DNA from: Kalaharituber pfeilii
Lineage: Eukaryota; Ascomycota; Pezizomycetes; Pezizales; Pezizaceae
Direction: 5' to 3'
DNA length: 64,000 nucleotides
Assembly (NCBI GenBank): GCA_015179045.1
Contig: WHUZ01000097.1
Coordinates: 124,001 to 188,000, forward strand
A program made the position numbers and the translations under genes. How positions within the stretch are numbered: the first letter of the stretch is position 1; every line of letters begins with the position of its first letter. Under the pieces are notes generated by a model that saw nothing but the letters and a program-made list of their open reading frames with translations, searched no databases and had not been told where the DNA came from. Below are positions 1 to 64,000 of this stretch, piece after piece.

Positions 1-942
1 TGAGAAAGAAAGAGAAAGAGAAGTTAGAAATGCAGTCAAGTTACTGACCTAGAGTGTAGATATATCTGTCATAAAGGTATGGCATAGACCTAACCTACGA
101 ACTTAAGTTCATATAGTATTAACACTTATCCTAGATACAAGCCAAGGTGTCAAATGGAAAAGTGTTCAATGGGTCAAGATACTACGAATATAGTAGTATG
201 TCTTATGATAAATAGGTAAAGCTCTTACCAACTACCTTTAACATCAAAGACTAAGTAGAGGCATAGCCTATAGTCAGGACATCATGGAATATTACTTTGA
301 GTACGATCACGGCAATTAAGTTGCTAAGGTCAAGGTAAGAGATCTACTGACGCTAAGCTATATGGCTTATATTCTTTTAAGAAATTAAAGAGTAATAGCT
401 AGCAGGTACTTAGGATGTGTGCTCTAAGAAGGGGAGTACTGTTACAGGCATAATCATTCTCATGCTATAATACTATCTTGTTTAAGTGTCGTCAAAAGGT
501 ACTACCAACTATAAAGCCTATCAGTCGGAAGTTTAGCTAACCCAATACTAGTCAGGTCTATAGTAGTAGAACTTAACTACTAAGATTAGCAATCTTGGTT
601 ACTAACTCTTCTAGCAGCTCCTGTTGTACTATTTATTGTACGATAACCTTTTCTTATTTTCTTATATCATTGATCTTTATATAGGGATCAGAGATATGAT
701 AGTATTTTTAGATAGAGGCTTGCATTAGAGGTTTCAAGTTCTCGTATTTGTTGTTCTAGAATTTATTGTAAGGGTTGGTCAAAAAGAAAGGCTGTCACTT
801 AGGTTTTTTCAGGGTCTGGCTTGATCCCCAGAATCCGTTCAAGCTGAATTTGTTAACAGCTTTAAAGAACTACATTTTATATAAATAGAAGCCTGACTTA
901 CTAGAGTTAGAAGGGCAAGGACCCAGAACTCAACCCTGATAA
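1..942. other. AT-rich stretch, probable decayed LTR-retrotransposon end
   Basis: No open frame of useful length is visible. A purine-rich run near 420-431 (AAGAAGGGGAGTAC) is followed directly by TGTTACA at about 433. That is the usual layout of a polypurine tract next to the start of a 3' LTR in Ty3/gypsy elements. No matching LTR end or target duplication could be found, so the call rests on this junction only. Confidence 0.25.
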
Positions 943-1110
943 ATATTATATCCCTTTAGAGTATTCAAACTCTTCGGCCTAGGGTTAAGATTTAGTTACT
1001 TTTATATATTTAGGAGACACGTTGGATACTAATGAGGGGCAATGATTTATAACATATATATATATAAGTAAAGAGTTTGCCACTTGATTAGATTTGCCTA
1101 TGTTAGTGGC
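943..1110 (+). repeat. Array-leading repeat, copy 1
   Basis: About 170 bp, beginning ATCCCTTTAGAGT and containing a (TA)n run, recurs nearly unchanged at 9183-9350. Both copies sit immediately upstream of a 66-bp satellite array and in the same orientation. The satellite therefore seems to belong to a larger repeated unit. Its function is unknown; a retrotransposon LTR or leader is possible. Confidence 0.6.
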
Positions 1111-3400
1111 ACATTGACAGCTCATTAATCTATAGGCACCTGAACCTCACGCCTGCGAGATTGCTGACATACAGAAGCATCGACTGGTGCCTAAACTGCT
1201 CATCGACTGGCCCCTAAATCTCGCGCCCGCGAGGTTGCCCACACAAAGGCACATCGACACCTTATCGATCTATAGGCAGCTGAACCTCGCGCCCGCGAGA
1301 TTGCTGACACGCAGGTGCATCGACCGGCGCCTGAACTGCTCATCGACTGGCTTCTGAATCTCACGCCCGCGAGGTTGCCTGCACGATGGCATATCGACAG
1401 CTCATCAATCTATAGGCACCTGAACCTCGTGCCCGCGAGATTGCTGACACACAGGTGCATCAATTGGCGCCTGAACTGTTCATCGACTGGCCCCTGAATT
1501 TCGTGCTCGCGAGGTTGCCCGCACGAAGGCATATTGAAAGCTCATCAATCTATAGGCCCCTGAATCTCACACCCATGAGGTTGCCCGTACGAAGGCATAT
1601 CAAAAGCTGATCAATCTACAGGCACCTGAACCTCGCGCCCGCGAGATTGCTGACACACAGGTGCATTGACTGGCGCCTGAACTGTTCATCGACTGGCACC
1701 TGAATCTCGCGCCCGCGAGGTTGCACACACGAAGGCACATCGACAGCTCATCGATCTATAGGCACCTGAACCTCGCGCCCACGAGATTGCTGACACACAG
1801 GCGCATCGACTGGCGCCTGAACTGCTCATCGACTGGTCCCTGAACTGCTCATCGACTGGCCCCTGAATCTCGCGCCCGCGAGGTTGCCCGTACGAAGGTA
1901 CATCGACAGCTCATCAATCTATAGGCACCTGAACCTCGCGCCCGCGAGATTACTGACACGTAGGCGCATCAACTGGCGCCTGAACTGCTCATCGACTGGC
2001 CCTTGAATCTCGCGCCCACGAGGTTGCCCGCATGAAGACATATCGAAAGCTCATCAATCTATAGGCCCCTGAATCTTGCGCCCACGAGGTTGCCTACACA
2101 AAGGCATATCGAAAGCTCATCAATCTATAGGCCCCTGAATCTCGCGCCCGCAAGGTTGCCTGCAAGAAGGCATATCGAAAGCTCATCAATTTATAAGCAC
2201 CTGAACCTCGCGCCCGCGAGATTGCTGATACACAGGTGCATCGACTGGCGCCTGAACTGCTCATCGACTGGCCCCTAAATCTCGCGCCTACGAGGTTGCC
2301 CGCACGAAGGCACATCGAATGCTCATCAATCTATAGGCACCTGAACCTCGTGCCTGCGAGATTGCTGACACACAGGTGCATCGACTGGCGCCTGAACTGT
2401 TCATCGATTGGCCCCTGAATCTCGCGCCCATGAGGTTGCCCGCACGAAGGCATATCGACAGCTCATCAATCTATAGGCCCCTGAATCTCGTGCCCGCGAG
2501 GTTGCCCGCACGAAGGCATATCGAAAGCTCATCAATCTAGAGGCACCTAAACCTCGCACCCGAGAGATTGCTGACACACAGGTGCATCGACCGGCACCTG
2601 AACTGCTCATCGATTGGCCTCTGAATCTCGCGCCCGCGAGGTCGCCTGCACGAAGGCACATCAACAGCTCATCAATTTATAGGCACCTGAACCTCGCGCC
2701 CGTGAGATTGCTGATACACAGGTACATCGACTCGCGCCTGAACTGATCATCGACTGGCCCCTGAATCTCGTGCCCGCGAGGTTGCCCATACGAAGGCATA
2801 TCGACAGCTCATCAATCTATAGGCACCTGAACCTCGCACCCGCGAGATTGCTGACACACAGGCACATCGACTGGCGCCTGAACTGCTCATCGACTGGCCC
2901 CTGAATCTCGCGCCCGCGAGATTGCCTGCACGAAGGCACATCGACAGCTTATCAATCTATAGGCACCTGAACCTCGCGCCCGCGAGATTGCTGACACACA
3001 GGTGCATCGACTGGTGCCTGAATTGTTCATTGATTGGCCCCTGAATCTCACGCCTGCGAGGTTGCCTGCACGAAGGCATATCGACAGCTCATCGATCTAT
3101 AGGCACCTGAACCTCACGCCCGCGAGATTGCTGACACACAAGCGCATCGACTGGCGCCTGACCTGCTCATCGACTGGCCCCTGCATCTCGCGCCCGTGAG
3201 ATTGCCCGCACGAAGGCACATCGAAAGCTCATCAATCTATAGGCACCTGAACCTCGCGCCCGCGAGATTGCTAACATACAGGTGCATCGACTGGCGCCTG
3301 AACTGTTCATTGATTGGCCCCTGAATCTCGCACCCGCGAGGTTGCCCGCACGAAGGCATATTGAAAGCTCATCAATCTATACAAGCTCTAGCATCGTCGG
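1110..3400 (+). repeat. 66-bp satellite array 1 (diverged)
   Basis: Tandem units of 66 bp carry the segments CATCGACAGCTCATCAATCT, CTATAGGCACCTGAA and a dyad CTCGCGCCCGCGAG. They alternate with a related variant containing TTGCTGACACACAGG and CATCGACTGGCGCC. Because 66 is a multiple of three, 60-90 codon open frames run through the array on both strands; these are artefacts. The units are more diverged than in array 2. Many dyad changes are CpG to TpG or CpA transitions. Confidence 0.9.
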
Positions 3401-3579
3401 CACCCTGAATCTCATGGTCGGCCACTCGCGCCTACTGCGGTTATTGTATAGATTTCAATTAACCAATTGTTTATTCATTACTAGCTACTACCGCGATCTA
3501 TATACAGGTGTCCTTTCATTATTCCACCATTCCATGCCCTCATCTGTCGTCCTACCACTCTAGCGCATACTCATCCCGC

Positions 3580-4212
3580 CGTAGATTACACTACCGTGGA
3601 CCTGCGATACCCATAGAATTCAGCTCATTCTGCATCATCTCATGCCGCAAAAGAGCCCTGCTATACCAGTAGAATTCAGCTCAATCTGCATCATCTCGTG
3701 CCATGAAAGGGCCTTGGTATACCTGTAGAATTTGGCTCATTCTGCTACATCTCGCGCCATGAAGTGGGACCTGTAATACTTGTCAAATTCAATTTATTCT
3801 GCTGTATCTTGCGACGCAGAAAAGATGCTGCCATACCTGTAGATTGAGCCCATTTCACCACTTCTCATGCTGTCAAGAGAGACCAGCCATACCTGTTAAC
3901 AGAGCTCATTCTACCTCATTTCGAACCTGTAGATGAGCCCATTTCGCGTCGTCGAGAGGAGCCTATGGCACGTCAGATTCGGCCCATTCTGCTGTATCTC
4001 GTACTGCAGAAAGGGTCCAGTTATACCTGTAGATGAGCCCATCTCGCGCCGCGGAAAGGGTGATTTCATACCTGTAGATAAGCCCATTTCGCGTCGTCGA
4101 GAGGAGCCTGCAGCACGTCAGATTCGGCCCATTCTGCTGCATCTTGTACTGCGGAAAGGGTCCAGTCATACCTGTAGATGAGCCCATCTCGCGCTGCGGA
4201 GAGGGTGATTTC
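3580..4212 (+). repeat. Tandem block of Ctgtaga/catctcgcg repeats
   Basis: Loosely tandem blocks of roughly 60-130 bp repeat phrases such as ACCTGTAGATGAGCCC, ATCTCGCGCCG and GAAAGGGT. Related sequence continues after the LTR (4717-4830) and appears around 29700-29960. No gene is visible. The segment GGGTGATTTCATACC near 4060 is an uninterrupted copy of the site where the neighbouring LTR is inserted. Confidence 0.55.
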
Positions 4213-4711
4213 TGACTGAACGTCGACCCTGATTCCGGATTCGCACTTAGAATAAGGAGGGCTTCATCACGTAGGAAAAACAAAAAAGAGCTTCTGAAGG
4301 AATAAAGAAGATCTGTACTGTTAGGTCCATACCATTGGGTCCAATAAGTCTGATTAATTAAAGAGATGCAGAATCAAACAGGATTATATACATAATGAGC
4401 ATTGCATGACGTGACTGCAGAACCATGACTAGACAGGCAGGTGTAATATATCAGGCAGGTGCGGAAGTAACGGAATGCATGGCTTGCAACTAAGCACTGT
4501 GGCATGAAGTTGGTACTGTGGCATTATTGCATGATTCAGACACATAGCAATGGAGTGTAGATTATATGTATGTTAAATGAAAGAACAGAACAGCAACCAA
4601 TAAACAGACAAAACAGCAGTCAGAAGAAACGTATCTATTAGTAACAGTAACATATGAGTAGCAGATATTGATAGACAGCTCAACACGGGTGGCGGATGTC
4701 ATGTTTCGACA
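4213..4711 (-). mobile_element. Solo LTR, family 1 (minus)
   Basis: On the minus strand it runs from TGTCGAAACATG to GTTCAGTCA, so it has TG...CA ends. It is a diverged partner of the 593-bp solo LTR at 18598-19190. It is flanked by ATTTC (4208-4212) and ATTTT (4712-4716), a five-base target duplication with one C/T difference. The unoccupied target is visible nearby in the 3.6-4.2 kb repeat. It is shorter than the other copy because part of an internal direct repeat (GTTACTGTTACTAAT) is missing. Confidence 0.85.
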
Positions 4712-5024
4712 ATTTTATACCTATAGAATGAGGCCATCTCGTGCCTTCGAGAGAGGCCTGCCATATGTCAGTTTCAGTTCATTCTACTGCATCTCGTGCT
4801 AGAGAAAGGGCTCAGTAATACCTATGAAATGCTGCCATATGGAGGTTGTATTCTTCACATCAATAACCACGTTCTGTTATTCCAATGCGTGAGTACGTTG
4901 CACCATGCCTTCCAAGTTGCCACTGAGGGGGCCCGTGTCAGCTCATGCCTTCTGGTAATATCATAGCTGAATCGATATCCTATTTACTAGTGAATTTGAC
5001 ATGAGCTGAAGGGTAATTCTAGTA
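4712..5024. other. Repeat remnant and unique spacer
   Basis: This holds the continuation of the interrupted CTGTAGA repeat to about 4830, then about 190 bp with nothing recognisable. The last part (from about 4970) is homologous to 57255-57300, which lacks the following transposon. Confidence 0.4.
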
Positions 5025-5822
5025 TGGTTGCGGACGGCTTTAATCAACACTATGTAACACTTCATTTCGCTTACTAATACAGCCTTTTTTTTTTTTTTTT
5101 TTTTTTTTTCGCTCTTTGATTCCCCCTCTGGAATACCTCTACTATGCAGAATACATACCTCTTGCACTTCGCTTCTAGTATACAGAATTAGAAGCAGCAA
5201 ACCAGTTTATAATATTTTATCCAAAGTTTCATTGTGAGTTGAATTTTATTAATTTTGGTGTGCAGTAAAATACTATGCTCGTGAGAACAGTCAATATAAC
5301 TTTGAAGATTTACGAGGTACTGTACCTGCTGCTTTACATTCTGTAAAGGTACTGCTTCTGGTTTTCACTATTATGAGCACTGTATGCGACTTCTTAATGC
5401 ATACTTTAATGGATATACCTATGAAATTAAACAATTTCAGGAATGTATATATAAAAGTCAGTTGCAAGTGGTGAATAAAAAGTACATGATAATTATCCGT
5501 ACATGTGCTTTGTTCTCATGCCTCATGTACTTTAAACTTAGCCCTTTTAAGAAAAGTTCCTGCTTACTAATACATAATCTTACCTAATTTGTACTAGTAG
5601 TATGTAACTCAGTTAGGAGTCTCCCACCAAAATTTGCTTTTCTTTAACTTTCGATAACTTTTTTACAAAAATTTGCAAAATTAAAAACGCAATATAGATT
5701 GATTCTTTACTCAATCCTGTTCATATCTATATGCAGTTTGACATTTTTAGGATTTTTGTTGTGTTTTTATCGGGTTTTGAAATTTTGGATCAAAATGTGT
5801 TGATTAAAGGCGTCCGCAACCA
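5025..5822. mobile_element. 798-bp non-autonomous TA-flanked DNA transposon
   Basis: The ends are inverted: left TGGTTGCGGACGGCTTTAAT, right the reverse complement with one difference (GGACGCCTTTAATC), about 26 bp in all. The element lies between TA dinucleotides at 5023-5024 and 5823-5824. Nearby sequence at about 5872-5885 (TTCTGGTAGTGTCAACT) shows the unoccupied site, so the TA was duplicated. TA duplication with such ends fits Tc1/mariner-type transposition. No transposase is encoded; a T tract of about 26 lies inside. Confidence 0.85.
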
Positions 5823-5905
5823 TAGTGTCAACCAGTAAGCCCGAAGGCATACTGATCAACGCTGGTTAATTCTGGTAGTGTCAACTAGTAAGCCCTAAGG
5901 CATAC

Positions 5906-6035
5906 TTTTTTTTTTTTTTTTTTTTTTTCCGCTAAGCCATGGCAGCGTCTGGGCAAGCCCGAGACAGGCTAAAAGAAAATTCCTGCCTCACCGCGCCGTT
6001 GACCCCCGCTCTCCTACCTTCTAGACCCTAAAGAG
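5906..6035 (-). mobile_element. LINE 3' tail, type 2 (minus)
   Basis: A T run (5906-5928) is followed by GCTAAGCCATGGCAG and GGGCAAGCCCG, the reverse complement of a 3' tail also seen at 45577-45780, 46419-46482, 46513-47246 and 57357-57510. It is a 5'-truncated non-LTR insertion of about 130 bp. The flanks (CTAAGGCATACT and CTAAGAGGTACTG) look like an eroded target duplication. Confidence 0.7.
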
Positions 6036-7171
6036 TTAACCAGACTACTAAGAGGTACTGATTAATGCTAATTAATTCTGGTAGTGTCAACCAATAAGCC
6101 CGAGTTAATTCTGGTAGCATCAACTAGTAAGCCTGAGGGTACACTCCTCAATGCTGGTTGTATCATGCTATGGCTATGAGTATCAGACGCATCGCCGATG
6201 TGGAGCAAATGACCCAATGAGCTCAATGAGCGGGCCTACGTGGGGTCAGATAAAGAGCCCAATGCATGGTCTGAGGAGGTGAATTCAATGACAGCAGATT
6301 CCGGTGCCCCTTGTTGCACTAGCATGAGATTTATCCCAAATCAGCAATGTCCTAACAGGGCAGCTCTGGCATACTGTGATGTTGCCAGATTGAGATAATG
6401 ACTGCCCTGAAGATATTAGGCACAGTGGGCCAATTGAGCGTATTGAGCATACTGAGCACGGGTATGAGATACAGAGATTAGTGAATATTAAGCATATTGG
6501 GTATATTGAGCCTATTCAGCATATTGGGCGTGAATTCGCCGGGAATTGACCACTTTCGCAGTGCACATGAGATGTTGGACATATTGACCATGCATATAAG
6601 ATGTAGAGAATATTGAGTACATTGAGCGGTTGTTTTTATACAAATGGTTTCTATCGGAAATATGAATATTGTGAATAATTTCACAACCACTATAGTTATT
6701 ACCTAATTACGTTGTTCATAGTTTCCGACTGAGTGATGCTATTGAATGTGAGTGTCTGAGTTTTTTTCATGAATTGATTGCAGGTGTAGCATGCAGAATT
6801 CGGGGGTGGTGATATTTGTATGGAGATCCCATACAACTAAATGCCAAGCCTTCTAACAAAAATGCGATAAGCTATAAACCCTTTGCAACCACAATTTTTG
6901 ATGAAGAGAAAGTGCTAGATAGCAAGAATTATACTATGTGTAATAGCTACACAAAGTGCATTCACAAATGCTATTGTGGTTGTTAAGATATTGAGTGCGA
7001 AAGTTGTGCAGTTTTGGTGGTAAATGTGTCCGGGAAAGTAGGGTGCCCAGGAAAGTGGTGAACTACAGTATATGACAAGGGCATTTGCGACGTTTCACTA
7101 TGCCATGGTTAACTGCTATAGTGGCCAGTGTGAGTGCTATTTTGCCTGGCCTTGGCAAACTGGCACTCGAC
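6036..7171. other. Non-coding repeat-derived region
   Basis: The part to about 6530 is homologous to 57520-57880: TAATTCTGGTAGTGTCAAC repeats, then blocks rich in 'gagc.tattga'. The remainder has no long open frame. A perfect TTGAGC/ATTGAGC simple repeat occurs at 6420-6540. No gene is supported. Confidence 0.45.
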
Positions 7172-7182
7172 AGTTGTGCGGT

Positions 7183-7241
7183 AAATCGCCATAGCCCATA
7201 GGGCAGCATGCGATTAATGAAATAAAAAAAAAAAAAAAAAA
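7183..7241 (+). mobile_element. Tail-only LINE insertion, type 1
   Basis: Only about 59 bp: ATCGCCATAGCCCATAGGG, CAGCATGCGATTAATGA and a poly(A) of about 18. It is flanked by AGTTGTGCGGT (7172-7182) and AGTTGTACGGT (from 7242), an 11-bp target duplication. The same 3' terminus ends the gag-only elements at 29314, 30601 and (minus) 33078, so this is a non-LTR insertion truncated to its 3' recognition tail. Confidence 0.8.
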
Positions 7242-7259
7242 AGTTGTACGGTGAGCCAT

Positions 7260-7880
7260 TTTTAACATACGTAAAATAGTCAATTTTCTATGTACATGAT
7301 GAGCCCATTTGCAATGTATTTAACAGGCGCAAAATAGTCTATTTTCTACAGGTATGATGAGAGCATTGGCGACATGTTTACCATGCACACAATGGTCTCC
7401 ATTGGTGATGTAGTCATCATACAAAAAATAACCTATTGTCTACATGCGCAACGAGGATATTTTTGACGCATTTACCATGCACAAATAGTCTATTTTTCCC
7501 ATGCATGATGAGGGCATTTGCGACGTATTTACCATATACAAAATGGTGTAATTTCCATATGGGCGACGTGGGCATTTGTGATATATTTACTAGGTGTAAA
7601 ATGGTCTATTGTCAACATGCGTGACAAGGGCATTTGCAACGTATTTACCATGTACAAAATGGTATAATTTCTATATGCGCGACGAGGGCATTTGTGACAT
7701 TTACCAGGTACAAAATGGTCTATTTTCCATATGCGCGACGAGACATTTTTAATGCATTTAGGATGCATAAAGTAGCTATGCAAGGAGGCAATTTTCTGAC
7801 GTATTGAGCCTGTGCAAAATGGCCTATTCCACACATGCGCAGTGAGCCAGTTTTCAACGTATTTAACATGCACAAAATTG
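7260..7880 (+). repeat. Degenerate 58-bp minisatellite
   Basis: About ten diverged units with the phrases GCATTTGCGACGTATTTACC, ACAAAATGGTCTATTTTCC and ATGCGCGACGAGG. They belong to the minisatellite that is much better conserved at 36430-36945 and 40650-41560. Short open frames here follow the repeat and are not genes. Confidence 0.7.
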
Positions 7881-8197
7881 CCTATTTTAGGTATCTATGA
7901 TTTGCCAGCTTGGGGCGTATTTCATGTGCCTATTTCTATAGGCAGAAGGCTACATTATTGCAAAACGGGGTGCCAGTGGTCAGGCCACATGTACAACTCT
8001 TGTCACTAGCCTATATAGACATTAGAAACTGGTGCCACCTTGGCATAATACTATTTCCTACTGCTAAAACTACTACTGAATTGGATACACTGAAATAGCA
8101 TGGGAGTTCATTACCTAGGGTGGAAATCACATTACAGCCCTTACGTAATGCACATAGTGGATAGGGCATTACTCCTTGCGCATGCACATACTAAATA

Positions 8198-8618
8198 TAG
8201 TTTTCCCTTGCTATACCGGACCTTGTTGTACTGGAAACCTTGCTATACCGGATGCTCTCAGGTTGCTACATTCCACTCCCATACAAAACTCTCTTGCTAT
8301 ACCGGACGCACTAAGAATACCGGACCGGACAGGAATTGCCAGACACTTACCCTCCTGTCTCTATACAACTTATATTTGCTATACTGGATACACTAACACG
8401 ATACGTCCAATCTTGGCTATCCCACATTGCATTCACCTTCAGATACTTACTAAACTTAACATTACATAATAAAATTAGGCTATCGTTGTTCCCAATTACA
8501 TTATTTTTGCTGCCTATCCCTATTCTGTTCTGCCAAGCATTTTATTCTATAACGGAACCTTGCTATACCAGACGAAAAAGGCTAGATTTTATAGATCCGG
8601 TATAGCAAGGGAAAACTG
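8198..8618. mobile_element. 421-bp TA-flanked MITE with subterminal repeats
   Basis: Perfect inverted ends of about 22 bp (AGTTTTCCCTTGCTATACC...) lie between TA at 8196-8197 and TA at 8619-8620. The inner part of the inverted repeat, TTGCTATACCGGA, recurs in direct orientation inside (about 8241 and 8293, and mutated near 8389 and 8561). Such subterminal copies resemble transposase-binding sites. No transposase is encoded; overlapping small frames are not credible genes. A Tc1/mariner-type non-autonomous element is the best reading. Confidence 0.85.
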
Positions 8619-9182
8619 TACATCGAAAATACCTTCGCACATATGAGTGGAATAAGCATGTTAAATTCGGCAGAAAATTGCGTTGCTGAGTCTGCGAATA
8701 TAGTCTTCTAACCTGAGGCAACTCACTTGGCATGTCGGATTACTATACCCAATGACTATTCACTTGCTGCTATCAGATTCTTTAAAATACTACATGATGC
8801 AAGATTTATTCTCTGAATTAATTACATTTCATCTACCATCGTACCAAGTAGCCAAATCTATCCATGTACCACTGTGAGTCCAGCTCTATTGGGAGTAGAT
8901 AAGCTATTCCAGAGATGCTGTAAATAGGTATCACCCACTGGTGCGGGGAGTCATCAGGCAGACTTAAGGCATGCCATCCGGAGCTTGGCTGTCCGCAAAA
9001 GAGCCCATCCTGCAAATACGTGAGGAGCCAGTTTTCAATGCATTCTCCCACACATGGCAATTTTCTGACGTATTTAACATGCACAAAATGGTCAATTTTC
9101 TACATGGTAGTTAATGGGCTGTGCGGTGGTTAACTACTGCAGTGACTGCCCTGTGTGCTATTTTGATGGCCTGCGTGGTGAT
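8619..9182. other. No gene seen
   Basis: Unique-looking sequence with a short 58-bp-minisatellite fragment at about 9040-9110 and a stretch (9110-9180) resembling 7060-7160. No credible coding frame. Confidence 0.4.
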
Positions 9183-9350
9183 TATATCCCTTTAGAGTGT
9201 CTAAACTCTTCGGCCTAGGGTTAAGATTTAGTTACTTTTACATATTTAGGGTACACGTTGGATACCAACGAGGGGTGACGATTTATAACATATATATATA
9301 TAAGTATAGGGTTTGCCACTTGATCAGATTTGCCTATGTTACTAGCACAT
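9183..9350 (+). repeat. Array-leading repeat, copy 2
   Basis: Close copy of 943-1110 in the same orientation and again directly before a 66-bp satellite array. The two copies differ by scattered substitutions, many C/T. Confidence 0.6.
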
Positions 9351-9409
9351 AGTGACAACTGATAAACTGGCTTGTCATCTGAATCTGGTTGCTGGCACAG
9401 CACAAAGTC

Positions 9410-12400
9410 GCATCTAACTTCGCGCTCGGGAGGTTACCGGTGCAAGGGCGCATCGACAGCTTATCAATCTATAGGCACCTGAACCTCGCACCCGCGAGGT
9501 TGCCCATACGAAGGCACATTGACAGCTTATCAATCTATAGGCAGCTGAATCTCGCGCCCACGAGGTTGCCCGCACGAAGGCACATCGACAGCTCATCAAT
9601 CTATAGGCACCTAAACCTCGCGCCCACGAGATTGCTGACACACAGGCATATCGACTGGCACCTGAACTGCTCATCGACTAGCCCCTGAATCTCGCGCGCG
9701 CGAGGTTGCCTGCACCAAGGCACATCGACAGCTCATCAATCTATAGGCACCTGAACCTCGCGCGCGCGAGGTTGCTCACACAAAGGCACATTAACAGCTC
9801 ATCAATCTATGGGCAGCTGAATCTCGCGCGCGCGAGGTTGCCCGCACGAAGGTACATCGACAGCTCATCAATCTATAGGCAGCTGAATCTCGCGCCCGCG
9901 AGGTTGCCCATACGAAGGCGCATTGACAGCTCATCAATCTATAGACACCTGAACCTCGCACCCGCGAGGTTGCCCACACGAAAGCACATCGACAGCTCAT
10001 CAATCTATAGGCAGCTGAATCTCGCGCCCGCGAGGTTGCCCGCACGAAGGCACATCGACAGCTCATCAATCTATAGGCACCTGAACCTCGCACCTGCGAG
10101 ATTGCTGACACACAGGCGCATCGACTGGCACCTGAACTGCTCATCGACTGGCCCCTAAATCTCGCGCGCGCGAGGTTGCCCGTACGAAGGCACATCGACA
10201 GCTCATCAATCTATAGGCACCTGAACCTCGCGCGCGCGAGGTTGCCCACACAAAGGCATATCGACAGCTCATCAATCTATAGGCAGCTGAATCTCGCGCG
10301 CGTGAGGTTGCCCGCACGAAGGCACATCGACAGCTCATCAATCTATAGGCAGCTGAATCTCGCGCCCGCGAGATTGCTGATACACAGGCGCATCGACTGG
10401 CGCCTGAACTGCTCATCGACTGGCCCCTGAATCTCGCGCGCGCGAGGTTGCCCGCACGAAGGCACATCGACAGCTCATCAATCTATAGGCACCTGAATCT
10501 CGCACGCGCGAGGTTGCCCGCACGAAGGCACATCGATAGCTCATCAATCTATAGGCAGCTGAATCTCGCGCCCGCGAGGTTGCCCACACGAAGGCACATC
10601 GACAGCTCATCAATCTATAGGCAGCTGAATCTCGCGCCCGCGAGGTTGCCCGCATGAAGGCACATCGACAGCTCATCAATCTATAGGCAGCTGAACCTCG
10701 CGCCCGCGAGATTGCTGACACACAGGCGCATCGACTGGCGCCTGAACTACTCATCGACTGGCTCCTGAATCTCGCGCGTGCGAGGTTGCCCGCACGAAGG
10801 CACATCGACAGCTCATCAATCTATAGGCACCTGAATCTCGCGCGCGCGAGGTTGCCCACACGAAGGCACATCGACAGCTCATCAATCTATAGGCACCTGA
10901 ATCTCGCGCGCGCGAGGTTGCCCACACGAAGGCACATCGACAGCTCATCAATCTATAGGCAGCTGAATCTCGCGCGCGCGAGGTTGCCCGCACGAAGGCA
11001 CATCAACAGCTCATCAATCTATAGGCAGCTGAACCTCGCGCCCACGAGATTGCTGACACACAGGCGCATCGACTGGCGCCTGAACTGCTCATCGACTGGC
11101 CCCTGAATCTCGCGCGCACGAGGTTGCCCGCACGAAGGCACATCGACAGCTCATCAATCTATAGGCAGCTGAATCTCGCGCCCGCGAGATTGCTGACACA
11201 GGCGCATCGACTGGCGCCTGAACTACTCATCTACTGGCCCCTGAATCTCGCGCCCGCGAGGTTGCCCGCACGAAGGCACATCAACAGCTCATCAATCTAT
11301 AGGCACCTGAACCTCGCGCCCGCGAGGTTGCCCGCATGAAGGCACATCGACAGCTCATCAATCTATAGGCAGCTGAATCTCGCGCCCGCGAGGTTGCCCG
11401 CACGAAGGCATATCGACAGCTCATCAATCTATAGGCAGCTGAACCTCGCGCCCGCGAGATTGCTGACACACAGGCGCATCGACTGGCGCCTGAACTGCTC
11501 ATCGACTGGCCCCTGAATCTCGCGCGCGCGAGGTTGCCCGCACGAAGGCACATCGACAGCTCATCAATCTATAGGCAGCTGAATCTCGCGCCCGCGAGAT
11601 TGCTGACACAGGCGCATCGACTGGCGCCTGAACTGCTCATCTACTGGCCCCTGAATCTCGCGCCCGCGAGGTTGCCCGCACGAAGGCACATCGACAGCTC
11701 ATCAATCTATAGGCACCTGAATCTCGCGCGCGCGAGGTTGCCCGCACGAAGGCACATCGACAGCTCATCAATCTATAGGCAGCTGAATCTCGCGCCCGCG
11801 AGGTTGCCCGCATGAAGGCACATCGACAGCTCATCAATCTATAGGCAGCTGAACCTCGCGCCCGCGAGATTGCTGACACACAGGCGCATCGACTGGCGCC
11901 TGAACTGCTCATCGACTGGCCCCTGAATCTCGCGCGCGCGAGGTTGCCCGCACGAAGGCACATCGACAGCTCATCAATCTATAGGCAGCTGAACCTCGCG
12001 CCCGCGAGATTGCTGACACACAGGCGCATCGACTGGCGCCTGAACTGCTCATCGACTGGCCCCTGAATCTCGCGCCCGCGAGGTTGCCCACACGAAGGCA
12101 CATCGACAGCTCATCAATCTATAGGCACCTGAACCTCGCGCCCGCGAGGTTGCCCGCACGAAGGCACATCGACAGCTCATCAATCTATAGGCACCTGAAT
12201 CTCGCGCGCGCGAGGTTGCCCACACGAAGGCACATCGACAGCTCATCAATCTATAGGCACCTGAATCTCGCGCGCGCGAGGTTGCCCACACGAAGGCACA
12301 TCGACAGCTCATCAATCTATAGGCAGCTCAATCTCGCGCGCGCGAGGTTGCCCGCACGAAGGCACATCGACAGCTCATCAATCTATAGGCAGCTGAATCT

Positions 12401-12735
12401 CGCGCCCGCGAGATTGCTGACACACAGGCGCATCGACTGGCGCCTGAACTGCTCATCGACTGGCCCCTGAATCTCGCGCGCGCGAGGTTGCCCGCACGAA
12501 GGCACATCGACAGCTCATCAATCTATAGGCAGCTGAACCTCGCGCCCGCGAGATTGCTGACACACAGGCGCATCGACTGGCGCCTGAACTGCTCATCGAC
12601 CGGCCCCTGAATCTCGCGCCCGCGAGGTTGCCCGCACGAAGGCACATCGACAGCTCATCAATCTATAGGCACCTGAACCTCGCGCCCGCGAGATTGCTGA
12701 CACGCAGGCGCATCGACCGGCACCTGTTCTGAACC
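9410..12735 (+). repeat. 66-bp satellite array 2 (about 50 units)
   Basis: Highly regular 66-bp units: GCACATCGACAGCTCATCAA, TCTATAGGCAGCTGAA, dyad CTCGCGCGCGCGAG or CTCGCGCCCGCGAG, then GTTGCCCGCACGAAG. A variant with GATTGCTGACACACAGG and GACTGGCGCCTGAACTGC recurs every three to five units, giving higher-order blocks. The central dinucleotide of the dyad varies (CC, CG, CA) while both arms CTCGCG/CGCGAG are kept. All open frames across it reflect the 3n period. CpG content is extreme and less decayed than in array 1. Confidence 0.92.
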
Positions 12736-13100
12736 TTGCACCCCCGAGCTTGCCCGCACGAAGGCGCATCGACAGCTCATCGACAGGCACCTGAACCTCG
12801 CGCCCGCGAAGTTGCTGGTACGAAGCCGCATCGACATCCTCCTCCATCTCGCGCTCGCGAGGTTAACAGCATGGCACGCCGCGCACCCATTGGTCATCGA
12901 CAGGCGCCTGAACCTCGCGAGGCTGGCAGCGCTGCATCTCGCGCCCGCGAGGTTGCCACCGCGGCACATGGCACATCGATAGGTTTCAACCTCCCACCCA
13001 CGAGCTCGCTGGCGCTCAATGCATGCAATGTCACTGGATCTGCACCTTGCGTCATCCTCCCACTCGCCAGCCCAGCATGTGGATCTGAAACCTATTAATT
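12736..13100 (+). repeat. Degenerate edge of satellite array 2
   Basis: Scattered satellite fragments with CTCGCGCCCGCGAGGTTG-like phrases (for example 12800-12960) become progressively unrecognisable. Open frames of 120-148 codons on both strands here are satellite read-through and are not credited. Confidence 0.5.
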
Positions 13101-14176
13101 CCATTCCGACCTCTTCTCACACAACTCTGCATGCTGGTACTTACCTCCCCTCAGCCAACTTCGCGTGCGTCAGGTCGATTATATGCATCCGTTTGTAGCC
13201 TGCACTGCCGTCTCAACTATATAGTCTCCGTAGTCACGTGACTCACTGGCTCCCCTCTTCAGCTTTCTATCACGACTGCGCAGCCCCGCAGGATACCGCA
13301 AGGTCTATATATTCTTTTCATTGCCGCATTGACCTCCACTCTGGGGTAACACAGCTTACACCCCCTTGCCCTGCTCATAAGAACTAATCTATTTTCCAAC
13401 ACCGTCTCCTAATTAGCATTTCGTAACTAGCTATAGCATTCCGATATGCATATATTTTGTCTTATAACCTGCCGTACATTCGTCGATCACAACTCAACTA
13501 CGCAGGACCTAGCGAGATACATGTAAGACTTCCATAAATATGGTTATTTATCCCGAACTGTTGTTGGTAGATGTCCGCATGCACTTTCCCATACTGGTCC
13601 TCTTCGACGCTGCTCCAGACATCATGCAGATCTTGTTAATTCAAATTACTAGTATTCATATGCATTTTTATGGCACATAGGCTACAAAATCAGTTTGGAG
13701 TTGGAACGAGAACATTTGAGGTTTTAGTGACCAGCTAAGTAACAGCCGATCATTTCATTCATAACCATACCATAAACTATACAAATGAAGACAACTACGC
13801 AGATAGCTTCTAGCAACAAACAGAAAAAAAGTATACCAAGAAACGTACATTGAAATTTTAAAGGCTTAAACCATTTAGCCACCAACAGCTAACCCACGTA
13901 CAAGACTACCACCACCCGAGAACCCAAGCAGAGATTCGAAGAAATAAAAAATGTAAACATAGTAAATTCAAAATCACTATAATGAAACAAATGTCATGGT
14001 AAAGTAAACCTGACATAGCACTAGTACATTAGCATATATGAAAGCAAGAAAACAAAAATGCAAGCGAAACTGTTCAATTTTGTATACAAATACCAAACCA
14101 AATCAGATCAAACCAATCCTCCAGCATCACTCAATCTTCCTCGCTCCCCGAATCCACCACAGTGATAGGGGCCGCA
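13101..14176. other. Intergenic, no gene seen
   Basis: Satellite homology fades out and unique sequence follows. No coding frame is supported. The segment next to 14177 would hold the 3' untranslated region of gene A; no clear polyadenylation signal could be assigned. Confidence 0.4.
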
Positions 14177-17100
14177 TCATTCTCCGGAATTATCTCCCTC
14201 AGAGTCACTCGCTCTCGGACCCAACACTGCTGCTACCGTTGTTTGGCTTGCAGTATTTTGTCGCCTTGAAGCCTGAATTTTTTGTCGTATACGCGAGAAA
14301 TTTAATGAGGATTTGGTGGCTTCAGACTTCTTGGCTTGGCTTTTGCTTCCGACAACTGTAGGAGGACGGCTTGTCGGAGTGGCGTGAGTTGGAGTGGAGC
14401 AACTTGTCGGGGTTGTTGGTTTGCGTACGGTGGCCGGAATAACCTCTGAATCGGAATCTTCATTACTTTGTAGCCTTTGCCTCTTTGCCGCAGGCTCGAA
14501 ATCTGGATCTCTGAAGAGATCGTCCACTTCTTCCAATCCTAGTTGACTGTTTGGTATGACGGTTGCGGCTTGTTTAGCTGAATCAGCTTTGCGGCGCAGA
14601 TTTTTTCTTGTAGGAGTTTTCTTCTCCTTCATTTGTAGGGTTGCTGGGATTTCTGGACCGCGCTTCTCCTTCTCCGCACGACTCTCCTTCTCCACACGAT
14701 CCTCCTTCTCCACACGATCCTCCTTCTCCGCACGACTGTCCTCCGCACGACTCTCCATCTCCATACCACTCTCCTTCTCCGCCCTGCCATTCTCCGTCCT
14801 GCCATTTTCCTCCACGCAACAAGTGCTCCCGTAGCCAACCGACCCCAGCCCCTGGTTATCATCGGGTGCCGACCCCCCTCCGGCAGTGGTTTGAGCTTTT
14901 AGCGAGATAGACGGGGCTTCCTTATTGACCTTGCGGGAACGTGCATTGAGGGATGCTGAAGGTCCATTGCGGGGCGTTGCAGCTGTGTTGATAGGTGCCG
15001 GAGAGGAATCGGGAACCACGACGGGGCTCGCCGGGGAAATATTGGGCCTGGGGGCAGCCTTCACAGAGCTCTTCGTACGCCGGAGTAACTCCTCCGTCTT
15101 GCTTTCGATCTCGTTCTCGACTTCAATATCCCCCGAAGAGTGCTTCCCCAATCCGATTGCTGCAGGCAGGCCCTCTACTAATGTAATTGCTTCCTCTAGT
15201 GAGTCACACCCCACCGGGAAATAGCACTCTAGATTTTGGGCATCTGTGGGTCCCTGCTCAGCCAGTTTCAGAAAGCGCTTTGTAATACCCCTAATAAACT
15301 CCGCATAAGTTGCATGGAGCTTAGTCTTAAGCTGGGTTAACTCCCGCTCTTGGGGTTTTGGCATGTTCGACTTCCACATTGTTGTCATCTGCTTGACATT
15401 TTTAGCCACCAAGCTGTCCAAAGATGCTATATCATCATCCTGTTTGCTCGTCCTTGCTCTTTTCGGTTTGGTTTTGGGGGTGTCTGATGTCGGCGGTGAT
15501 ATTTGCGACTTCGGAGGAGCCGTAAGCTTGTAAATACAATCCTGCATCATTCGTCAGATTGAATGTAGTCAATTTGAAGCGTACCGTGTTTTACCTCAAA
15601 GAACTTTGTCTCCAAATCTTTGACCGCCGGATGAACCATGGAGCCTAAGGTACTCGCTAAGGCAAGCCCCAGCCGCGCCCAACCCATTAGTTGCATGAAT
15701 CGTGTGCGATAGCTGCCGAATTCTGCCATGGTGGCTATATTGAGATTCTCAGAGTTGAAGTCGTCAGGATAATGGGCTACGATTCGAGATATCCCATGCA
15801 GAAGTTTTTCCATTTCTTCTTCTACCTCACCCTCAGGCTCAAATTTCCCGCTGATGATGCGTGTGGTAAGAAGCTCCTGAATTATTTCCTCTGAACTGAG
15901 TTTCTTCGAGGCAGATCGTCCTTCGTCCATCGCATTGGGTTTATACCAGCGACAAACCTGGCACATAAGAAGGCTAAGAGTCGTCCCTATAAATCGGCCT
16001 ACAATCGCAAAGTCTTTAAACAGATAGATGGGGCGATCCAGTAGAGTGGTTCCCAAGAAAGTACAGCTGGCATCATAATCGGCATCCGACAATCTAACCA
16101 ATAAAGTTGGATTTCTCTAACCATTGCTAGAGTAGTATAGGTCATGGACGGAGTCTTGTGAGCGCGGAATTGAAAGGGTTGCTAAAGTTTCCAGCGTGGT
16201 GGTATCTAGAGCATCGGGAGAGCCTTGTGAAATGCCTTGTAGTAGACTGAAAGTGCTTGACAATATTCCTTCCCAAAACTAAAAAATTTAACTAGCAGTC
16301 AGCAACGAACAATTTCATCAATACTGGGTGGGGGGGGGGGGGGGGGAATCATACCCAACGGATTCGTTTTTGTCGTAATGGGAAGTCGAAATCCTGGGCG
16401 CGGAAGGTCTCGTAATACGGAGGGTACTCTAGATACTTCGTGATTGTATTCTTCCATTCACTAGTATATGCCCGACGAAAGCGTTCCGTCACTTTGGTGT
16501 TCAAACAGCTGTCCTTGAATTGTGAGGCTCGTGTGAGCATGACTTCTCGCTTTCCCTGCTCGATCTGGCCTGAGAACTCCGTGATCCCAGCATCAGCATT
16601 TAGCCATTTCTTCCAAATATCGGCCTCACTGTCCGGAAGATGCGAGTCATCAGGATTAAGACGAAGTAGCTCAAGGAGGAATTGTTCTTCTGGGCGGATT
16701 TTGGTGCTGTCTATTGCAAGTGCAGTCCAGTGGACTTTTGATAAAAGTTGTCGCTCCAGCTCAGGTTTTGAAAGTTCTTGTGCTGACAATTCCGACCGGG
16801 TCAGAGAGTAAAGCGCGTGCAGGCGATGCATACCTATGATTCAGTATATAAGATGAGTGTAACAAGCGGAGAAGATGGAGATAACTTAATTACCAGCTTG
16901 CACCTCCATTTTAGTTCCAGTAATAGCATAGAAGCGCTGCACAATTAGGACATCCGGAGACATGGTACTGCGCTTAGTGATGGTAACATTTTCATGCAAT
17001 GCCCATTCTTCCAACTTCTTTCTATCCACAAGTACGATAATATAGTATCGAAAATCGTCATTCAAACAGCTTTTCATTTGCAACGTCTTGACCATTTCCG

Positions 17101-17287
17101 CGACATGGCTAGGTTTAATTTTGCGTTGGTGGGTTCCTGCATCGGAGTAAAAATTTTTAGTGCTACGTCAACAATTAGCAACCTTCGGAAGAGTACACCT
17201 ACCGCGTGACCATTGAAAGTCGAGGTCCTCCCACCAGACCTTTATAGGCCCAATGATCGCGTGGTCTAATTGTTGCACTGCACTCAT
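14177..17287 (-). CDS. Gene A: ParB/sulfiredoxin-like domain protein, one in-frame TAG
   Basis: Five exons join in frame with GT-AG introns: 17203-17287, 16894-17136, 16355-16833, 15595-16278 and 15541-14177 (TGA stop). They give 951 codons from the ATG at 17287. The intron before the last exon has a CTGAC branch site. Exons 2-3 carry an R-x-x-K...H-V-x-x-M-V-x-x-L helix and, exactly across a splice, G-M-H-R at about residues 110-113. That matches the GxHR motif of ParB/sulfiredoxin-fold domains, followed by a helical region with conserved Trp. From about residue 498 the protein is disordered: Ser/Pro/Thr-rich, with a tandem EKEDRVEKE-type repeat encoded by 18-bp repeats (about 14665-14800) and a basic AAKRQR patch. 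An in-frame TAG (16117-16119, codon 323) splits it, so it may be a recent pseudogene. It faces pseudogene B head-to-head. The fold call is from the motif only; the function is unknown. Confidence 0.7.
16329..16346. repeat. Poly(G) tract in gene A intron 3
   Basis: A run of about 18 G on the plus strand lies just inside the donor of gene A's third intron. It is a length-unstable site and a likely place for assembly error, but it does not affect the reading frame. Confidence 0.8.
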
Positions 17288-18592
17288 CGCCTGAGTAGTT
17301 GCTGAAAGTCCAATGAGTCAGAGTGGAGAAAGTTGAGTTTGAGGGATGAGTAGGGTGAGGGGTATGAGGCTAAGAGTGAAGGATGGTTCTCCACGGGACG
17401 TACGCTGACCAGGGAAATGTGTACAATGGAAGTCCCTGAATTGCAATGCCAAGACAATTAGTCAGGTGCGTATTCTTGGCAACCACTTGCCTAAATTGGC
17501 GAGGCCCCCTGACACAGAATTGGGTGAGTATTGTCTGTACTGAAGCAGTGTTTGGTATTCTCATCACTACTACTTACCTAGTAGCTGTTTGTGTATTTTG
17601 ATATATGAGTATTGTCGGTTAGGAATGAGACTAAGCAAGGATTATAACGTCATTGCTCGGGAGCTTGGAGTTGCAGGAAGGATAGTCTCGGAAGCTGGGG
17701 TACATACATACATAATGTATCGATCCCTGTACTGCAACACTTCAACCCTGGTAATGTAATGCTAGCCTGGTCGCACAACCTTAGAGTAGGGCCACATTAT
17801 TACCTTGACATACTCCGTACTTGTAGTCTCGACAGCACATCCTTGGACTAAACAAAATGCAGAATAGGCAATTTTGCATGTTCGGTATCTTAGGGTTATG
17901 CAAGTCAACCAGACGATGTGAGCATATAACTGCTCTACTTAACTCTGAAAATATCTATAGGCATTAATAGTTGGTAAGAGCCAACTTAGTACTGGAGTCC
18001 TAATCTCGCGCGCGCCAGCCTCTTGGTTGGGGATATAACGTCACACTCAGCGCGTTCATGTTCGAGCCTGCATGAATCCAATACTACAGTTGTTCTCGAG
18101 AACAACACTGGTTACGAGACTAGTACTTTGTTCAAACTTTAGGAATTTCATCCGTACATAGAGATCGTACAACGCGTATTCAAGGCACCAATTTTCTGGT
18201 ATCTAGCATAACTTGGCGCGGCGCGAAGTAACACATACCTCCATCATGGAACTATATAATTGGTAGAAGTTCTGGTGGGAGTCTTTCAAAATACAAATCC
18301 CGTTAGCATTATGCAAATAGGTTCTTGTCGCAAGCTGGGTAGAGACTAGAAATATATATTCACACGGGTACAAGTATGTACATATGGATTTCTGCTTCCG
18401 CCAAGCAATTTAGTTTCACTAAAGTGTGAAGTACGTGCACACGCTTTTAGCATGTTGCACCACCGCAAGTAAGATTGACCCTAGTCTCTCCAGACCGAAC
18501 CACAACAAATTTCATAACACAAAACGAGCCCCGATAACGTTAAGGTCTCACAAGCACCCTAGTTCTCGAGTTTGGAACGGAAAAACGAAGCC
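17288..18592. other. Divergent intergenic region between genes A and B
   Basis: About 1.3 kb without a credible gene. It would hold the gene A promoter. No repeat shared with the rest of the window was recognised before the solo LTR at 18598. A small palindromic GTTCTCGAGAAC occurs near 18092. Confidence 0.4.
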
Positions 18593-18597
18593 ACATT

Positions 18598-19190
18598 TGT
18601 CGAAACATGACATCCGCCACCCGTGTTGAGCTGTCTATCAACATCCGCTACCCGTATGTTGCTGTTACTAATAGATATGTTTTTTCTATTACTGTTACTA
18701 ATGGATACGTTTCTTCCTGTTACTGTTACTAATGGATACGTTTCTTTCTGTTACTGTTACTAATAGATAATTCCCTCTAACTGCTGTTTCGTCTGTTGAT
18801 TGGTTGCTGTTCTGTTCTTTCATTTAACATACACATGATCTACACTCCGTTGCTATTATGTGTCTGAATCATGCAATAACGCCACAGTACCAACTTCACG
18901 CCACAGCGCTGAGTTGCAAGCCATGCATTCCGTTACTTCCGCACCTGCCTGATATGTTACACCTGCCTGTCTAGTCATGGTTCTGCAGTCACGTCATGCA
19001 ATGCTCATTATGTATATAATCCTGTTTGTTCTGCATCTCTTTGATCAATCAGACTTATTGGACCCAACGGTACGGACCCAACGGTATAGATCTTCTTTAT
19101 TCCTTCAGAAGCTCTTTCTTGTTTTTCCTACGTGACGAAGCCCTCCTTATTCTAAGTGCGAATCCGGAATTCAGGGTCGACGTTCAGTCA
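18598..19190 (+). mobile_element. Solo LTR, family 1 (593 bp)
   Basis: It starts TGTCGAAACATGACATCC and ends GACGTTCAGTCA, with the exact five-base target duplication ACATT on both sides (18593-18597 and 19191-19195). It contains repeated GTTACTGTTACTAATGGATA units (18660-18770). TG...CA ends, a 5-bp duplication and no internal region define a solo LTR left by recombination. The copy at 4213-4711 is in opposite orientation. It sits about 150 bp upstream of pseudogene B. Confidence 0.9.
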
Positions 19191-19335
19191 ACATTAAGTA
19201 TAGTTCACGGTCACGCTCAAACATGTACTCCGTACAAGGGGGTGTTCGCGCTAATTTCAGATCGACAAATAGGGATTCATACACAGCGAAGTGATATTCT
19301 TGCGATAGGGCACACATAATCCAGGGATTCAAGAC

Positions 19336-22112
19336 ATGGAGTGGGAAGGTTAGTAGAAAAAGCAGGGGGTGGGGCTCTGTGCACAGGGTTGTCTGACTTG
19401 TACACAGTGGAGTACGACAGTGATCCGGAGAATGATTTTTTATCCGGCGAAAGTTGGGAATTAGACTTCGAGGATTTACACAAAGTCTTAATGCACGAGG
19501 AGATTGTCACGAAATTGAATCATTTGGAAGATGAAGTCGCAACTGGAAGAGGGTCCAAGAGGAGGGAAGCCCAAATTAAGTGCTATTGATGGGTTTTTTC
19601 CTTTGCTGTGATCCTGGTGACGCTGAAGGATGGTAAAAGTGTCCTGTCATATTTTGGTTTTGTCTTGGAAAAAAAAAAAAAGAAAATAAGAGCAAGTGCA
19701 GGCTGGTTTCCCTGATATCTAACCTTGTTTTTTTTGGGTTTTGTTTTTAAAATTGGATAGTGATGTGGAATTGGAATGGGCATGTGCAGGGTAGGACTGG
19801 ATTAGGTGTAGTTATGTGACGGCGCGGAATAGTTACTTTACTTCCAAGGAATAAATTCCTTCCCGCATCATACGCAACCAACCTGGCTACTACCTAATTT
19901 GTTGAAAATCGAACTCGTTTAGTCGATGTCGAGACTACTTGATTTGGCGTAGGCTTACTAGTAGTGGTTAGGAGGCCAGGAGTGCTTAATTAGGGCTATG
20001 CACCCAACTAGGAATCAGCAAGCCACCGCTAAGCCAATGTAGCACTGACGCCCTAGGAGTGGCTGTTAGTGGGCATCTGGATAAGATAAGCATCTGTGCC
20101 GTGCTGCCACCCCCGACGTGCGCATAACCCCGCGTGAGACTACAGGAGTGTCCGCTTGCGTACCAGTAATATGAAGCGTTCTGTCATTTTTGATCCCTCC
20201 TATTTTGTCGGCACAAAAACGCCTCACCATCCCTAGTGTTTCAATATCCCGTGAGGTTGCTCACCAAAAAGTACGCTTTGGACGCGCTAGGTTCTAAGGG
20301 CGAACGGCTGGGCGGTATTAAGTATCTCAAACCGAACGGCCGTCAAGCACGGGTAACTCCCCGCAAGGAAATCCATTTAGATTTTACGAGTATAGTTGGT
20401 CGGCCAATGCGTGTGTTAGTGGACTTGGATTGTAGGGGTCAGCTTATGCAAAGTATTGAACTGAGGTTAAAGGAGTGGAGTAATTGTTATCGGTAAGTAT
20501 ATCTACCCAAGAGCGAGCTCGCGCTGACGGTGGAGGATTGATTATGAGCTAATACTGCTGAGTTTATAGGTCCAAACATGCGCATCAGCTTTCCTGGCCC
20601 CTTAATGGTACAACATTCTACTTGGGGAGATCGAATCATCGATTACACTGGTTTATCCTAATGCAACCACAAAATGCGAACGCGTTCAAATGGCACGAAA
20701 ATCCGGCAAAGCGTGCAAGCCAGGTGGAAGCAGGATGTAAACAAAGCGCGTTGGAGAAAGAGCATGCGGAGGCTCTTTTTCTTATATATAAAAGAGCTAT
20801 TTAAACATCCTGAATTATCCGGAAGTGGGTTTGATCAAGAAATGAGTTTTACGAATATGAACTCCACGTTGCAACTCAATCATCGGGCTTGGGTAACATT
20901 TCAGAGACTATTTATGGAGATGTTTGCAGAGGGATTTTATTCTGACCCTCTGGGAGAGGAACCAGGTAAGAGCTCGGAATTGAAAGTAGTTTGCCGGGTA
21001 ATCAACACTAATTAGGGATGTCTAGCCACCTGGTGGGATAATTATAAGCCTGCGTTTGCTTGCTATGATTATGGCCAGGACGAGCCGCTCGACCCCCCCA
21101 TGGGAATCGATATGATGGAGTGGATATCGGAGGAATTAGATCGCCATTTCGACTCCGCAAATATTGCATCAATTTGTGTGGCAATTGCACAGAATTTTTA
21201 ACTATGACTCGGAAATTCCAGACGTGCGACAACCAAGCAATGGTTTCGGTAACATGGGAATCCTGATGGAATGCAAGCATGTCGAATCTTTATTTGAGAC
21301 CCCTCGTGAGAGACGTGCATTGAGTTTGTACCGACTGGGACTGCAGGGGAGGTAAGTTGTGCAGAGCGTATTGTAAACTCGATGTCGTGAGGTACGGCGG
21401 TGTGAGCTGATCGGATTGTGTTCCCTAGATATTGCAACTGGCAATCTTCTCGCCCTCCAACAGCTTTAGCAAATCTGTTCCAGGAATTGAATGGATACTT
21501 GGCAGAGGTGAACGGTTCTCGACATGAAATTGCAAATATGGGACATGTCCAGGGTTATAGCATGATTAAGCAAGTCGTTCGGCATGATCCCATGGACTTT
21601 AAAATTGCGAAAGGGATGTATACAGGGGCTCTGGGATATCCTATCTCAAAGACATTGGACCGAGTGGCCTTTATGCGAGAGAAGGACAAAGTGTGGAAAA
21701 AGGTGGGGTTAAGTGCTGAGCGGGAAGAACGACCACTGAATTTGACCCGGAAGTGCCTCCAAACGGCCGCGGATACAGGGCGTATTGGGTTTCGGATTGA
21801 GGGGGTGATATGCGTGAAAATGTCTCGTCTTCGGCAGGAAAATCGCAACTTCCACTATATCTGCGATGAGGTTTTTGCTTCCTTATCTGACTTGGTGGGC
21901 GTCAAAGGGGGGGGGGTTAGATATTGTTGATGGCTTGGTGGTGTTTCCAAAGTCAGACTTCTCAGGGATTCTGATTACGTGGACCAGGATTCTGGAGCTA
22001 CTTATGGGGCGGTTTATTGCGACCTACCTTCGTTTCGGAGGTTTAACGGTTCTCGAGGCGGAGATAGTTGCGAATACGGAGCGCGCAGCGGTGTTTGTTC
22101 TAACGGGGGATG
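19336..22112 (+). pseudogene. Gene B: decayed paralogue of gene C
   Basis: Recognisable exons are 20237-20492, 20571-20965, about 21040-21351 and 21429 to about 22110. Introns are still GT-AG (donors GTAAGT at 20493, GTAAGA at 20966, GTAAGT at 21352). The translation aligns to gene C in order: VGRPMRVLVDLD with GHPYRPLVTPAG, LNGTTFYLGRSNHRLHWF with LKGRTFFLGHGNVRMKWF, DRHFDSANIA with ERQFDPANAA, and GLTVLEAEIVANTERAAV with GLTVAQGEVVANMERLAV. Damage: a frameshift near 20795, an in-frame TAA at 21199-21201, a frameshift at a poly(G) run near 21905, and loss of everything after LTGD, where a tandem repeat begins. An acidic open segment at 19341-19589 may be the first exon. Function unknown. Confidence 0.8.
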
Positions 22113-22117
22113 TCAGG

Positions 22118-22705
22118 TTGGTTTGATGCGGAGGCAACGTGCCCTATGTTCTTTGTCCCTTATTTTTCTCTGTACTTTTTTGGTATTGACATAGATTTTG
22201 CGATGTTTGCTATAGTCGCAGGAAGAAGTGTTGGGGGTGGACGGATGGGGCGTTCAAAGGAGGAATAGTGGGGCGGGGGTTGGAGGGTAGTTTGATACGG
22301 AGGCAACGTGCCCTATGTTCTTTGTCCTTTGTTTTTCTCTGCTCTTTTTTGGTATTGATATAGATTTTGCGACGTTTGCTAGAGTGGCAGGGAGAAGCGG
22401 TGGGGGTGGACGGATGGGACGGAAAAGTGGGGCGGGGATTGGAGGTTGGTTTGATGCGGACCCTATGTTCTTTGTCCTTTGTTTTTCTCTGTTCTTTTTT
22501 GGTATTGACATAGATTTTGCGATGTTTGCTATGGTGGTAGGGAGAAGTAGTGGGGTGGACGGTTCAAAGGAGGAAAAGTGGGGCGGGGGTTGGAGGGTGG
22601 TTTGATACGGAGGCAACGTGCCCTATGTTCTTTGTCCTTTGTTTTTCTCTGTTATTTTTTGGTATTGACATAGATTTTGCGATGTTTGCCATAGTTTGGA
22701 GGTTG
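22118..22705 (+). repeat. Tandem repeat of about 150-170 bp, 3.5 copies
   Basis: Four successive blocks begin GTTTGATGCGGAGGCAACGT (or close) and contain CCTATGTTCTTTGTCC and TGGTATTGACATAGATTTTG. The third copy lacks about 15 bp. The first block joins the broken end of pseudogene B, so expansion probably accompanied its truncation. Open frames across the array, including antisense ones, are not credited. Confidence 0.8.
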
Positions 22706-22725
22706 GTTTGAGGCGGAAGCAACCG

Positions 22726-23035
22726 GGGAATGAACAAACTCAACCATTGTCGCTAAGGTTTTTGAGATTAGCAGCTTGCACAGCGACCACACTTGCTTTC
22801 ACCAAAATCCCAAACGTAGAAGTAGCTTTTCCCTAGGGGTTTGCTCCGTTGTTTCCTTGGATGGAGGACTCTATTCAAATGGATTCGTATAAGTAACGAT
22901 AGATTCAGGTTGTAATAGGAATGAACAAACTCAACTATTGTCGCGAAGGTTTTTAAGATTGGCAGCTAGCACAGCGACCACACTTGCTTTCACCAAAATC
23001 CCAAACACAGTGGTAGCTTTTCCCTTGTTTGCCAT
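22726..23035 (+). repeat. 192-bp direct duplication
   Basis: GGAATGAACAAACTCAACCA...GCTTTCACCAAAATCCCAAAC at 22726-22835 recurs at 22918-23030 with a few substitutions. No gene is visible in it. Confidence 0.75.
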
Positions 23036-23750
23036 CCGACTCTTCACACCTTGTCATACCACCACATTTGTAAAAATAATAAATGATCCTTATGTTGTGG
23101 GGTTCAAATACTGCTTGTAGAGAACTGGAATTCTTGCCGAAACAGTGTAGAGCAAATGGGTTATCCTAGGGGTAGGAGCAGTCTAGAACCAGGATATAGG
23201 AGTAGTATCCTCATTATAAATTATGATCATGTGGATCGGCACTGAGAACATGTGTCCGACAAAGCGAAGACCCTATTTCTGGTTGCGGGTAACACCACAA
23301 CAGCGGCATAAACCGTAATCTGGCATATGAGTATCAACAGCCAGTAGAGAAAGGAAGCCTATAGTCAATAGATTGCAAGCACTAGAAGATTTATCGGAAA
23401 CGGAACAGTACCCCACAAGGGGATGATGGAGCATCCCTACCGTTCGACGAGACGTTTGATATCCACCATCGAAAACTATCAACTATGGCAGCTTGTTGGG
23501 AAGAAGAATTTTTCCCAGCCTTAGCAATGGCTCCGTGTGCTCATGGACATACATACCCTTTAGAAGCTACAAGCCTTCTGCATACACTTTGGCATGGTGA
23601 CTCTACTGGCAGTACGTACTCTACCTGCGGGGGAGTAATGTCACGGCTTGGCGTGCCATGGTGGCAGAGGGAAGCTGATTACTAGTACGTATGGACGTCT
23701 AAAGGAGCCAAGATCCTTGACTACGTGCGCAAACTTTGCAGTAAAGAATA
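23036..23750. other. No supported gene
   Basis: Only short frames are present (60-69 codons at 23273-23482 minus and 23485-23685 plus), without recognisable motifs. Nothing repeated was noticed. Confidence 0.4.
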
Positions 23751-23754
23751 GGTG

Positions 23755-23850
23755 TAAAAAGTCCAAATTCATTATGTCAGCTGTCCAAATTTCATCACGT
23801 CAGCTGTCCAAATACTTTCTTACATAATGAAGTTGGACACCCTAGCACAA
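23755..23850 (+). repeat. Dispersed repeat (GTCCAAATTTCAT), inverted copy at 44895-44990
   Basis: This block with TCCAAATTCATTATGTCAGC and CATCACGTCAGCTGTCC recurs as its reverse complement at about 44895-44990. Downstream, CTGTCCAAATACTTATTTTT (24020-24045) recurs at 45068-45090. The two loci share a larger element broken by later insertions. Confidence 0.65.
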
Positions 23851-23870
23851 AATTTGGACTGTCTTATGGC

Positions 23871-23954
23871 TACTAGCCAGTAAAATATGTATTCGGACAG
23901 GGGTACTAATGCACAACTTGCGCTATGTCCGAATACATATTTTACTAGCTAGTA
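23871..23954. repeat. 84-bp inverted-repeat unit (possible micro-MITE)
   Basis: Arms TACTAGCCAGTAAAATATGT... (23871-23899) and its complement (23926-23954) match over 29 bp with one mismatch, around a 26-base spacer. TA occurs at both outer ends. Confidence 0.7.
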
Positions 23955-24051
23955 TCACCAGACGAAAATATGCTAGTTTCTGCCGAATACTGCATGGCGC
24001 ATAAATATGCATTTATCCCCTGTCCAAATACTTATTTTTCTGTCTATGATA

Positions 24052-24456
24052 GAGGGATTTTGCAACATCCGGGTAAAGTTGTTCGGGTAATTATTAAGTT
24101 AATTAACAGCAAGTATACCGCTTAAACCCATTTTCTTGAGAAAAACTTGGATTTCATAACAAAGCATTTTTTTATACACGCGCTTCTGTCTATAATATCT
24201 TCAGACACTCCTCTATCATTAGAGCCGAAAAAAATGCCTTCTCAAGCAAGTCGTGAAGCAAGTAATGCCAGCCAAACTATACGTATCGCGTGTGTAGCTA
24301 TCGCACAGTCTCCTAAGGTTGTACCAAGAATTTTACCCAAGTCGCAATCCCAAGTTGCTTGCAAAATCCCTATTGCTGTTACGGTTATTTTTTGCGCTTA
24401 ATAATCATGCTTTGTAATTACCCGAACAACTTTACCCGGATGTTGCAAAATCCCTC
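24052..24456. mobile_element. 405-bp TA-flanked MITE
   Basis: Inverted ends of about 40 bp (GAGGGATTTTGCAACATCCG... and its complement) lie between TA at 24050-24051 and TA at 24457-24458. A small frame inside (about 24230-24400, starting near KMPSQASREASN) could be the remnant of the parent transposase N-terminus. No catalytic region is present. Tc1/mariner-type (pogo-like) non-autonomous element. Confidence 0.88.
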
Positions 24457-24458
24457 TA

Positions 24459-25126
24459 GTAAAATAGGGCATTTTGTGCACATTAAGTGGGTTATCCTGG
24501 TGCTGAGTCATACGTGAACTGAGTCATTCCCGTCCTAGAGTTTGCTGGCTTAGGCTTCGCTTTTCTCCTCTCTCATCTCCGTACTCCTTAGAAAACAACG
24601 CCGCAGCCCCATCACGATAGCTGCCCCCTCCGCTTTCTATTCCGGCGAAACACACCTTGCAAACCCGCAAACACGCAGCATCTCGCCTTCACAGCATCCC
24701 CCCTTCGCAGCAACTGCCTTCCCCTCCTAGCTCTCAGCAGCTCCTCAGGTACGCCACGCAATACCCCCCTCACAGTCTCCCCCCCGCAGCAAGAGCATCT
24801 CACTCAAACTTTTTTACAGAACTCCTCGTCGCGCACTGAATTTACGCGTGGTGAGTTCACGCGCCGCAGAAGAACTCATACACCGCAGAACTCGCGCCGA
24901 TTGTACGCATGCTGAATTCCTGAGGTGTACTCACGCCTAACTTACCTACTGGCCGACTTGCCAGCCTAACACCTTCACATTTTCACTTGCTTGTTGCTTC
25001 TTCACTTCTCCTTTCACTTTTTGCTAGACTATTCACTGTGTAAAACATTCTGTGCGTAGTGCCTGAATTTTTACAAAGTTAGCACCTTAATTATTTGTGC
25101 GCAACGCCTAATAATTTTGGTGGAAG
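24459..25126. promoter_or_regulatory. Upstream region of gene D with CT-rich tract
   Basis: A pyrimidine- and CAGC-rich stretch (about 24560-24840) precedes the gene D start at 25127. Pyrimidine-rich promoters are common in filamentous fungi, but no specific box could be assigned. Frames on both strands here are not credible. Confidence 0.3.
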
Positions 25127-26698
25127 ATGTCGGACGCGGAAGGAGAAAGGAGATTTGAGAGAGTTCGAGAGGTGAATGCTGAGGTGGAGGCAATAATGCC
25201 CATTGGGAAGCCCGGGGAGTATGCTGAAGTCTTCCACAGGCATATCCGGAGCTTGGTGAATTCGTTTAATAAGCTTCCAATTATTTCAACTACCGTTTCC
25301 TTTCAAGCCTTAATGGCTGATCAAAACAAAAAAATTAAGCGCTCTGATGTAGAGCACGATCAACTTTTTGAATAGGCCACGTTAACGGAAGTGAGTGGAA
25401 GGTGGATGTCTTCGGAAGGTAGTGAATTACTGGTTTTTTGGAAGGGGGGATTAAATGTAAGTATGCGTTTTTTTTGGGGGGGGGGGTTATATAACAGGCT
25501 ATGACCCTATGGCAAAAATCTATATACCTGATCCGGCTGCCCTCTACGTCCTCCTGCTTTCACTCCGGTTACCTGCCGGCTGCCCTCCACGTCCTCCTGC
25601 TTTCACCCTGGTTACCCTCCGGCCACCCCCCACGTCCTCCTGCTTTGACTCCGGTTGCCCTCCGGCTGCCCTCCACGTCCTCCTACTTTCACTCCGGTTA
25701 CCCGCCGGTTGCCCTCCACGTCCTCCTGCTTTCACCCCGGTTACCCTCCGGCTACCCTCCACGTCCTCCTGCTTTCACTCCGGTTGCCCTCCGGCTACCC
25801 TCCGCGTCCTCCTACTTTCACTCCGGTTACCCTCCGGCTGCCCTCCACGTCCTCCTACTTTCACTCCGGTTACCCTCCGGCTACCCTCCACGTCCTCCTA
25901 CTCCCTCGGAGGGTAGCCGGCTACCCTCCGGTCACCCTCTACGTCCTCCTACTCCCACTCCTCGTTTTATTTATTTGCTGTTGCGTATATATACTAACTT
26001 AAATATAGTATCCCATTGGAAAATCCGCAGGTATTCAAATGCAAAAAGATACTGTTACAGCCATTGATTCCTTAGAAGAGGAATATTCACCACCTCCTCC
26101 AGGGAAAGAGGATTGCCGTTACTCTAGAGTGGCTTTACTTTGTCAAAGACACTCTACTTTTGGAGTATATCACTTGGCATATTGGATGCAGAAAGGACAT
26201 ACTTTTACTCCACCTACTTTATCTAGGCATATTGGATCTGCCGGCTACAAGCAGCGGGCTGTAGGTGCTTTCTTTAATAATATTTCTCAATTAATTCAAG
26301 TTATTGGAATGCTTTTTTTAGTTATTGATCCTGATTGTTATTTACGTTATTGGAGGCTTTTTCAGGAAGATTGTTCTAATAATGTACCATGTTCTTTGCT
26401 GAACACTTCTCGTCATGCCTGTTTTTATGGACTTGCTTTATTGCGGAATACTCAAGTTGAAGCTCACAAAAACTATAATGATACTCCTGATGGTTGGGTG
26501 GCTATGTGTTGTTGGGGAAACTTTCCTGGGGGAGAGTTAGTTTTACCTGATTTAGGGATGAAGTTAAAGTTTCAGCAAGGGGATGTTACTTTTTTTCGTT
26601 CTCGTTTACTGGAGCATTTTGTTGCGGACTTTGATGGTGCTCGTTCCAGTATTGTTTTTTTTTCACATGAGAAGATTTTAAATAAAACTTGGCTTTAA
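25127..26698 (+). CDS. Gene D: TET/JBP-like 2OG-Fe(II) oxygenase, one in-frame TAG
   Basis: Two exons, 25127-25456 and 26009-26698, join in phase 0 (340 codons with the stop). The intron has donor GTAAGT, a perfect TACTAAC branch site (25992-25998) and acceptor TATAG, and contains a 43-bp minisatellite. The second exon shows the double-stranded beta-helix pattern of TET/JBP-type dioxygenases: H-K-N at about residues 263-265, GWVAMCCWG, FPGGELVLPDLG, QQGDVTFFRS, LLEH (H313) and an R at about 322 before SSIVFFSH. Known relatives oxidise methylated pyrimidines in nuclear DNA with Fe(II) and 2-oxoglutarate. Two oddities: the expected iron-binding Asp of HxD is Asn here, and codon 83 is TAG (25373-25375) with the frame open on both sides. 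It could be a recent pseudogene or a catalytically changed family member. No clear similarity of exon 1 is recognised. Confidence 0.68.
25535..25960 (+). repeat. 43-bp minisatellite inside gene D intron
   Basis: About ten 43-bp units with CTCCGGCTGCCCTCCACGTC and CTCCTACTTTCACTCCGG. All three frames stay open (Pro/Leu/Ser-rich), giving false frames of up to 188 codons. It lies between the gene D donor (25457) and the branch site (25992), so splicing would remove it. Confidence 0.88.
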
Positions 26699-27335
26699 AC
26701 TCGATTAATCTTTGTCCGGCATCTCCCTGAGATGGACTGTAATGCCCCGGTTCCATATGACTAAACTCTAGTGGAACCGGAGCAATCTGTTTTGATTTTG
26801 TGATTTTTTTTGTGGCTTAATGTATTAACTGTAGAACATTAATGTCACGCGCGGCGGCGGGTGGCGGCGGGTGCTGCCTGTCACAAATCTCAATCAGTTA
26901 CCCTGAACTATTTTAAGGTCCACCGGGTTCAAGGAATCTCATTACTTGCCCACTAGCACAGTTTTGGATAATGACAAGTATACTTTTGGATAAGCAGCGC
27001 TTAAGGGTTATGATTACACTGGTTGGATAACAATAATTGTACTGAGGGCACGGCACTTTAGGAATTACGCTTTTTGGATAACATCGATCATGCTGAAGAC
27101 ACGGAGCTTAAGGAAGCCTTTCTACATCTCTCTATTTCTGTGTTGCCCTCTCCTATATTTAAAGACTCCTTTTCCACCCCATACTCTAGACCCCTCAAGC
27201 AATAAATATATACTCTCCTGGCTATACTTTTTCCTCTATAACTATAAGCAGCGTTCTGCTTAAACCTGTGAGCATTGCGTGGCCCGCCTGACTCGATCTG
27301 TGACTCTGTCCTGGCTACTAGCTCCCTGAGGCCGG
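26699..27335. other. Gene D 3' flank, then possible LTR-like promoter sequence
   Basis: No gene seen. From about 26840 there is a GGCGGCGGGTGGCGGCG tract. Then comes a repeated GGATAA.. segment, TATATTTAAAG (about 27155) and AATAAATATATA (about 27203), which resemble a TATA box and polyadenylation signal of an LTR. Ends and target duplication could not be defined. Confidence 0.3.
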
Positions 27336-27496
27336 ACGTTGGCGGAGATAATGGACTGGGCGGCGGAGTAGACGGAGGATTTATTACACGTTCATTCTCA
27401 TTTTATGGTTTTATTTGCGAGTTACTATTCAGTTACTGTCTTGCATGTATCTAAACCCTCGCCATAGCCTACAAGGCGGCACACGAGTAATGCAAT

Positions 27497-27522
<26 letters not shown>
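27336..27522 (+). mobile_element. SINE-like element copy 1 (187 bp)
   Basis: It begins ACGTTGGCGGAGATAATGG and ends CCCTCGCCATAGCC...GAGTAATGCAAT plus poly(A), the type 1 LINE tail. It is flanked by a perfect 13-bp duplication TCCCTGAGGCCGG (27323-27335 and 27523-27535). A second insertion at 43900-44072 starts at the same internal base (AACGTTGGCGGAGGTGATGG). A fixed 5' end suggests a defined short element and not random truncation. Confidence 0.75.
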
Positions 27523-27527
<5 letters not shown>

Positions 27528-27749
27528 GAGGCCGGTCTGTTACACTGCTAAGGGATACGGCTGATTCAGGGTAACAGTAGTTTCGCAAGCGCTGAATGGA
27601 AGAGGCTTGACATAAGAGGCTTGCAGGAGTTCAACGGTTCCAGTTTAGCGGCAATGGCAGGTGAAAGGCAGAGAAGATCAGGTATTGAATTAGATTCATA
27701 ACCTATTTACTATACAATGCCTTAGAGTTAGGGGCAATGCACTTCTGAA

Positions 27750-27936
27750 CCTATATATCTATATCGTTCCATGCGGAACGGTTTCCACCAATGCCTATAC
27801 CTCTATATCATTCTGTACGGAACAGTTTCCTACCTATGCCTATGCCTCTATATTGTTCCGTGTAGAACTGTTTCCTACCTATAGCTATACCTCTATATCA
27901 GTCCGTGCGGAACAGTTTCCCACCTATGCCTATGCT
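27750..27936 (+). repeat. Hairpin minisatellite (CGTTCC/GGAACG), left block
   Basis: About four units of CTATATCGTTCCATGCGGAA followed by GGTTTCCCACCTATGCC. The dyad has six-base arms and a four-base spacer. The array is split by the gag-only element and continues at 29315-29620. The same dyad builds the large array at 51566-54690. Confidence 0.75.
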
Positions 27937-27951
27937 TCTATATCATTCCAT

Positions 27952-29314
27952 TGCGGCAGCCATTTCATTGGCAACAACCACCTTAGGACAAGCGTTTGGA
28001 AGCGACTCCACAACCACAACGTCCCCCCCGCTGAAAATTACATAGATCGAAAGCGCTCAGCGAGCTGAGTCTTTTGATCTAATTCTTATTCTCAAATACC
28101 GGATACAACAAATTTCCCCCCAGGGGAGAAATCTCGAGAATTTCTCAGCTCACCACCACCGTTGCCTGCACATCACCCACACCAACGCGGTGCCAAGACC
28201 CAATAGCATCCGACCATTTGACCCCAAACAGCCAATAGAAATGCCAAAAGACAAGAAAAACAAGAGACCCGCGCGCGTGGTCCCCGCGCCAGCCCCCGCC
28301 CCCGTCGACATGATACTGAAGGAGGCATGGTACGACATTCTGGTAGTCATATGGAAGGAAGAGACAGGAGTCAGTGAAACCCCACCCAACGGGGCAAAAC
28401 TGATCTTTCAGTTCAAAGACGACACAATCCCAATCCCCGACGGGATTTGCGCGCTGCAACCGGGCCAGCAACTGGAACAGACACTGGGGCTCAGCCCCAC
28501 CACCACGGTCGTATCCACACCACCATCTCCGCCACCGCCACCACCGCCTATGGGATTCAGCCGCGTCACCCACGTGGACACGGAACCCGTGACACCACCA
28601 CCACCGCCACCACTGAAGTTCAGCCCCATCACGTGGGCTGAGACACAACCGGAGGCACCGCCTCCACCGATACAGACAAGCTTGGGGCTTAGCCCCATCG
28701 CACGTATAGACACCAAACCGGCGGTCACAGGGAATACCAAGAGGAGGAAGAACAAGAGGACAAAGAAGGGAAAGACAAGTCCCCCTCCCCCGGGATCCCC
28801 CACACCCCCCACACCAACCCCCGAACCAACCCACACCACGCCCCCCCGCCCCCAGCCAGAGCCCCGCACCCAGACAATCAATCTGCGAACCAGCCGACAA
28901 CCTCCAACCGGCCCCCGAGACAAACAACACGGCATCGTGATACACGGTGTCGCCCTCAGGAAGGATTTGGAGAATGTCAGGAAGTGGCTGGAGACAGACA
29001 ACAAGGATATAGGCCAGACCACGGGCATCAGATGGCTGCGGAGAAAGACCACACTAGAAGAGGAAGGAAAAAAGACAAGCTCGGTGGTACTTTACACCAA
29101 GACTGAAGTGGATGCTGGGAAGGTCAGACTCGGAGGGAAATGGTTACGCTCGGAGGCGTACGAGCCAGGCAGAGGAAGGAAGTAGGCAGGCTCGGCACCC
29201 CTCCCACTACATGTAGTTAGACTGGTAGCTCTCTCTTTTCTTTAGTTAATTTACACCTCGCCATAGCCCTTAGGGCGGCATGCGAGTAATGAAATAAAAA
29301 AAAAAAAAAAAAAA
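27952..29314 (+). mobile_element. Gag-only LINE derivative, copy 1 (1363 bp)
   Basis: Flanked by TCTATATCATTCCAT (27937-27951) and TCTATATCATTCCGT (29315-29329), a 15-bp target duplication within the hairpin minisatellite. A 5' leader containing GGCAACAACCACC and CTCCACAACCACAACGTCCC is shared with copies at 33078-34503 and 49240-50700. One ORF1-like frame follows, then a 3' region ending CTCGCCATAGCCCTTAGGG, GCATGCGAGTAATGAAAT and poly(A). There is no endonuclease or reverse transcriptase. Confidence 0.85.
28241..29185 (+). CDS. ORF1p-like (gag) protein of gag-only element 1
   Basis: Start chosen at the ATG giving MPKDKKNKRP, because the copy at 49501 begins the same way (MPKKPKTRP). The reading frame is open upstream to 28190. 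The 314-residue product has a basic N-terminus, then tandem LGLSPI/MGFSRV/LKFSPI/LGLSPIARIDTKP-type motifs about 35 residues apart in Pro-rich linkers. A KRRKNKRTKKGK basic patch follows. The C-terminal module of about 90 residues (HGIVIHGVALRKDLENVRKW...GIRWLRRK...KTSSVVLYTK...VRLGGKWLRSEAYE) has an RRM-like beta-alpha-beta-beta-alpha-beta pattern. LINE ORF1 proteins normally continue into CCHC zinc knuckles; this one stops (TAG) directly after the last strand. Probable role: binding its own RNA in a particle with enzymes supplied in trans. Confidence 0.72.
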   Translation: MPKDKKNKRPARVVPAPAPAPVDMILKEAWYDILVVIWKEETGVSETPPNGAKLIFQFKDDTIPIPDGICALQPGQQLEQTLGLSPTTTVVSTPPSPPPPPPPMGFSRVTHVDTEPVTPPPPPPLKFSPITWAETQPEAPPPPIQTSLGLSPIARIDTKPAVTGNTKRRKNKRTKKGKTSPPPPGSPTPPTPTPEPTHTTPPRPQPEPRTQTINLRTSRQPPTGPRDKQHGIVIHGVALRKDLENVRKWLETDNKDIGQTTGIRWLRRKTTLEEEGKKTSSVVLYTKTEVDAGKVRLGGKWLRSEAYEPGRGRK

Positions 29315-29625
29315 TCTATATCATTCCGTATGGACTAGGAATGGTTTCCCACCTATGCCTATGCCTCTATAACGTTCCGTGCGGAACGGATGGGCCTTGA
29401 GCTTAAGCTCAAGGCCTTCGGGTCTGAACAGGCTCAAGGCCTTCCACCAGGAAGCAATGCTCCTATGGTTCCACCTATACCTATACCTCTATATCGTTCC
29501 ATGCACAATGGATAGGCTCGAGGCCTTCCAGCCAGACGAGGCTCAAGTCCTTCTGCCCCGAAGCAATACCCCCCATGGTCCTATCTATACCTATACCTTT
29601 ATAGCATTTCGTGTGGAACAGCTGG
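29315..29625 (+). repeat. Hairpin minisatellite, right block
   Basis: Three to four units of CTATATCATTCCGTATGGAC / AACGTTCCGTGCGGAACGG, separated by inserts rich in AGGCTCAAGGCCTTC. It is the continuation of the array interrupted by the gag-only element. Confidence 0.65.
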
Positions 29626-29982
29626 GTTGATTACAAGCGGCACAAGGTTTTTCTTCACAATTAGGAAAAATAATGCAAAGGCCCGCCGGCTGTCTACCAG
29701 GTTCAGCTCATTCTAGCTCATCTCATGGTGTCAGATCGGAGCTGTTGTAGGTATGAAACGCAGTTCATTCCACCTGATCTCACGCCAGTGGGTCGGGGCT
29801 GCCACATCTATCAAATTCAGCTCATTCTGCATTATCTCGTGGCGTCGAATCGGGCTGGCCGTACATGTCAAATTCACCTCATCTCTGGCCGTCGGGCCAT
29901 ACCTGCTCTACCAGTCAAATTCTCAGCTCATTGCAGCTCATTTCGTGCCCTTGGGTCGGAACTGCCATACATATCTCATGCC

Positions 29983-30247
29983 GAAATGGCAGCCGAAATG
30001 GCTACTGAGTTCGCTGCCACAATAGCTGCCGAAATGGCTACCGAAATGCGTACTGAAATGGCTGCTGAAAATGGCCGCTGAAATGGCTGCCAAAATACGT
30101 GCCGGAATGGCTACCAAAATGCATGCAGAAAAGGCTGCTGAAATGGCAGCCGAAATGGCTACCGAAATGCGTGCTGAAATGGCTGCCAAAATGGCTATCG
30201 AAATGCATTCTGAAATGGCTGCTAAAATGGCTACCGAAATGGCTACT
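29983..30247 (+). repeat. 12-bp minisatellite (GAAATGGCTACC)
   Basis: About 20 units of GAAATGGCTACC/GAAATGCGTGCT/GAAATGGCTGCC. It is translated as EMAT/EMAA in false frames. The array resumes after the LINE insertion at 30602. Related arrays lie at 31775-32003 and 32757-32812. Confidence 0.85.
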
Positions 30248-30601
30248 ACTTTAGGCATGATCCGAGGGGTCAGATGGTTACGAAAAAAGGCAATATTGGA
30301 GGAAGAAGGAAAAAAGACGAGCTCCGTCGTAGCCTACCTGGAGACAGAGACGAAAGCAGACAAGGTGAAACTCGGAGGACGGTGGCTGAGGACGAGCGTG
30401 TACGAGACGGACAGAGGAAGGAAGTAGACAGGCTCGGTACACGAGGACTTCACACGAGGACCTCTCTCCCGCATCATGTATGGACTCCGCGGGTAACATA
30501 TGTAGTTAGAAGACATTTTTATTTAAGTTTCTTAATATTAAAAACCTCGCCATAGCCCGTAGGGCGGCATGCGAGTAATGAAAAAAAAAAAAAAAAAAAA
30601 A
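30248..30601 (+). mobile_element. 5'-truncated gag-only LINE derivative (354 bp)
   Basis: Perfect 12-bp target duplication GAAATGGCTACT (30236-30247 and 30602-30613) inside the 12-bp minisatellite. The insert encodes only the last part of the RRM-like module (GVRWLRKKAILEEEGKKTSS...VKLGGRWLRTSVYE, TAG stop), then the type 1 tail ACCTCGCCATAGCCCGTAGG and poly(A). A 118-codon frame joining the minisatellite to this module is an accident of the insertion. Confidence 0.85.
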
Positions 30602-30837
30602 GAAATGGCTACTGGAATGGCTAGGGCCTGTCAAATTCAGCTTATTCCACTTCATCTTGTACCATCGGGTCGCACCAACTATACATATCAAGTGTATGCT
30701 GCCATTGCACTGCAAAGCTGCACTGCCATTGCACTGCGAAGCTGCGCTGCCATTGCGCTTCAAAAGTGCGGTGCCATTGTGCTTCCAAAGTGTGCTGCCA
30801 TTGTGCTGTGAAAGTGCGTTGCCATTGCGTCTCATCA

Positions 30838-30885
30838 TGCCAAGAAACCATGGAGCAGCTGTAGCTCCATGGTTTCTTGGCACAG
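30838..30885. repeat. 19-bp-arm hairpin TGCCAAG...CTTGGCA, copy 1
   Basis: TGCCAAGAAACCATGGAGC, seven bases, then its exact complement. The right arm is repeated twice more downstream (30905-30990) in direct units of about 58 bp. Copies of the hairpin also lie near 41931 and 45169, both flanked by homologous sequence. Confidence 0.8.
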
Positions 30886-30989
30886 GTGCTATACATTTCG
30901 TGCTACGGCCGCTCCATGGTTTCTTGGCATAGGTGCTATACATTTCGTGCTACGGCTGCTCCATGGTTTCTTGGCATAGGTGCTATACA

Positions 30990-31770
30990 TTTCATGATGT
31001 TGAAAGAGACTCGCCATACCTGAGATATTGACCTCATTCTGCCATTCTCGTGTCATCGATTGGGCCCTATGGTACGTGTCAGATAATTTCAATTTTCGCG
31101 AATGAAAGGGACCCGCCATACATACGAAATTGCACTTATCATGCCAGTCTCGTGCCATCCAACGGGTCCTACGGTACGTGTCAGATTCAGCTCACGTTCA
31201 CGATGTTGAAAGGGACCCGTCATATATATGAAATGCACACATTGTCCTTACGGCCGCCACACACCAAGCCACGACCGCTGGGAAGCCACGACCGCCGGCA
31301 AGCCACGACCGCTGGGAAGCCACGACCGCCGGCAAGCCATGACCGCCTCCCGTCTCCCGTCGGCAAGCTCATAGAACCGGCTAGCTATAGGGAGCTAGCA
31401 AGCTGCCAGTATAGCCCGCCTGCCACTATAGCCCTCCTGCCAGTATTGCCTGCCTACCAGTATGGCCCACCCGCCATTATAGCCCGCCTGCTAGGACCCA
31501 TATGGTTCATATGTTCTTGTTATTCTTGTCAATCCCTAGATCTAATTCAGTACTTGGTCTTCTCTGCCTTTTCACCATAGTCTGGCATCGCCGCTGAACT
31601 GGAACCACTGAACTACTACCGGCAAGCTTCTCCTGTCAAGGCTCTGCCGTTCAGCGCTTGAGAAGCTACTGTTACCCTGAACCGGTCGTATCCGTTAGCA
31701 GCACCAGCTCGCCGCCGCGTGACAATTGGAGCTCAGCTTGTGCCCTTGCGTCAGCACAGCCATGTGTATC
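30990..31770 (+). repeat. Segmental repeat, homologous to 45270-46140
   Basis: Holds AAAGGGACCCGTCATA-type blocks, a 17-bp tandem (AAGCCACGACCGCCGGC) at 31280-31345 and TATAGCCCGCCTGCCAGTAT repeats. The copy at 45.3-46.1 kb is interrupted by a LINE tail exactly in the 17-bp tandem. No gene is visible. Confidence 0.6.
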
Positions 31771-31774
31771 TAAT

Positions 31775-32005
31775 GGTGAAATGGCTGGTGAGTTGGCAGC
31801 CGAAATAGCACCCGAAATGCATGCTGAAAAGGCTGCTGAAATGGCTACCGAAATGGCTACCGAAATGCGTACTGCAACCGCTGCCGAAATGGCTGCTGAA
31901 ATGGCCGCTGAACTGGCAGCCGAAATGGCTACCGAAATGCGTGCTGAAAAGGCTGCTGAAATGGCTGCCCAAACGGCTACCGGAATGGCTACCGAGATGG
32001 TGTAA
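31775..32005 (+). repeat. 12-bp minisatellite, second block
   Basis: About 18 units of GAAATGGCTACC and variants. It runs open in several frames on both strands; none is credited. Confidence 0.8.
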
Positions 32006-33066
32006 TAAACTGGTCTGGGTGGGGTCGGCGGGTCGGGATTTCGGGGTCTCAGGGGGTCCAGGGTACCGGAACCGGGTACGGGGCGGGCGGCAGACGATTT
32101 CACAGCGGAGGCAGAGGCAGAGGCAGACGCAGAGGCAGAGGCGGTCGGAGCTATGTGATGCCGAGAGGTAGATGTATTGAAAAGCTAAATACACACCTTG
32201 GGTAGAATACAAGTTGGTGCGTGGAGAAGCAAGAGGGAGGAGGGCGGAGGGCCTCTTTTATAGAAAGCCCTCGGTGGCAAATCCAAGCAAACAAACAAAC
32301 GAGCAAACAAACAAACGAAGTACATGGAAAACCAAGGAAACGACTGGAAGTACATGGAAGGCCAAGGAAATGACTGGAAGCGGGTAGAAGCATGAGGAAT
32401 ATCCGGGAATGAGCTCAGTGATACCTGTTGCTGGTGGATTCCGAGGTCTTCCAGCAGGTTCTAAGGCTTTGCGGCAGGTTCGACGTCTTTTCGGCAGGTT
32501 CTGGGGACCCGAGTTCTTCTACCAGATTCTGGCACGTTCTTCCGGTTCGGGTTTGTAAGCGATGACTAGAATGCTGGCGGCCATGTTGCTCCTGTGAGCT
32601 CACAGGTGTAGGGCATATATGGGAATGCTAGAAGGAGTATACCGAGTTACGAGGGGGTCAGAGTCAGCTGCACGTGTGCAAATACTGGCATATAGTATGT
32701 TGATTGCCAGTATAGGACCGGAGCTGGAGGGTCTTGGGCGAGGGGTCCGATTACAGATGGCTAGTGAAATGGCTGGTAAAGTAGCTACCGAAATGGCTAC
32801 TGGAATGGTGGAAGGCCTGACCCAACAGCACGAGATGAATATATGCTGCTATTGCACTCCGAAGATGCGCTACCATTGCGCTGCTCAAGTACGGTGCCAT
32901 TGCACTGCTGCCATTGTGCTGCTGCAAAGGTGCACTGCGAATGTATGCTGCTATTGCACTCCGAAGATGCACTGCCATTGCACTGGGAAGATTTACAGCC
33001 ATTGCGTGTTACGGGCGTGAGGGGCTAGGCTCCGGTAGGCGTGGGAAGGTTCTGGATGTTACGGCT
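32006..33066. other. Simple-repeat-rich region without gene
   Basis: Contains (GCAGAG)n near 32110, (CAAA)n near 32285, TTCCGG/AGGTTC repeats at 32440-32540 and tandem TGCCATTGCACTG blocks at 32840-33000. The last are shared with 50700-50840, where they also precede the 33-bp minisatellite. Confidence 0.5.
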
Positions 33067-33077
33067 ACGGAGGAGTG

Positions 33078-34503
33078 TTTTTTTTTTTTTTTATATCAGT
33101 ACTCGCATGCCGGCCAATGGGCTATGGCGAGGTGTTAATTAAAGAAAGAAAAAAGCGCAACAGTAACTAACTACATGTGGTTCCCGCGATACTCGTACAT
33201 GGTGCAGGTAGGGTATGAAATCAATACAGCCTATTTCCTCCTCCTGTCTGGCTCGTATTGAGTTGTCCTCAAAAGTTTCCCTCCTACCCTGACTCTGTCT
33301 ATGTCCGTCGCTGGCTCCAAGTACACCACGACCGAGCTAGTCTTCTTGCCTTCTTGAATCAGCGTGGTCTTTCGTCTAAGCCAACGTATCCCAACAGTCT
33401 TGCCTAGTGTCTTGTCCAGCCACTTCCGCACCTTCGCCAAGTCTTTCCTCAATACAATACCATGTACTATGACGCCGAATGTCGATGTGGTGGCATCGGT
33501 GTTTGGCGAGGAGGCGGGGGGCTTGCTGGTCTTTGGTCTTGGTCTTGAGTCCGTGATTGGTGTCGGGAGTCTCATTGTTGGTGTTGGAGTTGGGGGTGAC
33601 ATTGTCGGTGTCGGGGTTGGGGGCTTTGTTGCGGCTGTGGTGGCGGTGCTGCCCGTGGGCGTTGCCGGGGTCCCGACCGAAGGCGAGTCTGCGATCTTTG
33701 CCTCTTTTGAATCCAGTCGTCGTTTGATTTCGTAGGGGGCTTGTGGTGACGGCTGTTTCCCTTTCCGTTTCCTGGTCAGGGGTGTTGTCTTGTCGGTATT
33801 CTTGTCCGCTGGTGGGGTGTCTACGCACATGATGGGGCTGAACCCCAATGTCTGTGGTACTGGTGGTGGCGCCGGTTCGATGTCTATGCAGGTGATGGGG
33901 CTGAACCCCAAAACAGCCTGTTGTGGTGGCGTCGGCTGAATGTCTGTGCTCGTGATGGGGCTTAACTCCAGAGTATATTGTAGTGGTGGTGGTATCTCCC
34001 TTCTCCTTGGTCCCGAACAACGACGCCGGCGGCGAGTCCTTGGTCCCAAACAGCGACGCCGGCGGGACCTGAACAACGACATCGGCGGCGACGGGGAGGC
34101 TGGTGGTGGCGGTGTGAGTATGGTCTGCGGGGGCGGCGGGGACCTGCCACGTCGAGCTAATGCCTCATCATACCTTTGCGCTGAGGCTTGAAGGCGTCTT
34201 CTCTCCTCCTTGTAGTCTATGGACATTGTCTTATTGGTCGTCTCGTGCTTATCCGTGACAGTCTACAGGGGCCTGGCGCCGAGTTGGTGTGGGAGGTGTG
34301 TTGGCAACAGGGGTGATGAGCTGAAGAATCCTCGAAATTTCTCCGCTCGGAGTAAATTTGCAGTGTTGGGCTTTTGGGATAAAAAATCAGATCAAACTAC
34401 TCAGCGCACTGAGAGCTTGCGATCTATGTAGGTTTCAGTGTGGGGAACGTTGTGGTTGTGGAGTTGCTTCCAAACGCTCGTCCTGAGGTAGTTGTTGTCC
34501 GTG
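33078..34503 (-). mobile_element. Gag-only LINE derivative, copy 2 (1426 bp)
   Basis: Flanked by a perfect duplication ACGGAGGAGTG (33067-33077 and 34504-34514). The paralogous locus at about 50888-50915 carries the same flanks without the insert (GGCTATGGAGGAGTGTATAC), which proves both boundaries. On the minus strand the order is: leader with GGACAACAACTACCTCAGG, ORF1-like frame, tail CTCGCCATAGCCC and poly(A). No reverse transcriptase is encoded. Confidence 0.92.
33231..34226 (-). CDS. ORF1p-like protein of gag-only element 2
   Basis: An intact frame of 331 codons from ATG at 34226. The N-terminus has an ERRRLQASAQRYDEALARR helix and an Arg-rich RSRRRR segment not shared with copy 1. Three tandem motifs follow (LELSPITSTDIQP, LGFSPITCIDIEP, LGFSPIMCVDTPP), then a basic RKRKGK patch and YEIKRRLDSKEAK. 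The C-terminal RRM-like module runs from GVIVHGIVLRKDL through GIRWLRRKTT and KKTSSVVVYLE to YEPDRRRK and a TAG stop. No CCHC knuckle is present. The open frame in a non-autonomous element suggests the protein is, or was recently, used. Confidence 0.72.
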   Translation of the reverse strand: MSIDYKEERRRLQASAQRYDEALARRGRSPPPPQTILTPPPPASPSPPMSLFRSRRRRCLGPRTRRRRRCSGPRRREIPPPLQYTLELSPITSTDIQPTPPQQAVLGFSPITCIDIEPAPPPVPQTLGFSPIMCVDTPPADKNTDKTTPLTRKRKGKQPSPQAPYEIKRRLDSKEAKIADSPSVGTPATPTGSTATTAATKPPTPTPTMSPPTPTPTMRLPTPITDSRPRPKTSKPPASSPNTDATTSTFGVIVHGIVLRKDLAKVRKWLDKTLGKTVGIRWLRRKTTLIQEGKKTSSVVVYLEPATDIDRVRVGGKLLRTTQYEPDRRRK

Positions 34504-34514
34504 ACGGAGGAGTG

Positions 34515-34975
34515 TATACGGCGGGCCGAAATGGCTACCGAGGTGTATATGCTGCTAGGCTCAATGGCTATGGAGGTGCATATACGGCGAGACGGAATTA
34601 GTAATGGCCACATCAGTGTATATATGATGGGCCTCAGTCGCTACGGCAGTGTGTATACTATGGGCCGGAATAGCCATGGAGGTGTATATGCTAGAGGCTG
34701 GAAAGGCCATGGAGGTGTCTATGCTGTAGGCCGGAATGGCCGTGGAGGTGTATATGCTGCCCGGTGGAATGGCAACGGAGGTATTTATGCTGTATGCCGG
34801 AATGGGTACGGAGGTGTATATGCTGTATGCCGGAATGGCCATAGGGTGTATATGCTGTAGGCTAGAATGGTTGCAGAGGGATATGTGCTACGGGCCAGAA
34901 TGGCTGCGGAATTGTGTATGCTGTAGGGTGGAATGGACACATCGGTGTATATATGGTGGACCGGAAGAGTAGCTG
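34515..34975 (+). repeat. 33-bp minisatellite, array a
   Basis: About 13 units of GTGTATATGCTG...GCCGGAATGGCTACGGAG. It gives repeating 11-residue false frames (GMATEVYMLYA). It was split from its left flank by gag-only element 2. Paralogous arrays: 48540-49085 and 50890-51335. Confidence 0.88.
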
Positions 34976-35084
34976 TATAGCATGGAGTGTCATTTGAGTA
35001 GAGCAGTTGTTGTTGAATTCAGCTATGCATTGGGCCGCTAATTGGGCACTCATTGGGTCCTGTATTTGGGCATTTATTAGACAT

Positions 35085-35435
35085 TGCTAGAGCCACTCCA
35101 GAGCTACCTTAGAGCTATTTAAGACTTCTAGAGCTACCTTAAAGCTACTTTAGAAGCATTCAAGACGTTCAAAGTTATTTCAAAGCTATGTTAGACCTTC
35201 TCAAGACTTGTAAAGCTACCTCAGAGCTACTTCAGAGCTACTTAAGAGTACTAAAGACACCTCTAGAGTCACTCAAGAATGCTAAAAACACTCCAGAGCT
35301 ACTTAAGAACGCTAGAAATACTCCAGAGCTGCTTGAGAACGCTACAAATACTCTAGAGCTGCTTGAGAACGTTATAGATACTCTAGAGCCGCTTGAGAGT
35401 ACTGCAGACACTCCAGAACCACTCAACACCTGACG
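35085..35435 (+). repeat. 30-bp minisatellite (ACTCCAGAGCTGCTTGAGAA)
   Basis: A degenerate left part (AGAGCTACTT...) grades into five to six regular 30-bp units. Residual related sequence follows array c of the 33-bp minisatellite (51450-51500). The Leu/Glu-rich frame across it is not credited. Confidence 0.75.
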
Positions 35436-36207
35436 AGTCACTCTACATAGCCAAAGGGTAGGGTTAGGCAGCGAAAGTTGGGCTTTTTCACGGCCCGGTA
35501 AGACATACAACTTCGTATCCCCGCCGCAACACGCAATTTTGCTCCGATTATCTTCAAACCGGCCTCAAATGAAAGCCCTACGTCCCCTCTATATTTCTAT
35601 GTAAAAAAATAATACATTTCGTACTCTAAATCTTGCTGTATTTATAGTGAAAGATAGTGAGTTTTGAGTAAATTTTCACACTAGTAGGCTATCCTTGTCA
35701 TATCCTTGCCATGCTATAGCTTGGCAGCAATGGCCAAAAAACTCCATAGAATGGCACGAGAAAATAGACTCAGTAGTTTTCAGAATGGTCTATGCCAAAA
35801 AGACATGACTTTTCGTCGACAACCTATCCCAATTCAGATGACTTTTCGTCGACAGCCCATACAAATTTTTACCCTAACGTTACACACCACTGTACTTCTC
35901 ATCACAAACCTCCGGCAACTACAACTACCCTAACTACCTTGTTAAGTAATAATCCCAATTAGCAATACACATTTTCAACACATTTAACGTGCCGAAAATG
36001 ACCCATTTTCTCATATGTGAAGCGGTCATTTCCAACGAATTCAACATACCAAAAAGAACCTATTTTCCACATCTGCAAAGAGCCTATGTGTAGCGTAGTT
36101 AACATGTGGAAAATGACCCATTTTCTCCATGTGCGACGAGACTATTTAACATGCGTAAAATGGTCTATTTTCCACATGCGCCATGAGAGCTTTTGTAATG
36201 TATTTGC

Positions 36208-36422
36208 TGTTACGGATTCACTGCAACTGTAGGGCGGGCGGTCGGTGGATGTGCGCACAGTATACGCATATGCGACGGAGGCGATATGCGACAGCCGGGC
36301 GCCGGCATCGCAGTTATAAAATGTGCTATATGAGCCACGCAGAGGACTAGCGAGTATCACTGGTTAAGTGTCTTTTTGGCCTGGCGGACGGTAACTCTCT
36401 GCGTTTACTATCATCCGTTACA
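36208..36422 (+). mobile_element. Solo LTR, family 2, copy 1 (215 bp)
   Basis: TGTTACGGATTC...ATCCGTTACA with the five-base duplication TTTGC on both sides (36203-36207 and 36423-36427). A TATAAAA-like box (CAGTTATAAAATG) lies inside. TG...CA ends plus a 5-bp duplication favour a solo LTR or TRIM over a MITE. Confidence 0.82.
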
Positions 36423-36429
36423 TTTGCCA

Positions 36430-36944
36430 TGTGCAAAATGGTTTATTTTATACATGTGCGAGGAGCCCATTTAACGTGTGCAAAATGACCTATTTTCTAC
36501 ATACGCGACGAGGACATTTTCGACGTATTTACTATGCGCAAGATGGTCTCTTTTCCACATGCGCGGCGAGGGCATTTCCAACGTATTTACTATGTGCAAA
36601 ACGGTCTGTTTTCCACATGTGCGGCGAGAGCATTTCTAACAGTCTGTTTTCCACATGCGCGGCGAGGGCATTTCCAACGTATTTACTATGTACAAAACGG
36701 ACTATTTTCCACAAGCGCGGCGAGGGCATTTCCAACTATGTGCAAAACGGTGAGGGCATTTCCAACGTATTTACTATGTGCAAAACGGTCTACTTTCCAC
36801 ATGCACGGCGAGGGCATTTCCGACGTATTTACTATGTGCAAAACGGTCTACTTTCCACAAGCGTGGCGAAGGCATATCTAATGTATTTACTATATGCAAA
36901 ATGGTCTGTTTTCCACATACGCGGCGAGGGCATTTCAGACGTAC
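36430..36944 (+). repeat. 58-bp minisatellite in unit 1
   Basis: About nine units of GGCATTTCCAACGTATTTAC, TATGTGCAAAACGGTCTG, TTTTCCACATGCGCGGCGAG. All three frames are open, giving frames over 200 codons that cycle through the repeat. These are not genes. Confidence 0.88.
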
Positions 36945-37195
36945 TTCTACATAGCCAAAGGGTAGAGTCAGGCAGTGAAAGTTGGGGTTTTTCACGGCCC
37001 GGTAAGACATACAACTTTATATCCCCGCTGCAACATACAATTTTGGTCCGATTATCTTCAAACTGGCCTCGAATGAAAGCTCTACGTCTCCTCTATATTT
37101 TTATGTAAAAAAATAATACATTTCATACTCTAAATCTTGCTATATTTACAGTTAAAGATAGCGACTTTTGAGTAAATTTTCGCACTAGTAGGCTA
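36945..37195 (+). repeat. Tandem duplication unit 2, left part
   Basis: Copy of 35443-35687, ending at the TA (37194-37195) where the pogo element inserted. Confidence 0.85.
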
Positions 37196-37350
37196 ACGTG
37201 CCCGATGTGGTAACGATCTGCCCCCCTGTAACGATCCTACATTTTCACCCCCGCTTCGGCAACCTGCTCCTCATCTTTCAACCGCGATTATCCTGCATAT
37301 CTCAGCGAATTCTACATATTTTGAACTCGTTTTACCCGCAGTTAATAGCT

Positions 37351-39390
37351 ATGCGACAGGAAAGTAAGCCTGAAAACATTAACCGAGCAATCGCTTATGC
37401 ATACAAACATCGGGAAGAGTCAATACCAAAAATTGCTTCCTACTTTGATGTAAAAGCTATTACATTACATAGACGACTCGATGGGGTACAGAAAGGAAGG
37501 AAGGAGGCTCGCGAAAGGCAGCAATTGCTTACTAGAGGTGAAGAGAATGCATTAGAAGCCTGGGCACTTACAATGAGTGATATGGGCTTTCCAGTTCATT
37601 TGCGAATGCTGAGATCTATGGCTGTTTTAATTCTGCAGCCAAGGTTTAGCAATGCAGTTCCAGGAGATCGGTGGCATGAGAGGTTTTTACTTCGACATCC
37701 CATAGTTAACAGCAAATATGTACAATATCTTGAGCGCATTCGGCATTCGCAAGGGACAAATATTCCAGCGTAGAAGGCATTTTATCGGTCACTTCGGACT
37801 ACAATGCGCCAACTTAAGATCACCCCTGACAACCTCTGGACCTATGATGAAAAGGGTATTATTATGGGCATTGCAACTGGCAGGCAGAAATGTATTGTTC
37901 GAGCAGGTCCAAAGCGAAAAATTGCAGTTACTGATGGCAATCGAGAATTTGTTACTGTCATAGAGACAGTAAATGCTGCTGGTCACATCATTCCTCCATA
38001 CCTTGTCTGGCAGGCGAAAACCCATAGAGAAGGCTACTACGGTGCTGAGGGTGTCCATAAACTTCCTGCAACTTTTGGACGCTCGCCTAGTGGATACATG
38101 GATGATGAACTAGGTGTTGAGTTTATAATATATCACTTTGAGCCATATACTCGCCCCGTGAACCCTACCACTACCTCCACTGCCTCCACTGCCTCCACCG
38201 CCCCTGCCTCCACCGCCTCCACCGCCTCTACCGCCGGCACCCCCATAGCAACCGGCCTTCCTACAAGCACTATACATGACAAACGCAGTATAATTATTTC
38301 GAGCGATTCACTGACCTTACCTCCCTCTAATATATCCGAATATCCTTGGCGCCTTTTAATTGTTGATGGTCACTCTTCCCATGTCGCTTACCAAGTCGTT
38401 GAATATGCACTCAATCACCGGATTCAAATGCTTTGTCTTCCCCCACATTCAACTCATTTAATGCAACCTCTTGATGTTGGATGTTTCTCTCCTCTCCAAA
38501 GACACTACCGCAATGGCTTACAAGATTGGATATATCAAAAGCCTCGTGATATTTTGCGCAAACCTGACTTCTGGGAAATTCTTTGTGGTGCCAGACAATC
38601 TACTTTTACTACCGATACTATTTTGGGTGCATGGCGGGGGTCTGGATGCTGGCCTATTGATCCCGACAAAGTTATTCCTCCTCAAGTTCAAGCGACAATG
38701 ACGGTCAATTCAGATCTCTCTATATTAGATACTCCATCAAAGCAAATAGTACTGCGAACTGCTCTGGACAAGGCAATTTTGACTCCACATACACGCAAGA
38801 CTGTGATGGATCATGTATTGTTTCTGGAGGAAAAGCTAATAAAATATACGGTGATTGAGCCTAATGCTACAACCTTCAAAGCTCTACGGAATGGTAAGAT
38901 GGTCAAAAAAGCTCCGGCTGGTAGTTTGAAGCATATTAAAGGCCCTCGGACTCTTAATCGAGCGTATATTGAATCCTCTCGACAAGCCGAAGTCAAAGCA
39001 GCACTGGAAGCAGAGGAAAAGAAAGAGCGGAAGAGGCTGGAAAAGGAACAGAAAGCAGTAGAGAAGATAAGAAAAGAGGAAGAGAAAATTCAGAAGGCAG
39101 AGGAGCGACGAAAAATAGCCCAGGATAAGAAAGAAGCTGCTGAAGTGAAAAAGCAGCTAGCAGCGGAGGAGCGAGAAAGAAAGGCAAAAGAGAAACAAGA
39201 ACAGAGAGAAATAGCTGCAGCTGAGCGGGCTGCAAAGGGAGGTCGTGGGGGAGCTCGCGGGCGAGGCCGGGGCCGAGGAAGGCCTTTGGTTCAGGAGGTG
39301 GGAGGGTCCGAACACCTGCTAGGGGGGGGGGGGGGTGAAGGAGGTTCCAGTAGTAAATCTCGAGCCACAGACCTCTTCTATCATACCTGA
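37351..39390 (+). CDS. Pogo-like DDE transposase, one in-frame TAG
   Basis: 680 codons, split only by TAG at 37771-37773 (codon 141). The N-terminus has a psq-type helix-turn-helix (EESIPKIASYFDVKAITLHR) and a CENP-B-type helix-turn-helix up to about residue 130 (GDRWHERFLLRHP). The DDE_1 core keeps its acidic residues: D166 in YDEKG, D339 in LLIVDGHSSH, D375 in QPLDVG. Unusually, a Thr/Ser/Ala tandem of about 25 residues sits between the first two. The C-terminus is a Lys/Glu coiled coil, then a Gly-Arg box. A run of 14 G (39322-39335) follows. The frame downstream in another phase (to 39547, acidic SPEDSEDTDDDIE) probably is the original C-terminus, displaced by slippage. Catalyses cut-and-paste at TA. 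It is probably inactive as it stands. Confidence 0.88.
39322..39335 (+). repeat. Poly(G)14 slippage site in transposase
   Basis: Fourteen consecutive G near the transposase 3' end. After it the annotated frame ends within 20 codons. The alternative phase remains open for about 70 codons and is matched by the diverged sequence at 56300-56505. Confidence 0.8.
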
Positions 39391-39920
39391 TGCCTCAGAC
39401 GAAGTTACTGCTACTATCTCTAGTGCTTCATGTACCACTACTTCAAGTCCTAGTATTCCTGGATCACCTGAGGACTCTGAGGACACTGATGATGATATTG
39501 AGGTACAGAGATTAGCTCGAGAATGTGAATTTCTTCTATATATTTGAAGGTGCGTGTATCCTATATAATTCCTATATACATTTATTAACTTTAACTGAAA
39601 AGACTAGTGCTAGGCGAATGATTATTACTCATTTTCTATATTATTTTCCTGATTCTGAGAACATTGAGCTATATTATATGCAGGGAGGGGTTAATTCATA
39701 TAAATAATGATGAATTTGGTTATAGTTATTGGAATTTTGGCTTTTTCCTTATTATGATAGTATATTCAGATTCAGCGGTATCAAATTGATATAATACTAT
39801 GCAATTTCCGTAGTTGCAATATATCCGGTAATAGGTAATAGGGCAAGGAATGCATGACGAGGAGTGCCAAGAGAGTGGATCGTTACAGGGGGGCAGCTCG
39901 TTACCACTTCGGGCACGCTA

Positions 39921-41120
39921 TCCCTGTCATATTCTTGCCATGCTACAGCTTGGCAGCAACGGCCAAAAAACTTCATAGAAAATAGACTCAGTAGTTTTCA
40001 GAATGGTCTATGCCAAAAAGACATAACTTTTCGTCGACAACCTATCCCAATTCAGGGGACTTTTCGTCGACAGCCTATACAAATTTTTACCCTAACGTTA
40101 CACACCACTGTACTTCTCATCACAAACCTCCGGCAACTACAACTACCCTAACTACCTTATTAAGTAATAATCCCAATTAGCAATATACATTTTCGACATA
40201 ATTAACGTGCCAAAAATGACCCATTTTCTCATATGTGAAGCGGTCATTTCCAATGAATTCAACATGCCAAAAAGAACCTATTTTCCACATCTGCAAAGAG
40301 CCTATGTGTAGCGTAGTTAACATGTGGAAAATGACCCATTTTCTCCATGCGCGATGAGACTATTTAACATGCGTAAAATAGTCTATTTTCCACATGCGCC
40401 ATGAGAGCTTTTGTAATATATTTGCTGTTATGGATTCACTGCAACTGTAGAGCGGGCGGTCAGTGAATGTGCGCACAGTATGTAACGTATATGCGACGTA
40501 GGCGATATGCGACAGCCGGGCGCCGGCGTCGCAGTTATAAAATGTACTATATGAGCCACGCAGAGGACTAGCGAGTATCACTGGTTAAGTGTCTTTTTGG
40601 CCTGGCGGACGGTAACTCTCTGCGTTTACTATCATCCGTTACATTTGCCATGTGCAAAATGGTTTATTTTATACATGTGCGAGGAGCCCATTTAACGTGT
40701 GTAAAATGACCTATTTTCTACATACGCGACGAGGACATTTTCGACGTATTTACTATGCGCAAGATGGTCTCTTTTCCACATGCGCGTCGAGGGCATTTCC
40801 AACGTATTTACTATGTGCAAAACGGTCTGTTTTCCACATGTGCGGCGAGAGCATTTCCAACAGTCTGTTTTCCACATGCGCGGCGAGGGCATTTCCAACG
40901 TATTTACTATGTACAAAACGGACTATTTTCCACAAGCGCGGCGAGGGCATTTCCAACTATGTGCAAAACGGTCTGTTTTCCACATGCACGGTGAGGGCAT
41001 TTCCAACGTATTTACTATGTGCAAAACGGTCTACTTTCCACAAGCGCGGCGAAGGCATTTCTAATGTATTTACTATATGCAAAATGGTCTGTTTTCCACA
41101 TACGCGGCGAGGGCATTTCA
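39921..41120 (+). repeat. Tandem duplication unit 2, right part
   Basis: Corresponds to 35690-36940, including the second solo LTR and the start of the 58-bp minisatellite, with scattered substitutions and small indels. Confidence 0.85.
40426..40643 (+). mobile_element. Solo LTR, family 2, copy 2
   Basis: TGTTATGGATTC...ATCCGTTACA flanked by TTTGC on both sides. It was carried along in the tandem duplication with copy 1, so it is not an independent insertion. Confidence 0.82.
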
Positions 41121-41560
41121 GACGTACCTACTATGTGCAAAACGGTCTGTTTTCCACATGCGCGGCGAGGGCATTTCCAAACCTATTTACTATGTACAAA
41201 ACGGACTATTTTCCACAAGCGCGGCGAGGGCATTTCCAACTATGTGCAAAACGGTCTGTTTTCCACATGCACGGTGAGGGCATTTCCAACATATTTACTA
41301 TGTGCAAAACGGTCTACTTTCCACAAGCGCGGCGAAGGCATTTCTAATGTATTTACTATATGCAAAATGGTCTGTTTTCCACATACGCGGCGAGGGCATT
41401 TCAGACGTACCTACTATGTGCAAAACGGTCTACTTTCCACATGCACGGTGAGGGCATTTTCAACGTATTTACTATGCACAAAATGGTTTATTTTCCAAAA
41501 TGGTCTATGATGAGGGCATTTGTGACGTATTTACCATCTCTATTTTCAACATGCGCGACG
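40650..41560 (+). repeat. 58-bp minisatellite in unit 2 (expanded)
   Basis: About 16 units, including an internal second-order duplication of about 280 bp (around 40835-41120 recurs at 41130-41405). All long frames here cycle through the repeat. Confidence 0.85.
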
Positions 41561-42120
41561 AGGGCATTTGCGACGTATTTGCCACGCATGCTATTTTACC
41601 TACCCTTGGCAAACTGGGGCCGGCTTCTTACCTGACATCATACAGGTGCGGTAAGCCAGTTCTTTAGCTAGGTGGAAATCACATTGCGGCCCTTGTATCA
41701 TGGGTAAGGGTATCAAAAATGCCTTCGTAGCACATGTATGGAATAGACCACTTTGTATGTATTCAATACGTCGAAAATTGGCTCCTCACGAATGTAGAAA
41801 CATCAGGAAAAAGGGGAGTTTGCACCCTCAGTGCCATGAGCGCGAGGGCGCTGGGGCGCTGGGGCACTATTGCACTGCGAAAGTGTGCTGCCATTGCGGT
41901 ACTTCCCATACTAGACATGCATCTCATCATGCCAAGAATCCATGGAGCGACTATAGCTCCATGGTTTCTTGGCATAGGTGCTACTTCATCAGCAAAAAAG
42001 AGGTTGCATCAGCAGCGTCACGACGAGGCAGCAAGCGTCACGACACACGATGCATTTCTGGCTTCCTGACTCTCTGGCTTGGCACGCCTATCGTGGTAGT
42101 TTACGCCCTCAGCGCCCACA
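41561..42120. other. Repeat mosaic, hairpin copy 2
   Basis: No gene. Contains the hairpin TGCCAAGAATCCATGGAGC...TTCTTGGCA (about 41931-41976), related to 30838 and 45169, embedded in the same GCCATTGCGGTACTTCCCAT context as 45120. Confidence 0.6.
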
Positions 42121-42362
42121 AGGCAAGTAATCCTGCTGCCCGCGTCGCGACGTGCTCAACGTGCTCAAAATGTCCCCATTGCACCCACAACGCAAGTAAT
42201 CCTGCTGCTGGCGCCGCAACGTACTTAACGTGCTCAAAATGTCCTCCATTGTGTCCATAATGCAAGTAATCCTGCCACTGGTGTTGTGACATGCTCAACG
42301 TGCTCAAAATGTCCTCCATTCCACCTGCAACGCAAGTAATCCTGCCGCCGGCATCGCAACGT
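42121..42362 (+). repeat. 70-bp tandem repeat, about 3.5 copies
   Basis: Units begin GCAAGTAATCCTGCTGC at 42123, 42192, 42262 and 42332 (spacing 69-70). They contain CAACGTGCTCAACGTGCTC and AAAATGTCC. A degenerate TGCTCAACATG simple repeat continues to about 42510. Confidence 0.82.
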
Positions 42363-42596
42363 GCTCAACGTGCTCAACATGAGCAATGTGCCCAATATGT
42401 TTTACATTTCATGTACATGCTCAAATGTGCCTACATCTCATAAGCGCACTCAACGTGCTCAAATGCTTAATGTGCTCAACATGCTTAACATGCTCAACAT
42501 GCTCCATGTATTCTACAATTCCATATCTCATACGTGCGCCCAATATGCCCAATGGTATGAAGATAGTCAATTAACTCAATTTGGCAATATCGCAGC

Positions 42597-42725
42597 ATGT
42601 CTGTGTTCTGGCCTACCGACGAACATTGCGGTTCGCGAACCGGCCAGGCCCATTCGCGAATCGGCCAATTCGTCGGTGGGCTGGCTGATTCGCGAATGGG
42701 CCAGCCCACCGACGAACACTGGTTT
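42597..42725. repeat. Palindrome cluster 1 (TTCGCGAA / CCGACGAAC)
   Basis: Several nested dyads: GGTTCGCGAACCGG, ATTCGCGAATCGG, GATTCGCGAATGG, and inverted CCGACGAAC/GTTCGTCGG-like pairs at both edges. A related cluster is at 44115-44275. Confidence 0.7.
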
Positions 42726-43223
42726 AGTACAAGTACCACTAGGTACCTCTACGTACTACCAGTGATTGAGTATAGAGAAACATTCTGCTACCAGCGTTAA
42801 TTGATAGCCAGTTACTGTATGCTAGCACAGCCCTATTGCCACTGACAAGTTGCCACCTACAAGTTGCCACTTGAAAGTTGCTGTCGGTGATAAGTTGCTA
42901 CTTCTTACCCACATACTAGAAGATAATACAGACAGTTTAATTAATTCACTACGCTTCTAGACTGCTATAGTTAAGAATACCAATTTGTAATCATAACTAA
43001 ATTATTGTTAACCGAAACACTAGAAGAAAATTACTAAATATGCTTCTAGTATTCTTCTTACTCTAAGCGAAATTTTGGAGTGTTATCTTCATAGGTAGAG
43101 ATTTCCGGAATCCTCCGCCATTCTGGTATTATATTGTGGCAGTAACAGGGATTGCGTTGATGCCAAGAATGAAAAGTTTGGTGGTTGTATTACCAGAAAC
43201 AGTAGATAATAAGAGCCCTGCAA
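42726..43223. other. No supported gene
   Basis: AT-rich unique sequence with a CAAGTTGCCAC repeat (42845-42890). Nothing coding is recognised. Confidence 0.4.
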
Positions 43224-43424
43224 GTGCCAAGTACCCACTTTAAGCAACCTCATCATGATAAAACTTGTCAAGACAAAATTTTATGTTCTTGTCTAGGTAC
43301 CTGTTCTTCTCTTCGTTGTACATGCATATGTCAAAAGGTTAAATGTTCTTATTCTTGTAATAAAAGCAATGCTGGTCAATGTACTAACCAGGAGAATGAG
43401 AGTGAACATAGTGATGTATATTTA
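43224..43424 (+). pseudogene. Cys-rich coding remnant (CXC-like)
   Basis: One frame gives about 60 residues dense in Cys with spacing like CSCLGTCSSLRCTC and CSYSCNKSN. It resembles CXC-type Cys clusters found near the C-termini of some eukaryotic transposases (for example the KDZ superfamily). It runs without a stop into the gag-only fragment that begins near 43425, so its original 3' end is lost. No other part of a transposase was found. Confidence 0.35.
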
Positions 43425-43792
43425 GGGAAGGTCCGGAAATGGTTGGAGTCCGGGAATGATAGGCTAAGCAAGACCGTGGGGATAAGGTGGCTGAGACGAA
43501 AGACCGCGCTACTGGAAGAAGGAAAAATGACCAGCTCGGTCGTGGTGTACTTGGAGGCAGCGACGGGCGTAGACAGAGTTAGGTTAGGTGGGAAATGGTT
43601 GAGGACCACTCAATACGAGCCGGACAGACGGAGGAAATAGGCTGTATTGACCAGTGCGTACATTCTACCCGCACCATGTATGAGTATTGCGAGCACCACA
43701 TGTATTTAGTGACGGTTAATTTTCTTTCTTTAATAAATACCTCGCCATAGCCCATACTGCGACATGCGAGTAATGATAAAAAAAAAAAAGTA
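43425..43792 (+). mobile_element. 5'-truncated gag-only LINE derivative
   Basis: Begins within the RRM-like module (GKVRKWLESGNDRLSKTVG), continues KMTSSVVVYLEAATGVDRVR to YEPDRRRK and a TAG stop (43638-43640). The 3' region ends ACCTCGCCATAGCCC and poly(A). No clear target duplication was found. Confidence 0.75.
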
Positions 43793-43899
43793 CTATTGTT
43801 TGTACATAGATGACTGCATAGGGGGATAGGAGACTGTGGAAATTGCTTAGCTGGCTGTATGATAGATCACTATTACATTAAATCATAAGCGAGTATATA

Positions 43900-44072
43900 G
43901 GGGGGGGAGAGAACGTTGGCGGAGGTGATGGACTGGGCGGCGGAGTAACCGGTCATATTTTCACTTTATCTCCTTATCTGTTACTTATTTTTCCGTTGAT
44001 TATCATTCATGTATCTAAACCCTCGCCATAGCCTGCAAGGCAGCATGCGAGTAATGATATATAAAAAAAAAA
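43900..44072 (+). mobile_element. SINE-like element copy 2 (173 bp)
   Basis: Flanked by ATAAGCGAGTATATA (43885-43899 and from 44073). After a short G-rich 5' addition it starts AACGTTGGCGGAGGTGATGG, the same start as 27336, and ends with the type 1 tail CCCTCGCCATAGCCTGCAAG plus poly(A). Confidence 0.75.
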
Positions 44073-44114
44073 ATAAGCGAGTATATATATTACATATAGG
44101 TACATCGAGGTACA

Positions 44115-44275
44115 TTCATGTTCGCCGCTGGGCCAGGTGTTCGTGGCTGGGCTGGCCCCGTGAAAAACACCATATGTTTTTCACGGGGCCGGCCGGTTCA
44201 CGAATCGGCTGGCCGGTTCGCGAACCGGAAAATGTTCGTCGGTGGGCCAGAACATCTGAACTGCCCTGGTTAGTA
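44115..44275. repeat. Palindrome cluster 2 with 16-bp perfect hairpin
   Basis: GGCCCCGTGAAAAACA (44154-44169), five bases, then its exact complement (44175-44190). Nearby is the perfect palindrome CCGGTTCGCGAACCGG. It is related to cluster 1 at 42597. Confidence 0.8.
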
Positions 44276-45165
44276 CATTATGGAATTGAGATTAAGTTTA
44301 TGGTGTTGAAAAGGGGGCGGAGTCAGATACGTACTGCGCTCTCCCTTGGGTTACTGAATTGAGTGCTGGTGAGGTCGCTTGGGCCCCCGTTGGGTCTCGT
44401 ATAGGTTGCTACATTCGGAGCTGATTCTACAGAGCGAGGGGTTAGAGGGTCGCCCATACCAAATTTCAGTCGCAGGTCGGGTGTATGCCAGGGGTATTTT
44501 CTTTCAAATCTTGGCATGCGGCATGAATTAAACTCAAGTTGGCCGCTTTTTTTCTATGCTAGCATGGGCATATCTGATGCTAGCCACAAATGGGGTTTTT
44601 TTTTTTGCGACGCCGGCCAAAAGTGCTTTGACGCTAGCCTAAATGAAAATCACTAGGATGCACATCACACATATTTTACTTTTTATCACATTGTGGCCGT
44701 TGCTTTATGCCCGTAGCACATTTTGCCCACACGAAATATGCTGAAACTGGCTCATCGCGAGTGCTTGTAAAGTTCGTTGAAAATAGACTCCTCGTGCCTA
44801 TAGAAAACAGCCCATTTCGGATATGTCAAATACGTCTGAAAATTGCTTTCGCGCACCTGAGTTGAATGGGCCAGTTTGCGCATAAATATTTCGTGATAGG
44901 GTGTCCAAATTCATTATGTAAGGAAGTATTTGGACAGCTGACGTGATGAAATTTGGACAGCTGACATAATGAATTTGGACTTTTCACACCAATTCTTTCT
45001 GCCCAAGCATACGAAAATATGCTAGTTTCCGCCAAAAACCGCATAGCGCATAATATGCATTATCCCCTGTCCAAATACTTATTTTTCTGTCTAGTACTTA
45101 TGTATATGTCATATTATATTGCCATTGCGGTACTTCCCATACCAGACATGCGTGCTACCTTGTCT
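44276..45165. other. Repeat mosaic without gene
   Basis: Contains T-rich spacer, a 58-bp-minisatellite remnant (about 44690-44880) and the inverted copy (44895-44990) of the 23755 repeat. No coding frame is credible. Confidence 0.45.
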
Positions 45166-45168
45166 CAT

Positions 45169-45215
45169 CATGCCAAGAAACCATGGGGCGGCTGTAGCTC
45201 CATGGTTTCTTGGCA
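45169..45215. repeat. TGCCAAG hairpin, copy 3
   Basis: TGCCAAGAAACCATGG...CCATGGTTTCTTGGCA. The left arm has one substitution relative to 30838 (GGGGC for GGAGC), so the stem keeps a mismatch. Confidence 0.75.
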
Positions 45216-45576
45216 TAGGTGCTATACACCGTGCTACCACCGCTCCATGGTTTCTTGGCAAAGGTGCTATACATTTCGTGATGTTGAAAGAGACCCGCCA
45301 TACCTGTGATATTGACCTCATTCTGCCATTCTCGTGTCATCGATTGGGCCCTATGGTACATGTCAGATTCAGGTCACATTCACACATCTCGCGACATTGA
45401 AAGGGACCCACCATACATATGAAATTGCACTCATCATGCCACTGTCGTGCCGTCTAAAGGGCCCTACGGGACGTGTCAGATTCAGTTCACGTTCACACAT
45501 CTCACGATGCTGAAAGGGACCCGTCATACATATGAAATTGCACACATTGTCCTTACAGCCTCCACACACCAAGCCA

Positions 45577-45750
45577 AGGGTCAAGTTCTAGAAGGTAGGA
45601 GAATGCGGGGTTAAGTTCTAGAAGCTAGGAGAGCGGGGGCGACGGCGCGTGGGGCCCATGTACGTAGAGAGTTAGTTTAGCCTGTCTCCGGGCTATGAGG
45701 GCTTGCCCAGGGACCCTGCCATGGCCAAGTGCTACAAGCGGGGTTATGTG

Positions 45751-45780
<30 letters not shown>
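45577..45780 (+). mobile_element. LINE 3' end, type 2 (204 bp)
   Basis: Flanked by AAGCCA (45571-45576 and 45781-45786). The intact paralogue at about 31278-31290 shows the site without the insert. Contents: GGGTCAAGTTCTAGAAGG, GGGCTTGCCCAGGGACCC, TGCCATGGCC, CAAGCGGGGTTATGTGATT, poly(A) of about 28. Confidence 0.88.
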
Positions 45781-45783
<3 letters not shown>

Positions 45784-46418
45784 CCACGACCGCCGGCAAG
45801 CCATGACCGTCTCCCGCCGACAGCCGGCAGGCTCATAGAACCGGCTAGCTATAGGTAGCTAGTAAGCTGCCACTATAGCCCGCCTGCCAGTATAGCCTGC
45901 CTACCAGTATGGCCCACCCGCCAGTATAGCCCGCCTGCTAGGACCCACATGGTTGCTCGCAGTCCATATGTTCTTGTTATTCTTGTCAATCCCTAGATCT
46001 AATTCAGTACTTGGTCTTCTCTGCCTTTTCACCATAGTCTGCCATCGCCGCTGAACTGGAACCACTGAACTACCACCTGCAAGCCTCTCCTGTCAAGCCT
46101 CTGCCGTTCAGCGCTTGCAAAACTACTGTTACCCTGAACCGGAATACAATTACCCTTCCCAGTGGACACAACTAGAGATGAATGGGAAACAGCCATCACC
46201 GAAGCTGAAGACGAGGGCTGGGTGAGCCACTACACTGATGGCAGTCGAATAGAAGACGCATCTGGAGCCGGGTTATACCAACAACACCCGACAAAGAGGA
46301 TATCAAGGTATCTAGGTCGATGGAGCACCGTCAATGATGCTGAACTAATAGCTATGAGCGAAGCCCTGAACACTCGAGGCAACGAGCTGCTAATCATCAC
46401 TGACTCAAAGGTAGCCAT

Positions 46419-46482
46419 TTTTTTTTTTTTTTTTTCCCTTTCACGTGACCCCGCTTGTAGCTGTTCGCCATGGCAGGGCGAA
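46419..46482 (-). mobile_element. Tail-only LINE insertion, type 2 (64 bp)
   Basis: T run, then CACGTGACCCCGCTTGTAGC, TGTTCGCCATGGCAGGGC. Flanked by the 12-bp duplication AAAGGTAGCCAT (46407-46418 and 46483-46494) inside the RNase H coding sequence. Confidence 0.9.
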
Positions 46483-46508
46483 AAAGGTAGCCATAACCAA
46501 GCTCCAAC

Positions 46509-46512
<4 letters not shown>

Positions 46513-46539
<27 letters not shown>

Positions 46540-47246
46540 TTATCACGTGACCCCGCATGCAGCTGTTCGCCAAGGCAGGGCCCCTGGGTCTAAACCCTCA
46601 AAGCCCGGAGGCAGGCTTACCTAACTACCCCTCCGCCGCCATCTCTACAAACGGAAAACTCAACCCCTCCCCGCCCCACCTCCCCGAGGCACTAAAATAA
46701 CTACAACTTTCCTCCACCGCCACCTTCGAACAAACGAAAAATCGCCCCCTCCCCCTACACCCTGCCGTCCACTTCTTCTCGTCAATATCCTCCCACCTTC
46801 CCCATCCTTCCGGGTACTCTACCTCCTCACACCTGAACGCCAGGTGGTCTGCCGTTTGCTTTTCTCCACACCCGCACCTGCTCCCCTCTGCCGCCTTTAC
46901 ATGTATTTCCCGCTGTTTCCATTAGTCTTGCGGGAGGGAAAGCGGCCAGCAGTCTTCCTCACCCCCGTCCCCTTTCGGCCTCATACCGGCACGCCCTCAA
47001 CCATCTTCCTCCGAGCCTAACCCTGTCGACATCCTGCTGGTCCTCCAGAAAAACTACCACCGAGCTCGTCTTCTTTCCTTCCCCAACCAGTAAGTCTTTC
47101 CTTCTCAACCAGCGAACCCCAACAATCTTCCTCAGGTCCTTATTGTCCTCACCCAGCCATCGTTGCACCTTCCCTAAGTCCCTTCTCAACGCGACCCCAT
47201 GTACAACGATGCCGGCCCTGACCTTCGGTTTTGGCTTCGGCTCCGG
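46513..47246 (-). mobile_element. Internally deleted LINE: gag RRM joined to pol C-terminus
   Basis: Flanked by a 13-bp duplication AGCTCCAACGGAT (46500-46512 and 47247-47259). On the minus strand it encodes the RRM-like end of ORF1 (AGIVVHGVALRRDLGKVQRW, GVRWLRRK, KKTSSVVVFLE, YEAERGRG). Within a few bases, in another frame, comes the pol C-terminal Zn motif RCGCGEKQTADHLAFRC. The type 2 tail and T run follow. The whole reverse transcriptase and RNase H are missing, so this is a deletion derivative that then retrotransposed. Confidence 0.85.
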
Positions 47247-47527
47247 AGCTCCAACGGATTGCTGACGGCGAACCCACCTACGATGGGGCTTCACAGCTGG
47301 TACGAGAAGCATGGGACCGAAGGGAGCAAGCTGGAGACCGGGACGTGGCAGTCATGTGGGTAAAAGGCCACAAGGGTGTATATGGCAATACAGAAGCGGA
47401 CCGAGCGGCCAAGATTGGCACCTGCCTGCAATACCAAGAGGAAGTCATAACCGAAGAGACACCATTGTCTCAATCCTTTGTCCCCCATGATGCCTGCGAA
47501 GTGTGGCTACCCTCCTTCTGGTCCCCA

Positions 47528-48525
47528 GGTATTCGAGTGGCCTGTACGTCAGCTGTAGTCTCTTTCTCTCCACCCCTCTACTAGCCTTCGCCTCTTGTCG
47601 GATGCCCGCTTCTGTCACCGTCTCGTCCTGGTATTGTAGCGCCGTGGCTATTTTGGCCGCACGTGTCCGCCTCGGTGTTACCGGCTATATCTCTGTGTGC
47701 TTTTACCCACAGAATCGCCAGGTCTCGATCCCCCCTCGACATCCTTTCATCCCACCTTCTCCGTACCCACTCCTCTGCTCCTCCTGGGGTTAGGTCCCCC
47801 CTGGCTATCCCCTTCATCCTTGTCACCGTGGTCCTGGAGTCCGTTACGATTAGCAGCTCCCCCTCTCTGCGCATGGCCTCTCCCACCGCTAACAGTTCGG
47901 CATCATTGACTGTACATCTTTCCCCTAGGTATATGGATGTGTCTTTTCCGGCTCGATGCACTCCGGCGCCTGTCTTGTCCTCCATTCTGCTCCCATCAGT
48001 GTACACACTCATCCATCCTTCTTCTTCCCCCCCAGCTATCAGTCTCTCCCACTCCTCCTTACAAAGATCGGACGGGTGTATTGGGTGCACATGTAGAGGT
48101 AGGGAGTCTCTGTGTCCAAGGGCCCCTCTTAGGTATATCGTGTCCGGCTGTGGTCTTCTGACTGGTTCATCACCGAACCTCAGTGTCCGGGCCTCTACCC
48201 TCTCTGCCTCCCCATAAACAAACGTCTCGACGGACTCCAGGTTTGTTAGTCCTTCTACCACGTCCCGTCTCGTCCCCCACGGGGCCCCCGTTATTTCTCT
48301 CGCCACGACGTATTGCCACCTCTCCAACGATCTGATTTTACCTTCTGGAGATGCTCCTTTCGCGTACTCCACCCACGCCCAGCACCCCCAGGTCGCAATA
48401 TTCCTTGCAATTCCTGTATATAACTGTCTCCGTCTGGCTGGCGGTATTCCTTTCAGTCTGGCTGCTATCCTCCATGCCGCTTTTCCTAGGTGTAGCCTCC
48501 GGTTAAAATAGTCATTAAACTTCAT
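47528..48525 (-). pseudogene. LINE pol fragment: RT C-terminus plus RNase H (minus)
   Basis: Open for 314 codons. It begins in the region after reverse transcriptase (YFNRRLHLGKAAWRIAARLK, IATWGCWAWV, WQYVVAREITGAPWG), then RNase H: VYTDGSRMEDKTGAG, NDAELLAVGEAM, IVTDSR, AILWVKAHRDIAGNTEAD. One extra base near 47662 shifts the frame; the original reading (AAKIATALQYQDE) resumes in the next phase to about 47528. It is truncated at 48525 where the 33-bp minisatellite starts. All catalytic acidic residues are present, so decay is recent. Confidence 0.85.
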
Positions 48526-48539
48526 CTCCCAGTCGATGT

Positions 48540-49085
48540 GGAGGCGAAATGGCTATGGAGGTGCATATACTGGGAGGCGGAATTAGTAATGGCCATGGAG
48601 ATGTATATACGACGGGCCGAAGTCGCTACGGCGGTATGTATACTGCGGGCCAGAATGGCCACAGAGGTGTATATGCTGCAGGCTAGAATGGCCACGGAGG
48701 TGTATATGCTGTGGGCAGAAATGGCGACAGAGGTGTATATGCTGCCCGCTGGAATGGCAACGGAGGTGTACATGCTGTGGGCCGGAATGGCTATGAAGGT
48801 GTATATGCTGCAGGCTGGAATAGCCACGGAGGTATATATGCTGTGGGCAGGAATGGCCACAGAGGTGTATATGCTGCCCGCCGGAATGGCAACGGAGGTG
48901 TATATGCTGTGGGCCGGAATGGCTATGGAGGTGGATATGCTGTGGGCTGGAATGGCTACGGAGGTGTATCTGCAGGCCGGAATCGGCTGGGAGGTATAGA
49001 TGCTATAGGCCAGAATGGTTACAGAGGTACATATGCTAAAGGCCGGAATGGCTACGGGGGTGTATATATGGTAGACCGGAAGGGC
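48540..49085 (+). repeat. 33-bp minisatellite, array b
   Basis: About 16 units of GGAATGGCTACGGAGGTGTA / TATGCTGTGGGCC. It has the same downstream sequence (GAATTCAGCTATGCATTGGG) as arrays a and c. Confidence 0.88.
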
Positions 49086-49239
49086 AGCTGTTCGGCGTGG
49101 AGCACCAGGAGAGGGAGGCAGTTTTTGTTGAATTCAGCTATGCATTGGGCCGCACATTAGGCTACACTTTGGGACCTGTATTCGGGCATTCATTAAACCA
49201 CACGTTGCATTACTGTAACAATCCAACCCGGACCCGTCA

Positions 49240-50700
49240 GGACAACAACCACCTCAGGACGAGCGACTCCACAACCACAACGTCCCCCCCAGCGACATCT
49301 ACATAGGTCGAAAGCTCTCAGCACGCTGAGTCTTTTGATCTAATTTTTATCCCTCCAAACCACAACTTGCAAGTTTCCCCTCAGGGTGAAGCTTCGAGGA
49401 GTTTTTCAGCTTAACACCGCCGTTGCCACACATCGACCACACCCCGCCGGCGCCAAGATCCAATAGGAAACCCCCAAACCGGTGCCAAGAACCAGTAGGA
49501 ATGCCCAAAAAGCCAAAGACCCGCCCTCCCCGCCGCCTCCTCGGCCCCGGCACCCCGTCCGCCTCTGTGCCCGATCCCGTGGCACAATGGGTCGAGACGC
49601 AAAAGAAGGAGACCGCCGCTTCTCCTGAGAAAGGAGCGAAGACAGAGACCCCCGCCTCTCCCCCCTCAGACCCTCCCCCGCCGCGCGCGCCTCCCCCAGT
49701 GGCGGAGGAGAAACAGAAGACATGCCCCCCCATACCAGACTGGGAAGACCTCGTGGAAAGACTACAACGCGTGGGCATCGACTGGGACACGGTATTGGCT
49801 GCAAGATGGAAACGGTCCTGGAAAAAATACAGAGGAAGCGATTCCGACCCTACGGAAGGTCGTTTATGGTGATACAGTTCCTTGACGACGAATTCCGGGA
49901 CTTTGACATTCAAGTAGGAGGTCCGGACGACCCCCTCCCAGAAGTCGGGACACCACAAGCCCCGGAAGAGCTGGGATTCAGCACCATCACCACCTGCGCG
50001 GAGGAACCACCCACTTCGGAGGATACAGCCCCTGCCACGAACCCACACGCCATCCCCGCACCCGACACGAGACCGGAAAATGCGCGAAACAAGAAGCGCA
50101 AAGGAAAGACCCCGTCCCCTCAGGACTCCTACGCGATCAAACGCCAGCTTGATGACAAGGAGGCAAGAAGGATTGCGTCCGCACCTCCGGTCGGCGACAC
50201 CGCAGGCACCGCGCCTGATAACACCACCCCATCAAGCTCCAAGCCTACCCCGAGCCCAACGCAAAAGACCCAGACACCCAGGACTCCCTCCCGCCCCAAG
50301 ACCAAGCTCCCCACCACACCACCTACCCCCGATGCCAGCACCACGACAAAGATCGGCATCGTTGTACACGGAATAGCCCTGAGTAAGGACTTAGGGAAGG
50401 TCCGGAGATGGCTGGAGGCAGCTAACCAAGAATTAGGCAAGACTACCGGCATCCGTTGGCTGAGAAAAAAGGACACGTTAGTCAACGAGGGAAAAACGAC
50501 AAGCTCAGCGGTGGTCTACTTGGAAAACCATACCGACGTTGGAAGAGTCAGGCTTGGAGGGCGATGGCTGCGAGTGGACCAGTATGAATGGGACAGAGGA
50601 CGGAAGTAGGGAGACGAACAGACTGGCCCACTACTACCCGCACCATGGATGAGCACCGCGGGTATTACATGTATTTAGACAATTAGTCGTTCTTTATATG
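49240..50700 (+). mobile_element. Gag-only LINE derivative, copy 3 (3' tail lost)
   Basis: The leader begins GGACAACAACCACCTCAGG, as in copies 1 and 2, followed by an ORF1-like frame and a 3' region ACCCGCACCATGGATGAG...ACATGTATTTAG shared with 43650-43720. The terminal CTCGCCATAGCC tail and poly(A) are absent; the sequence switches near 50700 to the block that precedes 33-bp array c. Confidence 0.8.
49501..50609 (+). pseudogene. ORF1p-like frame of gag-only element 3, one frameshift
   Basis: Starts MPKKPKTRPPRR and continues to about 49860 (DWDTVLAARWKRSWKKYRGS). It then needs a one-base shift into the frame FLDDEFRDFDIQVGGPDDP to 50609. It carries one LGFSTITTC motif, the basic KKRKGKTPSPQ patch, SYAIKRQLDDKEARR, and the RRM-like module IGIVVHGIALSKDL, GIRWLRKKDT, KTTSSAVVYLE, YEWDRGRK with a TAG stop. 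Compared with copy 2 the FSPIT repeats are reduced from three to one. Confidence 0.75.
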
Positions 50701-50889
50701 CTCCCATTATGCTGTGAAAGTGCACTGCCATTGCGCTGCTGGCATTGTGTTTCTGCAAAGGTGCACTGCAAATGTATGCTGCTATTGCAATCCGAAGATG
50801 CACTGTCATTGCACTGCGAAGAGGTACAGCCATTAGGGTTATGGGCGTGAGGGGCTAGGCTCCGGTAGGCGTGGGAAGGTACTGGATGT
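50700..50889 (+). repeat. TGCCATTGC block, paralogue of 32820-33066
   Basis: Blocks of GCACTGCCATTGCGCTGC lead into GGCTAGGCTCCGGTAGGCG and the unoccupied target GGATGTCACGGCTATGGAGG, which at 33067 is interrupted by gag-only element 2. Confidence 0.8.
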
Positions 50890-51340
50890 CACGGCTATGG
50901 AGGAGTGTATACGGTGGGCCGAAATGGCCACCGAGGTGGATATGCTGCAGGGCGAAATGGCTACGGAGGTGCATATACTGCGAGGCGGAATTAGTGATGG
51001 CCACGGAGGTGTATTTGCGGTGGGCCGAAGTGACTACGTGGGTGTATATATGACGGGCCTCAGTCGCTACGGCGGTGTGTATACTGTGGGCCGGAATGGC
51101 CACAGAGGTGTATATGCTGCAGGCTGGAATGGCTACGGAGGTATCTATGCTGTGGGCCGGAATGAGTTTGGAGATGGATATGCTGTGGGCTGGAATGGCG
51201 TTGGAGGTATAGATGCTATAGGCCAGAATTGTTACAGAGGTATATGTGCTACGGGCCGGAATAGCTACAGAGGTGTGTATGCTGTAGGGCGGAATGGACA
51301 CATCGGTGTATATATGGTGGACCGGAAGGGCAGCTGTACG
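50890..51340 (+). repeat. 33-bp minisatellite, array c
   Basis: About 13 units. It is the uninterrupted counterpart of array a with both flanks continuous. Confidence 0.87.
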
Positions 51341-51565
51341 GCCTGGAGCGCCATTTGAGCAGAGCAGTTGTTGTTGAATTCAGGTATGCATTGGGCCGCT
51401 AATTGGGCACTCATTAGGTTCTGTATTTGGCCATTTATTAGACATTGCTAGAGCCACTCCAGAGCTACTTTAGAGCTATTCAAGACGTTCAAAGTTATTT
51501 ATAACCTATTTACAATACATTGCCTTGGGGTTAGGGGCAATGCAGGTTTGAACCAATGCCTGTCG

Positions 51566-54500
51566 TTCCATACGGAACAGATTTCTTGGTATTATTATAC
51601 CTCCAAGTCGTTCCGTATGGAACAGATTTCTTAGTATTATTATCCCTTCAAGTCGTTCCGCATGGAACAGATTTCTTGGTATTCTTGATTGCTTGGTATT
51701 ATTATCCTTCTAAGTCGTTCCGCATGGAACAGATTTCTTGATATTATTATCCCTCCAAGTCGTTCCGCATGGAACAGATTTCTTGGTATTCTTGATTGCT
51801 TGGTATTATTATCCTTCTAAGTCGTTCCGCATGGAACAGATTTCTTGATATTATTATCCCTCCAAGTCGTTCCGCATGGAACAGATTTCTTGGTATTCTT
51901 GATTGCTTAGTATTATTATCCTTCCAAGTCGTTCCGCATGGAACAGATTTCTTGGTATTATTATCCCTCCAAGTCGTTCCGCATGGAACAGATTTCTTGG
52001 TATTCTTGATTGCTTGGTATTATTATTCTTCCAAGTCGTTCCGCATGGAACAGATTTCTTGGTATTATTATTTCTCCAAGTCGTTCCGCATGGAACGAAT
52101 TCCTTGGTATTGTTATGCCTCCAGGTCGTTCCATACGGAACGTTTTCCCACCTATTTGCCTATTCTACACCTCCAGGTCGTTCCATACGGAACGTTTTCC
52201 CACCTATTTACCTATTCTACAGCTCCATAGCGTTCCGGATGGAACGTTTTTCCACCTATTCAGTCATTCTACACCTCCATATCGTTCCAGGCGGAACGTT
52301 TTCTCACCTGTTCAGTCATTCTACACCTCTATATCGTTCCAGGCGGAACGTTTTCCCACCTATTCAGTCATTCTACACCTCTATATCGTTCCAGGCGGAA
52401 CGTTTTCTCACCTATTCAGTCATTCTACACCTCCATATCGTTCCAGGCGGAACGTTTTCCCACCTATTCAGTCATTCTACACCTCCATATCGTTCCAGGC
52501 GGAACGTTTTCTCACCTACTCAGTCATTCTACACCTCCATATCGTTCCAGGCGGAACGTTTTCTCACCTATTCAGTCATTCTACACCTCCATATCGTTCC
52601 AGGCGGAACGTTTTCCCACCTATTTAGTCATTCTACACCTCCATATCGTTCCAGGCGGAACGTTTTCTCACCTGTTCAGTCATTCTACACCTCCATATCG
52701 TTCCAGGCGGAACGTTTTCCCACCTATTCAGTCATTCTACACCTCTATATCGTTCCAGGCGGAACGTTTTCTCACCTATTCAGTCATTCTACACCTCCAT
52801 ATCGTTCCAGGCGGAACGTTTTCCCACCTATTCAGTCATTCTACACCTCCATATCGTTCCAGGCGGAACGTTTTCTCACCTACTCAGTCATTCTACACCT
52901 CCATATCGTTCCAGGCGGAACGTTTTCTCACCTATTTACCCATTCTACACCTCCATATCGTTCCAGGCGGAACGTTTTCCCACCTACTTACCTATTCTAC
53001 ACCTCTATATCGTTCCAGGCGGAACGTTTTCTCACCTATTTACCCATTCTACACCTCCATATCGTTCCAGGCGGAACGTTTTCCCACCTATTTACCTATT
53101 CTACACCTCTATATCGTTCCAGGCGGAACGTTTTCTCACCTATTCAGTCATTCTACACCTCCATATCGTTCCAGGCGGAACGTTTTCCCACCTATTCAGT
53201 CATTCTACACCTCCATATCGTTCCAGGCGGAACGTTTTCTCACCTATTCAGTCATTCTACACCTCTATATCGTTCCAGGCGGAACGTTTTCCCACCTATT
53301 CAGTCATTCTACACCTCCATATCGTTCCAGGCGGAACGTTTTCCCACCTATTTACCTATTCTACACCTCCATATCGTTCCAGGCGGAACGTTTTCTCACC
53401 TACTCACCCATTCTACACCTCCATATCGTTCCAGGCGGAACGTTTTCCCACCTATTTACCTATTCTACACCTCTATATCGTTCCAGGCGGAACGTTTTCC
53501 CACCTATTTAGTCATTCTACACCTCTATATCGTTCCAGGCGGAACGTTTTCCCACCTATTTACCTATTCTACACCTCCATATCGTTCCAGGCGGAACGTT
53601 TTCCCACCTATTTACCTATTCTACACCTCCATATCGTTCCAGGCGGAACGTTTTCTCACCTATTCAGTCATTCTACACCTCTATATCGTTCCAGGCGGAA
53701 CGTTTTCCCACCTATTCAGTCATTCTACACCTCCATATCGTTCCAGGCGGAACGTTTTCCCACCTATTCAGTCATTCTACACCTCCATATCGTTCCAGGC
53801 GGAACGTTTTCCCACCTATTCAGTCATTCTACACCTCCATATCGTTCCAGGCGGAACGTTTTCCCACCTATTCAGTCATTCTACACCTCCATATCGTTCC
53901 AGGCGGAACGTTTTCCCACCTATTTAGTCATTCTACACCTCCATATCGTTCCAGGCGGAACGTTTTCTCACCTATTTACCTATTCTACACCTCCATATCG
54001 TTCCAGGCGGAACGTTTTCTCACCTACTCACCCATTCTACACCTCCATATCGTTCCAGGCGGAACGTTTTCCCACCTATTTAGTCATTCTACACCTCCAT
54101 ATCGTTCCAGGCGGAACGTTTTCCCACCTATTTACCTATTCTACACCTCTATATCGTTCCAGGCGGAACGTTTTCCCACCTATTCAGTCATTCTACACCT
54201 CTATATCGTTCCAGGCGGAACGTTTTCCCACCTATTCAGTCATTCTACACCTCTATATCGTTCCAGGCGGAACGTTTTCCCACCTATTTACCTATTCTAC
54301 ACCTCCATATCGTTCCAGGCGGAACGTTTTCCCACCTATTTAGTCATTCTACACCTCCATATCGTTCCAGGCGGAACGTTTTCCCACCTATTCAGTCATT
54401 CTACACCTCCATATCGTTCCAGGCGGAACGTTTTCCCACCTATTCACCTATTCTACACCTCCATATCGTTCCAGGCGGAACGTTTTCCCACCTATTCACC

Positions 54501-54695
54501 TATTCTACACCTCCATATCGTTCCAGGCGGAACGTTTTCCCACCTATTCAGTCATTCTACACCTCCATATCATTCCAGGCGGAACGTTTTCCCACCTATT
54601 CACCTATTCTACACCTCTATATCGTTCCAGGGTTAATATCGTTCCAGGCGGAACGTTTTCCCACCAATTTACCTATTCTACACCTCTATATAAGT
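51566..54695 (+). repeat. Large hairpin satellite (CGTTCC-N4-GGAACG), about 60 units
   Basis: The left part has units of 45 and 62 bp (CGTTCCGCATGGAACAGATT, CTTGGTATTATTATCC). From about 52127 it is very regular 52-bp units: CGTTCCAGGCGGAACGTTTT, CCCACCTATTCAGTCATTC, TACACCTCCATAT. The six-base dyad arms are nearly invariant while the four-base centre differs between blocks (GCAT, GTAT, ATAC, GGAT, AGGC). All frames are open, including one of 674 codons. That frame has a 52-residue period equal to three units read in successive phases, so it is not a gene. Sub-variants (CAGTCA versus TTACCT; TCTCAC versus TCCCAC) are interspersed, showing homogenisation in blocks. Confidence 0.95.
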
Positions 54696-54779
54696 AGCAG
54701 ATGGTGAACTAAAAGAGGAAAGGAAAGGGAAGGGAATTGCTTGTTGCCTATGTAAAGTCAATCTCCGAGTATCTCCATC

Positions 54780-55004
54780 AGCGGTCTTCTCCCCCCTTCC
54801 CTTCGACCCTTGGTGGTCTCCTCACGTGATCCTCCCCCCCGGCCACCTCCGCTGCCACACTCTGCACTGTCCTAGCAGATGTCTCATTCTCTCCTCCTCC
54901 TTCCCGTACCACCTACACTCTGGTCTATCCCCTTTCCCCATTTGCCACCTCCAAGCACGTAGACCCTTGCCCCCCAACCTCCCTATCAGGTGCCCCAATC
55001 TCTC
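54780..55004 (-). pseudogene. LINE pol C-terminal Zn-motif fragment
   Basis: On the minus strand: GLRAWRWQMGKGDRPECRW, YGKEEERMRHLLGQCRVW, resembling the C-x2-C-x-H-x4-C motif after RNase H in Tad-like LINEs. The second Cys is Tyr here. The fragment is cut by the fold-back element and its upstream part continues at 56882. Confidence 0.7.
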
Positions 55005-55006
55005 TA

Positions 55007-56879
55007 ACGTGCCCGAAGTGGTAACGATCTGCCCCCTGTAACGATCCATTCTCTGGGCACTCCTCGTCATACATTCCTCGCTCTACTACTTATTTTGGAT
55101 ATATTGCAACTACAGAAATTGCTTAACATTATACCAATTTGACATCGCTGAATCAGAATTTGCTATCATAATGAGGAAAAAATCAAAATTCCATTATTTA
55201 CAACCAAATTCATTATTATTCACCTAATTTGAGCTCTCCCTGTATAGAGTATAGCTCAACATCCTCGAAATCAGGAAAATAATATAGAAAACTAGTAATT
55301 CTCATCCATCTAGGGCTGGTCTTTTTATTAAAAGTCAATATTGCATATACAGATCATGTGGGATGCAATGCACCTTCAATTGTATAGAAGTAGTTTATAT
55401 TCGTGAGCTAATCTCCATACCTTGATCTGACCTTCAGTGTTCCTAGACTCCTCAAGTGATTCAGGAATACCGGGACTTGAAGTTGTAGTAGTTGAAGCAC
55501 TAGGGGTGGTTACAGTAACTCCTTCTGAGGTGCCAGGTATGACAGAAGAGACGTATGGCTCAAATCTGCTATTGGAACCTTCTTCTACCCACCCCCCCTT
55601 CTAGTATTCAGACCCTCCTATCTCATGAACTAAAGATCTTTCCCAGCCCCAGCCTTGCATGTGAGTTCCTCTATGGTGTCTTTTTGTAACTTGTTCAGCT
55701 ACAGCCATCTCTCTCTATTTTCGTTCTTCTTTTGCCTTGCTGTCATGGGTCACCTCGGGTGGCCGATAGAGCGTATATGCGATGTATGCGAAATGCGACA
55801 GCAAATATATGGGATGCAGGTGCGTATTGCTAAATGAGCTATGCAGAGGACTAGTAAACGTCACTAGTCAAGTGTTTTTTCACTGATCTGGTGGGATGCG
55901 GTTCTCTACCCAAGATGCCCAAGACGTTATATTCACTCACTTCCTCCTAAGCCGCCTCGAGCTGAAGTTAAAGCAATACTGGAAATAGAAGGAAAAAATA
56001 GTAGGAGATGTCGAAAAGGAAACAGAGAGTACCAGCGAAGGCCAGAAAGGAGGAAGAGAAACTTCAGAAGGTGCGAAAATAGTTTAGGATAAGAAAGAAG
56101 CCGCTGATATGCAAAGTAGTTAGCAGCGATGGATCGAGAAAGTAAGGCAAAAGAGGAACGAAAATAGAGAGAGATGGCTGCAGCTGAACAAGTTACAAAA
56201 AGACACCATAGAGGAACTCACATGCAAGGCTGGGGCTGGGAAAGATCTTTAGTTCATGAGATAGGAGGGTCTGAATACTAGAAGGGGGGGTGGGTAGAAG
56301 AAGGTTCCAATAGCAGATTTGAGCCATACGTCTCTTCTGTCATACCTGGCACCTCAGAAGGAGTTACTGTAACCACCCCTAGTGCTTCAACTACTACAAC
56401 TTCAAGTCCCGGTATTCCTGAATCACTTGAGGAGTCTAGGAACACTGAAGGTCAGATCAAGGTATGGAGATTAGCTCACGAATATAAACTACTTCTATAC
56501 AATTGAAGGTGCATTGCATCCCACATGATCTGTATATGCAATATTGACTTTTAATAAAAAGACCAGCCCTAGATAGATGAGAATTACTAGTTTTCTATAT
56601 AATTTTTCTGATTTCGAGAATGTTGAGCTATACTATATACAGGGAGGACTCAAACTTAGGTAAATAATGATAAATTTAGTTGTAAATATTGGAATTTTGA
56701 TTTTTTCCTCATTATGATAGCAAATTCTGATTCAGCGATGTCAAATTGGTTATAATGTTAAGCAATTTCTATAGTTGCAATATATTCAAATAAAAGTAGT
56801 AGAGTGAGGAATGCATGACGAGGAGTGCCCAGAGAGTGGATCGTTACAGGGGGGCAGATCGTTACCACTTCGGGCACGC
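55007..56879. mobile_element. Fold-back pogo derivative (1873 bp)
   Basis: Both ends are the right end of the pogo element. Arms of about 730 bp (55007-55740 and 56145-56879) are near-perfect inverted copies. Each ends in the 42-bp pogo terminal repeat next to TA (55005-55006 and 56880-56881). The arms contain the decayed transposase C-terminus (compare 39240-39550) and the element's 3' flank. The centre holds an LTR-family-2 remnant (about 55745-55910) and Lys/Glu-rich coding remains. It is inserted in a LINE pol fragment. Confidence 0.88.
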
Positions 56880-56881
56880 TA

Positions 56882-57260
56882 GTGGTCTATACGCCAATTC
56901 TAACCGGTTTCTCTCCCCTACCCTCTCTCTCCTTCCTCTTTGTCTCATACCGGCTTCCGTAACAACCTCTTGGACGCGCTGCCAGCGCCCTCGCCTCTAC
57001 CCGAGTGGACTCTCACCTCACAAATGTCTCTACAGACTCCAAATTAGCCAGCCCCTCCACCATATATCGCCTTATCCCCCAGGGTGCGTGCATGATTCCT
57101 CGTGCCACCGTATATTGCCACTTCTCCAGCTCCCTCAGCTTCTTCTCCCTTGGCGCTCTGCACGCGTAATCATGCTATACCCATGCCCCCAGGTTGCGAT
57201 ATTCCGTGCGATACTTGTATATATCTTTCTCCGTTTCACCGGCACCATCCTGGTAAGGCA
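56882..57260 (-). pseudogene. LINE pol fragment (post-RT region)
   Basis: The minus-strand translation (interrupted by stops) gives IARNIATWGAW, ELEKWQYTVARGI, APWGIRR and EGLANLESVETF, matching the fragment at 47528-48525 residue by residue. It is the upstream part of the 54780-55004 piece, separated from it by the fold-back element. Confidence 0.75.
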
Positions 57261-57356
57261 TGAAAATCAATATCCTGTCTACTAGCGAATTTGACATGAG
57301 ATGCGGGGTAATTCTGACGGTGTCAACCAGTAAGCCCTAAGTTGTACTAATTTTGA

Positions 57357-57500
57357 ATCATGTAACCCCACTTATGGCGCTAGGCCATGGCAGGGTCCCT
57401 GGGCAAGCTCTCATAGGCCGGAGATTGGCTACAAGACAATTCCTACATACATGGCCTCGCCGCTCTGTTGACTCCCGCTCTCCCACCTTCTAGACCCTAA
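57357..57500 (-). mobile_element. LINE 3' tail, type 2 (poly(A) lost)
   Basis: ATCATGTAACCCCACTTATG, GCCATGGCAGGGTCCCTGGG and ACCTTCTAGACCC in minus orientation. Flanks CCCTAAGTTGTACT and CCCTAAGGCGTACT look like a 14-bp target duplication. The position in the host repeat is the same as for the tail at 5906. Confidence 0.7.
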
Positions 57501-57572
57501 GGCGTACTGATCAACACTAGTTAATTCTTATAGTGTCAACTTAAGGGACACATCGCCGATATGGCGCAAATG

Positions 57573-57633
57573 CTTTTTTTTTTTTTTTTTTTTCACATGA
57601 CCCCGCTTGTAGCTGTTCGCCATGGCAGGGCAT
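57573..57633 (-). mobile_element. Tail-only LINE insertion, type 2
   Basis: T run of about 23, then CACATGACCCCGCTTGTAGC and CCATGGCAGGGC. The flanking ATGGCGCAAATG and ATGGCGCTCAAATG suggest the duplication. The uninterrupted counterpart lies near 6195 (GCAAATGACCC). Confidence 0.75.
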
Positions 57634-57944
57634 GGCGCTCAAATGTGCGGCCTAATGAGTTGCCCAATTGAGCAGTCTAATGAGCGGCAGACCAACGCGT
57701 AGCCTGATGAGCTAAATTCATTTACTAGATCCCGGCGTCCCAGCGTCAGGTTTATCCCATATCGGCAATGTCCTAACAGGGCAGCTCAAGCATACTATGA
57801 TGGTTGCCAGATTGAGACAATTGACCGCCCTGAAGACATTGAGCATATGGCATATTGAGCCTATTCAGCATTAGTGAGCAGCACGAGCCGAGCCAGCTCG
57901 AGCTCGACTGATCTTGAAAGCTGTATAATTTTGCCCTTTTTTTT

Positions 57945-58660
57945 GTGCGGCAAAAAATATCAGAAATAAGCACGAAATTTTATGTATGCTTTGTTCCAAG
58001 ACTTGGCAAGTCAAAAAGCCATGCAACAACCGCGCATCTCACCATTTTCAGAAGTTACATGCGTTACCTGTCTACATTTAGAACTTGTGATATCAACTGG
58101 CAACACCACGGAGTTGAAGCGACCAATACTATTCGACATGATGGTTTCAATAAAGTGAGCTGAACTAGAGGGCTTTTCTGAAACACTCTTTTGCAGGTTT
58201 CTTATCTCAACAAATTTACCAATCAAACGAGCAAAATATGCCATCATTTCTAGAGCGATATCTCAGCTAATATCATGTGGGCTAGATTTAGTGATATCTC
58301 AGCTCGAACTTTGGGGTTGCACATTAGAGGAGCTCCAGAAATGATGGCATATTTTGCTCGTTTGATTGGTAAATTTGTTGAGATAAGAAACCTGCAAAAG
58401 AGTGTTTCAGAAAAGCCCTCTAGTTCAGCTCACTTTATTGAAACCATCATGTCAAATAGTATTGGTCGCTTCAACTGCGTGGTGTTGCCAGTTGATGTCA
58501 CAAGTTCTAAATGTAGACAGTGGGAGTGACGCATGTGACTTCTGAAAATGGTGAGATGCGGTTGTTGCATGGCTTTTTGACTTGCCAAGTCTTGGAACAA
58601 AGCATACATAAAATTTCGTGCTTATTGTCTGATATTTTTTGCTGCAAAATTATACATCTT
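57945..58660. repeat. Large inverted repeat, arms about 310 bp
   Basis: 57945-58250 and 58340-58655 are inverted copies, with a spacer of about 90 bp and few differences. Outer ends share TATAATTTTGC. One arm reads open for about 80 codons (LIGKFVEIRNLQKSVSEKPS, HFIETIMSNSIGRF), with the complementary copy antisense, so the source may have been coding. No target duplication was established. Confidence 0.8.
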
Positions 58661-59191
58661 TCATACAGGTAACTATAATGATCAGAGTTCCAACCCGGGC
58701 TGGGCTTTTGCAACATCTCATATACACCGCAAAAGTGGTCAATTCCGCACATATGAGATGCGGGGAATATTAAGCACATTGAGCGTACCGTGAGGTGTGG
58801 ACAATATTAAGTATATTGACCGCAGTATGAGACATGGAGCGTATTGAGCATATTAAGTCCACACACATCGATGGAAATGAATTGGGATGCCAAAAGTAAT
58901 GAATCACGGGGCTACGACTCTGCGCCGACTTCAGGCTTAATGCTGAAGGCGATATAGGCGAATTGTAGGGGGGCCACGAAGGCCCCACATGGGCTGCTAG
59001 CGTCGGGGTGCAAGTCAATGTTGAAATTGCAATGTAAACACACAAATGCGCCGAGATGCAATCCATTTGGCATCCGAATGCGACATAGAATGCTATTTAG
59101 CATCAGAACGTAAGGGCGCGCTGGGTATAATGGAAAATAGTGCGTCCGGACGCTGGGTAGGTGCGTCGGTTCGATATTCACAGCAACTTAG
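58661..59191. other. No supported gene
   Basis: Contains a GAGCGTATTGAGCATATTGA-type simple repeat and GC-rich unique sequence. Frames on both strands overlap without motifs. Confidence 0.4.
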
Positions 59192-59405
59192 TGTAATGGA
59201 TGGTGGTAAACGCAGAGAGTTACCGTCCGCCAGGCCAAAAAGACACTTGACCAGCGGCACTCGCTAGTCCTCTGCGTGGCTCATATAGCACTCGCAACTG
59301 CGACGCCGGCGCCCGGCTGTCGCATATCGCCTACGTCGCATATGCGCATACTGCGCGCGCGCATCCACCGACCGCCCGCCCTACGGTTGCGGTGAATCCG
59401 TAACA
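59192..59405 (-). mobile_element. Solo LTR, family 2, copy 3 (214 bp, minus)
   Basis: TGTAATGGATGG...ATCCGTAACA with the exact five-base duplication CTTAG (59187-59191 and 59406-59410). It is an independent insertion, unlike copies 1 and 2, and fixes the element ends and duplication length. It lies 30 bp beyond the stop codon of gene C. Confidence 0.88.
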
Positions 59406-59434
59406 CTTAGAGTAAGAATAGCTTGAGTTTAACT

Positions 59435-62400
59435 TCAATGAAATCTTGACATTTGTCTATTGTACATGTCATAAGAGTGATCATGGCAATTTTTCATTAC
59501 CTCCTCAACCCAACTCCCTTGTGCCCCTAAGATATCTTCTATAACCGCAGCTATATCCCCTTGTTCTAATGCGTGGATCCATCTAGTTGCTCTTAAGCGA
59601 AGAGCTGCTGGGTTGTATAGTTCCACCTCATCGAGTCTAGGGTTTTGTCGTCGACAAACTCCAACAGTTCGCAGCAGACGGAACTTTATTAGGAATGATG
59701 TTCCAATACGCTGTTGTTCCACTATACTGAATATTAGCTAGGTCCAATATGCCTCATAAACATACTTCAAGTACAAGCCTCTACTTACCGATAGCCTTAT
59801 TAAACTCCTGAATGTGGACTTCTTTTTGTAATTCTGGAGCGACATACCACATACACTTAATAAAAAATGCTGCTGACCACCGGGCCTTGCATCTTTTTTC
59901 TTTTGGATGCCGAACCAATTTTATTTCTCCGTTGCTATGATCGACTGCGGACAATGGGGTAAGTTTTCCTAACACCAAAATCACAACAAGTATCGCTTGA
60001 ATCCTGTTATCTGTTAACCGAACGCGCTCTCGCACATCCGCAATATGATTCGCGAAAGTAACTTTCTTCTTGCGGTACTCTGTTTCTAGTATTTGCAACC
60101 CAAGATCGATAATCACCGGCAATCTTTGAAAGGGAACTTCCTCTCCAAGAGAGTTCTCCTTTGAATCCTGGTTTACCGAATCGAGTAGAAAGGTGTTTGT
60201 AAAACTACAACACCATTTCGCAGTTAATCTTCCAGCCTTCACTCCAGGCACAATCTCAACTCCTTGTTCTCTGAATCCAGCATCCAGTCCTTGTAAAATC
60301 TCATTTTTTGTGACCGACTTCCGGAAATAACGTGGTAGACTGCTAACGAGCTCTCGGATTATGTTTGGATAGCTTGAACCTTTTGGCCAGACTTTACCAC
60401 TGCCATTTAGTGCTTCTTTAGTGTCTCCAGGCCAGTCATCATTAACTGATGTACCAAAAATCGCAGCATATAAATTCTCCAACCAAGTTCGGCGCATAAT
60501 TTGAGACACATCAGCATGAACATCTCGTTCCCCTGGCTCACAGCTATTTGCATTCAGTTTCCGTAGCAGTTCCTCGTATTTGCTAATGATAAGGTATTAG
60601 TTCAATCACTTGTACTGTTACGTTTTCCATATAAATACGTACATAGAAAATGGACGGTCTTGTATTTCCCACTCTTCCACAGCTTCTCGTTTCTCCAGAG
60701 CATCACGGGCAATTGAGGCACTTTCTTCGGCTGATAAAGCATGGACTTTTCGGCATTGTATATTTCGTTCCTCATTGATTTTTCGCTTCAGCTGAATTGT
60801 AACGAAGTCAACCATTTCAGGAACCCAGAACTCTTTAACTATACGAGCCAATGCGGTGCGAAGATCCACCAGTGTCCGAATACCACCATCAGTGCCATTC
60901 CAAGCACCAACTTGAGCTACCACTTCTTTCGCTCGAGCTGTGCCTTTTCCATAATGAAACTCCAGTGCTGCGCTTTGAGCCAGATATGGCATCCCTCCTG
61001 TCGCAGCAGACCGAACTGGCCAACCTGGATCAACTTCTCCACTCAACGGATTCCATAGATTAGGATCAATGTATGGAAATCCGCGAGTCATCAACCCTTC
61101 CAAAATTCCCACCCACCTCCACAACTTTGTTGGCACTCGACTGTAGTCACCAGTGAAAGCCAACACTGCCAGCCTCTCCATGTTGGCAACTACTTCACCT
61201 TGAGCAACTGTCAACCCATATCCTCCGCCTGCAACACATTGGGTTTTATATTCATTCATAACACATTCTGTTGCTCCAGCTACTGTCGCCAAACAACCTG
61301 GATATATCTAATATATTCTATCAGCTGTGAATCCTCGATGCAATTATATGTTTAAATTGTATAAAGGCAATTAGCCTAGTCAAGTCACAACTTTTCGTTC
61401 CGCATGGAACTAAAAACTGTAGATCTCCCACTATTGGGCGTTCCGCACAAAACCAAAAACTGTGATAACTTACTTTTGGGTGAAATGTATATAGCTCATC
61501 ATACATTGCGTATCCATCATCCTCACACCACCACATGAGTAATTCCTCGACTGCATTTTTGGCGATATAGGCAAAGGTCCTATTTTCTGTCTTCAGGGCT
61601 CTAAAATCGAAATGCACGATAAATTCATATCTGAAGCCAGTGTTGTCGCCTGAAATAGCATCTAGAATTTTGTTCGCAGCAATTGTCGCAGGTTGGGTAT
61701 GTGTGCCTTTCAAAATCCGCGACCAAAGTCTTCGCTGTTTTTGTAGTTGATTCTCCTTCGCCCCTGAAAGTTCTTTGGATTAGTATTGAGTGAACTCTGT
61801 AAAATATTGCGCTTGAATACCAAGCAACCAGAGAAGAGTCCAAGCAGTTACCTTTTTTTGGCATGCACATAGCTGCTGTATAGTAACCTTTACCCAACTC
61901 GAAAGCCTCAGGAGTATGCCGAAAACATTGCTTTATGCGGCTGTATGACTGATATTTTCCTGGAAAAATAACATCCTCCATCCCATTCTCCTCCCGAAGT
62001 TTGTCATTAATCTTCTCATATCTTTGTAGGAATTTATCAGGTGGTTTCGGACTCTGAATGCTTCCAAATCTTTGTTGCCAGCACGTTGGAAAAAACCGAA
62101 CACGCTTGCGGTCATGCCTGTTCCTCCATTGTCGCACAATTGTGTCTCTGTCAGCCAAAAAGCCATACTTGCGTTCTCGCTCCACCTCCACTACTCTTGT
62201 TCCATCTCTCAATCTTATGACTTCTTGAGGATCATCGTCTTCAACCGCTAGTCTGAGGCTTGTTTCGATTGCTCCAATCACATTAATGGCAATGGCAATT
62301 GACCCCATGGCTGCATTTGCCGGATCAAACTGACGTTCCAACTCCGATCCTAAATTTTGACAGACATCTGATGTGTTGTCAATCCTGGCATCTGCTCCAA

Positions 62401-63608
62401 AATCGTACACCTGTCCATTGCTGAGATTTAGTATTTTCTACAAGTTGAGAGTTGGCAGCTAACCTCAAATGTTGGCACATTGCGATCATAAAATGATCCT
62501 GTTCCACGTTCGAATGTGGCAGCCCAATTCTTCATGAACTGTTCCTGAAAGACCGCCCATTGCTCTGCGTTAAGAGCCACAGTACCGTTGCCTCCTAAAA
62601 GTAGTTGTAAATTCAGTTTTAATATTAAAAGGTATCTCTAATAATAAACCGTAACACTCCATCTTCATCGAAATGGATAGACTACTTACCCAATAAAAAG
62701 TTTGGAGGAACTCCACATCCTACCAACGCTGGCAGTTTGAAAACAGCAAGGATATAGGCGGCGATGTCATTTGCAATCTCTCTAGGAACCGAGGAATGCT
62801 CCATTGCGTCTTCCACTTGCTCACCCGTCTGAGTCGCTTGCTGCCTTGTGGATGTTCTCGGTGGAAAAATCACAAACCATTTCATTCGAACATTTCCATG
62901 CCCCAGAAAGAACGTGCGACCTTTTAGTGAGTAGCTACAGGTGTAGGCATGGGCGCTGTGATATGGTTGTGCCCAGTGCTTCAGCGACAGTGTCACACAA
63001 TTGAAAAGTTTATCGCCCGCCGGAGTGACCAGCGGCCGATATGGGTGCCCAATTATGCCGCAATAGTCAAGGGAAAGTTGTCTTTTGGCATCCATGGTAC
63101 TTGGCGCAGTGGCGCGTTGAGAAAGTGGTTTTCCGTCCTGCCCCCAGTCCCACCCAATTTTCTCCGTCATCAGGTTTAGCAAGGCTGATGCCACCGCAGC
63201 ATGACTGCTCTGTGCGTCACCGGCTCGTTGCTTGGCTCGATAGAGTACTGCGTGAAGGTCTTTTGGCCCCAGAACCCTACTCGCATCTCCATAATTCAGA
63301 GAGGATGTGCCTCTGTCTTCTTCGTTTAGGCCCCCATCATCTTGCTCCTCAGGTAGGTCTCGGAGTCCTGCGTGTAGGCTATCGAGGTCGAGGTCGTCTG
63401 CTCTGATTTCTGCCTCCTCGCTGTCGCTTTGTTCGCTTTCGGCCTCAGAGAGAGTTTCGTCTAAAGAGAGTGGCAAAACAATAGCTTCTTCTCGAGCATT
63501 ATTCGCCTGCATACGCTGCGTCCGCCGAGCACTTCGTTGGTGCCATCTTCTTGAGGAGCTTTCAACATAGTCCTCATCATTGATCTGCCAATCAAAATCC
63601 GAATCCAT
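59435..63608 (-). CDS. Gene C: seven-exon uncharacterised protein, 1214 aa
   Basis: Exons: 62690-63608, 62464-62594, 61852-62410, 61474-61763, 60643-61307, 59789-60582, 59435-59721. Every junction is GT-AG and in phase, totalling 1215 codons with a TGA stop. Donors include GTAAGT (four times) and GTACGT. The N-terminal 120 residues are acidic and Arg-rich (MDSDFDWQINDEDYVESSS), probably disordered. After that the protein is globular with scattered conserved stretches shared with pseudogene B (GHPYRPLV, GRTFFLGHGNVRMKWF, FDPANAAMGSIAIAINV, SYSRIKQCFRHTPEAF, GLTVAQGEVVANMERLA). No catalytic motif, signal peptide or membrane segment was recognised. The intron at 61308-61473 contains GTTCCGCATGGAAC, the dyad of the large satellite. 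The start may lie further upstream, because the frame stays open to a possible acceptor near 63650. Family and function unknown. Confidence 0.85.
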
Positions 63609-63629
63609 AGTGGGCAACAATGGGAATTG

Positions 63630-63960
63630 CGGTACGTTGGCTTGCCTGTTGGACTGTTTGGTTAGGAGAACAATAAAAAAAAGTGTACTGCCTAGAGATT
63701 GAAGAAAAATATGCCAAAAACCTCACATACCAAGATTTCGGAGTGTTGGTCCTTCAACAACTGCCAGTTTTATTATGTACTCCCACTAACGTTGGCTTGC
63801 CTGTTGGACTGTTTGGTTAGGAAAACAATATAAAAAAGTGTGCCGCCCAGAACTTAAAGAAAAAACCTCACATACCAGGATTCCGGAGTGTTTGTCCTTC
63901 AACAGCTGCGGACGTTATAATCCGCGATAATATTGATGAGATTCCCTTCTACTTGGCCAC
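63630..63960 (-). repeat. About 150-bp tandem duplication at the gene C 5' end
   Basis: CGTTGGCTTGCCTGTTGGAC...CAACAACTGC (63633-63770) recurs at 63790-63915. On the minus strand each copy holds a short exon-like end followed by GGTATGTGAGG (donor-like) and ends with CTAACCAAACAG (branch and acceptor-like). This looks like duplication of a 5' exon-intron unit of gene C; which copy is used cannot be told. The gene may begin outside the window. Confidence 0.6.
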
Positions 63961-64000
63961 CCACTGGAGGAAAACATAAAACTTGTCAATTGACCGAATA

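Follow-up and report, generated by a model that had tools for sequence, protein, structure and literature searches.

Mammals are already known to have half-LINEs of broadly similar type to the elements described here, and a mildew fungus provides a related case. Copies of the mammalian HAL1 have poly(A) and TSDs, and the enzymes used by HeT-A of Drosophila are presumed to come from TART or TAHRE. HAL1, a derivative of L1, is non-autonomous and encodes ORF1p only (PMC5753468, cited section); HeT-A is non-autonomous as well, lacks pol and codes for a Gag-type protein only (PMC5537684, cited section). Stringent-type LINE/SINE pairs have a conserved 3' stem-loop (PMC4176376, cited section). Among the Blumeria EKA/AVRK1 repeats (Satine and Kryze LINEs), ORF1 copies are very numerous and mostly devoid of ORF2: within the cited portion of PMC4641428, none of nine AVRK1-like repeat consensuses represents a complete LINE having the two ORFs, and just one of 34 full-length fragments has an RT-RH region behind ORF1. 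An earlier, sequence-only reading of the locus analysed here knew of no fungal description of such elements, a statement that is not supported in view of this related Blumeria case. A fungal half-LINE with a shared tail was not found in the open-licence literature searched.

We examined a group of repeats from the desert truffle Kalaharituber pfeilii and consider it likely that they are non-autonomous ORF1-only LINE-type retroelements that mimic LINE tails and are thereby mobilised in trans. Like HAL1, they code for ORF1p only, with no endonuclease (EN) or RT in the copies read, and display poly(A), TSDs and 5' truncation. Unlike HAL1, which derives from L1, they share, in the sequence examined, only the 3' hairpin with the resident LINEs L069 and L070, and their ORF1 is proline-rich and lacks a zinc knuckle. 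The parallel with HAL1 drawn in the sequence-only reading thus holds for the ORF1-only, non-autonomous organization, whereas strict descent is unsupported, because the leader was seen neither in L069 nor in the examined part of L070 and homology of ORF1 was not detectable. With HeT-A the elements share a non-autonomous nature, the lack of pol and a single Gag/ORF1-type protein, but they are dispersed and flanked by TSDs, copy B being opposite in strand to A and C, whereas HeT-A forms head-to-tail telomere arrays. As in stringent-type pairs, the 3' stem-loop is homologous to that of the resident LINE, yet the passenger encodes a conserved protein and no tRNA, 5S or 7SL head appeared in the Rfam scan, so that the definition of a SINE (short, non-coding, with such a head) does not apply. 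The EKA/AVRK1 repeats are read as truncated copies and an effector reservoir, with known parent LINEs and a cysteine-rich domain in ORF1, whereas the truffle elements are TSD-flanked units with their own leader and tail and no cysteine domain seen. From LINE ORF1s combining an RRM with CCHC knuckles they differ by having no CCHC zinc knuckle after the module.

Copies in the window

The window, i.e. the whole stretch of 64 kb analysed (GCA_015179045.1, contig WHUZ01000097.1, positions 124,001 to 188,000), was compared against itself by self-BLAST; all coordinates refer to it (Table 1). Module DNA of three long copies (A, B and C) and of both truncated copies is mutually alignable, and leader identity among A, B and C is 75.9-80% across 230-241 alignment columns. 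The 3' tail is common to A, B and both truncated copies, which end in one hairpin (tail1) followed by poly(A). Copy C has lost its tail, and four relatives (L040, L041, L046 and L051) run on into tail and A-run at the point where C ends. No EN or RT lies behind ORF1 of A, B and C, and their proteins matched no Pfam family at E 0.1. Self-BLAST, reading frames and Pfam agree in these respects with the sequence-only reading, which had described a common leader, a single ORF1 ending in an RRM-like module without EN or RT, a tail in two of the three long copies and frames of 314-331 codons in two of them (A and B).

Table 1. Positions of ORF1-only copies and LINE pieces in the 64-kb window
Feature	Position	Strand	Remarks
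5'-truncated LINE	27336-27522	+	ORF2 C-terminus TLAEIMDWAAE stop, compared with L071; tail1 hairpin at 27458; poly(A); TSD TCCCTGAGGCCGG at 27323-27335 and 27523-27535 (by eye)
5' TSD of copy A, TCTATATCATTCC	27937-27949	+	13 bp; 3' partner 29315-29327
Copy A	27952-29314	+	long copy
Leader of copy A	27972-28201	+	self-BLAST; stem-loop predicted
ORF1 of copy A	28241-29185	+	314 codons from ATG 28241; 331 if upstream GTG counted
RRM-like module of copy A	28922-29182	+	
tail1 hairpin of copy A	29257-29292	+	poly(A) directly after
5'-truncated copy	30248-30601	+	partial module, 3'UTR, tail1, poly(A); 12-bp TSD GAAATGGCTACT
Copy B	33078-34503	-	leader 34274-34503; ORF1 33231-34226, 331 codons; tail1 33096-33131
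TSD of copy B, ACGGAGGAGTGT	33067-33078 and 34504-34515		12 bp
5'-truncated relative of B	43425-43792	+	module, 3'UTR, tail1; TSD sought, not found
5'-truncated LINE 3' end	about 43914-44074	+	TLAEVMDWAAE stop, tail1 hairpin at 44022; by eye
Chimeric 5'-truncated copy	46512-47255	-	RRM-like module and stop, LINE ORF2 C-terminal remnant out of frame (CGCGEKQTADHLAFRC), tail2, poly(A); TSD AATCCGTTGGAGCT
LINE ORF2 fragment with RNase H	47581-48525	-	98% DNA identity to LINE L071
Copy C	49240-50700	+	leader 49240-49466; frame open 49629-50609, in-frame stop immediately ahead of 49629, 295 codons from ATG 49722; module 50346-50606; no 3' tail

ORF1 of copy A starts with a basic stretch, followed by a variable N-terminal part, proline-rich LGLSPIT-type repeats and the C-terminal RRM-like module. 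It ends 7 residues past the last strand, and no cysteine pattern was seen by eye after the module in 14 aligned ORF1s, in line with the absence of a zinc knuckle noticed earlier. The sequence-only reading gave no strand for copy B and did not list the chimeric copy, which sits within a piece of LINE RNase H sequence, or the two LINE ORF2 3' ends.

Copies A, B and C all have a predicted stem-loop in their leaders, but it shows only weak covariation (2 cells, compared with 0.6 +/- 0.7; 4 of 34 leader pieces, two aberrant and two close variants of others, were omitted), and a conserved leader structure is for this reason not claimed. Scanning of positions 27900-50900 with Rfam gave six matches, all below gathering scores and none inside copy A, B or C, and no tRNA, 5S or 7SL match up to E 1.

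Units and ORF1 across the genome

The leader pattern, searched with at most two mismatches, occurs 360 times (180 + 180) in the genome, which is above chance, the reversed-pattern control giving 0. Exact matches to tail1 and tail2 number 2100 and 368, respectively (reversed-pattern controls 0). Among 35 leader-to-module units examined, 28 finish in tail1 and an A-run, and 18 of these 28 are flanked by a TSD of at least 8 bp, compared with 1.7% of shuffled pairings. Six of the 28 represent a single duplicated insertion of B; counting it once leaves 16 of 23. The other ten of the 28 lack a TSD of at least 8 bp, which counts against the reading given here; T-rich ones, such as that of L012, had been filtered out. 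TSDs reach 14 bp. The typical complete unit consists of a leader, an ORF1 whose C-terminal part is the RRM-like module, a 3'UTR of about 110 nt, the tail1 hairpin and poly(A), often between TSDs; 5' truncation, poly(A) and TSDs, all present here, are marks of retrotransposed copies.

These units might instead be recurrent HAL1-like deletion derivatives of a past or present autonomous LINE clade with an RRM ORF1, the selection on ORF1 being that of the autonomous parents. HAL1s did arise several times from L1 (PMC5753468, cited section), and the chimeric copy, in which the RRM-like module is followed by what is left of a LINE ORF2 C-terminus and by tail2, demonstrates that a module-ORF2 junction exists in the genome. 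Among the matches listed, 5 of 125 leaders also have an ORF2/RT place less than 8 kb downstream on the same strand, and 4 of 150 modules have one less than 6 kb downstream. These cases are few and at varied distances, two of the five leader neighbours being nested insertions in B, and, coming from listings of the best-scoring matches, they are weak evidence. In the DNA examined, no module enters ORF2 ahead of its own tail. Of 71 C-terminally complete modules, 56 are followed within 450 nt by tail1 and an A-run (regex), one by tail2 and 14 by neither; among these 14, seven records (six places) have a tail by eye; the other seven show no tail or just part of one, and the 1.0-1.6 kb examined behind them gave no LINE match. 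Same-strand LINE sequence near the 71 modules, probed with both LINE clades, starts only past the element's own tail. None of 12 systematically sampled leader copies leads into EN or RT as one element, as judged with L069 and L070 proteins, and none of the copies read forms the front part of a LINE; the sequence-only reading had named continuation of most copies into EN and RT as the outcome that would speak against it. Behind the module of L081 there is a 402-codon frame, without Pfam match. The copies read do not look like random deletions of a resident LINE: their units contain no EN or RT and their own tail precedes any LINE. In addition, the three long copies and the truncated ones have 3'UTR motifs in common (by eye) that BLAST did not find in L069 or L070, which speaks for a single ancient origin of the short form, and protein searches returned K. 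pfeilii proteins only (15 of 15 with the best 7990 candidates scored; 21 of 22 together with that of the window). We regard derivation by recurrent deletion as unlikely. Most of the loci were found because their DNA resembles copy A, B or C, and this favours tail1 copies; locus searches scored the best 40-150 of 504-4891 candidates and family-level searches the best 150 of 2278 and the best 150 of 1769.

Substitution ratios show that the module of this family (family I) evolved under purifying selection, most pairs being saturated at synonymous sites. Among 39 modules, 559 of 741 pairs were saturated; after six B duplicates had been dropped, median omega over the final 141 pairs was 0.149, against 1.02 and 1.38 in shifted frames. 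The sequence-only reading had made its case depend on such selection. This value bears on the idea that the elements are SINE-like passengers, for which the RNA alone is enough and ORF1 is decoration. A 3' stem-loop shared with passengers and recognised by the LINE protein is indeed the stringent-type scheme (PMC4176376, PMC5135761, cited sections), but a ratio near 0.15 in the true frame and 1.0-1.4 in shifted ones fits it poorly, as do the absence of tRNA, 5S and 7SL matches noted above and the frames of a second ORF1-only family. There, 55 of the best 150 modules scored lie within frames of at least 300 codons, with lengths clustered at exactly 322 (15), 319 (16) and 316 (5) codons. A decorative ORF1 is hence very improbable.

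For the RRM-like fold, no Foldseek match reached an E value lower than 0.001; Z did not attain 8, a level that according to the tool may reflect no more than a common arrangement. In Pfam, 14 ORF1 members gave hits to five families, each through a single member, the best at E 0.02; four PDB chains matching the ORF1 alignment at E 1.1-1.2 were taken as chance. Many such ORFs are annotated at NCBI as hypothetical proteins, and Blumeria has ORF1-derived effectors (PMC4641428, cited portion), so one could imagine that the ORF1 copies serve the host as a domesticated or effector-like family comparable to what has been proposed for the EKA genes, their repeat structure being a residue. Leader, tail, poly(A) and TSDs nevertheless accompany the copies, many are broken or truncated, and near-identical ones (A and L010) occupy different target sites; a role in the host seems highly doubtful.

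The 3' hairpin and the resident LINEs

Variants of one hairpin end both the ORF1-only units and the resident LINEs of the L070 clade, as alignment of the tails shows. Tail1 of copy A equals that of L070 at 46 of 48 positions, and variants of it are carried by L069, L084, L086 and L087, the last being the 3' end of L071. In tail1, both partners of a pair are altered in 28 cells, compared with 7.4 +/- 2.1 after shuffling (0 of 500 shuffles as high); the counts of pairs that covary (3, with 2.1 in shuffles) and of types of pair (9, with 8.1 in shuffles) are not exceptional. The autonomous LINE with the same leader and tail that the sequence-only reading proposed to look for was found in part: L069 and L070 have the tail hairpin, but the family I leader is absent from L069, whose 5' end lies inside the locus (by eye), and from the examined part of L070 (about 180 nt ahead of the start codon of ORF1). 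Homology of family I ORF1 to that of the putative helper found no support, hhalign giving a probability of 0.7% with only two LINE sequences, L069 and L070.

Since the hairpin is identical in kind to that of complete LINEs, the ORF1-only elements probably move with borrowed enzymes. The leader may be the source of the element RNA, and ORF1p might bind RNA via its module, most probably acting in cis on the RNA that encodes it. The endonuclease and RT of an L070-type LINE would then recognise the hairpin and insert the RNA by target-primed reverse transcription. A working ORF1p would yield more offspring copies, and ORF1 would thereby be retained in an element devoid of enzymes. LINE ORF1p raises the question why an enzyme-less parasite should keep a structural protein, and here many ORF1-only elements occur in one genome beside an intact-looking candidate helper LINE. 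Because these are coexisting separate elements, with two tails that point to two helper pairings, the cis action of ORF1p and the specificity of tails become directly testable.

Recent movement and a second family

Copy A has moved recently: L010 differs from it at 7 of 1332 positions and yet has another TSD. The view that the family keeps moving is thus upheld for A. It does not extend to B, where seven of eight full-length copies examined, including that in the window, have the flanks of one insertion and are its duplicates, only L004 being independent.

The second family would follow the same scheme with tail2 and another LINE clade, whose 3' end tail2 is. Exact tail2 lies 70-359 nt downstream of 33 of 42 second-family modules on contigs C1-C71, and exact tail1 was found near none of 13 such modules on C1 and C2. 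We give roughly even chances to the broader proposal that at least two ORF1-only families are lasting lineages of their own, with a selected RRM-like ORF1p (selection as seen in family I) and with leader, ORF1 and 3'UTR unrelated to the helper, riding two LINE clades via a matching and exchangeable 3' hairpin. The chimeric copy at 46512-47255 pairs a family I module with tail2, which suggests that tails can be exchanged.

Anatomy and spread of family I

We use family I for elements of the type of copies A, B and C in the window, in which typically a leader, an ORF1 ending in an RRM-like module, a 3´UTR, the tail1 hairpin and poly(A) follow one another. In the 78 Mb assembly of Kalaharituber pfeilii (a desert truffle; the window is C358:124001-188000 in G000), the leader pattern occurs 360 times at up to two mismatches, the control giving 0. 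The ORF1 profile matched only proteins of this species among the matches listed (15/15). From this single genome about 299 kb were read (sum of locus lengths).

Every eighth of 100 listed leader places was sampled (n=12). Seven carry a module on the leader strand (L073, L074, L077, L080, L081, L082, L083), four do not (L072, L076, L078, L079), and L075 is a B copy interrupted by a nested truncated LINE, with B pieces on both sides. None of the 12 leads into endonuclease or reverse transcriptase as a single element when probed with proteins of L069 and L070, two LINEs bearing a tail1-type hairpin. Among 71 distinct C-terminally complete modules in the loci read, a regex search found tail1 and an A-run within 450 nt behind 56, tail2 behind one and neither behind 14. 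On visual inspection of the 14, a tail is present in seven records (L073 twice, L019, L072, L031, and L030 and L037, which are one and the same place); the other seven have no tail or a remnant (L039, which is copy C, L081, L034, L080, L064, L068, L054). Same-strand LINE matches behind modules, probed with both LINE clades, start past the element's own tail or far off (L040, L050/L051, L025, the window copy at 43640).

Leader and module stand together in 35 units, 28 of them ending in tail1 and an A-run. TSDs of at least 8 bp flank 18 of the 28 (1.7% in shuffled flanks), or 16 of 23 when six units representing one duplicated B insertion are counted once. Since seven of eight fetched B copies have common flanks, B multiplied mostly through duplication. 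Copies A and L010 differ at 7 of 1332 positions and occupy different target sites.

The B-type copies L001-L003 and L005-L008 are part of duplicated segments that contain minisatellite-like GGAATGGC..GAGGTGTATATGCTG repeats. Several are no more than a few kb from a contig end; the location is possibly subtelomeric. In L011-L014 the leader and 5´ part are A-like (~80%, up to 590 nt) and the module is best found with the C probe; they are mosaics between subfamilies.

Selection on the module, and a tail common with LINEs

The family-I module has a median omega of 0.149 (141 usable pairs, 33 copies), the other two frames of the identical alignment giving 1.02 and 1.38; p-distances by codon position are 0.24/0.19/0.48. 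In a set of 39 modules the five closest pairs (dS 0.05-0.2) had a median of 0.41, as expected if copies decay once inserted.

The tail1 hairpin has 2100 exact genomic matches (control 0). Across 74 distinct versions 95.8% of cells are paired, and 28 cells are altered on both pair sides versus 7.4 +/- 2.1 in shuffles; covarying pairs (3 versus 2.1) and pair types (9 versus 8.1) are not exceptional. The 3´ end of L070, a LINE with an ORF1 frame of 1056 codons and a 1095-codon ORF2 that includes EN, RT and RNase H, is identical to tail1 of A at 46 of 48 positions, and other versions end L069, L084, L086 and L087. BLAST of A and B against L069 and L070 matched the tails and nothing else, the L070 leader comparison covering ~180 nt upstream of the ORF1 ATG; the 5´ end of L069 falls within its locus (by eye, with an imperfect target repeat). 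Profile comparison of the family-I ORF1 with the ORF1s of these two LINEs gave a probability of 0.7%.

Anatomy, TSDs, selection and a covarying hairpin common with LINEs are shown for family I. We propose that transcription would start from the leader, that ORF1p would bind RNA via its RRM-like module and act in cis, and that ORF2p of L070 type would recognise the tail1 hairpin, insertion proceeding via target-primed reverse transcription. Such recognition of a 3´ hairpin by ORF2p has been shown for zebrafish stringent LINEs (PMC4176376). HAL1 (PMC5753468), HeT-A (PMC5537684), tail-sharing LINE/SINE pairs and Blumeria ORF1 repeats (PMC4641428) each have part of these features, and ORF1 evolution in the Jockey superfamily is known to be reticulate (PMC4120745). 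In open-licence literature we found no fungal ORF1-only lineage whose leader and ORF1 are unlike those of its tail-sharing helper.

A second ORF1-only family and tail2

A divergent module adjoining L023 (L023:95-391, minus strand) recurs at no fewer than 150 genomic places (the best 150 of 1769 candidates). In 55 of the 150 scored places it lies inside a frame of at least 300 codons, lengths of exactly 322, 319 and 316 codons occurring 15, 16 and 5 times. On contigs C1-C71 exact tail2 follows 70-359 nt downstream in 33 of 42 cases and is absent in nine, the commonest distances being 218, 234 and 281 nt. One second-family copy, in L042, was followed through to tail2 and an A-run. On C1 and C2, exact tail1 was found near none of 13 second-family modules, and family-I modules there have exact tail1 at 102-118 nt in 5/9 and tail2 in 0/9. 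Tail2 also lies ~120 nt past a LINE ORF2 frame in L025, which includes RNase H and a CCHC-like motif, and behind sequence of the same type in L078; a second LINE clade is therefore the likely tail2 helper.

In the chimeric copy of the window the C-terminal ORF2 remnant is out of frame and 99% identical in L017 (L017:43-381). This copy represents either a tail exchange or a deletion scar in a LINE formerly carrying a family-I ORF1.

Further features of the window
Feature	Position	Strand	Reading
Tet/JBP-type oxygenase ORF (PF12851)	26039-26698		
Tc5-type HTH and DDE_1 transposase ORFs	37198-39390		
Short piece with tail2 and poly(A) at its end and no visible ORF	45570-45782		possibly SINE-like or a truncated LINE
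Family-I module, ORF2 remnant of tail2-LINE type, tail2	46512-47255	-	chimeric copy
674-codon ORF spanning tandem repeat	51903-53927		probably a repeat artefact
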